DNA of 64,000 nt, taken from assembly GCA_963920705.1 (NCBI GenBank), contig OY987229.1, positions 21,085,728 to 21,149,727 on the forward strand, read 5' to 3'. Under the pieces are notes generated by a model, which had not been told where the DNA came from, searched no databases, and was given only the letters and a program-made list of their open reading frames with translations. Position 1 is the first letter of the stretch. Each line of letters begins with the position of its first letter. The translations under genes and the position numbers were made by a program. This stretch comes from Odiellus spinosus. Taxonomy: Eukaryota > Arthropoda > Arachnida > Opiliones > Phalangiidae. Positions 1-64,000 of this stretch are shown piece after piece.

Positions 1-40
1 ATATCAACGATATTCATTAAAATTGTTCTTTAATTTCCAG

Positions 41-188
41 TATGTCTGAGGTTGTGAAGAGAGTATCGAAGAAAAAATTAGAGCCTCATATCAAGGCCTT
101 AGTTTTTGAGCTTTGTTGTAACGATCGGGATGGAGAAGATGTCGAAGTACCTTACGTTCGGTACAAACTGCCGCAAAACAGTCAATGA
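41..188 (+). CDS. Candidate terminal coding exon of an unrecognised gene
   Basis: A pyrimidine-rich tract ending in CAG at 38-40 resembles a 3' splice site, and an open frame runs from 42 to the TGA at 186-188. Read from the ATG at 42 it gives 48 residues: a basic start ([20 protein letters not shown]), a hydrophobic stretch with paired cysteines (VFELCCND) and an acidic-to-aromatic tail ([15 protein letters not shown]). Codon use and the charged, non-repetitive composition look more protein-like than neighbouring AT-rich DNA. If spliced, the T at 41 would complete a codon begun in an exon left of the window. An AATAAA lies at 450-455. I do not recognise the protein. It could instead be a chance frame, since only 147 bases are involved. 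Confidence 0.4.
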
Positions 189-449
189 AGCTTAGTTAAT
201 TCCCCTCATCAGTAGGAAAAAAAAGTAATCTCGCGAATTTTTAGTCTACAGTAAAGTTAATTTAAAATTTCTTCATAACCAGCCATCTTTAACAAAATCC
301 AAATCGATAAGAAGTTATAGAAAACATTTGAATTTAGATTATTTGAGAAAATTTGTGGTTCATAGAAATTTAACGCAACCGCAACCTCATTCTATAAAAA
401 AAGGTAATTATTTGAAAGTATCGTGCTTTATTAGACGATTTGCTTCAAG

Positions 450-455
450 AATAAA
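450..455 (+). terminator. Possible polyadenylation signal
   Basis: A canonical AATAAA lies about 260 bases after the stop of the candidate exon at 41-188. In DNA this AT-rich the hexamer is expected often by chance, so it only supports a possible 3' UTR of 189 to about 475. Confidence 0.2.
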
Positions 456-475
456 TACAAATAGTAATCGATTTC

Positions 476-2858
476 GTGTAAAGATCATTTGACTTTTCCT
501 ATTTGTAGCATTTTCTCCCAATTTGAATAAGATTCCCTTATTATTTATGTCCTTGCTAAGCCTAGCTCTCATTTAAAATGTTATTCTTGATGCAAAATTT
601 CCTAAAAATTAACAAATTAATTCATTTGAATAATTTGTTTCTTTCAGAAACTGAGATTTCAATGTATCACTCGTTCAACTAATATTTAACCCATTTATTT
701 TGTTCGAAGTTATAAATTAAATTTTGTTGTAGCATTTTTTCCAGGCTTCATTTTGTATTTTCTACTTTTTATTTGGATATAATTTTGTTTTGGCCACGTT
801 TGAGCTCTTGTTTTACGTAATCCTAAAAAAAAGCCTGAAAGATGAAAAACATTTTCTATCTGACAGAATAAAATTTGAAATGAACCAAAGTTGTCGTTGT
901 TTTGGTACATAGTTTGGCATAAATTGGGTTAATTGTAGGAAGTAAGATGGCAAGAAGTTTGTAGGACCACAATTGGATAAATAGGGTGCTAACAGTACTT
1001 TTCTTGAAACGTCATCCCCCCCTACAAATGGATACACTTCAATGCCCCCTCCTGCCTAACTGTTAACAGGGGCGCCGCCATTGTGGGGGACAAAAAAGCA
1101 ACGATAGAGATAGAGTGGCGCCACAATGAGATCTCGCGCCACCTGAAAAACTTGCTAGGGCCGTCTCTGAATGCTAGCTCCCTATAGTCTCTATCAAGGT
1201 TTTTGGGTTTTCAATTCGTTCTTGGTGCGATGAATTGATGCCAAGCTTTACTGAAAAACTGATTTTTGAAACAACTTAATTGTTCTATCGATGTCTTGAC
1301 TTCAAAATGAATCAATTTCTTTCTGACCTTTGACATCAAAATACTAACAATCTTCAGGGGACCTTACTTAGGATTTTCCCTCGAAAAATTAATTTAAATA
1401 CACGACCCTTGACCCCTAAAGGATGAGTTTTTATCCTCCTGTTTTCTGTTTCGTAACACGAGACCAGGGACCTAATGACCTCTGTGAGAAATTATACTTT
1501 TCGTTTTTTATAAACCTGGTACAGCCTTAACAAACTGTAGTGTTTCTTTATAACGATGGTAAAGACCCAAAGTTATTTTTACTAAGTGGACTAAGGTAAT
1601 GTCTAATGGCGTGGAAATTTACCCACCCCCTCTTTGCTCCGCACCGCTCTTATCTTTGAGCTCGGGGCTCAAGCGAGATCTACTTTAGACGTAGCTCATT
1701 GGTACTAACGGATCTCTTCTCCTCTAGGGAGTTGAGGAGGAACTGCGGCGAGAGCTTCCTCCAAAAATGTTCGCGGAAATCGATCGAAATTTCTTTCTTT
1801 TTTTTTTTTTTCCTTCGCTGCCCATTTCGCCTAAACTTCCTAGTGCGCACAAGAATTGCACCGAATAACCTCGACAGCGCTCGTAGCTAGTAGCGACGAC
1901 CCTATCCTTGTCCCTTCCCATAATATAATTCCATTTTTTTACATCAAACCCGTGGAATACTTTACGTAACATCGTCGTCGTAACTCGGTTGGGGGCTTGC
2001 CCAGGACTCGGTACCCGGGTAGCCGCGGCTTCCAGAATTATAATCAGGGCTTTCCCTCGTCTGCAGTTCTTTCTTACGCGTAATCGAAGCTTTATGTCCT
2101 TACTAGATCCGATTATGTTTAAAACTAAACGCGTTACGTTGTTTGCCTTACGTGACTTTTATCGAACTGGGATTCAATCGTTACAAGTGAAAAACCTTCG
2201 CGTTTCTAGGCGCATCTATCGAGCGGATTATCTATCTGTCAAGGTACGGTACATAAAAAGTTCAATACTCCTTTTTTATCACGGTTAACGTCTCACGAAA
2301 CGAGTAGGCTTAGCGCAATCGCGTGAATGGTAAATGTTTCAACAATGAATGTCAATATTGACAAATGCCATGTGTAATACAATACCAAAGTAAATTTGCT
2401 TTCCGTATTTTCATCCTTTTGGATTTATAAATCAATTGTTTGCGCGTAATCTTATCACGTTTGTCTAATTAATAAATGTAGAACTTGTCATTAGCTTAAT
2501 TACGGTTAACTAATGCAATAATGCGTTGCAAATTAACAACTTGCTAGGGATGCTACGGCTCGATCTGTGATACTATTGGTCGATTTCAAATGGTTATACT
2601 TAACAACAAGGGAATGTGGTATTATTCAATCGATCTGAATTCCATCTGTTAAAGAGATATATCACGTGATGATAGGTATATATTACCTGGTGGGGGTGTA
2701 CTACGTATAACAGTTTAAAGGCGTAGTTCATGTTCATTGGGCTTTAAATACGTCAAAACGCTTTTTGTTACTTGGCATTTGTTAATTAAATTAAAGGGAA
2801 CCCAAATGATAACGGTTTAGATTTCGTGTTTAAGACGTTTTCCAATTACAAACTAACT
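476..2858. other. Unique-looking non-coding DNA with a GC-richer middle
   Basis: No convincing exon or repeat is visible. The part from about 1040 to 2290 is GC-richer and CpG-rich, with short C runs, GGCGCC at 1071 and 1114, and a GCCGCCAT word near 1075 that resembles part of a YY1 site. Short open frames at 1699-1890 and 1989-2288 lack an ATG at their ends and read as low-complexity or basic peptides; I do not accept them as genes. The GC-rich stretch could be a promoter or 5' UTR, but no splice donor or start decides it. Confidence 0.4.
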
Positions 2859-2862
2859 TTAA

Positions 2863-3088
2863 AGGGGGAATGAAGCCTACCAACAAGTGATTTTTTTATC
2901 AATTCCTTATCGATTAAATAGGCCTAATCCACTAGAAATAAATTTAAAGAAACTAAGCCTATTTTTCGGGTAAGTTTTAAAATTATTTCTAGTTTCATAT
3001 TTTTTGGTAATTTTTTGTTGGTGGATTAGGCCTATTTAAACGATAAGGAATAGATAAAAAAATCACTGGTTTTAGGTTGAATTTCCCT
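2863..3088. mobile_element. Family C palindromic MITE, compact copy (C1)
   Basis: A 226-bp near-palindrome. The left end AGGGGGAATGAAGCC is the inverted match of the right end GGTTGAATTTCCCT, and inner arms share ATTCCTTATCG and its complement and TAGGCCTAATCCA and its complement. TTAA flanks both sides (2859-2862 and 3089-3092), as expected for a TTAA-targeting family such as piggyBac or Kolobok types. Sequence from the arms recurs at 9345, 10045, 41075, 49033 and 59205. This copy lacks the longer centre seen in the others. Confidence 0.75.
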
Positions 3089-3335
3089 TTAAGATGAGGT
3101 AGACACTTGTTATCTCAGTTCCCCAAAAATATTTTGAACTGTTTGCACTCCCAAACCTGAAGTTTAATAAGTTGATAAGAGAACGGGAAGGAAGACAGGT
3201 ACATTTTTATTTTTTAATTAATTAAAATTAATAACGTTGCATAGTCGATGTTAGTTAGGCCTATTTTTTTTTTTCTTCGAATGATTAATACTAATTAATA
3301 TTTAGATATGTTTTTTCATAAGATTAAGACCCTAT

Positions 3336-3627
3336 CAAGGAGGATCAGAGAAGGAGAGGAAATGTGGGGCTGCGTTGAGTTAGAGAGAGAAGAGCCAACC
3401 TCCCACTCGGGTGGAAAGGGGGGATAGGAAATTCTCGAGGTAAACTGTTGTCACGTGGTCGCTAGCTAGCGCGTCTCATAAAGGATTCGTTTTACCCACG
3501 CGACAACAATTTACCACGAAGCATCTCTACCCCCGTCTGTCCCCCGTTCTCCCAGAGTGGGAGTTTAGGCCGACGCAGTAGGAACCGCGCCGTCCCCACA
3601 TTTCCTCTCCTTCTCTGATCCTCCTTG
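3336..3627 (+). mobile_element. Family B inverted-repeat element, copy 1
   Basis: A 292-bp element with ends CAAGGAGGATCAGAGAAGG and its inverse, followed inward by a second inverted pair (GGTAAACTGTTGTCACGTG against CACGYGACAACAATTTACC). Two other copies are at 8439 and 49275. This copy has no clear target duplication (ACCCTAT before, CTTGCAT after) and a variant terminus (AAGGAGG rather than AAGAAGG), so it is probably older or rearranged. Confidence 0.8.
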
Positions 3628-4258
3628 CTTGCATTTAGAGTTAGCCTTGTAAACGATACCCTAGTTGTAGACTAATTAGTACCAATTTTGTCTGCATTTT
3701 TTTCACATCCAACTCTTAATTACCTAGGGTTTCACCCTCTTTAAACGGAATTCGGATATTTAAATATTTAAACCAGGTTCTAAAATAATTGTTCCGTTCC
3801 ACTGTTCCTAATTCTCTCACACTGGTTCTCTACATTTGTGACCTGGAGCAGTGGTATATTCTATAAATGTTTTGACAAATAAGTTATACCAAAGTGAACT
3901 CTGTCCAAACGTTGTAATAATGCCTTTGTCAAACCATTTTTGGCGTCGAGTAGCTAAACTTAGGGAGTATTTACCCTTGATGCCAAGACCCGCCGATCTA
4001 AGCAGACATGCAGGTACTTTTAATTTGTATCTCTTGCAGCCTTCATGTCGACCTTAAATTTAGTTTTTTTTAGCAACTGTGCATTGAGTTTAATTTTTTA
4101 TAAACTGATTTCAGTTTTGGTAATGCAAAAAATTCTGCATTTCCGAGTTCGGCATTCGATTCGCTAGTTTTTTAGTGGTTAGTTCTTCCCAAAACTAAAA
4201 TCTCGTCAAATTGTAGGATTGATTAACCAGACTGTGTATAAGACTGGAATTGTCAGCC
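3628..4258. other. Non-coding stretch before candidate first exon
   Basis: Plain AT-rich DNA with no repeat seen. The open frame at 3851-4057 is short and not protein-like. The last 60 bases could be 5' UTR of the exon at 4259, but no TATA box or initiator is evident. Confidence 0.3.
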
Positions 4259-4417
4259 ATGGCGTCCGCGGACCCTTACGCATCCAGTCCGGGTCATGAA
4301 ACAACGAACACGGAGAAAAGTGACCAAGGGGGAGGAGGAGGTGAAGGTCATACCGACCAAACCCCCGAAGAAGTCGTGAACATGGACGAACTACTGGCCA
4401 AGCTTCGACTAGAAATG
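4259..4417 (+). CDS. Candidate first coding exon of an unrecognised gene
   Basis: The ATG at 4259 sits in an excellent Kozak context (TCAGCCATGG). The frame encodes 53 residues starting MASADPYASSPGHETTN, then a glycine run (GGGGGEG), an acidic linker and a leucine-rich amphipathic end (NMDELLAKLRLEM). A donor-like GTTAGT begins at 4418, immediately after the ATG codon for the last methionine. Without splicing the frame reaches a TGA soon after, at 4457-4459. The low-complexity acidic and glycine-rich start followed by a helix is typical of intracellular eukaryotic proteins. No family is recognised, and the following exon is not found in the window. Base composition is clearly GC-richer than the surroundings, which supports a real exon. 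Confidence 0.5.
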
Positions 4418-5505
4418 GTTAGTTCATTCAACTCTCTTAATAATTTTGTGGCTCGGTGACTGGGCAAGGGTGGAGCGGGGGAGGGGAATTTAGCGCGTGC
4501 GCTATGCTATCTTGACTGGGGTTAAAGTGACAGTAACAAAGACGAAAACAATTCTAGTTTATGATACTTAAAAACCAAAGACCTTCAAACAAAAACCTTT
4601 TGGAAACCGAGAAAGTTTCATGTATGCCATTTTTGGATTCCCGAACGACAATTTCTGAGTACCTTGAAGGTGTTTTATCGGCGCCAAACCACTGGCAATA
4701 GTCCGATTCTAGAAACGATGCGTAAATATTATTTTTAGTTGTAGGTGAAAGTAATGAATTTCAGACATTTTGAAATTCATATTGTGTATGGTAATCAGGG
4801 AACACCTGGCAAGTCCATGGATATGAAAAGAAATGTTAGTTAAACCCCTGTGAAGCATTGGCGTTGCGACATTATCCTGGCCCAAGTCGCTTGTCTTAAA
4901 CCCGGGCCCCTTAAACAATACCCTAAGCCCACGGGCCTTCCCACAGTCGCTGTTAAGGAACTTGGAAGTTAAATTCGAATTTGTGTTTTTTAATTTTTTG
5001 TCACCGACACTTGAAGAAAGATAAATTATTCATTGAGTTGACATGTGGGTGGAAACGGGCTCGTAACGTGTTGAGAGAGATCAGGACTATCCTTTTCGTA
5101 TATAACAACCAAACTCTCTCGCTCACTGGAGGAGAGATCTCCGCTGGTTCCTCTGGCTTTGTCTCACCCCAAAAATATCGATTATTTCCCTAGAAATATT
5201 TGAAATTCCGCGCCCACGATAGAGACAAATCAGGAAATAACTTCGAATGAGAAACCTTTACGCTATAAGGGGCAATGTCCAGCATTATCGTGACTATATT
5301 CGCCGCCTCCGGGCTAAAAAAAACGATATTTGATTTAGAGAAAAGGTGTTTTGCATATTCTTTTAATTTTGTCTTTCTCAATCGGTGATGCGTTTGTTTG
5401 AGTTGTATACGTTTTCGTATTTGAAGCCTCGAACGGAAATCGTGTATAAACTGGATAAGTTGAAACAGACACACTCTCTTAAAGCTCTATTAGACTCAAT
5501 TGAGA
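4418..5505. other. Non-coding DNA, probable intron if the 4259 exon is real
   Basis: No accepted exon. Small frames at 4981-5193 and 5190-5474 give cysteine- and phenylalanine-rich, non-family peptides. A GA/CT-rich patch lies at 5060-5160. Nothing else recognised. Confidence 0.3.
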
Positions 5506-6155
5506 TCCAAAATATCAAGGAATTTGAAAATAATACCTAAAATATTAAGGAATTTGAAAATAAGGCCCAAAATATTAAGGAATTTGAAAATAAGGTCCAA
5601 AATATTAAGGAATTTGAAAATAAGGCCCAAAATATTAAGGAATTTGAAAATAAGGCCCAAAATATTAAGGAATTTGAAAATAAGGCCCAAAATATTAAGG
5701 AATTTGAAAATAAGACCTAAAATTTTAAGGAATTTGAAAATAAGGTCCAAAATATTAAGGAATTTGAAAATAAGGTCCAAAATATTAAGGAATTTGAAAA
5801 TAAGGTCCAAAATTTTAAGGAATTTGAAAATAAGGTCCAAAATTTTAAGTAATTTGAAAATAAGGTCCAAAATTTTAAGGAATTTGAAAATAAGGCCCAA
5901 AATTTTAAGGAATTTGAAAATAAGGCCCAAAATATTAAGGAATTTGAAAATAAGGCCCAAAATATTAAGGAATTTGAAAATAAGGCCCAAAATATCAAGG
6001 AATTTGAAAGTAAGAACCAAAATATCAAGGAATATGAAAATAAGACCTAAAATATCTAGGAATTTGAAAATAAGACGTAAAATATCTAGGAATTTGAAAA
6101 TAAGACCCAAAATATCAAGGAATATGAAAATAAGACCTAAAATATCTAGGAATTT
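5506..6155. repeat. Minisatellite 1: 30-bp unit, about 22 copies
   Basis: The unit is AATTTGAAAATAAGGCCCAA plus AATATTAAGG. The period is exactly 30, so both strands carry long open frames (for example repeating KIRPKILRNL), which are repeat artefacts. Variants run in blocks: AAGGCCCA with ATATTAAGG at the left and again near 5930-6000, AAGGTCCA with ATTTTAAGG in the centre, and AAGACCTA with ATATCTAGG at the right edge. The unit matches the internal motif of the dispersed repeat that begins at 6165. Confidence 0.97.
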
Positions 6156-6164
6156 TATCTAAAT

Positions 6165-6480
6165 CCAAATCAGAGTTGCCACTGGTCCGGGAAAACTGGG
6201 AAAAGTCAGGGAATTTGAAAATAAACCAAAAACGTCAGGGAATTTAAAGATCTTTCAAGAAGCCAGGAAATTACAATAATTATCTGCAGAAAAGATTCTC
6301 AGCTGACCGTGTCAGATGTATAGATTAGAACAAAGATACAAATGCAAAAAGTTTGGCGAACGCGATTATATAAAAAATAAAAGGTTAAAAATTGAATAGT
6401 ATTAGCTGAAACTGTCAGGGAAAATCGTTGGAAAAGGTCAGAAAAAAACCTGGATAAGTCAGGGAATTTGAATCTGAAAA
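6165..6480. repeat. Family O dispersed repeat (GTCAGGGAATTTGAAAA type), copy 1
   Basis: It carries several copies of GGAAAAGTCAGGGAATTTG and degenerate forms, plus a motif AATTTGAAAATAAACCAAAA that is almost the minisatellite 1 unit. A second copy lies at 28872-29315, and both share a CAGCTGACC word internally. This kind of GTCAGGGAATTT repeat looks familiar from several invertebrate genomes, but I cannot assign a superfamily. Confidence 0.7.
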
Positions 6481-7060
6481 GACTGTGGAAATTAGTGAAT
6501 CAATCGAGTAAAAATAATTTTAAGTATATGTGTAGTGGGTAGAAGGGAATCTCTCATCTTGAATATGAAAATAGATATATATTTTGACTTAAAAAAAATA
6601 CTTAAAAATCTTATTTCACGGTCTTTACCAACCAAATTTCGATCTTTACAAAACAAGAGTTCAACGTGTTTCCTGTTATAAAGAAAATGAGTTAATAAAA
6701 AAAAATATCCAAGTATAAAATAGAAGGTGGAAATAAATATAAAAAAAAAAAAAAGATTGAAGAGAGAAAAAAAAAAGAATCTCCAGGATATCAATTTAAA
6801 ACTAGTTTTGGATCGTCTTGGACAGATCGGACGAGGCATCACGTTGGTACTACAAATTGTATAAAATTTATTTTTGGATAATAAGTTGACATGTCGAGAA
6901 ATTCGCGCTTTTGATAGCTATAAAATCGTAAATGAAAGGAGAAATGGTCCAAAAGATACCTGCATTTGCTCTAAATATCTAATATGTGGGTGTGGGTGAT
7001 GATAGCAAAGAAAATAAGGCACGGGAGTGGAAAGTTAGACTCAGTTTCTTGTCCATTTGG
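6481..7060. other. AT-rich non-coding stretch
   Basis: A-tracts at 6740-6775 and no gene. The minus-strand frame at 6492-6842 is phenylalanine-rich and low complexity because of these tracts. Confidence 0.4.
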
Positions 7061-7067
7061 ATTTTAC

Positions 7068-7405
7068 CAGAAGCCGATGAAACCCTCCTTTGAAGTCTAT
7101 TACTACCTGGTCTTATCTACCCCTCTCTGTATGGGTTAGTTTCAAAAAGCGCGATTCGTACGCCTCCTAACGGTAGATATTTTCGGAGCGGGAGTTCGTC
7201 GAGCGAATATCCCTAGCAGCCTCGGAGTTCGTTAAAAAAACGTCGTCGTTTGTGGAGAGAGAGAATTTCCAATTTTCCGTAGACAGGGGGGTATGAAGTA
7301 GGACCCCTCCGATCTCGTAAAATTGGGAGTTTTACCCATACAGAGAGGAGCGCTATATGGAACATTAGAGTAGTAGACTTCAAAGGAGGGTTTCATCTAC
7401 TTCTG
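7068..7405 (+). mobile_element. Family A MITE, copy 1
   Basis: A 338-bp element with ends CAGAAGCCGATGAAACCC and GGGTTTCATCTACTTCTG. The perfect 7-bp duplication ATTTTAC is at 7061-7067 and 7406-7412. About 60 bp in from each end the arms share a second inverted motif, CTCTCTGTATGGGT. The right end has TCTAC instead of TCGGC, a subfamily mark shared with copies 9, 10 and 12. No transposase is encoded. Confidence 0.95.
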
Positions 7406-7607
7406 ATTTTACCGAAATTTTACAAGAAATTGTTACTTTTTTTAAATGGGTAGAACCTTCGCCCATCGCCCTAGCTCCGACGAAAAATCAATCATCTTAA
7501 CATCATGTAGTTTTGAAATAATGAAAAACAATTGGAGGTTAGGTACACCAATGGAAGATAGACAGACTCATGACTTGTATGTTCACATATTAAAGCTGCG
7601 TTCATAC

Positions 7608-7725
7608 TAGGTCTTGGAATCGATTTAAACCTTTACAAAACTTTTCACTAGAGTCGTGTGAACGGGAAACTGTCTTTTCTCAAATCGATTTGATTCGATT
7701 TCTGGAAACTGCTTCGGGAACCAGT
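7608..7725. repeat. Family N dispersed repeat, copy 1
   Basis: Shares ACTAGGTCTTGG and AAACTGCTTCGGGAACCA, in the same order, with 46430-46520. Two degenerate copies only; class unknown. Confidence 0.5.
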
Positions 7726-8438
7726 TTCAACACCTGTTTCAGTTTCAACAACCGATAGATGAAGTTACGATAAATTGATTTATAAAGAAAATGCGTGAAC
7801 ACGTGACGCTTAATACGATTCCTGACGATTTGAATATCAGTTTAATTTTACCGTTTCAAATCGGTTAATAATCCCAAAGTTTTCATCTCCACTTCTATAT
7901 TCTCCTTATTTCGGTTGTCGTAAAACGCTTGGAGGCGACGACAAGTTTTCCCCGACTTGAAATATATTCGGCGACAATACGCACGTGGGAGGCTTCGTAC
8001 CTCGCGAAATTTTATCGTCTTGGCCCTTTTTGGGGAGGAAAAAAAAAATATACGAACTTTGGGAAACCGATATCGAGATTGGGCGATCGTATATTTTAGG
8101 CCCATCTTCTGACTCGACTGTCCAAACAAACCGGAGAGAGAAATAAGGTGACATTCATTATCGAGAACTTTCGCACTATCGCGCCGTTTTCCGAGATATT
8201 CGTGTTCTTTCTAGGAAAAAGATAGAGTACCCAAAGGATTATGTAAGGATCGAAGTGGGTTTCGTCTAAATTATTAGCTGGAACTTTTAGATTTAATCTA
8301 TGGAAAAGATTAGAGCCCACTTGATTTTGGAGAAGAAAAGTTTCATAGATGGCCATACCTCCGAATTGGGAGACTGTAAGGGAAGGTTAACTATTTCCCT
8401 AAAATCTGTACACCAACTACTTATCTTATTACCCCAGA

Positions 8439-8739
8439 CAAGAAGGATCAGACAAGGAGAGGAAAAGTGGGACTGTGTTGAGTTAGAGAGAGAAGAGCCA
8501 ACCTCCCACTAGGGTGGAAAGGGGATAGGAAATTCTCGAGGTAAACTGTTGTCACGTGGTCGCGAGCCTAGTCCGATACTACGCGTCTCATAAAGTATCC
8601 GTTTTACTCACGTGACAACAATTTACCACGAAGAATCTCTACCCCCGACTGTCCCCCGTTCTCCCAGAGTGGGAGTTTAGGCCGACGCAGTAGGAACCGC
8701 GCCGTTCCCACTTTTCCTCTCCTTGTCTGATCCTTCTTG
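8439..8739 (+). mobile_element. Family B inverted-repeat element, copy 2
   Basis: A 301-bp element with ends CAAGAAGGATCAGACAAGG and its inverse. The perfect 7-bp duplication CCCCAGA is at 8432-8438 and 8740-8746. The nested inner inverted repeat contains CACGTG on each arm. The sequence is close to copies 1 and 3. Confidence 0.93.
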
Positions 8740-9344
8740 CCCCAGATAAGCCCCTCGGAGTTTGTATCTGTTGGTATAAAATATCGAATTTTATTTTCTT
8801 ACTAAACAGCTGTTACACACAGCGTTTGTAAAATATGGGAGGAGGTAGTGTCAAGAGGAAAGCTTTCTTTTATAATTTTATTCTTTCTGAAGCGCATGCG
8901 CGTTTTCGTGATCTACTTCTTATTTCGCTGATTGGGACACGCCTGCGCAAAAATATCTCCTCTTTTTGTCTATACCTCTTCTAACTTTTGGCCAAAAAAA
9001 GTAACTTAACTAAGGTAGTTTAGTTTCAACGAAAAAGTTACTTTTGGCCATAAAAATATTGATTGAAACCGAGGCTTAAGACATCTAGTTGGAGACCCTA
9101 ATTTTTTCCACTCCTTCACATTACGTCCTCCCAGATAAAATATTGAATCTTCGCGCTATCGTGATGTTCTTTATCAGTATCATTTGTCACGGTTACTTCT
9201 ATTGCCATGGGATTCTGGTTACACTTACGTAACGGAAGTAGAATATATTTTATCAGAATTTATTGGATATCTAGCTATAAGCGGCTTGGAATGTTTTTTT
9301 TTAAAAGGGTACAGGAAATATGTGTTCAAGATTAAGATGTTTTA
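8740..9344. other. Non-coding stretch
   Basis: AT-rich DNA with a GCGCATGCGCG patch at 8892-8902 and the inverted pair TTTTTGGCCAAA / AAAAGTTACTTTTGGCC around 8990-9050. No gene seen. Confidence 0.3.
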
Positions 9345-9613
9345 GTGTAGATTCTGAATTTCTTCGCAATGAACAGTCGGCGATCATGAAATCTTGCTTT
9401 AACCACTGGCCTTTGTTCATTGGTCGATAACCCTTCAATTTGAAGAAATTTAGGACCTCCATGAATCCAGCTAAGCCTATTTTGATGATAAGTTTAAATT
9501 TATTTCTGGTTTAATATGTGTATGTAAATTTTGTTTACTGGTGGATTAGTCCTATTTAAACGATAAGTAATCGACAAAAAAAAAATCACTTTTTGTTGGG
9601 TTGCATTCTCCCT
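9345..9613 (+). mobile_element. Family C element, right half (C2)
   Basis: Contains the C centre (AGTCGGCGA, ATTGGTCGATAACCC), then CTCCATGAATCCAGCTAAGC, TGGTGGATTAGTCCTATTTA and an end TTGCATTCTCCCT followed by TTAA at 9614-9617. The left arm is missing, so it is a truncated copy. Confidence 0.75.
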
Positions 9614-9617
9614 TTAA

Positions 9618-10044
9618 TCTCAGATTCGCAGATTTAAAAAAAAGTTCGTTTTTCTTCGTTTATAAGAGAGATAGGATACTCTGTAGCTTCAGGGTGCATC
9701 TGGTGATTTAAGTGAGAATATGGGATAGGTTATTATAAAGACAACAATTAGTTTTGGGTATAGCAAAATTCATTTTTGACGAAATGGCTAGATCATTAAA
9801 TTATAAACCGAATACTGTCCACTAATTTCGCTAAGGGGTGCTCAGTTTTAATGACAAAAATCCAGCATATTTTTATATCTTGTTATAGGTGTATAGTTTC
9901 CGGAAGACTTAAATTTATTGAACAAAATAATTAATAACTATTTTATTTGTCGTCCGATTTTGACGTTCTTTGTCTCATTTTAAAGCTCTCGTTGAGCTCT
10001 ATAAGAATCTAAATTTTACACGACCTGTCCTTGATAGGAAGAGT
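9618..10044. other. AT-rich stretch between two C halves
   Basis: No gene and no clear repeat. It separates a right half and a left half of family C. Confidence 0.3.
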
Positions 10045-10165
10045 GTAAACTAACAAGTGGTTCCTAATCCAACCGCAATAAATTTACAAACCAATATTAG
10101 ACTAGAAATAAATTTAAAACTTGCCATCAAAATAGGCTTAGCTGGATTCGTGGAGATAATCTAAG
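10045..10165 (+). mobile_element. Family C element, left arm fragment (C3)
   Basis: Matches the C left arm in order: ACAAGTGG, CCTAATCCA, ACTAGAAATAAATTTAAAAC and ATAGGCTTAGCTGGATTC. It ends abruptly after GGAGAT, with no centre or right arm. Confidence 0.7.
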
Positions 10166-11104
10166 GCCGGATTAAGAAATCTGGTGATACCTAAATCTCG
10201 GCGATTATTTTACTAAAATTTAGAAAAACGTGGCGTTGAACTCCCCGTTGAAGGACAAGCTACCAATGACATTGATCATGGAGATCCTGCATTCCTCGTT
10301 TAAGAACCATCGAACAATGCAATGGTTGTTACTCCTAATACGGGGAGTTCGATGATTTCCATGAATGCACTTGTTGTTAGGATGCATTCTGCCTTTAAGA
10401 ATACTTTAATTTACCCCCCCCCCCCCCTCCCCATTTCGCAGCTGACGCATGCTGCTTTGGAAGGTGTGTCTCCATATTTGTATATCTTCGATTTGATAAT
10501 GTACTCTCTAATTAGTAACTGGCAACTGGCTCTCTGGGAGTCTGGTGACCATGCTGTATACGGTATAATCCCCCGATTATATCACGAAAGCTCGAGTCGT
10601 TGGTTTTAATTATCTCGAGAAGTCATTTTCCTTCGTCGTAAATCGTTTATCATATATTATAAGTTCTCATTATTTTCTAATGGTTTGTATAATAAACCAA
10701 GGGTAGTTCGGGAAGACTAATTTTTATCCTTAATAGCTTTAACATTAGGTATTCATTCGCCAAGGCTTAGGTTTATATCGCAACGTCGCTAACGAACGGA
10801 AGAGTAATTGATGATATTACCCCGTCGAACAATTTGTTTGATTTGTGATGAAATTTGAAACTGCTTGGTGAAATTGTAAGGTTGTATGGGCAATAACTCA
10901 TTCTTAGTTCCCTGACGTTTCTGATTACCCCAGGGAGTAATAACTGGTTAAAATAAGTTACGAATGAACGGGTAATGATGTAGTTCCGGTTCTTTTAGGT
11001 TAAGTCGGGTTAAGTTAAAAGAATACCGTTACCATATTCGTTAGAATTTTCATACTTTTACTGTGTTTTACTTACTTTTGCATGGGTTGAAACTTAAAAT
11101 CCCT
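10166..11104. other. Non-coding stretch
   Basis: Contains a C run near 10411-10430. The frame at 10322-10609 crosses that homopolymer and is not family-like. Nothing else seen. Confidence 0.3.
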
Positions 11105-12392
11105 ACTTGAATGAATTAAATTCATGCTTAAATACCTTGAATACATTAAATTTACGCTTAAATAACTTGAATGAATTAAATTCATGCTTAAATAACTTGA
11201 ATGAATTAAATTCATGCTTAAATAACTTGAATGAATTAAATTCATGCTTAAATAGCTTGAATGAATTAAATTCATGCTTAAATAACTTGAATGAATTAAA
11301 TTTATGCTTAAATAACTTGAATGAATTAAATTTATGCTTAAATAACTTGAATGAATTAAATTTATGCTTAAATAACTTGAATGAATTAAATTCATGCTTA
11401 AATAACTTGAATGAATTAAATTCATGCTTAAATAACTTGAATTAATTAAATTCATGCTTAAATAACTTGAATTAATTAAATTCATGCTTAAATAACTTGA
11501 ATGAATTAAATTCATGCTTAAATAACTTGAATGAATTAAATTTTTGCTTAAGTTATTATATTGAATGAATTAAATTTTTGCTTAAGTTATTATCTTGAAT
11601 GAATTAAATTTATGCTTAAATTATTATCTTGAATGAATTAAATTTATGCTTAAATTATTATCTTGAATGAATTAAATTTATGCTTAAATTATTATCTTGA
11701 ATGAATTAAATTCATGCTTAAATAACTTGAATGAATTAAATTTATGCTTAAATAACTTGAATGAATTAAATTTATGCTTAAATTATTATATTGAATGAAT
11801 TAAATTTATGCTTAAATTATTATCTTGAATGAATTAAATTTATGCTTAAATTATTATCTTGAATGAATTAAATTTATGCTTAAATTATTATATTCAATGA
11901 ATTAAATTTATGCTTAAATTATTATCTTGAATGAATTAAATTTATGCTTAAATTATTATCTTGAATGAATTAAATTTATGCTTAAATTATTATCTTGAAT
12001 GAATTAAATTTATGCTTAAATTATTATCTTGAATGAATTAAATTTATGCTTAAATTATTATCTTGAATGAGTTAAATTTATGCTTAAATTATTATCTTGA
12101 ATGAGTTAAATTTATGCTTAAATTATTATCTTGAATGAATTAAATTTATGCTTAAATTATTATCTTGACTGAATTAAATTTATGCTTAAATTATTATCTT
12201 GAATGAATTAAATTTATGCTTAAATTATTATCTTGAATGAATTAAATTTATGCCTAAATTATTATCTTGAATGAATTAAATTTATGCTTAAATTATTATC
12301 TTGAATTAATTAAATTTATGCTTAAATTATTATATTGAATGAATTAAATTTATGCTTAAATTATTATCTTGAATGAATTAAATTTATGCTTA
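11105..12392. repeat. Minisatellite 2: interchanging 30- and 34-bp units
   Basis: About 40 units. The 30-bp form is AATAACTTGAATGAATTAAA plus TTCATGCTTA; the 34-bp form has AATTATTATCTTGA in place of AATAACTTGA. The 30-bp form fills 11105 to about 11550, four or so 34-bp units follow, the 30-bp form returns near 11697-11780, then 34-bp units continue to the end. The TTCAT variant contains a perfect 15-base dyad, ATGAATTAAATTCAT; the TTTAT variant breaks it. Confidence 0.97.
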
Positions 12393-12409
12393 CAGTTGAC
12401 TCTTTCTCT

Positions 12410-12562
12410 TTCTGATACGTGATAAGATCGCTTTCGCGCTGTCTTTTTCGTAAAAGTACTTTATCCAGATCAAGTCCTACCTTTTCATATCAAAATTATC
12501 GTTAATTACTTTCCAGAAATAAACTACGTCATTCGAAAAAAATCTTGACAGCCTTACTTTAG
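12410..12562 (-). repeat. Family H dispersed repeat, partial copy
   Basis: Reverse-oriented relative to 13545. It shows ACGTGATAAG, CGCTTTCGCGC, TTTTTCGTAAAAGTACTT, then ACTACGTCATTCG and TTGACAGCCTTACTTTA, in the same order as the copy at 45298. It begins about 18 bases after minisatellite 2 ends. Confidence 0.7.
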
Positions 12563-13188
12563 CATATTTCCCTTTTTTCTACTTTCTCTAGTTAATGAAT
12601 TCATCTAATTCATGTTAAATATACTTTATAATTAACCATAACACGACCCAATTAAGAGTCCTTGCCGCGAACTGGGCGCCGCGAAAGTGCATGACAATTA
12701 AAATGATCCCTAACCCGTTTTAACTTTCGTACTTTTAATCTAATGACTCTGTACAACGTAATTTATCTAAACATTGTAATTAAGGTGTGTCCTTCAAACG
12801 ACATGTAAGATATATTTTCGGTAGCTCACCCAGATTTTTCCAGAGCCAAGCCCGCTTTTATAATGAAAGGGATAACTAAAATTTGGGAAAAAATACCCGA
12901 ATTTTTCGAGGTTTAATTGCGTTCTTCGCATTTTTCCGTTGTGTGAGAACGGAAGTGGAATATTTTCCCGAGATATGTCTATATAGTTTAACCCCTTTTT
13001 AACTTTAAATTATTTTTGAATATTTTAATTATGTATTTCATCTAATGTGTTCTAATTAATATATGTTTCACCAATATATGTTTCAAATGTCTAGGGATTA
13101 TATTTTAATTTTATCATAAATTAACTCGACATATTAAAAATTTTATATCTCTGGGTTGACTTAAAATGAAAATGTCAAAAATTTATAG
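12563..13188. other. AT-rich non-coding stretch
   Basis: No gene or repeat recognised apart from a duplicated ATATATGTTTCA word at 13060-13087. Confidence 0.3.
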
Positions 13189-13195
13189 ATATTAA

Positions 13196-13533
13196 CAGAA
13201 GCCGATGAAACCCTCCTTTGAAGTCTACTACTCTAATGTTCCATATAGCGCTCCTCTCTGCATGGGTAAAATTCCCAATTTTACGAGATCGGAGGGGTCC
13301 TACTTCATACCCCCCTGTCTACGGAAAATTGGAAATTCTCTCTCTCCACAAACGACGACGTTTTTTTGACGAACTCCAAGGCTGCTAGAGATATTCGCTC
13401 GACGAGCTCCCGCTCCGAAAACATCTACCGTTAGGTGGCGTACGAATCGCGCCTTTTGAGAATAACCCATACAGAGAGGGGTAGACAAGACCCGGGAGTA
13501 ATAGACTTCAAAGGAGGGTTTCATCGGCTTCTG
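13196..13533 (-). mobile_element. Family A MITE, copy 2
   Basis: A 338-bp copy in minus orientation with both CAGAAGCCGATG ends intact. No 7-bp duplication is visible (ATATTAA before, ACGATAA after). A family H repeat begins about 12 bases beyond its right end. Confidence 0.93.
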
Positions 13534-13544
13534 ACGATAATTAA

Positions 13545-13835
13545 ATACTGTATTAAGTACTTTTACGAAAAAGACCGCACGAATGCAACCTTATCACGTG
13601 CCAAAACGCGATAGAATTAACTGTAGGCTCTACAATAGCGAAATCACGTGACCATATGAGGTAGTATCGCTGGGAATTTTTACAATTTCGAAAATGTATT
13701 TTTACTGTCACTGTAATTTTATTCTATGACATATGTATATATATATTTTGAATCGTTTTTTAACGATATTTCCGAAAATGCTACTCAATTTTCGTTAGGA
13801 AGTCATGAAAAATGCATGACAACCTTATTTTAAAT
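13545..13835 (+). repeat. Family H dispersed repeat, long copy
   Basis: Ordered motifs: AAGTACTTTTACGAAAAAGA, CCTTATCACGTGCC, CTGTAGGCTCTACAATAGCG, a second ATCACGTGAC, TTTTTACTGTCACTGTAATT, GACATATGTATATATAT, AATCGTTTTTTAACGAT and GAAAATGCTACTCAATTTTC. Other copies are at 12410, 21686, 27235, 29482, 32985, 33820 and 45298. Two E-box palindromes (CACGTG) are carried. Class unknown; the outer ends may be AAAGTGAGGCTGTCA-like inverted repeats. Confidence 0.8.
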
Positions 13836-14230
13836 CATAGATTTCGTTATATCGAGTTTTATTTATTTTAATGGATTAAAAAAACACGTTCCTTGTTCTT
13901 CTTTAAGGATCGCGAACAAACATTGAGCTTTAGGCGCTATAACCACGTGGTTAACATTGTTTTTGAGCTGTATCTTCAGCAACATACCAAAAAGGACAAT
14001 TTAGTTTAATATATTATTAAATGCGGATGAACGGCCGGATATTATTTTTATTTCTTTCTTTTTAATCTCAAGTATAGTAGCAAATCGTGCTTAACGCGTA
14101 GCACGAGCCCTTTTATTTGATTCCATTAATGCCCCGGGTCTTACAATACACGCGAACTTGTCGACTGCATTAGAAAAACAAGATAACCAAGACTTGTACG
14201 ACCCTTATATGCGAAGACATTCAGCTGATC

Positions 14231-14275
14231 TACGTGATAGCTAAGCCTATTTTCTGTGTAAATTTTAATTTTAGT
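14231..14275 (+). repeat. Short family C fragment
   Basis: AGCTAAGCCTATTTTCTGTG followed by an AT-rich TTTTAATTTTAG resembles the C right inner arm. It lies directly left of palindrome D. Confidence 0.4.
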
Positions 14276-14315
14276 TGTATGTAATGTACATTTTAATGAT
14301 AATCGATACAAAATC

Positions 14316-14795
14316 AGGTGAATGAAAGGCCGAAACAACATATTTTTAATCGATTAAGAATGCTAAAATAATGAGAAAAAGAATAATATAACTCACCAAA
14401 AATATTTCGTTATTTTATAATCAATTTCCAAAGTTCCGAAACTTGCAGATGCTAAGCCTTGGCTGCCTAGTTCGGCGAACTAGGCGAGCACGAGCCGTAT
14501 TTGTTTTTAATATTCCCGTCTGATCTAGTCGCCAATCACGAGCGAGTACGCGTATTTTTAAAATACTCGCTCGTGATTGGAGACAAGAACAGCGGCGAAT
14601 ATTAAAAACAAATACAGGTCGTACTAGCCTATAGTTCACCGAGCTAGGCAGCCTAGGCTTAGCATCGGAACTATGGAAATTGATTATAAAATAACGAAAT
14701 ATTTTTGGTGAGTTATATTATTTTTTTTTTCATTATTTTAGCATTCTTAATCGATTAAAAATAGGTTGTTTTGGCTTTTTATTCTCCTTTTAAAG
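14316..14795. mobile_element. Family D long palindrome (foldback element)
   Basis: About 480 bp folding around 14553. Arms pair along nearly their whole length: TTTTTAATCGATTAAGAATG with its inverse at 14742-14762, AATATTTCGTTATTTTATAA with its inverse near 14682-14706, AAATACTCGCTCGTGATTGG with CCAATCACGAGCGAGTACG at the centre. No long frame and no coding capacity. Terminal bases and target duplication are unclear. One copy seen. Confidence 0.85.
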
Positions 14796-15306
14796 CCTCT
14801 ATTGAATATTTCGAGATCTGCAAAATACCAAACCTTAATTATAATTACTACAGAACAATTTATCGCATGAACTTCAACAATTTATTAATAAGAGAATCTT
14901 GAAAACTTTCAAAGAATGCTAAATTTTTTTTTTTAGTCGGTGGTTGAGGACAATGAAGTAATGCCATTAAAAAAATGAAAATTGCGAACTATCTCCTTGG
15001 AGCTATAAATATATAAATATATAGAGATAGGCGTAACAGGGTTTCAATTATAAACTGCATTCCACTGTCGATGACATTTCGCCCAAAACGACTTCCCTAA
15101 TAAAGATTTTTTTGCCATCGTTCGTTCTCTATATCATGTTTTGAGCTCCTTAAACGTTCGCCTTCAATTAATGAGATTTTAAATGGAACCTGCCCTGATG
15201 GCATCCATCTTAATATACGCCGTTATTCTAGGAACGCGCTAGCATTTCATAGTTATGAACCAATCATCAAGCGTAATGCAATTTCATTTCCCAAGAGCTC
15301 GGAATT
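14796..15306. other. AT-rich non-coding stretch
   Basis: No gene or repeat recognised. Confidence 0.3.
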
Positions 15307-16728
15307 CGTATTCTGATGTATATTATCTGTTTGATTAATTATAGACTATTTTTCATTCGAGTTAACTTATTTTATTCGAAGATAGAGTGAAACCACATAA
15401 TCCATATCCATTTTTATCCAAAAATGGTCTTATCTTTGAATATTATCCGCGTTATATGTTCGGATAAAAAACATTCAAAATGTATTTTCGTGCAAAATAA
15501 TGAATAAAAAGATGATTTAAAATCTTAAGTTTCGTTGTTTTATTTATATTCTTCAAATTAAAAGTTAATTTGAAATATTTTTCTTATATTTTAGACTAAT
15601 TCTGGAAATGTGAATTTTCTTATCCATCGTTATACGTTTCAATGCGAGTAATTTGTAGATAGATAAAGCGCCAAATACATATCTTCGGGTAAACCTTATA
15701 CGTTTAACAATTATACGAATATGCAAATTTTATTTTTTAGTTACAATTTATCCGAAAATAAAATATCTGAAAATCTACCAATAACGGAAGATAATGGATA
15801 TCCGATTCCGAGCTCTACATTTCCCCCAAAAAATCGGGCTTAAACCAATCAGATTGTTTCTTTATTAATATGGGTGTGTGATAAAGCATCGATCATTGAC
15901 AAAAATATACAAATTACTTAATTCATCAACCAAAAATAAAACTTGTTTTTAATTTGATAGCTTGTTTATAAAATATGTAGATTAGTTTTATATAATTAAC
16001 TTGTTATTTACCTCCGACAGAAGCCGATGAAACCCTCCTTTGAAGTCTATTACTCCCGGGTCTTGTTTACCCTCTCTGTATGGGTTAGTTTCAAAAAGCG
16101 CGATTCGTACGCCTCCTAACGGTAGATATTTTCGGAGCGGGAGTTCGTCGAGCGAATATCTCTAGCAGCCTTGGAGTTCGTCAAAAAAACGTCGTCGTTT
16201 GTGGAGAGAGAATTTCCAATTTTCCGTAGACAGGGGGTATGAAGTAGGACCCCTCCGATCTCGTAAAATTGGGAATTTTACCCATGCAGAGAGGAGCGCT
16301 ATATGGAACATTAGAGTAGTAAACTTCAAAGGAGGGTTTCATCGGCTTCTGCCTCCGACGATAAGAGTTTGGCGCTTTATTTAAGAACAAATCACTCATT
16401 TTCAAACGTATAACGATGGATAAGAAAATTCATATTTCCAGAATCAGTCTAAAATAGAAAAATTTCGAAATTGAATTTTAATTCGAATGATATCAATAAA
16501 ACCACGAAACTAAGATTTTAAATCATCTTTTTATTCATTATTTTTCAAATAAATTTTGAATTTTTTTATCCGAACGTATAACGCGGATAATATTCTAAGA
16601 TAAGTTGCCATTTTTGGATAAAAACGGCTATGGATTACGTTTTTTTTTTTTACTTTATCTTCGAATAAGTTAACTCGAATGAAAAATAGTCTATTTTTAA
16701 TCAAACAGATAATATACATCAGAATTAA
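15307..16728. mobile_element. Large foldback element interrupted by family A copy 3
   Basis: Two arms of about 360 bp are inverted copies: left 15307-15680, right 16373-16728. Landmarks are TTCTGATGTATATTATCTG left against CAGATAATATACATCAGAA right, TTTTCATTCGAGTTAACTTA against its inverse at 16671-16690, CTTATCCATCGTTATACGTTT against its inverse near 16406, and GCGCCAAAT against TTTGGCGC. The loop holds family A copy 3. Without that copy the element is about 1.08 kb. The right arm has gained an inserted T run, so the arms have diverged independently. Confidence 0.8.
16018..16351 (+). mobile_element. Family A MITE, copy 3
   Basis: A 334-bp copy inside the loop of the foldback at 15307-16728. 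Perfect 7-bp duplication CCTCCGA at 16011-16017 and 16352-16358. Both ends are the CCGATG type. Confidence 0.95.
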
Positions 16729-17317
16729 GTAGATTTTATCCAATTAATAAAAATTATACGAATTCGTCTGTTTTAAATTTCGTGCCTTTGTCCAAGATCA
16801 CATCACAATGGCATATATATCAATTATAATTATAATATTTAGACACATTAAGAGTAATTTTGGGCTCTTGAAAATAACCCGTTTTCTTAACAATGATAAT
16901 TTACGAGATCTCGTTTTTAAGTACTCATCTCATTGAGAGAAAAATCGCAAATTAATTTAACTAAACATTTATTAAACAATGAAACGAGTGTTTAATGGGT
17001 TGAGGAGATTCTTATCTGACAAAGAAAACGAGCTAGCCTCGTGCGCAGCCGCGAATTAGCGTAACAATTGAAATCAAACCGGCCCAGCTCACTTCTATAG
17101 TTAAGCTGTCAATCCAGTTCGACGCCATTCGCGAAATAATCAACCAAATGAAAGGAAAAGGAGTTTTAGAATTTTTAGTTCCACGCGAAAGATTATTTTT
17201 GGGAGTGAAGAAGATTAACAATATTGTACGCTGATTTTTTTTCCAATTTGTACGAGTGATAAATTGCCGTTAGCGGACGCTTTTGAAAGCCTTGATTAGC
17301 TATTATCATAGGTGTCC
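16729..17317. other. Non-coding stretch
   Basis: A GC-richer patch with CpGs lies at 17030-17130. Small minus-strand frames (17033-17221) lack homology that I can recognise. Confidence 0.3.
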
Positions 17318-17324
17318 ATTTAAT

Positions 17325-17661
17325 CAGAAGCCGATGAAACCCTCCTTTGAAGTCTATTACTCCCTGGTCTTGTCTACCCCTCTCTGTATGGGTTAGTTTC
17401 AAAAAGCGCGATTCGTACGCCTCCTAACGGTAGATATTTTCGGAGCGGGAGTTCGTCGAGCGAATATCTCTAGCCGCCTTGGAGTTCGTCCAAAAAACGT
17501 CGTCGTTTGTGGAGAGAGAGAATTTCCAATTTTGCGTAGACAGGGGGTATGAAGTAGGACCCCTCCGATCTCGTAAAATTGGGAATTTTACCCTTACAGA
17601 GAGGAGCTCTATATGGAACATTAGAGTAGTAGACTTCAAAGGAGGGTTTCATCGGCTTCTG
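17325..17661 (+). mobile_element. Family A MITE, copy 4
   Basis: A 337-bp copy. Perfect 7-bp duplication ATTTAAT at 17318-17324 and 17662-17668, with mismatching bases on either side, which fixes the duplication at seven rather than eight. Confidence 0.95.
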
Positions 17662-18051
17662 ATTTAATGTATGTGCACTTGGGATGGTTCATATTTTTTC
17701 GTGTGGTGGTCCAAAAAGCACCAAACTTCAACACGTGAAACACTATAGGCACGTAATTTCCCTCTTTGTCCCCCTTTGTAAGATAATATCCCTATCTTCT
17801 AAGTTGTTAAAAATGTAGAAAGCAGCGTGAATATGAATGTTGTCATTAGTATTTTTTGGGGCCATTACCGTTTCATATTAGCGCAGGGTTCCTAATTTGG
17901 GAGATGCTCGCCACGACAATGTCGCCGCGCTCGGGGCGGAACTAGGGTATGTTTTAAAATTAAAACACGCACCATACGCATCTACTACCGCGATTCCAGG
18001 ACGCTTAGATGACTTTATAGTAATCGAGAAGCTAATCCCACCACGTAGGTT

Positions 18052-18112
18052 TGACTGTACTAAAGTGATGACGTAACTGAGTAAATATTTAGCATTGCAA
18101 AAGGATGTAATC
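18052..18112 (+). repeat. Family L dispersed repeat, copy 1
   Basis: Shares TGACTGTACTAAA, AACTGAGTA and TATTTAGCATTGCAAAAGG with 22517-22585; the last part also matches 58292-58342. Short and degenerate. Confidence 0.5.
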
Positions 18113-19309
18113 GGAAATAGGCTTTAGTTTAAACTCTCTCAGTAAGATAGAGGTCACTTTTTAACAATCCTGTATTAATAGTTAAAGATGAGAAACAAAA
18201 CCTCGTGCGTGGCTGCTTTGCATAGATAGATCAGCTTTTATAGAGGGTATATTAAATTTTTCATGAACTTCAAATGGAAATTGAGTAGCATTTTCGGAAA
18301 TATTTAAGCGTGGGACCGAGCGATTTTTTAGTCACACGTAATTTTGGATATTTTATTCAATCCTAAATGTTTCTTAATTTCCCTTCGTAAAAGTTTTGAA
18401 GTTTCCCCCGAGGTGTTAATCACTTTCGGATTCCTTGTACACCGATTACGGATTACGAGTAATCATTTTAGTACTGTCAAAGACAGGGATTTTAAAGATT
18501 ACTCGTAATCACTTTAACTGCAGTCAAAAGTACAAGCCTGTACACCGATTACTCTGAGTGACTGGCCCCTAGGTTTCCCCCCACCCCCAAAAACTGCAAA
18601 TTGCGTCTGTCACAACCATGTGGGCTTCCATACTCGTAAGTTGAGATGTATGTTTATGATTTTGTAGTTGAAATTTCCCAAAAAATTTACCTTTTTTAAC
18701 TTTTAAAGTATTTACAAACGCGATGGTGTAAATTTCTTATTGGTTTTTAGTCCATTTTGGGTTGGTATAATTATTGGTCCTTGTATTAGAACCGCGTAAT
18801 GTTACGTTCATTACCAATACCTGTTTTCTTTATTTTTACGCTCGATCCATCCGTTTTTTTTTTCTCTCTCTTTCTATTTTAATGATTCAAGATCGCGACA
18901 TTGACTTTAGGCAATCGAACTATATTAATATAATCTGCCAGCTCTACTTAATGCGCTTCTAATGGGCGACATTTGGCCCGCAGGGGGGTTCTGCCGCTGA
19001 CGACAGTCTTTATACACGTGTATTCATTCATTTTGGGAGCCTTAACCCTCTGCTATCCCTCTCGGAGTGCCGAAACTAAGAAAGAGCAAGATAAGCAAAA
19101 AAAAAAGGGTCACTGAACACCTTATAGTGTTTTCCACTCATCTTTGACGTAACCTATAATTATTGTCATTATCCACATTAGAATTCTTGATTTTTCTTTT
19201 TATATATTAGCTACTTCTTAAAAAAACTTGTAAAGGACAAGTATTGTGGACGTGAGAAAGAATGGCGTGATGTCACAGGACTCAACGACATTTAAAATAA
19301 TTGTTTTTG
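18113..19309. other. Non-coding stretch with a small family H fragment
   Basis: 18258-18310 matches the family H motif AACTTCAAATGGAAATTGAG with TAGCATTTTCGG in minus orientation. 18435-18575 holds paired GATTAC words and a duplicated TGTACACCGATTAC, forming a weak foldback. Otherwise nothing recognised. Confidence 0.4.
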
Positions 19310-20495
19310 GAAATATTAGGATAAATATCTGAATTATAGGAATTTTACGTTAAAAATCTTAATTATAGGAAGTTTAGGTTAAAAATCTCAATTATAGGAA
19401 TTTTAGGATAAAAATCTTAATTATAGGAATTTTAGAATACTTAATTATAGGAATATTAGGATGCTTTATTATATTAAATTAGGATACTTAATTATAGATG
19501 TTTTAGGATACTTAATTGTAGATATTTTATGATACTCTGTTATAGGAATTTTAGGATAAAAATCTCAATTATAGGAATTTTAGTATAAAAATCCCAATTA
19601 TAGGAATTTTAGTATAAAAATCCCAATTATAGGAATTTTAGTATAAAAATCCCAATTATAGGAATTTTAGTATAAAAATCCCAATTATAGTAATTTTAGT
19701 ATAAAAATCCCAATTATAGGAATTTTAGTATAAAAATCCCAATTATAGAAATTTTAGTATAAAAATCCCAATTATAGGAATTTTAGGATTAGGAATTTTA
19801 GGATAAAAATCTCAATTATAGGAACTTTAGTATAAAAATCCCAATTATAGGAATTTTAGTATAAAAATCCCAATTATAGGAATTTTAGTATAAAAATCCC
19901 AATTATAGGAATTTTAGTATAAAAATCCCAATTATAGGAATTTTAGTATAAAAATCCCAATTATAGGAATTTTAGTATAAAAATCCCAATTATAGGAATT
20001 TTAGTATAAAAATCCCAATTATAGGAATTTTAGGATTAGGAATTTTAGGATAAAAATCTCAATTATAGGAACTTTAGTATAAAAATCCCAATTATAGGAA
20101 TTTTAGTATAAAAATCCCAATTATAGGAATTTTAGTATAAAAATCCCAATTATAGGAATTTTAGTATAAAAATCCCAATTATAGTAATTTTAGTATAAAA
20201 ATCCCAATTATAGAAATTTTAGTATAAAAATCCCAATTATAGAAATTTTAGGATTAGGAATTTTAGGATAAAAATTCCAATTATAGGAATTTTAGGATAA
20301 AAATCTCAATAATAGGAATTTTAGGATAAAAATCTCAATAATAGGAATTTTAGGATAAAAATCTCAATAATAGGAATTTTAGGATAAAAATCCCAATTAT
20401 AGGAATTTTAAGATTAAGAATTTTAGGATAAAAATCCCAATTATAGGAGTTTTAGGATAAAAATTTCAAATATAAGAATTTTATGATAAAAATCA
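19310..20495. repeat. Minisatellite 3: 29-bp unit with higher-order pattern
   Basis: About 40 units of TTATAGGAATTTTAGTATAA plus AAATCCCAA. Edges are degenerate and the centre homogeneous. A junction marker, GGATTAGGAATTTTAGGATA, recurs at 19786, 20033 and 20251; the first two are followed by CTCAATTATAGGAACTTTAG. Spacings are 247 and 218 bp, which equal 8 and 7 units plus 15 bases. This is a higher-order repeat. Confidence 0.96.
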
Positions 20496-20934
20496 TAATC
20501 CCTTATATGTCATTAAAGATAAGGGATTGACGTTCCTCGAGTGACATGGGGAGTTCTGAAAAACCAGGGATCAAAAAGGCACCTCTTTCTTTCTGTAAAA
20601 AGTCGCTGGTTCCATTATTCAATACGAGAGCTTAGACTTTGATTGAACTCTTGCGTGAGACTTTACCTTTAGGTTTAATGTTAAAGCGATAAAAACTAAA
20701 ATTCCAAGTATAGGAAAATGTAGATTTGTGGAATCGAATTAGACCACTAGGTTCTAATGCCTTTAGGGCGGAAGTTTATGTTTAGGGAATATTATTTTAA
20801 TTTTATAATCCTCGATAATGATACCTTACTATGAATATATTATATATATCCCATAATTTATATTTCATTTTATCGATTTGACATTAGTTTTACGATTTTA
20901 AGAATAACTTCTGAGAATATTTGGGAGAAAAATG
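20496..20934. other. AT-rich non-coding stretch
   Basis: No gene or repeat recognised. Confidence 0.3.
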
Positions 20935-21306
20935 GCCTCTGTGATTGGCTAAGAAATATCATGGGAAAATATTTGCTCAGTGATTGGCTAAGAAATATCA
21001 TGGGGAAAATATTTGCTCAGTGATTGGCTAAGAAATATCATGGGAAAATATTTGCTCAGTGATTGGCTAAGAAATATCATGGGAAAATATTTGCTCAGTG
21101 ATTGGCTATGGGGAAATATTTTCTTATTGATTTGGATAAGAAATACCACGTGAAAAATTTTTGCTGAAACTAAATGATTGGCTAAGAAATATCGTTGGAA
21201 AATACTTGATCAATGATTGGCTAAGATATTTGTTGGGAAAAATGTTTTATTTATTGATTGGCTAATAAATATCATCCGTGATTGGCTTAGAAATATCTTG
21301 AGAAAA
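20935..21306. repeat. Minisatellite 4: 39-bp unit
   Basis: Four near-identical units of TGATTGGCTAAGAAATATCA plus TGGGAAAATATTTGCTCAG lie at 20942-21105. Degenerate units continue to 21306, right up to the family I element. ATTGGC(T) is a CCAAT-box complement, repeated in every unit. Confidence 0.92.
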
Positions 21307-21314
21307 TGTTATAC

Positions 21315-21631
21315 CAAGAATCCATTCAGGTCCCATAAGAATATGGGAGGGCCGCGATTCAATAACCATCCTCCCAAACTTTGTAGCAAAAGTTCGTCCG
21401 CTTCGAATCGATTTTTCAAGTAAATCGCTCCTGACATTATATTATTAACCCGCGCCACTAAAGACCTTGACATAATATTTTGGGTAATAAAAATGGAGCC
21501 AACAGAAAAAACATCTAAGCTTACAAATGTTGCAAAAATTGCGGACGAACTTTTGTTACAAAGTTTGGGAGGATGGTAACAGAGGCTAAAGCTATGCTCC
21601 CATATTCTTATGGAACCTGAATGGATTCTTG
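21315..21631 (+). mobile_element. Family I inverted-repeat element, copy 1
   Basis: A 317-bp element with ends CAAGAATCCATTCAGGTCCC and the inverse GGAACCTGAATGGATTCTTG. Perfect 7-bp duplication GTTATAC at 21308-21314 and 21632-21638. Inner arms share TCCCAAACTTTGTAGC and CAAAAGTTCGTCCGC with their inverses. It starts one base after a degenerate repeat tail. Confidence 0.93.
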
Positions 21632-21685
21632 GTTATACTATTAAACCGCCATATTATAGAATTTTCGTACGAAATAAAGGTACAA

Positions 21686-21840
21686 TGTTCTGGATAAAGT
21701 ACTTCCACGAAAAAGACCGCGCGAAAGCGATTTTATCACGTGCCAGAACTCGCGAGAAATAACTGTAGGCTCTACAATAGCCACGAAAATGCTACTCAAT
21801 TTCCATTTAGAGTTCATGATATTTTTATCGGGAAAAAGAG
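21686..21840 (+). repeat. Family H dispersed repeat, internally deleted copy
   Basis: AAGTACTTCCACGAAAAAGA, TTATCACGTGCCAGAAC, CTGTAGGCTCTACAATAGC then directly GAAAATGCTACTCAATTTCC. The middle part seen at 13545-13835 is missing. Confidence 0.75.
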
Positions 21841-22516
21841 GTCAAAGCAAGTAAAGATATATTCCCCAAATACCGTAAAAAATATTTTACATTATTATTG
21901 TCAGTAATATTGCGTCACACGCGATAATAATAATAATAATAATAATTTATAAATTATTACGACTTTTATATTAGAAACAATGTTGTCTATATAAAATATA
22001 GACGCTGTTTGAAAACCAGCAATACTTCATAGCGTTGAGAGGGAGAGGCGTAAGATTTTGTGTGTTTCCTTTTAAAAACAGGGCCGGTCATGTATCGTTA
22101 GTTTTTTTATTAGTTTCTACTCAAAACAGAAGTTTTTTTTTTGTTTTATTTTTCTTACACGAACGGCCTTTCGTGATTTGTGCGCGAGGTCACTGAAGTC
22201 ACGCCTACTTTGAGTTTGCAGCGAATGCAAAGTTAGTTGACCTTTTTTTTTTCTTAGTTTGATAAAGTGTAATCCCTATTTGCTTGAACTGCAAATACAA
22301 ATTGACTACGACTGTCTGTCTTTTGTATATCGCGCGTGCTTTGCCATAAATGCCCTCTAATACAAAAACAAGATTGACCAATGGCATAAGGACCTTTTTC
22401 TTTCGTAGAAATCGTTCCGTGTGAAGTTTTCATTACTACCCAAGCCATTTGTAACATATTTGAGGAATCATCTTGGTGATATTTTGTTGGGGTACCAAAC
22501 AAGATTCTATAACTTT
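21841..22516. other. AT-rich stretch with an AAT microsatellite
   Basis: A run of ATA/AAT triplets at 21925-21948. Overlapping minus-strand frames at 22205-22502 have no recognised homology. Confidence 0.35.
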
Positions 22517-22585
22517 GACTGTACTAAAATTATCACCTAACTGAGTACGTATTTAGCATTACCAAAGACTGTTAATCACTTACTA
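22517..22585 (+). repeat. Family L dispersed repeat, copy 2
   Basis: Matches 18052-18112 (TGACTGTACTAAAATTATCA, ACTGAGTACGTATTTAGCAT). It lies 11 bases left of family A copy 5. Confidence 0.5.
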
Positions 22586-22596
22586 AATGATTTTAT

Positions 22597-22934
22597 CAGA
22601 AGCCGATGAAACCCTCCTTTGAAGTCTATTACTCCCGGGTCTTGTCTACCCCTCTCTGTATGGGTTAGTTTCAAAAAGCGCGATTCGTACGCCTTCTAAC
22701 GGTAGATATTTTCGGAGCGGGAGTTCGTCGAGCGAATATCTCTAGTAGCCTTGGAGTTCGTCAAAAAAACGTCGTCGTTTGCGGAGAGAGAGAATTTCCA
22801 ATTTTCCGTAGACAGGGGGGTATGAAGTAGGACCCCTCCGATCTCGTAAAATTGGGAATTTTACCCGTACAGAGAGGAGCGCTATATGGAACATTAGAGT
22901 AGTAGACTTCAAAGGAGGGTTTCATCGGCTTCTG
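22597..22934 (+). mobile_element. Family A MITE, copy 5
   Basis: A 338-bp copy with intact ends. The flanks (ATTTTAT before, GTCATAT after) show no duplication, so the site may have rearranged or recombined with another copy. Confidence 0.93.
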
Positions 22935-23561
22935 GTCATATTTAAATATAGAAAATTATATGTAGAGAGTCCTGGAGCACATGGTCCAATGAGTTCAATT
23001 TCATCGACATATTGAGCCACAATGAGTATTTCCACCATTTTTACTATAAAATTCATTCCATTTTGGTACAATAACAAATACCATCAGTACTACGATACGT
23101 ATAAATGCATAAACCCTATAGAAACACTATAATAACGGGACTTCTATTTATTATTATATACATAATAGACTATTCAATGCGCTTAAATTTCGGTAGACGG
23201 CAACGCCTGCTGGGGCCTTTTTCAATTTTATTTTTTATTTTATTTACGCGCGGGGGTCGAAGAAGGTGGTCAAATTCCATCTCACTTTATGGCGAAGGGA
23301 AAAAAAACTTAGTTATCTAATATTGTTAGTAAAATAAATATTTTAGTCTATGATTAATGATTTCTTTCTTACCCATTTGTAACTCATTAGTTTCAAAATG
23401 TTGCAATTTTCCAAGCAGTAAGAATTACTTTTGAAACGTATGATAAATTATTTTGATTTTGGGCCTTGATATTTTTTGTTAAAGTACGCGTATAAAATGG
23501 TGAAATATTATTAATCAGTTGTCTAGAATGTGCCACGCCAAACAGTTAAGATCATAACGAG
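22935..23561. other. AT-rich non-coding stretch
   Basis: No gene or repeat recognised; the frame at 23105-23320 is low complexity. Confidence 0.3.
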
Positions 23562-23568
23562 GTTAAAT

Positions 23569-23986
23569 CAGAGGTATATAATAACACCCTTCGGGGGGAA
23601 GTATGAAAGCCCCTATACTACCAATGCTAAAAATCACGAACAACAAGAGCCCGCTGCTGACTATCTAGGCCACTAGCTCGCGCTGGACTTCTCAATGTCG
23701 CTACTCTAGTAAATGGTCTTTGTATAAACAAGACGGCTCGATTTGTGTTTAGAACTTCCTGTCTCAGGAGTCAGGCTGTCTGTTAAAATGGAGTCGAAGG
23801 TTGACTTCAGCTCGCGAGTTCCGGAAGTGTGCGTAGGGAAAATTTAGCGAGGTTCAAAATGGTGTAACTATTTTTTGGGAGCAAAGCGGTGTGTCGATCC
23901 GCCGCGATTTACGCCGGGCACTTGTTGTTCGTCGATTTTGCCTACCTTTCATACTTCCCCCCGAAGGGGGTTATTATATACCTCTG
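23569..23986 (+). mobile_element. Family E inverted-repeat element
   Basis: A 418-bp element with about 40-bp near-perfect ends: CAGAGGTATATAATAACACC then CTTCGGGGGGAAGTATGAAAG, inverted at the right. The perfect 7-bp duplication GTTAAAT is at 23562-23568 and 23987-23993. A further inner pair is ATCACGAACAACAAG against CTTGTTGTTCGTCGAT. The inside is GC-richer than the surroundings, with no long frame. A single copy here. Confidence 0.92.
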
Positions 23987-23993
23987 GTTAAAT

Positions 23994-25052
23994 GTAATTT
24001 TTTTTAAAGGGTAAGCAATTCATATGAATTATATCAAAACTAAACTAAGCTACGGTGTGTTGTTTACTTTAATAATAATATCACATCGTCTTTAACAATT
24101 CTAGAAGTTCTAGAATTAAATTGTGGCCCAAAAATGACCCAAAATTAAACATTTTCCTTAGACAAAATGACATTTCTTTTAACCCAATATAAACCAATCT
24201 TGGAAAGGGTATAAGTTAACGCGATAAAAGCCGGTTTTCTGTTGGAAATTATACCGGTTTTAAGATAGCAAAGATACGGGTATTTATAGACGTCCAAAAA
24301 AAAAACCAAGAAACATTTCTGTGGTAAGCTCTCATTTCTAGACTGTTCGAGAAGACGTTGTAAAATAAGGAAGGTACGAGGCGGAGTGGTATCCAATATT
24401 AAATCAGATAGGAAAGAAAATAGTTCTTGCTAACCCATCTTGAACTCTCGAGATTACTTGTAATCCATAAAACCCACAAGGACGTTGCCAAGAGGCACAC
24501 AGTTCAATTAATTCCAAGACGCACGTAAACGTGGGAGCCAACTGATTATAGACGTCTGCTCGGGGTCACGTATCAAAACGGTATCTGAAGCATTTTAATG
24601 GTGCTTAAAAACCGCGGTTGAAATTTTAAAAATATCCTAGGATGCTTATATATAATTATAAATTTTATAATATTAAAAAAACCCGGATTTACTTCGATCA
24701 GGTCACTCTCTCGTAGTATTTAATACAACTCAATCCAGTTCGCCCATGTAAATTTTTTCCACAAGTTGGAGAGTTTCCTATTTGAATTCTTTTAAAATTA
24801 CTCTAAATGATGTCATGGCTCGCGATCCAAATCACCTTTTTGAATATATAAGTAAAAGCCCACAACCCGACGCGAGGGGTCTCTCTCTACTACAATAATT
24901 TTCCTACAAATAGGCTTAACCAAAAGTCTATGACTTAATCCATAAAAGTAAATAACCCCCCGTTGCTTAATATACTTTCAGCAAAGGTCCGTCAGATTCT
25001 GATTCGAGACACTCTAGCGGCCGAAATCGTGTTGTAAATAGTGAAATTTTAA
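23994..25052. other. AT-rich non-coding stretch
   Basis: No gene or repeat recognised. The minus frame at 24145-24396 is not protein-like. Confidence 0.3.
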
Positions 25053-25059
25053 GCGCCAC

Positions 25060-25396
25060 CAGAAGCCGATGAAACCCTCCTTTGAAGTCTATTACTCTCG
25101 GGTCTTGTTTACCCCTCTCTGTATGGGTTAGTTTCAAAAGGCGCGATTCGTACGCCTCCTAACGGTAGATATTTTCGGAGTGGGAGTTCGTCGAGCGAAT
25201 ATCTCTAGCAGCCTTGGAGTTCGTCAAAAAAACGTCGTCGTTTGTGGAGAGAGAGAATTTCCAATTTTGCGTAGACAGGGGGGGTATGAAGTAGGAGCCC
25301 TCCGATCTCGTAAAATTGGGAATTTTACCCATACAGAGAGGAGCGCTATGGAACATTAGAGCAGTAGACTTCAAAGGAGGGTTTCATCGGCTTCTG
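25060..25396 (+). mobile_element. Family A MITE, copy 6
   Basis: A 337-bp copy. The flanks GCGCCAC (25053-25059) and GCACCAC (25397-25403) match at six of seven bases, a decayed 7-bp duplication. Its right flank includes a family Q repeat at 25446. Confidence 0.94.
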
Positions 25397-25445
25397 GCAC
25401 CACTCTTTGGAGAAATTCCGGAATAGGGGGAAGACAATCTAGCCT

Positions 25446-25521
25446 AAATTCCATCCCTCTCTCCAGACTCAAAATATCGAGGAAGAGTCCAACTCACTCG
25501 AGCCAGACAGGGGTGATGATT
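25446..25521 (+). repeat. Family Q dispersed repeat, copy 1
   Basis: Shares CCCTCTCTCC, AAAATATCGAGGAAGAGTC and GAGCCAGACAGGGGTGATGA with 26429-26505. Both copies lie just right of a family A element. Confidence 0.65.
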
Positions 25522-26074
25522 ACCTATATATTTTTGAGGTTTCATTTTTAAGTTTATTAAGATTGCCTCAACCTCAGATAATTTAAATAATGGTAACAGC
25601 TCCACTTTAAATGTATACTTTACAACCAGTCCAGTGTAGATTGAAGTCCAGATGTTATTCTATATATTCTACATAGAACCTGTTTAACCTATTATATTCT
25701 TTCAAGATGAAAAAAAGAGATATAGGTACCTAGATCATTTTTTAGTTTTAGCTTTTTTTCTTTTAACGTATATAAAATGTGATCTTTTCATATTACTGAC
25801 CTAATGAACGTTGGTTCGCTATCTATTTTGTTTATCCCGTCAAAAAACGTTCTCTACGATACCTCACACCGGTTTTCTCGGCTCGAGACATATGTAGGAC
25901 TCTCGTAATAAATGCATTTCTTTGTTTTCTTAAAAGCTTTTATTATTCTCAAATTTGTAAAGAACGACAAAAATCTGAAATTTAGAGCTAGCCGGTTAAA
26001 AAAAAACTATCTAAGAATATATATTTATTGATACTTTTACTAATTATCATTCGATTTTAAATATTTATAGATTT
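25522..26074. other. AT-rich non-coding stretch
   Basis: No gene or repeat recognised. Confidence 0.3.
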
Positions 26075-26081
26075 ATGATAC

Positions 26082-26417
26082 CAGAAGCCGATGAAACCCT
26101 CCTTTGAAGTCTATTACTCCCGGGTCTTGTCTACCCCTCTCTGTATGGGTTATTCTCAAAAGGCGCGATTCGTACGCCTCCTAACGGTAGATGTTTTCGG
26201 AGCGGGAGTTCGTCGAGCGAATATCTCTAGCAGCCTTGGAGTTCGTCCAAAAACGTCGTCGTTTGTGGAGAGAGAGAGTTTCCAATTTTCCGTAGACAGG
26301 GGGGATGAAGTAGGACCCCTCCGATCTCGTAAAATTGTGAATTTTACCCATACAGAGAGGAGCGCTATATGGAACATTGGAGTAGTAGACTTCAAAGGAG
26401 GGTTTCATCGGCTTCTG
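26082..26417 (+). mobile_element. Family A MITE, copy 7
   Basis: A 336-bp copy. Perfect 7-bp duplication ATGATAC at 26075-26081 and 26418-26424. It starts 685 bp after copy 6 ends. Confidence 0.95.
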
Positions 26418-26428
26418 ATGATACAGAT

Positions 26429-26505
26429 AAAATTTCGTCCCTCTCTCCTGACTTAAAATATCGAGGAAGAGTCTAAATCAATTGAGCCAGACAGGGGTGA
26501 TGATT
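26429..26505 (+). repeat. Family Q dispersed repeat, copy 2
   Basis: Matches 25446-25521 over about 75 bases. It begins only 12 bases beyond family A copy 7. Confidence 0.65.
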
Positions 26506-27234
26506 TTTTGTCTATTTTTAAGTGATGTTCTAGTACGTTTAAGTTAAGGGGCGTTGTTTACTTTTATGGTATAAGTGAAAGACTTTAGTTATTACGCATG
26601 TAGACCAGCTTCGCTTTAACCTCCCACCGGTTATTCAAGTTAATCATCGTTAAATTAAGTTATTTTCACGCTTTTATTATTATTATTGACGTGACCTATA
26701 AAAAACTATCAAAATTTTAACATTCGGTTGTAAATTTTTTCTTTGAAACTAAACTTATTGAAAGTTATCATATTTTCCTTCAAAATAACTTAATGGTTTG
26801 GGGCAAAGTAGTGACTGACACGTCGATTTCTCTGTGGCGACACAACCGAGTGAACAGACACTAAGCCGAGCACATCTGCTATTTTTTTTATCATAATTGA
26901 CGGCTTTTAAAGATATGCTTCGGGACCACCGGGGGAAAACGTTTGCTTTTTAAGAGATAAAGCCCTAGTTTCAAGTTATCTAATATTTTACTTTGTATCT
27001 ATATATATGCAGTTTTGGAATTTTTTAAATAATCTTAAGTATATATATAATATAAGAAATGAATTCTCTAAATTCGACTGGGCCAGCTGGAATTAGGAAA
27101 TATTTAATTCTACGAGTTTTAAAAATATATTTTATTTTTAAAGCTTACCTATTGGGTAAAAAAATTTAACAACGGCATGATACGTCATCACTATAGTTCC
27201 GTAACCCTTCGAAACTCACCCTGACATATTTGAC
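26506..27234. other. AT-rich non-coding stretch
   Basis: No gene or repeat recognised. Confidence 0.3.
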
Positions 27235-27745
27235 CCTCTTTGATAGTTGAATATTTATTTTTACTGTCGATGTAAATTTTGTTCTATGACATATCAGAAG
27301 CCGATGAAACCCTCCTTTGAAGTCTACTACTCTAATGTTCCATATAGCGCTCCTCTCTGTATGGATAAAATTCCCAATTTTACGAGATCGGAGGGGTCCT
27401 ACTTCATACCCCCCTGTCTACGGAAAATTGGAAATTCTCTCTCTCCACAAACGACGACGTTTTTTTTTGACGAACTCCAAGGCTGCTAGAGATATTCGCT
27501 CGACGAACTCCCGCTCCGAAAATATCTACCGTTAGGAGGCGTACGAATCGCGCTTTTTGAGACTAACCCATACAGAGAGGGGTAAACAAGACCCGGGAGT
27601 AATAGACTTCAAAGGAGGGTTTCATCGGCTTCTGGACATATGTATATATATTTTGAATCGTTTTTCAACGATCTTTCCGTAAATGTTACTCAATTTCCAT
27701 TTGGACTTCATGAAATATAAGTGACAGCCTCACTTTAAATGCATT
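27235..27745 (+). repeat. Family H dispersed repeat split by family A copy 8
   Basis: The left piece has TATTTTTACTGTCGATG and TTGTTCTATGACATAT; the right piece resumes GACATATGTATATATATTTT, GAATCGTTTTTCAACGAT, TGTTACTCAATTTCCATTTG and ends GTGACAGCCTCACTTTAAAT. Removing the A copy and one GACATAT restores the continuous order seen at 13700-13835. Confidence 0.85.
27295..27634 (-). mobile_element. Family A MITE, copy 8, nested in family H
   Basis: A 340-bp minus-orientation copy. Perfect 7-bp duplication GACATAT at 27288-27294 and 27635-27641. The uninterrupted H copy at 13545 carries a single GACATAT at the same place, so it acts as an empty site and independently confirms the element's exact ends. 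Confidence 0.97.
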
Positions 27746-28133
27746 AGAAAAGACGCATACTCCCATGGCAAACCCTTTAGGCACAAATTAGCATAATCCA
27801 ATTTTTTTTTTTTTTCTTTCATTTATTGAGATTAAAAATATTTTTCCGCATTGAAGAAAGCTTTTTTCTAGGTCTATGTTATTACTTTTAATTCATTTTA
27901 GGCTTTCTTTTCTTATATTACGATTACTATCGCTTAAATGTCTTGGCCTTGGAAAGCTTCATAATGAGCGCGTCACAGTTCGAGGATGAGTTAATCCCCA
28001 TCAACCAGGAAAAACAGAGACATTTTTTACTTTTTAAATATGCCAAAAGCAATTTTTGGAATTTAAAGGGTTTGTGTATGCTTAGTACTATATTTTCTAA
28101 AAGGTATATTTCAGCAAAAGCCTCTATTATATT

Positions 28134-28449
28134 CAAGAATCCATTCAGGTTTCATAAGAATATGTGAGCATAGCTTTAGCCTCTGGTACCATCTTCCCAA
28201 ACTTTGTAACAAAAGTTCGTCCGCAATTTTCGAAACATTTGTTCGCTTAGAACTTTTTTCGGTCGGCTCCATTTTTATTACCCAAAATATTATGTCAAGG
28301 TCGTTAGTGGCGCGGGTTAATAATAGATGGCAGGAGCGATTTACTTGAAAAATCGATTCGAAGCAGACGAAATTTTGCTACAAAGTTTGGGAGGATGGTT
28401 ATTGAATCGCGGCCCTCCCATATTCTTATGGAACCTGAATGGATTCTTG
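28134..28449 (-). mobile_element. Family I inverted-repeat element, copy 2
   Basis: A 316-bp copy with CAAGAATCCATTCAGG ends, reversed relative to copy 1 (its interior is the complement of 21315-21631). Flanks TTATATT and TTATATG agree at six of seven bases. Inner motifs TCCCAAACTTTGTAACAAAA and GGCGCGGGTTAATAAT match copy 1. Confidence 0.9.
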
Positions 28450-28871
28450 TTATATGTTAATTCAGCTCGTACACTTTTAAAACTCCACATTCAAAATTTT
28501 ATATCTTCATCTGCACTGTCTCTTATTTTTAATGATACAGACATAATGTTCTTCGCTCTAATTATTCACGTTATTATTATATTTCGAGGGGTAAGTTTAA
28601 AGGAAATGCGTGGTAGGTACACAATTGACAATTCAAAATATAAAACGTCATCCGCCTACGAAACGTAGCATCAGTGACTCGATCTTGACTTCGATAATGG
28701 ATCTTTCGAGTCGATAAAATTTGAGGGTTTTGAACATTACGTTCGAAAACGGGAGGTTTCTTCGGGGTTTCTCTCTCTATCTCTCTCTTATAGCTTCTTA
28801 CGTAACTCTAATAATATTAAGATCAAAAGCACGTAAGTCATTTTCGTCCGTATTCTAGGATAAAAAATATC
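28450..28871. other. AT-rich non-coding stretch
   Basis: CT-rich microsatellite-like run at 28770-28792; no gene recognised. Confidence 0.3.
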
Positions 28872-29315
28872 AGGGTTCGTACACGACCTGGAAAAGTCAG
28901 GGAATTTGGAAAGTGGCCCCAAAGGTCAGGGAAAAGTCGGGGAATTTGGAAATTGGCCCCAAAGGTCAGGGAAAAGTCAAGATATTTGAAAATTGCTAAA
29001 ATAGGTCAGGGAAAAGTCAAGGAATTTGAAAATAGCCCAAATGGTTCGAGAAAATAAATATTTTGGTATGTGTCAAGGAACTGTTTGATTGGTTTAGCAG
29101 TCAGTTGTAACGTAATTATTATAAACTGAAAATATTTGCCTAAAGATTCAAATTGTTGCTCATATTCTGAGTAAACTATCAGCTGACCCCGATTGATGAA
29201 CCATGTCAAATAAAATGTGCTCGCTCGTAAGAATAAATTCATGAAAAAAATATTAAAATTGGTCAAGGAAATTATTTGGAAATGGTCTGGGAAAATCTGG
29301 AAAAGTCAGGGAAAT
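28872..29315. repeat. Family O dispersed repeat, copy 2
   Basis: Opens CAGGGTTCGTACACGACCTG and holds repeated GGAAAAGTCAGGGAATTTGG, GGCCCCAAAGGTCAGGG and GAATTTGAAAATAGCCCAAA blocks at about 40-bp spacing. A second block with GGAAAAGTCAGGGAAAT closes it near 29300. Related to 6165-6480. Confidence 0.75.
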
Positions 29316-29481
29316 GAACTTCCAAATTTTGTACAAACTCTGAATATGGTTCTTCGTGTAATGTACAGTGTACATATTAGTTTTGAATTTATTATTAGTT
29401 TTATTATACTATTAAAACGCAGTTATCAAAATTTAGATCTCTGCGTTGAGGCGTTCGAAAGAAAAAACCAGGTTGTTAGGT

Positions 29482-29565
29482 TGCATGTACTTTCACGAAA
29501 AAAACTGCGCGAAAGCGACCTAATCACGTGCCGGAGAATCAACTGTAGAGTCTACAATTCATGAT
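29482..29565 (+). repeat. Family H dispersed repeat, short copy
   Basis: GTACTTTCACGAAAAAAACT, GCGCGAAAGCGACC, TAATCACGTGCC, then CAACTGTAGAGTCTACAATT. Only the left part is present. Confidence 0.65.
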
Positions 29566-30417
29566 TCAGCCTCGATTTTTTTAAAAAAAATCTTCATTCT
29601 CCTGAGTCCAAACAAATCGAGTTATGAACTGATCGATTCAGTTTGTTTTGACAGTTTTAACGCGTTAGCCTCGATATCACGAATATAATTTTTGATAACT
29701 TTGATAGGTTACGAGTTTCACAATGCCGGATCGGTTGAGTTCTAAGGTATATATTAATCAAATAGAAAAAGACCAATTTCAAATCGGGGTTATACCAAGC
29801 TTTTAATTTCGAATTATTCCATTGATATATCGACACTTTTAAGAATATTTTGGCCCTGTTTAATTTAAAAATAAAAATTTATTGTAAGGAGAAATTGCTG
29901 TTCAATTACTTTTTGACGTAAATGGACCAGATTTAATGTTTAATTGATTGACATACTGATCCAAAGCTTAAATATTAAACATAGTATTCTTTAGTTAAGT
30001 GGTTCTGCGCGCGGTCTTTGGTCGAATCTGCTGTTGGAACCTTTTCGCAATTTTGAATATCTGATCCAGTATTTCGGGTTGTATTTTTTCATCGCTCGAA
30101 AAGAAGCCTTCAACGTAATTTTGAAAGGAAGTTCAGCCTGGGTTTTCAATGTTAGAAGGGGGGCGGAGGGCGGTGGGTGGTGGAGCGACTGGGGCGAATC
30201 AAGGGGGAAAGTGGAGAAGGCTATTTTACGAATAGGGAAGGTAAAGTCACGTGATTTGCTCCCGCTGAGACGCTACTTAGGATTTTAAGAGTAATTCTCT
30301 AGTACCAATTTTAACAAGACGTTCGGACTTGTCTTTATTAATGTTTCAACCACGCATTGAAACTAAAAAAATGTAGGATCAAAATTAGCTCATCTAAGAC
30401 AATAGAACTTTAGAAGA
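29566..30417. other. AT-rich non-coding stretch
   Basis: A G-rich patch with GGGGGCGGAGGGCGGTGGG lies near 30158-30180. No gene recognised. Confidence 0.3.
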
Positions 30418-30985
30418 CTCGGGGAATCTTGACCACTGTTCAAACTGGGTATGTTCCGTTCGCTGCAAAGGCTTAGACACCTTTGAAGACAGAGAAAATG
30501 TTACAAAGGACGCCATTGCCCTTTGGACCAATAGGCATTCACCTAATTAGGATAGTCTGTAAAATGTTATAGTATTTTTGTTCGCTGCAAAGGCTTAGAT
30601 ACCTTTGCCGACAGAGCAAATGTTTGACGCGTAACAAAGGACGCCATTGTCCTTTGGGCTAATAAACAGTCACCGAATTAGGATAGTCTGTAAAATGTTA
30701 TAGCATTTTTGTTTCTCGGGAATCTTAACCACTGTTCAAAGTGGGCATGTTCGTTCGCTGCAAAGGCTTAGATACCATTGACAACAGAGCAAATGTTTGA
30801 CTCGAGCAGCATGACGTTATTAAGGACGCCATTTCCCTTTTAGCCAATAGGCAGTCAATGAATTAGTTTATTCTGTAAAATGTTATAGCATTTTTGTTTC
30901 TCTGGGAATCTTGACCACAGTTCGTTCGCTGCAAGAGCTAGATACCTCAGAGCAAATGGGATTGCGTGACGTCATAGTCACGAGG
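30418..30985. repeat. Degenerate tandem repeat of about 120-170 bp
   Basis: GTTCGCTGCAAAGGCTTAGA recurs at about 30458, 30580 and 30752, with a shorter form near 30922. Each is followed by GACAGAGCAAATG, GGACGCCATT, CCAATAGGCAGTCA and GTCTGTAAAATGTTATAGCA. The motif CTCGGGAATCTTGACCACTG opens three units. Unit length differs by internal deletions. Confidence 0.85.
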
Positions 30986-31339
30986 TTCTAAAAATTCATA
31001 AAAAACATTTCTTCTACACTCCGCGAATAGTTTCATCGTAGTATATTCGATAAATTAATCCGGGGAGAGTCTAAAAATTTACCTTTCGGCCCCTTTTCGC
31101 GCGATTCGAATTTCGACCCCCCTTTTCTTTTCTGGAAAGAAAAAAAAAAAAACGGACCGTAAGAAAATTTCGGCCCGATTTCAGAATTTGAACCCGGCGA
31201 GACTTGTCGAGAGTCGCTCGTTTTCTCAGCTCCGTGTAAAAAATAGTAGACTGACGATAAATCGAGTAAGAACACGCGGGATAGAGCGAGAAGAAATAAA
31301 AAAATAAATAAATAAAAGCATTTTGGTATCCAGCTATTT

Positions 31340-31700
31340 CCAGGAGGGCGGTCTTCTTCCACTATTATTTTCTTAGCGGGCAGTCGCTGGACCCGTCGTA
31401 ATTGCCGGAGGTGGACGCCCCCACTAGCGCTGATGAGTGTTTATCGCGACGTCGGTGGTACCGGGCTCGTGACAACGAATAATTTCACACTTTGAGCCGT
31501 GGAAAAAAAAACTACTTCGCTGTTTTTGGGAACAATTTTTGGATGAAAATGTATACCCAGGGATTTCGTGAGAACTGGCGAAAGACGCGTTGTTAAAAGT
31601 GATCTATTTAAGCATCAGTTAAAAAAGAATATTATCTTTGGCTCGTATCTTTTGAACGATTCGTGAGAAGACGGACTACTTGGAGAAAGGATTAGAATCA
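31340..31700 (+). promoter_or_regulatory. CpG-richer promoter or 5' UTR-like stretch
   Basis: The composition rises in GC and CpG around 31375-31470 (GGACCCGTCGTAATTGCCGG and neighbours). A donor-like CAGGTTAGA lies at 31699-31707. No coding start is convincing; the ATG at 31543 opens only 17 codons. This could be a non-coding first exon. Confidence 0.2.
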
Positions 31701-31707
31701 GGTTAGA

Positions 31708-32984
31708 AACGCTATATTCTCAACATTTTTCGCTTTTATATTTAAAGACTTCGTGTAATAGCCTCCCAGTTGGTACATGGTATATCTGTCCTCATACATC
31801 AAACCTAGTTTGTGTACTTGTCCCTCGAAGGACAGTTGGTCTGAATCTAGTCGGGCACTTAGTAGATTCAACACTACATGGGAATTAGGGACAATTGGTT
31901 GATGAAGGAGTTGGTCTGTTACTGATTTTTAGAAGTGAGGCACGTTGGTCGGTTACACTTTTTATCAGTTTCAATGGAAGTGAGACCCCGCGACTGGTCT
32001 GTTTCTTGAGACAGAAGCGAGACTACGCTGTTGGCCTGTTTCTTTAGCAAATTTAGTTGTTATTTGGCTCCATTGTAGAATGGTTCGTGTGGACTTGAAT
32101 GTTTTTTTGGGTGCTCACCATTTAACTAAGAAAGATGCTATTTTAGCGATAAGCAATAAGATTTTTTTAACTCTTAAAAGCGAGATAGATAATCTGGGAT
32201 TGAGGTAAAAAAAATGTTTCGATTAAAATCTAAAAATTCCCTCTTGTTCCAAGAAATGGTATTACGTTTGGGTGGGGATATTTAAGCTTTTTACTCAGTT
32301 TTACTTTTAAAGGTTAACTACATGTTAAGTTTGAATAGTTTTATATAAAATACGAAAGATGGGGCTTTCTGGATTCAGTACTTTTACTAGAAGGACGGCG
32401 CGAAAGCGAGCTATACTAAAATAAAGCAGGCGATCATGAATCATGAAATTTGATATTAATTTGTTTTTATCGTAAGATTGTCGTCAATTTATCGTGTGAT
32501 TACGTTTATTCATAAAACTGATCTTAATACTGTCTTACCAACAAAAAAATGATTTATTTACCATGGGCGCATGCCAAGCTCAAAAAGGTCAAAATTTTTC
32601 TTAAAATCAATTACCGGTTTTGACATTGAGTGTTTTCTAAAGATGTCTTTAAAAAACTTGTTTCGGAACAGGACATAAATCAAAAATGAACGAACATGGG
32701 AGAGCTTAGCTTCTATCGATAGATTTTGATGCGAGGGCCATTAATTTTTTCTCTCTCTCTATCTCTCTTTTCAACTAAATGAAACTATTCTTCATAAAAT
32801 ATGGAGCTTTTGTACAAAATTCAATGAACATTACTTTCACCCACGATTCAAGTAGTGATTTGAAAATTATACGCTTTTCAATAAATTTGGATTCGCCTAT
32901 TTTGTCTCTAGATAATAATTTTCGCGTTTTTTTTTAATATTTATAAAAATATATTCGAAATTTTACACCTTTGGGGTTGACGCG
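31708..32984. other. AT-rich non-coding stretch
   Basis: A weak family H fragment (AGTACTTTTACTAGAAGGAC, GGCGCGAAAGCGAG) lies at 32378-32412. The part from 31780 to 32080 repeats TTGGTCTGTTACTG/TGGTCTGTTTCTTGAG-like words at irregular spacing. No gene seen. Confidence 0.35.
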
Positions 32985-33250
32985 TTTTTAAAGTGAAGCT
33001 CTCAAATGGAAATTGAGCAACATTTTCGGGTTGATCGTTAAAAAACGATTCAAAATATATATACATATGTCATAGAATAAAATTACAGCGACAGTAAAAA
33101 TACATATTTTATAATCGCCATTTTTGAAAATTTTAAAATAATTTCCCGCAATACTACGTCATCGTACTATGATCACATGATTTCGATATTGTAGAGCCTA
33201 CAGCTAATTCTCGTGCACGTGATAAGGTACTTAAATGACAGCCAGACTTT
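32985..33250 (-). repeat. Family H dispersed repeat, long minus-strand copy
   Basis: Runs in the reverse order to 13545: AAATGGAAATTGAGCAACAT, ATCGTTAAAAAACGATTC, ATATACATATGTCATAGAAT, ATTACAGCGACAGTAAAAAT, ATTGTAGAGCCTACAG, GTGCACGTGATAAGG. It ends TGACAGCCAGACTTTA. Confidence 0.8.
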
Positions 33251-33819
33251 AGTTAAAAATAGGAAATTTTCATGAACATCAATCTCGAGATCTATTCGTT
33301 TTAATTTTAAAATATAAACTAAGGGTACGCTTTTTCAATCAAGATTTATTTTTGGCCATATCTAAGCGGATATCTACTTGAACTGGCTAATTTTGGTTTA
33401 ATTGGTCAAAATTTGAGGCTCTCATTTAGCTTGTAGTGGAATCTGTTGTTAACCATAGTATTTATAGAGCGCATCTCTTTTAATTACCTTCTGGTTCCAC
33501 CGTAAACCAACTACATGGAATTTTGCACGGCAGATGGTTTTGGACAAAGATTTAAAATAAAAAAAATCTAATTGCAAAGCATTTTTATTTTTGTTACCAT
33601 TAGCATCCTTATTTTTCACCGTAACATTTTAAACTTCTTTTTAAAGGCAACATAAAAAAAAATAGAATATTAGGAAAATAAGAAGAAAAAGTTTAACTGT
33701 TTAACTTGAGTTATTCGAATTTTTCTTAATCTCGACAAGTTGTAAATTTATTTTATGTACATTGGGTTTTGTATTAAGGCTGAAAAATTCCTTATGGGGT
33801 ATAACTTATTTCTTAATTA

Positions 33820-33882
33820 AGTACTTCTACGAAAAAGACCGCGCGAAAGCGAACTGTAGGCTCTACAATAACGAAATATGAA
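33820..33882 (+). repeat. Family H dispersed repeat, short copy
   Basis: AAGTACTTCTACGAAAAAGA, CCGCGCGAAAGCGAAC, CTGTAGGCTCTACAATAACG. The CACGTG segment is deleted. Confidence 0.65.
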
Positions 33883-34742
33883 CTTTAAATTTATCAACGA
33901 TTACTAGTTAACTAGTTGAATTAACTAACCATATTTGAAAGGAAACTCACGCTAACATATCGTAGGGTACCTGTAAAAAATAAATTTCACCAAACACGCG
34001 AAGAAAACTAATTCTATTCAAATTTACGGTGAAATATTCTACGTCTATCCCATCTGGAATAAGAAGCTGCGTACAAACCTTACCAGACTTTATCTCTAAA
34101 TAAAGAAATGATAAGAGTTAAAGAGTAGTCTAACTTTGCGCCTGTGGTCAAATCATGGTGATCTAAATCTATATAACACAGAGGGGAGAATAGGGGGAGG
34201 GGAACTAGCCATATGGCCAGACTGTTTCGATATAGGCCTTGTAGGAGAATCGGAATACAACGCTAAGCCTAAACCATATACTCTACCAAGTATAATTTCG
34301 TTTTCTTCGAGATTGAAGGAAGCCAACCACAAATGCTTGTTGAAATATCAAAGTGATTCTTATTGTAGACTGAATCTAGTTGTATGAAGCCACTTTTCAT
34401 ACCCTATACCTTTTCCTGACTAAATAGCTTCCCTACTTTCCTAAGGAAAATTCGAGGGTCTTCTAATATTGGAGGCCTTTTCAAGAAATATTTTTCCACC
34501 CTCCTCCCCTTATAGTGAACTATTTCTATAGCGCGTGCGATGAAGTTAGGTTGATGGGGAAAAATTTGATCGAGAAACTTTACGGCTGTAATTTTTATTT
34601 TTTATTTTTCGGGGGTCCTTTTTGGTTGTTGGCAACCGTGGCTTTAAGTTTTTTAAAGAAAAAGTCTCGGGGAAAATTAGTTTTTAAAAGATTACCTGTT
34701 TTATTTGGAGCTTTGTATCCATTCGCGATCGAAACCAGTAAG
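33883..34742. other. AT-rich non-coding stretch
   Basis: The frame from the ATG at 34554 to 34745 is hydrophobic and T-driven; it has no recognised homologue and no supporting signals. No repeat seen. Confidence 0.3.
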
Positions 34743-34753
34743 TAGGTGGCGCT
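34743..34753 (+). promoter_or_regulatory. Possible CTCF-type insulator motif
   Basis: TAGGTGGCGCT matches the known CTCF core (AGGTGGCGC). The flanking bases to the left are not a good match. An 11-base hit in 64 kb is only suggestive. Confidence 0.25.
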
Positions 34754-34970
34754 GATGTTTTAATCGTCTGCTATGGTGTTGTTATCTGCTATTTTTGCCT
34801 GCACTGTTTGCCGTTAGAGGACGTTTATGAAGGCTAGATTTTGTTATTCTAAGTCGTAGCTTAAACTCAACGCCTCGATTTAATTTACGGTTGAGACTTT
34901 TTCTTTGGGATTCCTCAAAAGCATATAGTGGCTTCCAGCTTTTTGCTTCCATCACACGCGGGGTGGGTGC

Positions 34971-35091
34971 ATGGCGTTCACTAGCTTGACCGTCGTGTCA
35001 AGGACGAACGTGTGCTGCCTGTCGTTTCATTCTACCCAGTATTTCTCGCCCTCCACCTTTTTTTTTTCAATCGCGATAATGAAAACTAAAT
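34971..35091 (+). other. Weak candidate first exon
   Basis: An ATG with G at +4 (GTGCATGGCG) opens a frame that meets a good donor, TGTAAGT, at 35091-35097. The predicted peptide begins MAFTSLTVVSRTNVCCLSFH and contains an F-run encoded by a T tract. The local sequence is GC-richer. No family recognised; it could equally be a non-coding exon or chance. Confidence 0.15.
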
Positions 35092-35097
35092 GTAAGT

Positions 35098-35988
35098 TCA
35101 TACATTGTTTAGTTCAAAGGGATAATGAAAAAAGGAAGAAAAAATTAGTTGATCCTATTTTATCAAATTATATGCGATTTTTCGTGGGTTTGGTTCCCGG
35201 CCCAGGGTGACCTATGACCAGCGCCCTCCCCCCCTTGGACTGCAATAAATAAACTGGTCCATGAACCTTGACCAGGACACGTCGTCTGCTATGGCACGAA
35301 CCTACATTCTAGACAATTTTTATTTCCAAACTACAACTTATAAACCAAGGAACGTTTTCAAAATCCTTGAAATTTCTTAGACCACTGACTCCCCTTTCCG
35401 ATTTAATTTTACAACTGGACCAGACAGTTTTTAAAGTGGTCATTTGCCCCAAATTGCCCCCGACTTCTCACGCTGGTTTCCGGTTGTCCCCGAGCTAAAT
35501 AAATTCAAAAATAAGTTGGCCCGCAGCAACTCATAGTCGTTGACCGTGAAAAAATAACTTTTTTGTTTTTATTTGATTTGTTTGATATGTTTTGAATTTG
35601 TTATATTTCTTAAGGACAATAACGAATAAGTTCAAAATCCTACAACTACCATAATTCGTAATTTTTCTACCTAATCGCTGGAAGCTGTTATACATTTTAA
35701 AATGCAGCCTATCATCTAAAGCGAAATTATTTTTATGATGATCTTTTCATTTCATTTATTTGCTATTGTTAATTGCATGCGTAAGTGAAATAATTTTAAA
35801 GAGAAAATGTACGAGCTTAAAAAGGAACAGCTTTTGAATATTTCCACAAATTTAGGTGACATTATCTAGTGTTTAATTCAAATTTTAAGTTGGATTAGGT
35901 TTGAATTTCATCGTATTTAGGGTAAAATTCGGGCCAGTTATGATATTTCAATATTCAGCTGGGCTATCAGGGTTTGTCGATTTAATTT
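35098..35988. other. AT-rich non-coding stretch
   Basis: No gene or repeat recognised. Confidence 0.3.
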
Positions 35989-36004
35989 CGTACTAGATGG
36001 CGCA
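35989..36004 (+). promoter_or_regulatory. Possible CTCF-type insulator motif
   Basis: GTACTAGATGGCGCA agrees with most of the known CTCF core consensus, with two mismatches at the left. It has the same orientation as the motif at 34743, about 1.25 kb away. Confidence 0.3.
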
Positions 36005-36404
36005 CCCGTCCCCGTCAGAATATGTTGAAAAATGTGCTCTCTCTCTGGACTAATCTAATTAGTTCGATTTTATACTTTCATTAATATTTAAAATTAACCA
36101 AACTTTAGAAATTAATTTAAACGTCCCCAATAATTGTTTGAAACTTCTTAAATACTAAACTGGAAATATAATTTTAACTCGAATGTTCCCTTTAAAACTA
36201 CATTTCGGCGTTTATATATAGCTTTAATAATGATTAATAAAAAAAAAACTAAATCAAGGACTTATTACATAATATTAGATGTCATTCCTTCAATGAGCAA
36301 ACTGGTTTATAAAGTTACTTTTTACCTACGACCATAATTAAATAATTTTAATTACACTTGTTTCGATTCAAACTTTTAAAGGGGTAATATCACGAACTTT
36401 TTGG

Positions 36405-38940
36405 CACATTTACCCTCTAGTTTACCGTTATTTAGCCCTCCAGTTTACCGTTATTTAGCCCTCCATTTTACCGTTATTTAGCCCTCCATTTTACCGTTAT
36501 TTAGCCCTCCAGTTTACCGTTATTTAGCCCTCCAGTTTACCGTTATTTAGCCCTCCAGTTTACCGTTATTTAGCCCTCCAGTTTACCGTTATTTAGCCCC
36601 CCAGTTTACCGTTATTTAGCCCCCCAGTTTACCGTTATTTAGCCCCCCAGTTTACCGTTATTTAGCCCCCAGTTTACCGTTATTTAGCCCCCCAGTTTAC
36701 CGTTATTTAGCCCCCCAGTTTACCGTTATTTAGCCCCCCAGTTTACCGTTATTTAGCCCCCCAGTTTACCGTTATTTAGCCCCCCAGTTTACCGTTATTT
36801 AGCCCCCCAGTTTACCGTTATTTAGCCCCCAGTTTACCGTTATTTAGCCCCCCAGTTTACCGTTATTTAGCCCCCCAGTTTACCGTTATTTAGCCCCCCA
36901 GTTTACCGTTATTTAGCCCCCCAGTTTACCGTTATTTAGCCCCCCAGTTTACCGTTATTTAGCCCCCCAGTTTACCGTTATTTAGTCCCCCAGTTTACCG
37001 TTATTTAGTCCCCCAGTTTGCCGTTATTTAGTCCCCCAGTTTACCGTTATTTAGTCCCACAGTTTACCGTTATTTAGTCCCACAGTTTACCGTTATTTAG
37101 TCCCACAGTTTACCGTTATTTAGTCCCACAGTTTACCGTTATTTAGTCCCACAGTTTACCGTTATTTAGTCCCACAGTTTACCGTTATTTAGTCCCACAG
37201 TTTACCGTTATTTAGTCCCACAGTTTACCGTTATTTAGTCCCACAGTTTACCGTTATTTAGTCCCACAGTTTACCGTTATTTAGTCCCACAGTTTACCGT
37301 TATTTAGTCCCACAGTTTACCGTTATTTAGTCCCACAGTTTACCGTTATTTAGTCCCACAGTTTACCGTTATTTAGTCCCACAGTTTACCGTTATTTAGT
37401 CCCACAGTTTACCGTTATTTAGTCCCACAGTTTACCGTTATTTAGTCCCACAGTTTACCGTTATTTAGTCCCACAGTTTACCGTTATTTAGTCCCACAGT
37501 TTACCGTTATTTAGTCCCACAGTTTACCGTTATTTAGTCCCACAGTTTACCGTTATTTAGTCCCACAGTTTACCGTTATTTAGTCCCACAGTTTACCGTT
37601 ATTTAGTCCCACAGTTTACCGTTATTTAGTCCCACAGTTTACCGTTATTTAGTCCCACAGTTTACCGTTATTTAGTCCCACAGTTTACCGTTATTTAGTC
37701 CCACAGTTTACCGTTATTTAGTCCCACAGTTTACCGTTATTTAGTCCCACAGTTTACCGTTATTTAGTCCCACAGTTTACCGTTATTTAGTCCCACAGTT
37801 TGCCGTTATTTAGTCCCACAGTTTGCCGTTATTTAGTCCCACAGTTTGCCGTTATTTAGTCCCACAGTTTGCCGTTATTTAGTCCCACAGTTTGCCGTTA
37901 TTTAGTCCCACAGTTTGCCGTTATTTAGTCCCACAGTTTGCCGTTATTTAGTCCCACAGTTTGCCGTTATTTAGTCCCACAGTTTGCCGTTATTTAGTCC
38001 CACAGTTTGCCGTTATTTAGTCCCACAGTTTGCCGTTATTTAGTCCCACAGTTTGCCGTTATTTAGTCCCACAGTTTGCCGTTATTTAGTCCCACAGTTT
38101 GCCGTTATTTAGTCCCACAGTTTGCCGTTATTTAGTCCCACAGTTTGCCGTTATTTAGTCCCACAGTTTGCCGTTATTTAGTCCCACAGTTTGCCGTTAT
38201 TTAGTCCCACAGTTTGCCGTTATTTAGTCCCACAGTTTAGCCCTCGAAGTTTGCCGTTATTTAGTCCCACAGTTTAGCCCTCGAAGTTTGCCGTTATTTA
38301 GTCCCACAGTTTAGCCCTCGAAGTTTACCGTTATTTAGCCCTCGAAGTTTACCGTTATTTAGCCCTCCAGTTTACCGTTATTTAGCCCTCCAGTTTACCG
38401 TTATTTAGCCCTCCAGTTTACCGTTATTTAGCCCTCCAGTTTACCGTTATTTAGCCCTCCAGTTTACCGTTATTTAGCCCTCCAGTTTACCGTTATTTAG
38501 CCCTCCAGTTTACCGTTATTTAGCCCTCTCAGTTTACCGTTATTTAGCCCTCTCAGTTTACCGTTATTTAGCCCTCTCAGTTTACCGTTATTTAGCCCTC
38601 TCAGTTTACCGTTATTTAGCCCTCTCAGTTTACCGTTATTTAGCCCTCTCAGTTTACCGTTATTTAGCCCTCTCAGTTTACCGTTATTTAGCCCTCTCAG
38701 TTTACCGTTATTTAGCCCTCTCAGTTTACCGTTTTTTAGCCCTCTCAGTTTACCGTTTTTTAGCCCTCTCAGTTTACCGTTATTTAGCCCTCTCAGTTTA
38801 CCGTTATTTAGCCCTCTCAGTTTACCGTTATTTAGCCCTCTCAGTTTACCGTTGTTTAGTCTCCCGATTTTACCATTATTTAGTCACCAGTTTACCGTTA
38901 TTTTTGGCCCAGATTAAGGTTATTTTGCCCTCAATTTACC
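36405..38940. repeat. Minisatellite 5: 23-bp unit, roughly 110 copies
   Basis: The unit is GTTTACCGTTATTTAGTCCC plus ACA, with 22-24 bp variants. Variants are in ordered blocks: GCCCTCCA (36410-36600), GCCCCCCA (to about 36965), GTCCCCCA (to 37040), GTCCCACA (to 37795), GTCCCACA with TTTGCCG (to 38235), a short compound block, then GCCCTCCA again (38340-38520) and GCCCTCTCA (to 38870). The end units decay. The core has dozens of identical consecutive units. Stops in every frame exclude coding. Confidence 0.98.
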
Positions 38941-39188
38941 ATTTTTTAGCCCAATATTCTAAAAAGTGATATTTTTTGGAAGCTGATGAAATATCACAGC
39001 TTAGTCTTGGGATTTTCTCACTATATATTTCTGTTTTACGAAACAAGGGGGGTGGAACCAAGGTCATTGAAAACTTTATAATAAGCTAGTGTCACTTGCC
39101 AAAAATCTAAACTGATGAAGAGTTAATTATTTTTCTATTTAAGTAAAAATAATTGAATTGTTATTCAGAGCTTGATTCGTAAGAATAA
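38941..39188. other. AT-rich stretch after the array
   Basis: No gene or repeat recognised. Confidence 0.3.
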
Positions 39189-39400
39189 ATTCATTGAGAA
39201 GATGAAGACGTTCTTGAATAATTCATAAATTTCTCAAGATATTTGCGGTTGATTTCCTGAGAAATTATCAAAAAATTTGAGGGAACCAATATATATTCGT
39301 TGACAAGATCACGACGTTCTTCAATTAGTCCTAAATTTCTCACGATTTTTGCGGCTGATTTCCGAGAAATTATTGAAAATTTAATCTCTTATCCAGTGCA
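39189..39400. repeat. Tandem duplication of about 106 bp
   Basis: ATTCATTGAGAAGAT...GACGTTCTT at 39189 recurs as ATTCGTTGACAAGAT...GACGTTCTT at 39295, followed in both by AAATTTCTCA and TTTGCGGYTGATTTCC. The two copies are clearly diverged. Confidence 0.75.
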
Positions 39401-40139
39401 AAATTTTAAGTCTTCCAATTAAAATTTGAACCATATCGCGACGATACAATCACTTTACATATTTTTTAATTACACTTTATTCTTGAAATCTATTTTTACG
39501 TTTAATGAATCTTATTAATGTCATTATGCAAATTTGTAAACTGAAAGGATGGATCGTACATGCGGAGTTGTTCTCTTTATGTGTTCATTACCATATTTAT
39601 CTCTAATCCCTCAGTTCAACGACATAAGTGGAAATATATATGATATATTTGTGTATGACATTCATTATCTGATTGTCTTTAGATATCTTATTAACATAGA
39701 CGACGCATTTCTTAAAAAAAAATATCAAAAGGTTAATTAAAATTCGGATTTAGTTAAGATTTTTTTCTTCCGATTTGTTAATAGATCTATGATATGAATC
39801 TAAATCTATTAAATTTTTTAATGACCATTTATCGGATATTTTACTGGTGCAGTGACCTTCATGGTTTATATAAAATATTACTAATAGCTTAGTAAGAACT
39901 TTAAGATTGAGTTGTATGTGATTTTATTCCCACGATTGCTCCTGATTTAGTCAAATGAATCCACCATAAACCTTTTGTTTTTAGGCCATTAATCTTACAG
40001 AGTAGATGATTTTAATCCAAGTGTCCTAGTTTTTAGTTCATTTGTCCTCCTTGTTGTTACTCATAAATGTAACCCATAAATCTCCCCACAAAGCTTGGGA
40101 TTTAATCCCATGAATATCCATAAACCTTCTGAAATTACT
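39401..40139. other. AT-rich non-coding stretch
   Basis: The frame at 39549-39740 has no recognised homologue. From about 39950 degenerate units of the next array begin to appear. Confidence 0.3.
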
Positions 40140-40560
40140 TCATGAATTAAGACCTAATAGCTACTCATTTCATTCCATGAATCCCCTGTAAACCTTCTGA
40201 TTTTATAGCATGAACCACCTATATGAAGCTCCTGATTTTATCCCATGAACCCCCTATATAAATCTCATCTTATCCCATGTATTCCTATATATATATAACT
40301 CCTGATTTTATTCTATGAATTCCCTATATGAAGCTCCTGATTTTATCCCATGAACCCCCTATATAAATTCCCTGGTTTTATTCCATGAGTCCCCTTTGTA
40401 AATCTCCTGATTTTATCCAATGAGTCCCCTATATAAACCTCCTGATTTTATTCCATGAATCCCCTATGTAAATCTCCTGATTTTATCCCATGAATTCCCT
40501 ATATAAACCTCTTGATTTTATCCCATGAATTCCCTATATAAATCTCCTGATTGTATGACA
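40140..40560. repeat. Minisatellite 6: 35-bp unit, about 12 copies
   Basis: The unit is CTCCTGATTTTATCCCATGA plus ATCCCCTATATAAAT, with units of 28-36 bp and substitutions. Degenerate relatives extend left to about 39950. Confidence 0.93.
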
Positions 40561-41074
40561 CAAATCACTGAGTTGGTGTTTATAGAAGATTCCCTCTTCT
40601 TCCGGATCTTATCCCGTCATCCCTCAGCTGTTTCTTCCACCCTCTCAACCAAAGACTCAGCTGCAGCTCGATTGTCTCCTGATCAATAAATCAGACCAAC
40701 TAACTGGCCTCTCATCTATACCCCTCAAACCACCTGTCTCCTTCAGGGCTATACCTTTTATTTTATCCAATATATAATTCCTTGTGGTTCACTTAGTGTA
40801 TATGTGTTATTACTTGTTAAAATTCCCGGCGTAAATTATATTATATTTATTAATTACTAATAGCCCGTAATTTTCAAACATTAATCATTAAATTATTTAC
40901 CAAGTTCGTGTTCATGGCTAAAGTTACGCAACCAGTAGATATGTTCCTCTCCTCATCTCGAGTTTACTCCGGTAAAATAATTACAGCACGAAAATTCTTT
41001 TAACAAGAGTGCTACTTTCATTTCTTTATAATTTTCAATTCAGTTATTTTATATTAGTTTCGAACGTTGGTTAC
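40561..41074. other. Non-coding stretch
   Basis: C/T-rich 40600-40750, otherwise AT-rich. No gene recognised. Confidence 0.3.
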
Positions 41075-41385
41075 CTGGAAAATAGGCTTAGCTGAATTCA
41101 TGGAGATCTTGAATTTCTTTGCATTGAAGAGTCGGCGACCAATCAAAGGTTATTGGAAGTCTCACGGAGATCTCGCCTTAACGATTGGTCTTTTCTCATT
41201 GGTCGATGACTCTTCAGCGCGAAGATATTCAGAATCTCCATGAATCCAGCTAAGCCTATTTTGATGGTAAGTTTTAAATTTATTTCTAGTTTAATATTTG
41301 TTTGTTAATTTTGTTTACTGGTGGATTAGGCCTAATTAAACGATAAGGAATCGATAAAAAAATCACTTGTTGTTAGGCTTAACAC
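41075..41385 (+). mobile_element. Family C element, centre and right half (C4)
   Basis: Best view of the C centre: AAATAGGCTTAGCTGAATTC and CATGGAGATC pair with GATTCAGAATCTCCATG...GCTAAGCCTATTTTGATG, enclosing AGTCGGCGACCAAT and ATTGGTCGATGACTCTT. The right arm runs through TGGTGGATTAGGCCTA and CGATAAGGAATCGATAAAAA to a degraded end. The left outer arm is missing. Confidence 0.8.
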
Positions 41386-41848
41386 TGTAATTAACAGCCA
41401 GAGAAACCCAAACTTTATTACTCCAAGATGACATGAGGTGTAAAAATCACCTGCTCAATTTCTATCTAGTCATTATAGGAATCATTTTTAAAAGATGGCC
41501 CATTATCCCTCCCGTCTTCTAGAGTGTCACGTTTTTAGATCAAATTCAAACGGCTCGTTGGTTTTAATTTAACTCTAGTAAAGAAATAAAAACGTTTCAT
41601 TATTTAATTGAAAAGAAAAAAAAAATTGTAAATTGATTGTATCAGATGGTCATACGTTTTAGCCAATTATTATAAATAGTATTTGAAATAATCGCCGAAG
41701 GTAGTTTCTCAACAAAGCCTCAATCGAGTGTAAAATATTAATTTGCAGCGTTAAGTTTCAAAGTAAGGAGTTTTAGCAAGTACAAGGACAAGTCCCTCCT
41801 TTAAACTTAAAATTTATTTTAATCGTTTGATTCTTTTTTGTGAAATAG
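41386..41848. other. AT-rich non-coding stretch
   Basis: No gene or repeat recognised. Confidence 0.3.
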
Positions 41849-41855
41849 GGTATAC

Positions 41856-42192
41856 CAGAAGTAGATGAAACCCTCCTTTGAAGTCTACTACTCTAACGTT
41901 CGATATAGCGCTCCTCTCTGTATGGGTAAAATTCCCAATTTTACGAGATCGGACGGGTCCTACTTCATACCCCCTGTCTACGGAAAATTGGAAATTCTCT
42001 CTCTCCACAAACGACGACGTTTTTTTGACGAACTCCGAGGCTGCTAGAGATATTCGCTCGACGAACTCCCGCTCCGAAAATATCTACCGTTAGGAGGCGT
42101 GCGAATCGCGCTTTATGAAACTAACCCATACAGAGAGGGGTAGACAAGACCAGGGAGTAATAGACTTCAAAGGAGGGTTTCATCGGCTTCTG
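41856..42192 (-). mobile_element. Family A MITE, copy 9
   Basis: A 337-bp minus-orientation copy. Perfect 7-bp duplication GGTATAC at 41849-41855 and 42193-42199. Its left end (CAGAAGTAGATG) is the subfamily variant; with the orientation corrected it is the same end as in copies 1, 10 and 12. Confidence 0.95.
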
Positions 42193-42855
42193 GGTATACT
42201 AGAATATTTGCTAATTAGATTAAATAAAATAGGATGACGACGAATCAAAATTCAATGCAACTGCGTCTTTAAAAATCTTTAATTTTTCTTAACGCAGGTG
42301 TTTTGATATAAGGGTATTTTTTTTTTTTTTGGCTGGATTTTTTCTCGTTGCTACCTCACGGAACGGATTTTTCGCTATTCAAAAGAGAGATTAATGTCGA
42401 TGTTATAATTTGGCGCGCTTTTAAAGTGCATGTTGGGTACTGGGTTTGGTTGGGAACTAATCATACGAACGTGATTTGGCGAATTAATTTCGTAAAACGT
42501 CAAGATTTTGTATACGAATTTTGACAGATTTTTTTGTGTACAGAAAAATATGAATCGTGTGCGTGTAGGTTTTTATTTATCGTTTCCAAAAGGATATTAA
42601 GTAGTAGAACTTAACTTGGATTATTTGTTTGGGAGGTAATAATGAGCCGGATTTGCTGTTAAGAAAAATTTGGCGGGAAAAATCTTCATTCTAATGGTTT
42701 TTGATATAAAACTCTACTATGGTTTGAAGTCTAGATTTCAAACAACGTGACAATTTGTCATCGTGTCGCTGTTTTCACGTCATTAGCGTGGGTCCTTTCG
42801 ATTCACTTTTAAGACACAATACAGACGACAAATGAAAAAGGCGCGAAAACTTAAG
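42193..42855. other. AT-rich non-coding stretch
   Basis: No gene or repeat recognised. Confidence 0.3.
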
Positions 42856-43291
42856 TATGACCTTGTAGTAAACCAACGTCATAGAGAATATTTGAGATTT
42901 TGGCGCGAACTTAAAAATTTTATAACATCCTTATTTATTGGCCGATTTTGGCCTAGTTGGTCTTATTTTGAAGTTCTCATTATTCTCTACTAGAATCTAT
43001 TCTTGTAGATATGCTAGACTCTGGAGATAAGTTATTTTAATTCGATTTCAAATATGAAACGCTTAAAACCTAGTATGACCTTGTAGAAACCAACGTCATA
43101 GAGAATATTTGAGATTTTGGCGCGAACTTAAAAATTTTGTAACATCTTTATTTATTGGCCAATTTTGGCCTAGTTGGTCTTATTTTGAAGTTCTCGTTAT
43201 TCTCTACTAGAATCACTTCTTGTAGAGATAATAGACTCTGGAAATAAGTTATTTTCAATCGATTTGAAATATGAAACGCTTAAAACCTAGT
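42856..43291. repeat. Tandem duplication of 218 bp
   Basis: TATGACCTTGTAG at 42856 recurs at 43074 (period 218). Both copies continue AACCAACGTCATAGAGAATA, TTTGAGATTTTGGCGCGAAC, TTGGCCTAGTTGGTCTTATT and GAAGTTCTC...TTATTCTCTAC. By eye they are over 90% identical, so fairly recent. Confidence 0.93.
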
Positions 43292-43944
43292 TAAAATATC
43301 AATCAAGCCAAAGTTTAATTACCAAAAAGCGAAATATGTCTGAAAATGATTTAAGATTGAAATAAATGTATACAGAATGTCTGATGCCAATCAGATTGCG
43401 TCTTTTGAAATGGTGCTTCAACCAAAAGAGGCGACGAAAAGACATTGTTCGAAATCGGCTTAAGTCAACGGATTTAGGCTTAGCGAATCAAGTTGACATC
43501 TTTGACAATTAGCTGGTATTATTATTATTATCCCTTAAAACAATATTTCTCATCAATGTGGTACCGTTTTTTCTCAGGTCGTATATCAAAACATTTGAAT
43601 GTTTTTTTCCCTAAGCCGCAGAGGCGACATCTCTCATAAAACCGGTGCGGCTTCCATTTACGATAACAATAATAAATTGTCTAGAACTAAGGCTACAAAA
43701 GATGGGAGTCGTAATTCAAACCGTCACTTTTAATTTCCTAATTGCGAAACACGTAAAAAAAAAACCGCATAATTAATGTCGAAGGGAAATTATAATTTTC
43801 ACAACATTTCAAAAACTCTTCCATGCGTGTGAACTCTATCTCAAACGAGCATATTCTTTTCAAAGAACAAGTCTCCTACGATTATTCTTCTTTAGATCGA
43901 TATGGATTCGAAAATGGGGAATTTTTAACAGAATAAAAGGTTAA
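43292..43944. other. AT-rich non-coding stretch
   Basis: No gene or repeat recognised. Confidence 0.3.
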
Positions 43945-44075
43945 ACTCGGCTCAAATTCAACCGGAGTTTGCAACGAAGTTTATCTAGCTTGTGCATTTT
44001 AGCGTTTTCCTTAAATGGACAGACAGACGTACCTAGATAATTAAATAATTTAGATTGTGAAGTTTCTTAAAAACG
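43945..44075 (+). repeat. Family M dispersed repeat, copy 1
   Basis: Shares AACTCGG, CGGAGTTTGCAACGAAGTTT, TTTTAGCGTT and GACAGACAGACGTAC, in order, with 60487-60610. Confidence 0.6.
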
Positions 44076-44704
44076 TGTGCAAAATGTTGAAATTAAGTTT
44101 AAATTGAATGAAAAAACTAATTGAAAACGATTATTTTATTTTCGTCGTAAGTCTTGTTCTTTAAAAATGTTTATGGTGGGAAAAGTGTTCGTGATCATTT
44201 TGATATTTTTTTAATAATAGGTGGGCGTTATAAACCCATTCTTCTTGAACATACAAAGACAATATGGTTTAGAGAACTATACGTCCTCCATTGATTTTGA
44301 AGCTCTGTAAACGTTTCTCATCCCCATTTCCAAACATTGGAACAATTTATTGCCAATATTGTCAAAAATAATTTTTAGAAGCATATACCTACGTTCATAA
44401 ACTGATTTCAAAACTACTTTTATTTCCTATGAAATTAACGTAGTGTATTATTACGCCTTAGGCTTGCAAGATAGTTCGCAAAAAGTCTTGAAAAAATATG
44501 TTCAACGAAGAATATGATAAACTGGTAAAACAGTTGACTTTTGAAAGCTTTAAGCCATGGGCGAGTACTCGTTAGTATGGAATAACTCGTTTTGATTATC
44601 AATGAGTACTCGATTAAAAGAATTTCAAAGAAGGGAAATTTAGTTCGCCAATTTTCCACTATAGAGGCGCGATTAATCAAAGATTTTGCATACGCGTCTC
44701 TGTT
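44076..44704. other. AT-rich non-coding stretch
   Basis: No gene recognised; the minus frame at 44435-44680 has no supporting signals. Confidence 0.3.
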
Positions 44705-44718
44705 GGGTTGCCACGGGG
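44705..44718 (+). promoter_or_regulatory. Possible RFX X-box-like site
   Basis: GTTGCCACGGGGAC fits the X-box pattern RYYNYY-N2-RRNRAC, but the right half is not the mirror of the left. It sits in a small GC-rich patch (44690-44760). Weak. Confidence 0.15.
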
Positions 44719-45297
44719 ACGGAAGATACGCGCCCGTAAAACCCCGCCACCTATCGAGGAAAAAATAGCGTGATCGCTATAGTGACGAAAAAACAAGTTT
44801 TTGCGTAACTAATTAAGCTTGATCTTCTTAATGCTTGTGGAACGACGTTAACACTATAAAGCTTTCATCTGCCTTGGGAATTTCTATCGTAATTATCTAT
44901 ATCGTATTCTTTGTTCAACTAATTAAAAGCAATGTATATAGTTATATTGTAAGGGGGAATTTCCAGTTTAGCTAGTAGTTATTGCTCTCTTCTTGTTTGT
45001 GTAATGGTTTAGATTAATCGAACAAATTTTAAAAGAGACGGCAATTTGGTTAAGGACCTTCCAATTTTCATTTCTTTTGTTGAGCCCCCAAAAATTTAGT
45101 CTTTTGTTTCTCTCGGGTGAGAACTTCTCGACTAAAACTCTCCCCCGACAATTTCAATAAAGAGCCTAAAAAGCTTTTCATACGTGATACGATTCTTTAA
45201 ATAAATTATAACGTTTACTCTTTAAATTATTATTATTAATAAACGCAAACTTAATTCCGTAAGATTAAACTTTTATTTAAAAAGTATTGGTTTTAAA
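44719..45297. other. AT-rich non-coding stretch
   Basis: No gene or repeat recognised. Confidence 0.3.
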
Positions 45298-45535
45298 TTT
45301 GAAATTTCGCTATTGTAGAGCCTATAGTTTATTCTCGGGCGTTCTGACACGTGATAAGGTAACTTTCACGCGGTCTTTTTCGTAAAAGTACTTAATTCAG
45401 AAATTCCTACCTTTCGTACCAAAATTATCGTTATGTTCCTGAAATAAACCACGTCATAAATTGTGAAAAAATGGCCTGTATATTTTTGACAGTTTCTCAA
45501 GAAAATTTCGTGACAGCCTCACTTTAAAATAAAAA
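45298..45535 (-). repeat. Family H dispersed repeat, minus-strand copy
   Basis: CGCTATTGTAGAGCCTATAG, GACACGTGATAAGGTAAC, CGCGGTCTTTTTCGTAAAAG, TACCAAAATTATCGTTATG, AAACCACGTCATAAATTG, then GTGACAGCCTCACTTTAAAA. The same order as 12410-12562, so the two form an H subgroup distinct from 13545. Confidence 0.78.
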
Positions 45536-46429
45536 ATAGAAAAATATTTAATTTCAAAAATTTTTAAAAATGAGCATATCCGGTTTAATTTTTTTGTTTT
45601 TTTTTTTTTTCTACTGAAAAATATTTCAAATGGCGCCAATTTTTTTTTTTCCTAATTTAAATATAGAGTAATGTGGCGTTAAGGTTTAAAGTATGTTATT
45701 TTTTTAGCGTCATATGTAAAAGGAAAAACTAGGTCGGATTCACAGACGAGTCCAATTTAATACTAAAGCCCCAAAAATATTATGCCATGCATGCACCCCG
45801 AAATATGATGTGTTTTCTACGACCTGTCAAAAATTCCAGATCGTTGAAAGGAACCCCTATCGATGGAATTAGAAAAAAACTAAAAAAAATAGGCGAGATA
45901 TAAAAAGACTGGTTCTAAAAGTAGAAATCAAATTTCAATATCAACTCCTATTAAAAAAAAACAAAATCATTGAGATTAAAGTTTCATCGCTTACTGAAAT
46001 TTGAATCTGATTTTGACCTCTATTTGATGGAGTTTATAATAGTGACAAACAATATTTTGGACCATGAAATTGCGTTCGTTAATTCTTGGATTATCTGAAA
46101 TATTAAAATATCTAATTTTCAATTTCATTGAACTTTATGAATGGACTCAAAACGAACGTTTCTGAAAACTCAGTAAACTCGTTAGCGTGTAATGTTATGG
46201 GCTGATGTATTCTACGTTACACCGGGTATACAAAAACATTCAAACTCTTCATTTTATTTTTCTTCGGACCCCAAGCTTAACAGTTTAACTCGACTAAGGA
46301 TATGACCTTAATCCAAATCCATCTTGAGATCTTGATCTCCAATCCGATCCCTTCTTTTAAAGTTCTTGGGAACTAGTATTATTGGAATAAAATGGCGAAT
46401 TTAATTTAAATATATGAGAAGTCACTTAC
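45536..46429. other. AT-rich non-coding stretch with T runs
   Basis: T homopolymers at 45589-45610 and 45639-45650. No gene recognised. Confidence 0.3.
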
Positions 46430-46520
46430 TAGGTCTTGGTTAAGATCCCAAGCGTTTCGCAAAGTTTCGCAGCAGTCGTTTTTCTTGAATCGTTTTGACG
46501 AAACTGCTTCGGGAACCACA
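46430..46520. repeat. Family N dispersed repeat, copy 2
   Basis: ACTAGGTCTTGG and GAAACTGCTTCGGGAACCAC match 7608-7725. Confidence 0.5.
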
Positions 46521-46870
46521 GGGTGACCACATTTCCTATTTTTTCACGTCCTTCCTATTTTCTCCTATATTTCTACTCAAAATCTCTAGTTAAGGGCAAA
46601 GTTCTAAATCATACTGTCAGCTGTGGCTGTATAAGATTATTTTAGCTTAACTGTACATTTTCCAGTTAAAATAGTCTGTAAAATTCCATACTATTTAAGT
46701 AATTGGATCATATTAATACCATGTTTAAACCGGTGGTGAGAGTTGTGATGCAATAATAAACACGGTTCCTACTTTTAATTAGTTATTTTACCATTTTATC
46801 ATATATTTTACACTTCTTCCTATTTTATCCTATATTTTCCTATATTTCCTATATAGGATTTTCAAATTTT
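46521..46870. repeat. TTCCTATTTT-bounded dispersed repeat
   Basis: Opens GGGTGACCACATTTCCTATT and TTCCTATTTTCTCCTATATT, and closes with TTCCTATTTTATCCTATATT and TTTCCTATATAGG before AAATTTTCAGTGG. The paired TTCCTAT blocks at both ends suggest a bounded element. No other copy in the window. Confidence 0.45.
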
Positions 46871-47624
46871 CAGTGGTTAGAGTAAGGAAATAATTCTAAA
46901 GTTAGGTTTAAATAAATTCTTGATGCTCCCCCTTAAATATACGATATTATACACCAGTACTTTTTCGTTCGTCGTAATAAAGACATTTATCTTTAATTAA
47001 TCAGCGACGGTTTTATTAAGTTAAATGTCATTTTTGACCGCGAGTGGGCCCGTACATATAGCTTCAATTTTGTTATAAATCATGTTTTTTAAAAAAAAAA
47101 TGAGTTATTATAGCAAATGCGCTGCTGGTATTAGCTCCGTGGTACGCGATAAAAATCATCCTTTGGCTAAGATGAAATTTAATTTCGTAATTGTAGTACA
47201 TAGCCTGGGAATTTCTTACGCTCCGGGCGTTCTTACGTGGAAACTTATAATTGGGTTTTTGGCTTATTTATCATCTCTTTAATAAATCGCGTGTATAAAT
47301 GCATAACGGAGGGGGCGGCGTACGATACGCCCTCTATTAAAGAGGGCTAAAGCTTTTAAAAAATATATAAATTGCTCGATAGATTAACCATGATTTTGGG
47401 TTTATATTTAGGCTTACGCTTCTAGTCTTTGCATGTAATCTATCATGAAAGTCCCGAAAGAAAAAGGTTGTGTGGTTTTCACTAGGGAACACTTGGGATC
47501 TAGGTACTGTTCGAACAATTTTACACGAGACCCAGTGTATTTCATCGTAATCTTATTGGTTCTAATTTGGGTATGCATTTGATTGAATTTAAAACGGTCA
47601 AGGATCGAGGGGTTACTTTTCATT
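46871..47624. other. Non-coding stretch
   Basis: The frame 47082-47282 opens with a poly-A-encoded lysine run and is followed by AATAAA at 47280, but I do not recognise it and would not call a gene. Otherwise nothing. Confidence 0.3.
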
Positions 47625-48328
47625 AATTCCCGAAATGATCGACACCGTCGATAACATATTCCCGAAATGATCGACACCGTCGATAAGATTCACAAAATGA
47701 TCGACACCGTCGATAACAGATTCCCAAAATGATCGACATCGTCGATAACAGATTCCCAAAATGATCGACACCGTCGATAACAGATTCCCAAAATGATCGA
47801 CATCGTCGATAACAGATTCCCAAAATGATCGACACCGTCGATAACAGATTCCCAAAATGATCGACACCGTCGATAACAGATTCCCAAAATGATCGACACC
47901 GTCGATAACAGATTCCCAAAATGATCGACACCGTCGATAACAGATTCCCAAAATGATCGACACCGTCGATAACAGATTCCCAAAATGATCGACACCGTCG
48001 ATAACAGATTCCCAAAATGATCGACACCGTCGATAACAGATTCCCAAAATGATCGACACCGTCGATAACAGATTCCCAAAATGATCGACACCGTCGATAA
48101 CAGATTCCCAAAATGATCGACACCGTCGATAACAGATTCCCAAAATGATCGACACCGTCGATAACAGATTCCCAAAATGATCGACACCGTCGATAACAGA
48201 TTCCCAAAATGATCGACACCGTCGATAACAGATTCCCAAAATGATCGACACCGTCGATAACAGATTCCCAAAATGATCGACACCGTCGATAACAGATTCC
48301 CAAAATGATCGACACCGTCGATAACAGA
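47625..48328. repeat. Minisatellite 7: 32-bp unit, about 22 copies
   Basis: The unit is AGATTCCCAAAATGATCGAC plus ACCGTCGATAAC. The left edge is degenerate (CCGAAATG, shortened unit near 47687) and two units near 47735 and 47798 share a C-to-T change (GACATCGTC) two units apart. From 47840 the array is almost perfect. Because 32 is not a multiple of 3, a 96-base cycle keeps all minus frames open; those long frames are artefacts. Confidence 0.97.
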
Positions 48329-48330
48329 GA

Positions 48331-48461
48331 TTTGGGTCGAAATGATCGAATTTCATATGATCGATTGAGTTAAAAAACTAACCTAACCTAACCTAAATAT
48401 TTCGATCATTTAATCCAAAAAACTGGTTTCGATCACTTAAAAGTCGATCAATTGGGACGAT
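48331..48461 (+). repeat. Family G dispersed repeat, copy 1, between two array blocks
   Basis: Ordered motifs: TTTGGGTCGAAATGATCGAA, TTTCATATGATCGATTGAG, (CCTAA)3, ATTTCGATCATTTAATCCAA, ACTGGTTTCGATCACTTAAA, AGTCGATCAATTGGGAC. The whole order is repeated in reverse at 60650-60796. It separates the main array from three further array units at 48473. Confidence 0.9.
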
Positions 48462-48472
48462 ACCGATAACGG

Positions 48473-48566
48473 ATTCCCAAAATGATCGACACCGTCGATA
48501 ACAGATTCCCAAAATGATCGACACCGTCGATAACAAATTCCCAAAATGATCGACACCGTCGATAAA
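48473..48566. repeat. Minisatellite 7, detached three-unit block
   Basis: Three units of the same 32-bp repeat after the family G segment, in the same orientation as the main array. Confidence 0.95.
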
Positions 48567-49028
48567 ATTCTTAAATTAATCAGACACAAGGTAACAAATA
48601 ACAAGTCCCAAATTAAACATGATATTAATTTTTTAATACTTCAGATTCTTAATTGAATTAATTTAATTAGTCTTAATAACTTAGCATATTAATTATACTT
48701 GTTATAAAATTAACAAACTTTTTCTAAAGAGAATAAAATTTCAATTAAAGCTTATACGCACGATATTGTTTTAAATTAATAGTGGTTAAGCAATTATTTT
48801 TTCAAACCGGTTTAAAACACGGAAAAAAATAATTAAATTAGCCAAATTAATGAGGTAAAAAGTTCTCCCCGTTATAATTTTCGAATTAAGTACCGGTATA
48901 CGTATAATTGGAGAAACGCGCGCTATGTACAAATATAATTACTCTTTTATTCCGTGTTTAATCAAACACGATATAAAATTAAACGAGTTATTCCGGGTTC
49001 AAGGATGCCTTCAAAAATTCCTCTAGCT
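48567..49028. other. AT-rich non-coding stretch
   Basis: No gene or repeat recognised. Confidence 0.3.
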
Positions 49029-49032
49029 TTAA

Positions 49033-49636
49033 AGGGATAATGCAACCTAATAACAAGTGATTTTTAATCGATTCCTTATCGTTTAAATATGCCTAATCCA
49101 ACAGTAAACAAATTCTCAAACAAATATTAAACTAGAAATAAATTTAAAAGTTAACCCGGAAAATAGGCTTAACGATATTCATGGAGATCCGAAATTGCCT
49201 CCGTGTAAGGTCTAGCAACCAATGAGCGAAGGTCCGTCATTCACGAGACTTAAAATTGCATTCTTATACGCGAGCAAGAAGGATCAGATGAGGAGAGGAA
49301 AAGTGTTTCTGCGTTGAGTTAGAGAGAGAAGAGCCAACCTCCCACTCGGGTGGAAAGGGGGGATAGGAAATTCTCGAGGTAAACTGTTGTCACGTGGTCG
49401 CTAGCTAGGGCGTCTCATAAAGGATTCGTTTTACCCACGTGACAACAATTTACCACGAAGCATCTCTACTCCGTCTGTCCCCCGTTCTCCCAGAGTGGGA
49501 GTTTAGGCCGACGCAGTATGGCCGCGCCGTTCCCACTTTTCCTCTCCTTATCTGATCCTTCTTGACGCGAGGAAATCAGAATCTCCATGAATCCCGCTAA
49601 GCCTATTTTACGGGTAAGTTTTAAATTTAATTTTTA
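49033..49636 (+). mobile_element. Family C element (C5) split by family B copy 3
   Basis: TTAA at 49029-49032 precedes AGGGATAATGCAACC, then the whole left arm (ATTCCTTATCGTTTAAATA, ACTAGAAATAAATTTAAAAG, AAATAGGCTTAACG, ATGGAGATC). The centre is cut by B3 at 49275-49564, and C resumes GAAATCAGAATCTCCATGAA, GCTAAGCCTATTTTACGGGT. The right outer arm is missing beyond about 49636. Confidence 0.85.
49275..49564 (+). mobile_element. Family B element, copy 3, nested in family C
   Basis: A 290-bp copy. Perfect 7-bp duplication ACGCGAG at 49268-49274 and 49565-49571. The nesting in C5 gives clean boundaries and shows that B moved after this C copy was in place. Confidence 0.96.
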
Positions 49637-50524
49637 CGTAACCATGAGCAGTCAATTAAGGTTAAAAATTCAACCAAATCTTTCATTTCATGTCACCTTT
49701 AGTATACTTTGTTTAATTAAAATTAATTGCTCCGAAAATACGGTACAATACATGCGCTGTACTCTACTGTTTTTCATTCAGACGAAGATGCAGTAGTTTA
49801 TTCGGTGAAAAGGAAAATGCCTTATTTTTTTTATTCATTTCCTTGTAATAAGCAGGCAACGGCCCGGTACTTTAAGATTAATGGGTTTTCAGGAAATTGG
49901 TAGTATTTTCTTCTTCTTGGCATCCTTTTTCGGAAATTAAGCTTTGACATTTCAGTATAATATAGCAGACTAAACTATCTTCTGTGAAAAAAGGGGAAAA
50001 AAAGCTTGTTATGATAATATATTAGAGTTTCTAAGAAGATATTGATCTTTGAAAGATCTTTCAGTTTTGCTTTTTTAACAGAAGTTATTTTTCGTCGATT
50101 TCCATTTGAAAGATTTATCGACTTGTACGCCTAATATTACTTCCTGTTTTTTTTTTGTCAATGGAATTCAAAGTCGCTTTTGTTAGTTAAATAAAGCTGT
50201 GCCATGCAGGAATTTCAAACTCGTTGAAAAAAGACCATTGTACCTTCAAATATTCAATACAGGTATATTGAATTTATTTGAAAAAATAAATATTGAGATG
50301 TTTTTTTGGTAAATAAATTACGCTTACGCTTTGATTGAAATAATAAGCTCTTTTTTTGAATCTTGACAATAAGGACTTTTCATTTATGATTTTTCATTCA
50401 ACTTGCGCAGATTCTAGTGTCTGGTGAGAAGATCAACTTTCGGTATTGTAACCTTTCTCTCCATGCCCAGATATTTAAATTTTTCATCTGAGCCATCTCC
50501 ACTGATACAGAGAGGCTATCTGCT
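49637..50524. other. AT-rich non-coding stretch
   Basis: No gene recognised; the frame at 49587-49796 overlaps the end of C5 and is discounted. Confidence 0.3.
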
Positions 50525-50945
50525 TGGCATTATCTTTTCTTTACCGGTATGATCTTTGACTAACTTGACCAATGACCTCTTCTTGTCGCCGCTATATTAT
50601 TTGACTCACTTGAGGTGGTCTCTTCTTCTGGTAGGAATTATTTTTGACTTGCTACTGCTTCGTCTTCTGGTCGGAATTATTTTTGACTCACTTGATCCGA
50701 CCTCTTCTCCTTCCCGGCATAATCTTTGACCCACTTAACGCGGTCCCTGATTACATGGGCAATGTAGGAAGCTGCCTGGGACCTGCGCCACCTAGGGGCC
50801 TAGAGACCTACCTACCTAAGGTTAGAGGGGCCCCGAGACTTTCTACATGGCTTAAGGGGACCTTTCTTCTTCTTTCGCGTAATCTTTGACTCACTTGGTT
50901 CAACTATTCGTCCTTACTGGCATCATATTTAACTTAGTTGGGGCC
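50525..50945. repeat. Degenerate tandem repeat around TTTGACTCACTTG
   Basis: ATCTTTGACTAACTTGACC, TATTTGACTCACTTGAGG, ATTTTTGACTTGC, ATTTTTGACTCACTTGATCC, ATCTTTGACCCACTTAACG, ATCTTTGACTCACTTGGTT and ATATTTAACTTAGTTGG recur at about 45-65 bp, mostly preceded by CTTCT and a GGNAT word. A GC-rich insert with CTAGGGGCCTAGAGACC lies at 50750-50860. Confidence 0.75.
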
Positions 50946-51061
50946 CGATTTCTATAACTTCTAGAACTATATATGGTCGAAGGATGACCTAAATACAAAA
51001 AGGTGCATCAGTAATAAGCGTCTTGGTACAATCATAATTTAAGGGTGCACTATATTTCTAG

Positions 51062-51593
51062 CTACTTCTTGTAAATCCATGGCGAACTAGACGATTTCGA
51101 TGGCGTGCTTAACAGACTTAACTCTCTGCCGTTTAGTGTTATTTGTTTAAAATCGCCGGAAGGTTTATAATCCCCCGGGAAACGATGGTCATAAAAACTA
51201 TATATACATGGCCACAAATTCTTTCCCACCACGACCAACGGGACGTGGTTGTTTCTCGATTCGTTATACGATTCCGCGCATGTGCCGGAAGAGAACTTTC
51301 TTTGCGATGATAAAATGTGATAAAGCGACGCCTTCGACATGCGCGAGCGACAAAACACCGGCCACAAAGCGAGCGTCACACCAAAAGATAATATATTTGA
51401 CCTCCCGTTATGGATATACCTTTGTATCGCCTTTTGGAGCGCGAATATTTTCATCAGATTAGTAATGTGGAACGCGTTCTTACGCGACAGCTGCGGAATT
51501 AAACGCTCGACGTTTATTTTGTGGCTCAAAATAATTCCTTTCACCTTGCGTTACAATTTGAATCGCAAAGCGGAAGTAATATACGACTTATAA
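51062..51593 (-). other. GC-richer stretch with an undecided 160-codon frame
   Basis: The minus frame from 51544 down to 51062 is the longest non-repetitive frame in the window. It starts at GTG, not ATG; internal ATGs would give shorter products. Motifs visible are an ITNLMKIFALQKAIQRYI stretch and a serine-rich end. Two plus-strand frames (51208-51462, 51339-51593) overlap it, showing that low stop density here is partly compositional. I recognise no domain. It may be an exon, a decayed pseudogene or chance. Confidence 0.2.
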
Positions 51594-51716
51594 TATTAGC
51601 CGATACAATCGTATTACCAAAAGTTCATAAAGAAATTAACTTACAGTAGCGTAAAGACTGTCCTTCGCTTTAGAGTTTCAAGGGGTCGACTTTCATTTGA
51701 TAGATTGAAGTTAAAT

Positions 51717-52053
51717 CAGAAGCCGATGAAACCCTCCTTTGAAGTCTATTACTCCCGGGTCTTGTCTACCCCTCTCTGTATGGGTTATATTCAAAAAGCG
51801 CGATTCGTACGCCTTCTAACGGTAGATATTTTCGTAGCGGGAGTTCGTCGAGTGAATATCTCTAGCAGCCTTGAAGTTCGTCCAAAAAACGTCGTCGTTT
51901 GTGGAGAGAGAGAATTTCCAATTTTCCGTAGACAGGGGGTATGAAGTAGGACCCCTCCGATCTCGTAAAATTGGGAATTTTACCCATACAGAGAGGAGCG
52001 CTATATGGAACATTAGAGTAGTAGACTCCAAAGGAGGGTTTCATCTACTTCTG
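51717..52053 (+). mobile_element. Family A MITE, copy 10
   Basis: A 337-bp copy with the TCTAC right-end variant. Perfect 7-bp duplication GTTAAAT at 51710-51716 and 52054-52060, the same heptamer used by family E at 23562. It abuts a family G repeat. Confidence 0.95.
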
Positions 52054-52055
52054 GT

Positions 52056-52170
52056 TAAATTGGTTAAAAAAAACTAAACCTAACCTTCCCTAAGGCTTTT
52101 CGATCATTTGAAAATCTACCAGTTGGAAAACAAAAGTTTTCGATCATTTGAAAATCGATAAATTGAATAT
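52056..52170 (+). repeat. Family G dispersed repeat, copy 2 (diverged)
   Basis: AAACTAAACCTAACC, TTTTCGATCATTTGAAAATC and a second TTCGATCATTTGAAAATCGA follow the G order of 48380-48455. It is diverged, but it holds the exact motif that is amplified 900 bases further on. Confidence 0.65.
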
Positions 52171-53029
52171 AACCTCTGTCGAACAGGAACAGATTGATTT
52201 GAGGCACCCAAGTGGTTGACGATGGCATAGGTATTGAAACTTGAAAGGTTCATTTGATCTATTTGGTCGAATTCTGTTTAAATTTCCAATTTGGACCATT
52301 TTTGTCGAAATTAGACAAGTCCCATAATCAAGTCGGGTTGCTTGTCAATTTTAAGTGATCTGTAATCGAAATACATCGGAATAGTTAATAGGGTAGCTCA
52401 AAATGACGTTTCATGAACCTTGTGTGACAAGATGTCATCAATGACGCTCGGGCTGTTATTAAGAAGAGATATCCATCATAAAAAAAAAAAAAAAAAAAAA
52501 AAATCTCGCCCAAATGGAGAAATATACCATTGACATATCGTGGGAAAAACTAACTCCTATTAGGAAGAGGGAGGGAAAAAAAAAAACTGAAATTAAACAG
52601 GTTAGCACCTCTCCGCCCTACAGTCATTTAGGGTTTCGAGAGGTTAAATATCGTATTAAGATACATCCATTTTATGTAGAATTCATCATCGTTATAATTA
52701 TTTTGCGGAAACCGTAATTAAAAAATCATTTTCAATTTCATATTTCACACGAAATCGAAAACTGGATTCTACATAATCGTTTTCCATTTGTAAACTAATT
52801 CATTTCTTTTATTCTTTCATAAAACCCACGGAGTAATTAAAAAAAATATATGTATATCTTTAGCATATTATTTTAGTTTCGTCCTAAAGGGAGGGTGAAA
52901 AGAATATAATTTTTTATTATTAGCAAAGAAGCTGAAATGAATTGATCTACAATATTATATTATGATCAGTAACTATCCTTTACCTTATCATTATCGAGAA
53001 TTTGAAAGTTAATCAGTTAGATATAACCC
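52171..53029. other. AT-rich non-coding stretch with a poly-A run
   Basis: A run of about 24 A at 52480-52503. No retroelement body or coding frame adjoins it, so it is a simple homopolymer. Nothing else recognised. Confidence 0.35.
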
Positions 53030-53582
53030 CTTGATGATCAGTTGGACAAAACCCCTTGTCGATCATTTTAAAGTCGATCAATTGCTCAAAACCCTTGTCG
53101 ATCATTTGAAAGTCGATCAATTGAGCAAAACCCTTGTCGATCATTTGAAAGTCGATCAATTGAGCAAAACCCTTGTCGATCATTTGAAAGTCGATCAATT
53201 GCTCAAAACCCTTGTCGATCATTTGAAAGTCGATCAATTGCTCAAAACCCCTTGTCGATCATTTGAAAGTTGATCAATTGGACAAAACCCCTTGACGATC
53301 ATTTGAAAGTCGATCAATTGCTCAAAACCCCTTGACGATCATTTGAAAGTCGATCAATTGCTCAAAACCCCTTGACGATCATTTGAAAGTCGATCAATTG
53401 CTCAAAACCCTTGTCGATCATTTGAAATTCGATCAATTGGACAAAACCCCTTAACGATCATTTGAAAGTCGATCAATTGCTCAAAACCCCTTGACGATCA
53501 TTTGAAAGTCGATCAATTGGACAAAACCCCTTGACGATCATTTGAGCAAAACCCTTTTCGATCATTTAAAAGTCGATCAAAT
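53030..53582. repeat. Minisatellite 8: 39-40-bp unit, about 14 copies
   Basis: The unit is CTTGTCGATCATTTGAAAGT plus CGATCAATTGCTCAAAACC. Linkers vary between GCTCAAAA, GAGCAAAA and GGACAAAA, and CTTGTCG with CTTGACG. The core CGATCATTTGAAAGTCGATC matches family G. Confidence 0.96.
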
Positions 53583-53859
53583 GTATCTACATCTATAACC
53601 ACTCTTCATTATCTTTCTAAACAACATGCTTTTAGCGATAAATGTATAGGAAATTGTGTTTTCCATTAGTTTTAAAACAACCCATAAAAATCCTTATATA
53701 AAATGATACAAGCAAGTGTTACTTTAGCTATAAAAAGTAAACACATGGCAATATTGCTCTTATAAAGTCGTAACGTTTTATATATATATTACGTTTTATA
53801 ATCTAACCTTCTTATTTTTATTGGTATTCTACGATGGATTTTTCACCCATTAGCGCAAC
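53583..53859. other. AT-rich non-coding stretch
   Basis: No gene or repeat recognised. Confidence 0.3.
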
Positions 53860-54260
53860 CCTCCCTGTTTTATCTCTGGTACGAAGGGTAGAGGGGTAAG
53901 GGGTAGGGTTTGATTCCGATGGACCCAAAAGCGTAGCCCGGGGTTTAATTTATTTATATTGGGCGCGGAATTTTGCGCGTAGTTCGCCGGGAGAAAGATC
54001 CCGAGAGAGAGGCGCTGGTTACGTAAGAGTATTAAGCGAGTATTAAGGCCGCTAAGCGCGTCTTTCGGCTCTCGCCTAACCCGTCTTTTGGCGCCAATCG
54101 TTTTTACTTAATATTATTCCGGAAAGTTCTTTCGTCCGTAAAACTTGACCCCTCCGTTGCTAAGCAACGTTTAAAAGTATTGTTGACCCCCGCCCAATGA
54201 CTCTGGCATCAGCAGCGTCGGTTTTATAATGTCGCCTTGGAATGTGGTTAATTGTAGCTT
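53860..54260. promoter_or_regulatory. CpG-rich, promoter-like stretch
   Basis: Strong local rise in GC and CpG (GGGCGCGGAATTTTGCGCG, CGCTAAGCGCGTCTTTCGG, TTTTGGCGCCAATCG), with an X-box at 54156. A promoter or CpG-rich first exon is plausible, but no exon is identified on either side. Confidence 0.35.
54156..54168. promoter_or_regulatory. Perfect RFX X-box dyad
   Basis: GTTGCTAAGCAAC is a perfect inverted repeat about a central A, and fits the RFX consensus RYYNYY-N-RRNRAC. X-boxes in promoters bind RFX factors, which in animals drive ciliary genes. Its location within a CpG-rich stretch fits a promoter. Confidence 0.4.
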
Positions 54261-54299
54261 TCGAAGCTCCCGAAAAAAACTAAAAAGCCTCGGGCTTAG

Positions 54300-55030
54300 C
54301 GCCCCCTTTATCCCACCCCCTCCCCTCCATTTTTACATTTTTTTCTTTTCCCAAAAATATTTTTTTAGCCTCACCCTACCCCCCTCTTTATAGCCTCTTT
54401 TCTTTAGTAAGGGGTACTATTCCCGGGTTTTGTGAGATTCCTATTTTTATCACCCCCCCCCCTCTGACCCCCGCCACTCTCCACCATCCCATCTTCTCCC
54501 AATTTCGTGTTTAATTGTAATTGGGTCTTCTCATGCACGACGCTCGCAGCGCTCTGGTGAGAGAGAAACAACCCTGGCTAGTCCGTAATAATACTTGTTT
54601 TAAAAACTATAATGATACCCCCGATTTCAAAAATGTCCTTCCAAAACCCCCATTTAAAGTTACCCTTAAAAACCCTCCTTCAAAACTAGCCCCTCATCCA
54701 AATTTCTTTCCTTAAAATACCCTTAAAATTACCCCTACTTTAAAGCTCGCTACACAAAATCCCCTTTAAAGACACCTTTCAAAGTTCTCTTTAAAACTCC
54801 CTCTTCAGTACCCCATAAAATCCCTCTGCCCCTATCTCCCGGTTAAATTCTTCAAAGCCCCTGTTAAATAACTCTTCGAAGCCCTCCCCTTAAGGCCACT
54901 TTTAGTCTCTACCCCCTCAAACCTAGTCACTTCAAAATTAGCCCCTTAAAAATTCCCTCCAAAAATATCTTCCCCAAAATTAAATTTCTCACATCCGAAA
55001 TCCTTCTCAAAATCCATGTCCAAAACTTAA
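54300..55030. repeat. C/A-rich degenerate low-complexity repeat
   Basis: Many CCCYTTWAAA and TTCAAARCCCC words (for example CCTTTAAAGACACC, CTCTTCGAAGCCCTCCCC) at irregular 15-25 base spacing, with CT-rich and C homopolymer runs at 54300-54480. No coding frame. Confidence 0.6.
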
Positions 55031-55910
55031 TGTTGACTGATTTTCGACTTAGGCCAAAGGTGCAATGGGTTGGGCTTCACCTTGAACATTGAAGCTAAGC
55101 GGTTTGAACACTTTTACAGGCGTTACACTGTAGATTTCGTGTTAATATATAGATAAAATTTAATTTATATTAGAGCCATGAAATGAATCGAAATAAAATT
55201 AAATCCAAAACATTATTTTATTCGAACAACGTTCTATTTAACAACCGGAACGAATGTATTAGTTACCTTTAAAATTTCGTAAAATGAATATCTGAAAAAC
55301 TTAATATAAACCATTTTTTTTTATTCGCAACTCGGAGGAATGCAACCTCGCGTGCCTTCTTAACCACAAAAATGTTTCTGTCCCTTCGTGACATTTCGTG
55401 GTCTCCCTTCTGACATTGGATCTCCCGACACGCTTTGTTAAAAATAAAAAAATTCCTCCATTAGATTTTATTGTTTTAAAATATACGAATTGTATCGAAA
55501 AATAATTTAATTTGTACGCTTTTGGCATCGCTCATTATATAAGTTTTTAACGCCAATTAAGCGGGAAACTGAGCTGATATTTGCATTGTCAGCGGCCATC
55601 ACACATATGAATATTTATGAATCTACCATTTTAATTTTGAAGAGATCTATAAACGCGCACGGTTCAATGAATGTCCTTTTGTTCAACCCGATAAAATTAA
55701 TTAAAGATAGTTATAGTTTCAATTTGATGACATAGTTTATAATTACGCACGTAAATTCTAATGAGGATAGTATAAAAATGTTTGTTCTTACAGGGAGGAT
55801 TTAAAAAATGTGCATAAATTATATCTTAGGATATGCAAATGTGCATAAATTCTAATCCCGCGAAGTTAATCACTCAGGAAATAGATCCATATTTCACTGT
55901 CATTATAAAT
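55031..55910. other. AT-rich non-coding stretch
   Basis: ATGTGCATAAATT is present twice (55808 and 55840). No gene recognised. Confidence 0.3.
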
Positions 55911-56082
55911 TGAAACCCATTCAACCAATCGCGTAACGCTCTGCCTTCCAGCGAACAAAATACTCATGGCACGCGCAATGTCGCGCGCATTATTTATCAC
56001 TTCTCGCGCAATAATTGGGCGTGCCCCCTAGCATTATGTTCCCTGGAAGGCAGGGCGTTACACGATTGGTTGATGGGGTTTT
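55911..56082. repeat. Inverted repeat of about 170 bp
   Basis: AACCAATCGCGTAACGCTCT and GCCTTCCAG on the left pair with CTGGAAGGCAGGGCGTTACA and CGATTGGTTGATGGG on the right. The GC-rich centre contains CGCGCAATGTCGCGCGCATT. MITE-like, but no target duplication is decided. Confidence 0.8.
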
Positions 56083-56642
56083 TAATTTTAAAGAACTAAA
56101 TCTAAAATCATTTACTACACGGATATGTCTTAAAATTAGTTTGAAGAATCATTAAAAAACGCTAGATTTTTCTCTTCACCCTTTAAAATACTCGTAAAGA
56201 TTTATTACAAACGGATCCCCTTGATCCAACTCGGTGTGATAAACTTTAATAGGTCATGAAAAAATATTTCAAAAAATATAAACGTTGAAAAAGCTAACTT
56301 CGTTCGAATATAAACCGAATAAAAAAAATGCCAAACTTGAACCGACTGCTCGATAAGGATTTTGATATCTTTTTTATGCAAAAATCACTGGACAGGTTTT
56401 TGGCCATGTCCCCTTTTGTGATGGGAATATAAGCTTGAATTAATTTAGCGCGAAGACCTTACTTTATTTTTCATTTTTTTTCCTAAAAATTGTTCGATGT
56501 TTCGGAGCCATTTCAACTCCCAAGTCCAACACTGCCTTCTTTTATTTATTTATCGCCTATTGGAATTTGTGGCGGAGGTAAATTTAAAGGGATAGTGTCG
56601 TAAGAAATCTGGCTTAAAAACAAATATGGATTCATATTTGAC
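56083..56642. other. AT-rich non-coding stretch
   Basis: TTTAAAGGGATAGTGTCG at 56584 resembles a family C terminus with its TTAA, but no C arm follows. No gene recognised. Confidence 0.3.
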
Positions 56643-56810
56643 CAGAGGAATAGGAGCGGTTTAAAATGGTAATGCTTTTATTTCCGGCTATGCCGTTAAT
56701 CAGAGGTAAGCGGTGGCATCATCCAATGAGAGACAAATGGAACAGAGGAAATCCCTAAAATGGGGATGATGCCATTCGCCTGTACAAACGAGGAATCTTC
56801 TATTCCTCTG
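56643..56810. mobile_element. Family F inverted-repeat element
   Basis: A 168-bp element with ends CAGAGGAATAGGAG and CTTCTATTCCTCTG, and a strong inner pair GCGGTGGCATCATCC against GGATGATGCCATTCGC. The CAG...CTG ends resemble families A and E, but the flanks (ATTTGAC, GTATCTT) show no 7-bp duplication. Confidence 0.65.
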
Positions 56811-57624
56811 GTATCTTTTGTCCTCTTTGACCTCGTCTAACTGCCCCGCCCCCGTCTTGAATGACCACCCACAAAGTTTTAGGTAACGACAATCGCGTTT
56901 TAGACTGGCCCAGTGAATTTAAATTAAACCAGCAATCTAAGATATTGATTTCTGGAAATGCTATCAGTTTCTCTTTAGCCCACGTCAGGTTAGGTTGAAA
57001 CTGTTGTTCGCGATGTCAAGGAATAAGGGGACCCTTAATTAAATTTACATTTCTCTCTTTCGTAACCCGGAGGTTTTGGTTTTCTCATCGCTCTCGAGTT
57101 TTATTCCGAAGTCGCGAAAGGAGGGCGCATTTTGCTTTCCCCCAAAATAAACTAAATTCAAAGTTTCTTGAACTCTAATCCGAAATAAAAACAAACCTTT
57201 TTGTAAGAGTATCGATTAGAGAAAAATGCACGCAGTTCCGTGGTCTAGGTGACGCCAAATCTCGATGCATTCTGTCTTGACTAATAAAACGTAATAAATA
57301 ATTAATGCAAATTTCACGCAAAATTTCGCTCGTTTAGCTTGTTTGATGTTGTACGTTTAAAATTTGTTTTTCGATATCGTTAATTCCGGTTTATTTATGA
57401 ATTATACATTTGAGGGACCTGTTTTGTAACAACGTTTTGAACTATGACTAGTGAAAATTCCATCCATATTTGAGCGTAAAATATCAATTTTTGGGGATTT
57501 TTTTTTCTTATATAGGGTAATATACGAAATATTCCCACATTTTTAGGTATTGCCACAATAATTATCCATTAATTAGCCCTAAAATATGCAGTCTAGACAA
57601 AGGAATAGGTGGCAATCATTTAAA
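56811..57624. other. Non-coding stretch
   Basis: GC-richer with CpGs at 56820-56900 and 57060-57140. No exon identified. Confidence 0.3.
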
Positions 57625-58250
57625 CCTAATGTCAGGACTAATCTGCGCTAATGTCGAGGGATAATCTGCAATAATGTCGAGGGTTAATCTGCGCTAATGT
57701 CGAGGGTTAATCTGCGCTAATGTCGAGGGTTAATCTGCGCTAATGTCGAGGGTTAATCTGCGCTAATGTCGAGGGTTAATCTGCGCTAATGTCGAGGGTT
57801 AATCTGCGCTAATGTCGAGGGTTAATCTGCGCTAATGTCGAGGGTTAATCTGCGCTAATGTCGAGGGTTAATCTGCGCTAATGTCGAGGGTTAATCTGCG
57901 CTAATGTCGAGGGTTAATCTGCGCTAATGTCGAGGGTTAATCTGCGCTAATGTCGAGGGTTAATCTGCGCTAATGTCGAGGGTTAATCTGCGCTAATGTC
58001 GAGGGCTAATCTGCGCTAATGTCGAGGACTAATCTGCGCTAATGTCGAGGACTAATCTGCGCTAATGTCGAGGACTAATCTGCGCTAATGTCGAGGACTA
58101 ATCTGCGCTAATGTCGAGGACTAATCTGCGCTAATGTCGAGGGATAATCTGCGCTAATGTCGAGGGATAATCTGCAACTAATGTCGGAGCTAATTTGCAA
58201 CTAATGTCGGGATCAAATCTGCGCTAATATCAGGGCTAATCTGTACCCCA
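57625..58250. repeat. Minisatellite 9: 23-bp unit, about 26 copies
   Basis: The unit is TCTGCGCTAATGTCGAGGGT plus TAA. The first part is a near-perfect GGGTTAA block (57670-58000), followed by GGACTAA units and a return to GGGATAA at the right, mirroring the GGGATAA start. The edges are degenerate (CTGCAACTAATGTCGG). Confidence 0.97.
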
Positions 58251-58291
58251 CTTAATCGATACAATTCTGTAAAACTTTAATTGCATAAAAG

Positions 58292-58342
58292 GGACTACGT
58301 ATTTAGTATTGCAAAAGGCTGTAAACAATTACTAAGTTGCGT
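58292..58342 (+). repeat. Family L dispersed repeat, copy 3
   Basis: ACTACGTATTTAGTATTGCA, AAAGGCTGTAAACAATTACT matches the second half of 22517-22585. Confidence 0.45.
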
Positions 58343-59204
58343 ACAGCCAAGTGGTTAATCCCCATCTTAGAAATCTTTAGAACATATAAAAAACCATGGA
58401 ATTTGATAACAGAAAAAAATCAGGGTTTTTCCCAATTTTACTGAATTTTTATCATCTTTTTAAATATTTTACGAACGTAGTAGAAATTGTTAGTTATCAC
58501 GCGTGGTTCTTTGGGGTAAGAACTATATTTCAGCCCCTAAATCATTTTCTTATATAAGATATTTAGGTATAAAGTTGGCCTTAAACGAAAAAGTTTTTTT
58601 AAGGAAGGCAAACAATGCATTATCGTTGAGTTTCGTGTATAATTAGGCGTTTCTCGACTTTCTCGTGAGCAAAATCACGAATTTCTAGCTCTTAAGTACC
58701 CCGTGACGTTCCTCATCCGTAGCAATTTACTCTAAAATCGTTATTTAATTGTCATCTGTCCAGTCAAAAACCCTATATAATGATAGAGAATCAGTTGAAG
58801 TTTTCACTTCTATCTCCATACGACTGCTGTATTTGCATTCCTTGAAATTCTAGGGCAAACTGCAAAGTCTAACTCCAAACGGGTCTGAAAACTCGAGTTA
58901 AAACTTTTAATGTCCAAGACTGCAGGGGTGTTGTTTTTTTTTAAATATCATTGACAAGGTTTTTGACAATTTTCTCACGAACTTGAAACTGTATACTCCC
59001 ATTGAACATAATTTCATTCGATATAATTACCCACTGGTCAGAAATATCCCATTCAGTCGAATCCATCATTTATTACAATACATTCACATAAAATTATTTA
59101 AATCTCTATTTAAAAATAATTGCGAAGTAAATATTAAGAAATACTATGGGGGACATTACGTAAAAATTGATTGTGTTAAATATTAGGACATATGGAGGAT
59201 AATT
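58343..59204. other. AT-rich non-coding stretch
   Basis: No gene recognised; the frame at 58983-59186 is AT-driven. Confidence 0.3.
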
Positions 59205-59310
59205 AGATAAAAATTGCTAGCCTAATCCAATAGTAAAAAAATTACAAATAAATATTAAACGAAAAATAAATTTAAAACTTAACCGGAAAATAGGCTTAGT
59301 TCAATTCATG
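59205..59310 (+). mobile_element. Family C left-arm fragment (C6)
   Basis: AGCCTAATCCAATAGTAAA, AATAAATTTAAAACTTAACC, AAATAGGCTTAGTTCAATTC, ATGGA match the C left arm. No centre or right arm follows. Confidence 0.7.
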
Positions 59311-59535
59311 GATTTCACCAGAACTTCCCATATAATGATTACGGACCAGGCTAAAAAACCTATCCAAATTGTTTTATCTAAAATTGTCGTAACGACAACA
59401 AAAAAACGTTTCTACATTTCAATAGCGCCTCGAGGGCTTTTGTTTTTGCTTATAGTTCAACTCCCTTTAGGAGTCGTAATGTATAATGTAGGTCCAAATT
59501 TTAGGGAAAAAATAACCTCTTAAATAAAGTAAATG

Positions 59536-59873
59536 CAGAAGCCGATGAAACCCTCCTTTGAAGTCTACTACTCTAATGTTCCATATAGCGCTCCTTTCTG
59601 TATGGGTAAAATTCCCAATTTTACGAGATCGGAGGGGTCCTACTTCATACCCCCTGTCTACGGAAAATTGGAAATTCTCTCTCTCCACAAACGACGACGT
59701 TTTTTTTAACGAACTCCAAGGCTGCTAGAGATATTCGCTCGACGAACTCCCGCTCCGAAAATATCTACCGTTAGGAGGCGTACGAATCGCGCTTTTTGAG
59801 ACTAACCCATACAGAGAGGGGTAAACAAGACCCGGGAGTAATAGACTTCAAAGGAGGGTTTCATCGGCTTCTG
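59536..59873 (-). mobile_element. Family A MITE, copy 11
   Basis: A 338-bp minus-orientation copy. Perfect 7-bp duplication GTAAATG at 59529-59535 and 59874-59880. Confidence 0.95.
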
Positions 59874-59880
59874 GTAAATG

Positions 59881-60219
59881 GAATAGTTTTCCCGAAATGA
59901 AATTTTTGGAGTTTATAGAGACACAAATCGATGCCCTCATTTCTCGGGATTTTTCCCGCTTTCACCACATCATCTCGAAGACGTTAAAAGTAAGACATTT
60001 TTTAGTTTAAAAATGATGTAATTAGATTATAAAATGAATTGAAAATAGCGCTCGAGGGAAATACACTAGAATCATTTTTGAAATTTCAATTCACGTTTCA
60101 TTATATATAAATTTGATGGAGCTCAAAAAAAGCTTTTAAGAATAATTAAGGAATTTTATTCCAAAAGTTCGTGACTTATTGCAAAGACGTAATTATCACA
60201 AAATGGTTCGATATTTGTT
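59881..60219. other. AT-rich non-coding stretch
   Basis: No gene or repeat recognised. Confidence 0.3.
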
Positions 60220-60488
60220 ATACTCTCTTCAGACGAGGCATAATTAACCAAGGTTTAATCAGATTTAAACGAGATTTCAAAAAATCTCGGTTAATTGTCA
60301 TTAAACCTCGGTTAAATCTGATTAAACCGGCTAGTTCTGCCTCGTCTGAAAAGGAATACACTTTTCAGACGAGGCCTAATTAACCAAGGTTTAATCATAT
60401 TTAACTGAGGTTTATTGAACTGACAAGCCTATGTAAACCTCGGTTTTTGATTAAACCGGCTAATTGCGCTTCGTCTGAAGAGAGTATT
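60220..60488. mobile_element. Two tandem foldback units in one palindromic frame
   Basis: Unit 1 (60229-60350) and unit 2 (60364-60479) each run TTCAGACGAGGC...AATTAACC...GGTTTAATC to GATTAAACCGGCTA...GTCTGAA. They are joined by a short AAGGAATACACTT spacer. The outermost bases extend the inverted match (ATACTCTCTTCAGACG against CGTCTGAAGAGAGTAT), so the pair may have moved as one composite unit. Confidence 0.85.
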
Positions 60489-60610
60489 AGGCTTAAAAAC
60501 TCGGTCGGAGTTTGCAATGAAGTTTAACATAGTGTATCTACCTTTGCGTTTAAATTTTAGCGTTCACGACAGACAGACGTACTTAAAGAATTATATATTT
60601 TTATATTTGG
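60487..60610 (+). repeat. Family M dispersed repeat, copy 2
   Basis: AAAACTCGG, CGGAGTTTGCAATGAAGTTT, TTTTAGCGTTCACGACAGAC and AGACGTACTTA match 43945-44075. It starts at the right end of the tandem foldbacks. Confidence 0.6.
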
Positions 60611-60649
60611 GTTATCTGATTTGAACGATAAGATCATTTGTAGAAATTC

Positions 60650-60796
60650 AGGTATAGTCCCAATTGATCGACTTTTAAGTGATCGAAACCAGTTTTTTTT
60701 TGGATTAAATGATCGAAATATTTATAGGTTAGGTTAGGTTAGGTTAGTTTTTTAACTCAATCGATCATATGAAATTCGACCATTTCGACCCAAATC
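60650..60796 (-). repeat. Family G dispersed repeat, copy 3
   Basis: Reverse complement of 48331-48461 along its length, with GTCCCAATTGATCGACTTTT, AAGTGATCGAAACCAG, (TTAGG)4 at 60726-60746, CTCAATCGATCATATGAAAT and CATTTCGACCCAAAT. No minisatellite adjoins this copy. Confidence 0.9.
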
Positions 60797-61494
60797 GAAA
60801 TTCAGGCTTCATTCTCAATTTTAAAAATATCCCATTTTTAAATTTTACTCAAACTGTTGGGTGCATGGGTAGATTTTGATCATAATGTAACCCCCCAAAC
60901 TTTTACCATTTTTTTTCTTTTCGATACAACGGGGCGACCCATCTCTCAACGCTGAACGCTCGGAACGGCAATAATTGCAATTAATTCCAATTTAGCGTCC
61001 TCAAAAACGATTATATCATCGAAATCTTTCCTTTAGGTTTTAATATCGCGTAAGCTAAAGGCGATCGGTGAAAGGGATTTTTTGTTTAAGAACTTTGAAA
61101 TATATCTATAAAGAAGAATGCCCGGCAGGTTGAAGCGTCAGGTGCATATAAAAATGTCTTTACGCCATTCCAAAATATAATGTAGACCACAGAATTAAAA
61201 AAATATATATATAGATAAAAAATCCCCAGGCCAGAAAGGGCAAGTCTTGTCCTTCAAAGACATATCATAGTGACCATTAGGAGGTCATTGGGATTCTGTA
61301 GTCGAAGAGTTATTCACTCGAAAAATTAGGTGTACAAAACCACGCTTATTTATTAACTGATTAATTAAATTCTATTAAATCCACAGTAATAGCGACTAAT
61401 TACCAAGAATTTTAAGAAAGTTTTTTTAATCTAAATTTTATTTAAAAGGATACAAAATTAAACCTCATAATTTCGTGTATGTATATATATATAT
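60797..61494. other. AT-rich non-coding stretch
   Basis: A TA dinucleotide run at 61482-61499, next to family A copy 12. No gene recognised. Confidence 0.3.
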
Positions 61495-61501
61495 ATATAA
61501 A

Positions 61502-61841
61502 CAGAAGCCGATGAAACCCTCCTTTGAAGTCTATTACTCCCTGGTCTTGTCTACCCCTCTCTGTATGGGTTAGTTTCAAAAAGCGCGATTCGTACGCCTC
61601 CTAACGGTAGATATTTTCGGAGCGGGAGTTCGTCGAGCGAATATCTCTAGCAGCCTCGGAGTTCGTCAAAAAAACGTCGTCGTTTGTGGAGAGAGAGAGA
61701 ATTTCCAATTTTCCGTAGACAGGGGGTATGAAGTAGGACCCCCTCCGATCTCGTAAAATTGGGAATTTTACCCATACAGAGAGGAGCGCTATATCGAACG
61801 TTAGAGTAGTAGACTTCAAAGGAGGGTTTCATCTACTTCTG
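61502..61841 (+). mobile_element. Family A MITE, copy 12
   Basis: A 340-bp copy with the TCTAC right-end variant. Perfect 7-bp duplication ATATAAA at 61495-61501 and 61842-61848. It shares ATCGAACGTTAGAG with copy 9, where other copies have ATGGAACATTAGAG. Confidence 0.95.
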
Positions 61842-62301
61842 ATATAAACTAGTCTCGCCTTAAAAATAATATCACGAAACATTCAGGAGACTTGTTCTTT
61901 AAGGGGAGTGAAAAAACCGAAGGTAAAAATTCCTGAGTGGCGAGCGAACTTAGGGAGAGGATAAAAAAATTTACTATGTTATGTGCAAAATGCGTTTAAG
62001 CCAACAGGCAAAAAAAAAAAAAAAAAATGTTCTTACCAAGCAGTCATATTTTAAGTTAAGGAACAGGTTAGCTAACACGCGATCGAATGTTTTTAAGAGG
62101 CAGGGTGATACGAGAGAAGATTGATTAGAGAATTTATTGAACATTGTATAATAATTTACGAAGATACTCTGTGTGATGGTAATCTTTAATTTTTGATGTA
62201 TAGTCCGACGTTACGCCATTCCGTATAACTATTCCTATTACTATTTTACTTAATCTTGTAAGAAGATTGTATGTAAAATGTCTAAGTTTCCTTGCTAAAC
62301 G
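61842..62301. other. Non-coding stretch
   Basis: An A run at 62011-62027. No gene recognised. Confidence 0.3.
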
Positions 62302-63405
62302 CCTCCCCCGATCGAGAAACGCGTCTCGAAGTTAATCCCCCGATCGAGAAACGCGTCTCGAAGTTAATCCCCCGATCGAGAAACGCGTCTCGAAGTTAAT
62401 CCCCCGATCGAGAAACGCGTCTCGAAGTTAATCCCCCGATCGAGAAACGCGTCTCGAAGTTAATCCCCCGATCGAGAAACGCGTCTCGAAGTTACCCCCC
62501 GATCGAGAAACGCGTCTCGAAGTTACCCCCCGATCGAGAAACGCGTTTCGAAGTTACCCCCCGATCGAGAAACGCGTTTCGAAGTTACCCCCCGATCGAG
62601 AAACGCGTTTCGAAGTTACCCCCCGATCGAGAAACGCGTTTCGAAGTTACCCCCGATCGAGAAACGCGTTTCGAAGTTACCCCCCGATCGAGAAACGCGT
62701 CTCGAAGTTACCCCCCGATGGAAAAACGCGTCTCGAAGTTACCCCCCGATGGAGAAACGCGTCTCGAAGTTACCCCCCGATGGAGAAACGCGTCTCGAAG
62801 TTACCCCCCGATGGAGAAACGCGTCTCGAAGTTACCCCCCGATGGAGAAACGCGTCTCGAAGTTACCCCCCGATGGAGAAACGCGTCTCGAAGTTACCCC
62901 CCGATGGAGAAACGCGTCTCGAAGTTACCCCCCGATGGAGAAACGCGTCTCGAAGTTACCCCCCCGATGGAGAAACGCGTTTCGAAGTTACCCCCCCGAT
63001 CGAGAAACGCGTTTCGAAGTTACCCCCCCGATCGAGAAACGCGTTTCGAAGTTACCCCCCCGATCGAGAAACGCGTTTCGAAGTTACCCCCCCGATCGAG
63101 AAACGCGTTTCGAAGTTACCCCCCCGATCGAGAAACGCGTTTCGAAGTTACCCCCCCGATCGAGAAACGCGTTTCGAAGTTACCCCCCGATCGAGAAACG
63201 CGTTTCGAAGTTACCCCCCCGATCGAGAAACGCGTTTCGAAGTTACCCCCCCCCCCGATCGAGAAACGCGTTTCGAAGTTACCCCCCCCGATCGAGAAAC
63301 GCGTTTCGAAGTTACCCCCCCGATCGAGAAACGCGTTTCGAAGTTACCCCCCCGATCGAGAAACGCGTTTCGAAGTTACCCCCCCGATCGAGAAACGCGT
63401 CTGCA
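62302..63405. repeat. Minisatellite 10: CpG-rich 31-34-bp unit, about 35 copies
   Basis: The unit is CGATCGAGAAACGCGTTTCG plus AAGTTACCCCC. Blocks: TAATCCCC with GTCTCG (62302-62485), TACCCC with GTTTCG (to about 62690), CGATGGAG with GTCTCG (62710-62965), then CGATCGAG with GTTTCG and a C tract of six to about eleven (to 63405). The GTTTCG form contains the perfect 12-base dyad GAAACGCGTTTC. Three open plus-strand frames of about 230 codons are artefacts of the repeat. Confidence 0.98.
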
Positions 63406-64000
63406 AGTTACTTCCTCGCGAATGACGTGTCTCGAATTTGATGCGTTAGGTTTGATAAAATGACAAGCTTAATTACAATCCAGGTATGATTTAACGATCC
63501 GCCATTCACCAGTTTGCAACTCTGAGATGGTGGGCCTGAGAAACGAACATAAAATTAACAATAAATTGAATAATTGCTAAAAAATAATATTATCGTTGTC
63601 TTATCATGAATATTAATATTCTTGCGTGATATATTCGATTTTATCACGTGATTCTTGGAGAGATAAGGGGTATGTGAAATCGCAGGTGTAGCAGCTTCGG
63701 CCACGCGTTAGTCATTTCCATTTTTTCTATACATACACGTTTGTAATGGTTCTCTAATTTGCATTTTAATTAGGTTGGGTGTGTTTGGGTTTTCCTCTTT
63801 TTTTTTTTTTTTTCGAGTAGGACGCGTGTCGAGAAATGAAGATTACTATCTTTCGTTACATTACTTGACAACACCAATTCATCATATTCTCGTTTGCAGT
63901 ATTTTTACTATAACTTAAAATAATGTTTGCCCTTTTAACCTCACAAGCGACACTTTTTCATTAATTTATTTTTGGGGATTAAAACATTTTCAAGTAATTG
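63406..64000. other. AT-rich non-coding end of window
   Basis: A T homopolymer at 63800-63813. No gene or repeat recognised. Confidence 0.3.

Follow-up and report, generated by a model that had tools for sequence, protein, structure and literature searches.

The four MITE families A, B, E and I of this genome are high-copy members of the P-element (P) superfamily, a reading to which we give a probability of about 80%. On the sequence of a P element that carries its ends, family B is firmly placed as a deletion derivative of such an element, its two ends joined; A, E and I probably belong to the same superfamily, as judged from their duplication length and target motif. In all likelihood the four families descend from P elements of the ordinary kind and do not make up a novel class of transposon.

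Copies and duplications in the window and the genome

The window, i.e. the whole stretch of 64,000 nt analysed, contains 18 copies of the four families by blastn (12 A, 3 B, 1 E and 2 I). Family B is present on the plus strand as elements of 301 bp (8439–8739; 8432–8746 with the duplications CCCCAGA; TIR CAAGAAGGATCAGACA) and 290 bp (49275–49564; 49268–49571 with ACGCGAG) and as an older copy with ends CAAGGAGGATCA (3336–3627). The single E element (418 bp, 23569–23986, plus strand) has a 41-bp TIR and spans 23562–23993 with its GTTAAAT duplications. Family I is represented by a 317-bp element on the plus strand (21315–21631; 21308–21638 with GTTATAC) and a 316-bp element on the minus strand (28134–28449; 28127–28456 with TTATATT/TTATATG, 1 mismatch). 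A copies flanked by a duplication lie on the plus strand at 7068–7405 (7061–7412 with ATTTTAC), 16018–16351 (16011–16358, CCTCCGA), 17325–17661 (17318–17668, ATTTAAT), 25060–25396 (25053–25403, GCGCCAC/GCACCAC, 1 mismatch), 26082–26417 (26075–26424, ATGATAC), 51717–52053 (51710–52060, GTTAAAT) and 61502–61841 (61495–61848, ATATAAA), and on the minus strand at 27295–27634 (27288–27641, GACATAT), 41856–42192 (41849–42199, GGTATAC) and 59536–59873 (59529–59880, GTAAATG). A 7-bp duplication was thus recognised in 15 of the 18 copies, the exceptions being the older B copy and the A copies at 13196–13533 (minus strand) and 22597–22934 (plus strand). The TIRs, 34 bp in B and 41 bp in E, range from 16 to 41 bp over the whole set and are perfect or near-perfect. 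Since the best matches between families are just 8–13 bp long, the interiors of A, B, E and I are unrelated.

The window was scanned for 16-mers starting CA[AG] that are matched by an inverted counterpart and bordered by direct repeats of 7 bp (at most 1 mismatch), which gave 18 rows. Fifteen of these are elements of the four families (10 A, 2 B, 1 E and 2 I), including all elements and duplications of B, E and I that the sequence-only reading of this DNA quotes, and the other 3 are looser chance or nested pairs spanning 2.2–2.8 kb. With stricter settings (TIR at least 14/16, exact duplications), 13 CAR-ended inverted-repeat elements were found at 7 bp and none with exact duplications of 5, 6, 8, 9 or 10 bp; the sole 4-bp match was a pairing of two A copies, and no element with 6-, 7- or 8-bp duplications arose in 20 order-1 Markov controls. 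That reading, which had described four families with different interiors but common CAR ends and 7-bp duplications, is therefore borne out by 13 exact cases and the shortness of the inter-family matches.

The 7-bp length also holds elsewhere in the genome: in a sample of 20 copies per family, biased towards intact-TIR copies on contig C1 for A, B and I and towards best-scoring copies for E, 72 of 80 had a 7-bp duplication with at most 1 mismatch (B 19/20, E 20/20, I 16/20 and A 17/20). The duplication was exact in 17 copies of B, 16 of E, 12 of A and 8 of I, 2 of these last having identical flanks and representing one event. One sampled I copy has a duplication that looks 6 bp long, and in two A copies the right end could not be recognised. 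When flanks were deliberately mispaired, 12 of 1,520 matched.

Copy numbers were taken as TIR counts allowing 1–2 mismatches. Forward and reverse matches numbered 12,922 and 12,980 for A (reversed-pattern control 0 and 0), 2,983 and 2,977 for B (7 and 6), 3,102 and 3,070 for I (41 and 47), and 2,216 and 2,176 for E (0 and 0). From the forward counts and lengths of 337 bp (A), 290 bp (B), 317 bp (I) and 418 bp (E), the four families are estimated to number ~21,000 copies, which would occupy ~7 Mb (~1.6%) of the genome. The sampled, best-scoring E copies diverge by 0.7–1.7%, and on these sequences family E looks recently active; with so little divergence, an E partner element ought to exist.

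The P-element parent of family B

Two long P elements with B ends, termed P-B, were found. Copy 1 (L135) measures 5,857 bp from TIR to TIR; its left end is 80% identical to B 7–156 and its right end 83% identical to B 159–301. Between these ends lie a THAP exon (PF05485 at 962–1327, E 1.6e-10) and a 786-aa ORF with PF21787 (E 2.9e-24) and PF21788 (E 1.6e-14), so that the profile search called for by the sequence-only reading places the transposase of B's parent in the P superfamily. The only solved structure matched by the ORF at E ≤ 0.01 was that of the Drosophila P transposase (6p5a/6pe2, E 9.8e-8), and in this alignment the ORF has aspartates opposite D230 and D303 of the fly enzyme; the roles of the catalytic residues D230, D303 and E531 have been described (PMC7776569). 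The ORF stops short of the C-terminal part of RNase H and gave no match to its profile, PF21789. In downstream frames of both long copies a D-x-x-E stretch was seen by eye (RDSLENYF and QDSLENYF; L135 and L138); its sequence is like the C-terminal half of RNase H, and it contains a candidate counterpart of E531. In copy 1 the left tip is rearranged, a nested insertion is present and the duplication is missing.

Copy 2 (4,320 bp, C2:23518804-23523123) has CAAGAAGGATCAGATA at each end, is 79% identical to B 1–157 and 85% identical to B 159–301, and is flanked on either side by a perfect 7-bp duplication, ATAGATC; the P gene inside has in-frame stops. The parent of family B thus displays a TNP-like RNase H with a GTP-binding insertion, THAP, recognisable catalytic acids (D-D-E) and, like B itself, a duplication of the 7- or 8-bp class, as P elements do. 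A further long B variant (L037) has its left arm in three tandem copies.

Other P elements are numerous. At least 150 matches to PF21787, scored among 386 candidates, were obtained, a figure to be read as an absolute count, the 14 control genomes being useless as eukaryote controls (the three named ones are prokaryotes). Duplications of 7 bp were found at L036 (ATTATAC), L034 (GTTTATA) and L159 (GTCAATC). Three of the four P lineages with resolved ends, namely B's parent and two others, use 7 bp, with one to two copies each; the fourth, L031, has an 8-bp duplication. Because other P elements of this genome start with CGGTG, CGTTG or CATAG, a CAR end by itself is weak evidence. A second P gene (L136), located outside the 62 matches of one P search (57 of 341 candidates scored), bears B's 16-bp terminus on its 5' side and a transposase different from that of P-B, an example of how termini may be shared or swapped.

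A shared palindromic target and the search for A, E and I partners

All four families share a 13-bp palindromic target, T-NN-[rTwwwAy]-NN-A, which the sequence-only reading had not described. Over 87 pooled sites, T occurs at −3 in 62, T at the second base of the duplication in 63, A at its sixth base in 71 and A at +3 in 64. At least three of these four bases are present at 10/21 sites of B, 13/18 of I, 21/21 of E and 18/27 of A, as against ~10% of random window positions. Taken on its own, B is not significant for T at the second base (10/21, p 0.12), and P-B copy 2 and L036, the only resolved P copies scored, fit poorly, each with 2 of the 4 bases. A common 7-bp stagger at a common palindromic motif is what a single type of transposase would be expected to leave. 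With their 7-bp duplications at palindromic targets rich in A and T, A, E and I conform to the 7- or 8-bp pattern looked for in the P superfamily. The proposal of one transposase lineage accordingly gains the common stagger and motif of the sampled copies, the part concerning A, E and I being inference.

We propose that i) P elements of greater length, situated at other places in the genome, would supply a transposase that combines THAP with a split RNase H fold into which a GTP-binding domain is inserted, ii) this enzyme would recognise the terminal inverted repeats of the MITEs in trans, iii) it would excise the MITEs and join them at the target TNN[rTwwwAy]NNA with a 7-bp stagger, and iv) the central 7 bp of the target would become the duplication. 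Excision and binding in trans we infer from what is known of the Drosophila P element.

The search for longer relatives by their ends succeeded for B, with its two long copies; for A, E and I it gave no such P element at the 62 places read out of the 150 P places listed, roughly half of the 62 having been read on one side only. The nearest finds there were E-, I- and A-like matches at 13–14/16 and one neighbouring A MITE. Among the E termini of the genome, two pairs are spaced more widely than in the MITE, at C1:17192963-17196504 (3.5 kb) and C1:23108057-23109288 (1.2 kb). The E-like ends (14/16) at L002 and L003 were rejected as termini, since the two copies are still alike upstream; an A-like 13/16 match at L128 was judged to be chance; and the A copy beside P element L034 lies outside the TIRs of that element, facing away from its gene, and was likewise rejected as its terminus. 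A large I element was sought by means of the internal part of an I variant 735 bp long (40 of 160 candidates scored). The pattern matched at 46 places, and of 13 newly examined, 5 are long I MITEs from end to end, 4 (L146, L148, L152 and L158) are long I MITEs that carry insertions, have gaps or are truncated at an end, and 4 (L150, L151, L153 and L154) diverge early, the ORF lists of L150 and L153 containing no frame longer than 121 aa. Another I copy (L059) contains a nested CAGGGACGG element.

Possible other sources of transposase and known P systems

That B alone is P-derived, and that at least one of A, E and I was moved by a variant MULE or hAT, or by an unclassified superfamily making 7-bp duplications at similar AT-rich palindromes, is unlikely. 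It would fit the result that none of the 62 sampled P places yielded an element with a transposase between A, E or I ends, and both enzyme types exist in the genome (72 matches for MULE and at least 150, scored among 220 candidates, for hAT), these searches showing presence only. The usual duplication lengths are 8 bp for hAT and 8–10 bp for MULE, and the Mutator-type Tm1 makes 8–10 bp. No exact 8-bp duplication, the hAT length, was found in the 80 sampled copies or at CAR elements in the window; as to MULE lengths, none above 7 bp was exact in the 80 copies and none of 8–10 bp occurred in the window. MULE matches do occur near I copies, at a distance of ~8 kb from truncated ones on two contigs that are nearly identical and of ~10 kb from one more. 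However, the two contigs represent one event and the last copy is a long I MITE of the usual kind that has taken up an insertion, so the closeness seems to reflect clustering where DNA is rich in transposons. An inverted-repeat element with 7-bp duplications is mentioned as uncharacterised in a nematode paper, with no superfamily stated in the portion available (PMC3169594), but all the families here share the same length and the same four palindromic positions, two of them flanking the duplication, with B weak at one.

We consider it improbable that a single P transposase cross-mobilises A, B, E and I, whether captured or evolved independently under one enzyme. The CAR ends, stagger and target motif are common to the four, and L136, joining B's terminus to a different transposase, suggests that different P lineages may have termini in common; against this, the TIRs diverge beyond the first 3–6 bases and, with many P lineages coexisting in the genome, separate P partners are the simpler assumption. 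We regard a superfamily of Dada type, or some other new one, as highly implausible: Dada makes 6–7-bp duplications, but in the available account it is without terminal inverted repeats and targets small RNA genes (PMC3706591), whereas the elements here have perfect or near-perfect TIRs and AT-rich targets, no Rfam family or tRNA was matched in the window, and for B the enzyme, being P, already contradicts it.

Several known systems can be compared. Like the AgaP-MITE families of Anopheles gambiae, the elements are short and non-autonomous and form several families per genome; the Anopheles MITEs, as far as the accessible text describes them (PMC1562414), match P at their 5' and 3' ends and have a centre unrelated to P. 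Both they and Anopheles P have 8-bp duplications, in contrast to the 7 bp here, where a P master was not found for A, E and I. Drosophila P and zebrafish Pdre2 (terminus CATACC) resemble P-B in THAP, RNase H with a GTP-binding insertion, the D-D-E acids and a terminal CA, but make 8-bp duplications. A parallel in target is Galileo, a Drosophila member of the P superfamily, for which the consulted section of the report gives 7-bp duplications with the consensus GTANTAC inside a palindrome (PMC4168063); there too the palindrome reaches past the duplication. Galileo has long, internally repetitive TIRs and the flanking motif AANGT...ACNTT, unlike the T at −3, the A at +3 and the 34- and 41-bp TIRs of B and E. 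The likeness seen is one of duplication and target, from which a closer kinship within P would be conjecture. With 7 bp already present in the P superfamily and B traced to a P element with B's ends and that duplication, the suggestion of a divergent or poorly described superfamily is not upheld.

We regard it as doubtful that a P branch with its own 13-bp target moved at least four unrelated MITE families to ~20,000 copies, termini being shared or swapped among P lineages and one enzyme serving several. On the reading of the four as P-superfamily MITEs, one abundant family is assigned to P firmly and three probably, the superfamily, known above all for 8-bp duplications, gains further users of 7 bp, and the target motif offers a means of filing unassigned MITEs as P-type.

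Seven-base duplications in the window and genome

The B, E and I elements and duplications claimed in the sequence-only reading were each confirmed in the window (G000:C5:21085728-21149727, within the 443-Mb assembly), and 10 copies of family A with 7-bp flanking duplications were found there. With terminal inverted repeats (TIRs) matching at 14/16 or more positions, the window contained 13 CAR-ended (CA[AG]) elements with exact 7-bp duplications and none with exact duplications of 5, 6, 8, 9 or 10 bp; the single 4-bp match bridges two A copies, and 20 order-1 Markov controls gave no elements at 6, 7 or 8 bp. Using blastn, 18 copies of the four MITE families were identified in the window (12 A, 3 B, 1 E and 2 I); a 7-bp duplication with no more than one mismatch flanks 15 of these. 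One A copy (26082-26417) has a frame open throughout (112 codons). Long open frames, e.g. of PPIEKRVSKL repeats, were also noted in repetitive stretches of the window (5494-6162, 11072-11569, 38478-38969, 47613-48377 and 62400-63463), which look like satellites, not genes.

Genome-wide TIR counts (forward/reverse, with the reversed-pattern control in parentheses) were 12,922/12,980 (0/0) for A, 2,983/2,977 (7/6) for B, 3,102/3,070 (41/47) for I and 2,216/2,176 (0/0) for E. Among 20 copies sampled per family with their flanks, exact 7-bp duplications were present in 17 (B), 16 (E), 12 (A) and 8 (I), rising to 19, 20, 17 and 16, respectively, with one mismatch allowed; two exact I copies with common flanks were taken as one insertion. 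The duplication of one sampled I copy looks 6 bp long, two sampled A copies had no recognisable right end, and mispaired flanks agreed in 12 of 1,520 pairings. The observation of CAR-ended elements with 7-bp duplications is sound and, judged by the window scan and the sampled copies, holds genome-wide, 7 bp and not another length being borne out for B, E and I. A B-family copy at G000:C1:132963-133633 carries three tandem left arms (unit of about 170 bp) and one right arm; since a single pair of 7-bp duplications encloses all arms, it probably moved as a unit.

P elements and the parent of family B

P transposases are abundant in the genome, with at least 150 matches to PF21787 (RNase H domain; best 150 of 386 candidates) and 144 to PF21788 (GTP-binding insertion). 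MITE ends were compared with the flanks at 62 of the 150 listed PF21787 places; 1.5 kb was read on both sides at 30 of them, and mostly one side at the rest. Among these 62, one P family, P-B, fitted the B ends. In its copy 1 (locus L135, C2:22245100-22252000), positions 254-404 match B 7-156 at 80% and 5962-6093 match B 159-301 at 83%. The interval holds a THAP exon and, besides a 786-aa ORF bearing P domains, a DxxE stretch in a frame further downstream. Since both ends match B and enclose a P gene, B consists of the two P-B ends joined together. The sole match of the 786-aa ORF among solved structures was the Drosophila P transposase, whose D230 and D303 align with aspartates in the ORF. 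In copy 1 the left tip is rearranged, a nested insertion occupies 405-904 and the ends lack a duplication. Copy 2 (C2:23518804-23523123) carries CAAGAAGGATCAGATA at either end and is flanked by a perfect duplication, ATAGATC; its P gene contains in-frame stops. The MITE nested at 405-904, starting CAGGGACGGAAATAAG, is also nested in an I copy (L059).

Another locus, L136 (G000:C9:1779300-1785300), contains a P gene with the 16-base terminus of B on its 5' side (about 5803-5818, minus strand, 16/16). Its sub-terminal sequence and transposase are unlike those of the B parent, a search for its 3' terminus found none, and it is absent from the 62 listed matches to the P-B protein.

Seven-base duplications are not rare among P elements of this genome, as they flank L036 (3,777 bp, CGGTG ends, ATTATAC), L159 (2,996 bp, the same ends, GTCAATC) and L034 (4,581 bp, CGTTG ends, GTTTATA), whereas L031 (5,207 bp, CATAG ends) has an 8-bp duplication, CGCCAACC. 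Given the ends of these resolved elements, CAR is no general mark of P elements.

A common target and the placement of A, E and I

The search for transposase-bearing relatives succeeded in part: B was traced to P-B, and no such element with A, E or I ends was found at the 62 PF21787 places read. A 735-bp I variant exists (best 40 of 160 candidates scored); tracing its interior gave only more MITEs and diverging or truncated copies, and no transposase-bearing element. Since the best-scoring E copies differ by only 0.7-1.7% from the window copy, an E partner should still be present in the genome. Facing E termini, 3.5 kb apart at G000:C1:17192963-17196504 and 1.2 kb apart at C1:23108057-23109288, are candidates for larger E elements; neither PF21787 nor PF21788 occurs at these two sites among the matches listed. 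MULE and hAT transposases also occur in the genome, and MULE matches lie 8-10 kb from I copies on three contigs (C107, C152 and C215), two of them near-identical.

Pooling 87 sites (72 sampled, with at most one mismatch, and 15 from the window) revealed a 13-bp palindromic target, TNN[rTwwwAy]NNA, the brackets enclosing the duplication. T was found at -3 in 62 sites and at the second base of the duplication in 63, and A at its sixth base in 71 and at +3 after it in 64; these four positions are symmetric about the duplication centre, with weaker preferences for G at its first base and C at its last. The motif is visible in each family taken singly, except at the second base in B (T in 10/21, p 0.12). 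At least three of these four bases were present in 10/21 B, 13/18 I, 21/21 E and 18/27 A sites; about 10% of random positions in the window reach this. A common type of enzyme is better supported by this shared target than by the CAR ends.

As described in the cited reports, Galileo, of the P superfamily, has 7-bp duplications (a few of 8 bp) with consensus GTATTAC or GTANTAC within a 15-bp palindrome (PMC4168063, PMC2775673), and 8-bp duplications are given for Anopheles P-MITEs with P-derived ends (PMC1562414), Drosophila P (PMC7776569) and zebrafish Pdre2 (PMC10983969). Dada is described as lacking TIRs and targeting RNA genes (PMC3706591), and the Mutator-type family Tm1 as having duplications of 8-10 bp (PMC3169594). 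No title across the literature searched announced P-MITEs with the 13-bp target, which is no proof of absence.

Direct homology of both ends places B in the P superfamily, and we infer the same for A, E and I. All four families are likely moved in trans by P transposases, by cut-and-paste with a 7-bp stagger. They are most likely further members of an already known kind of transposon, P, and not a new kind.
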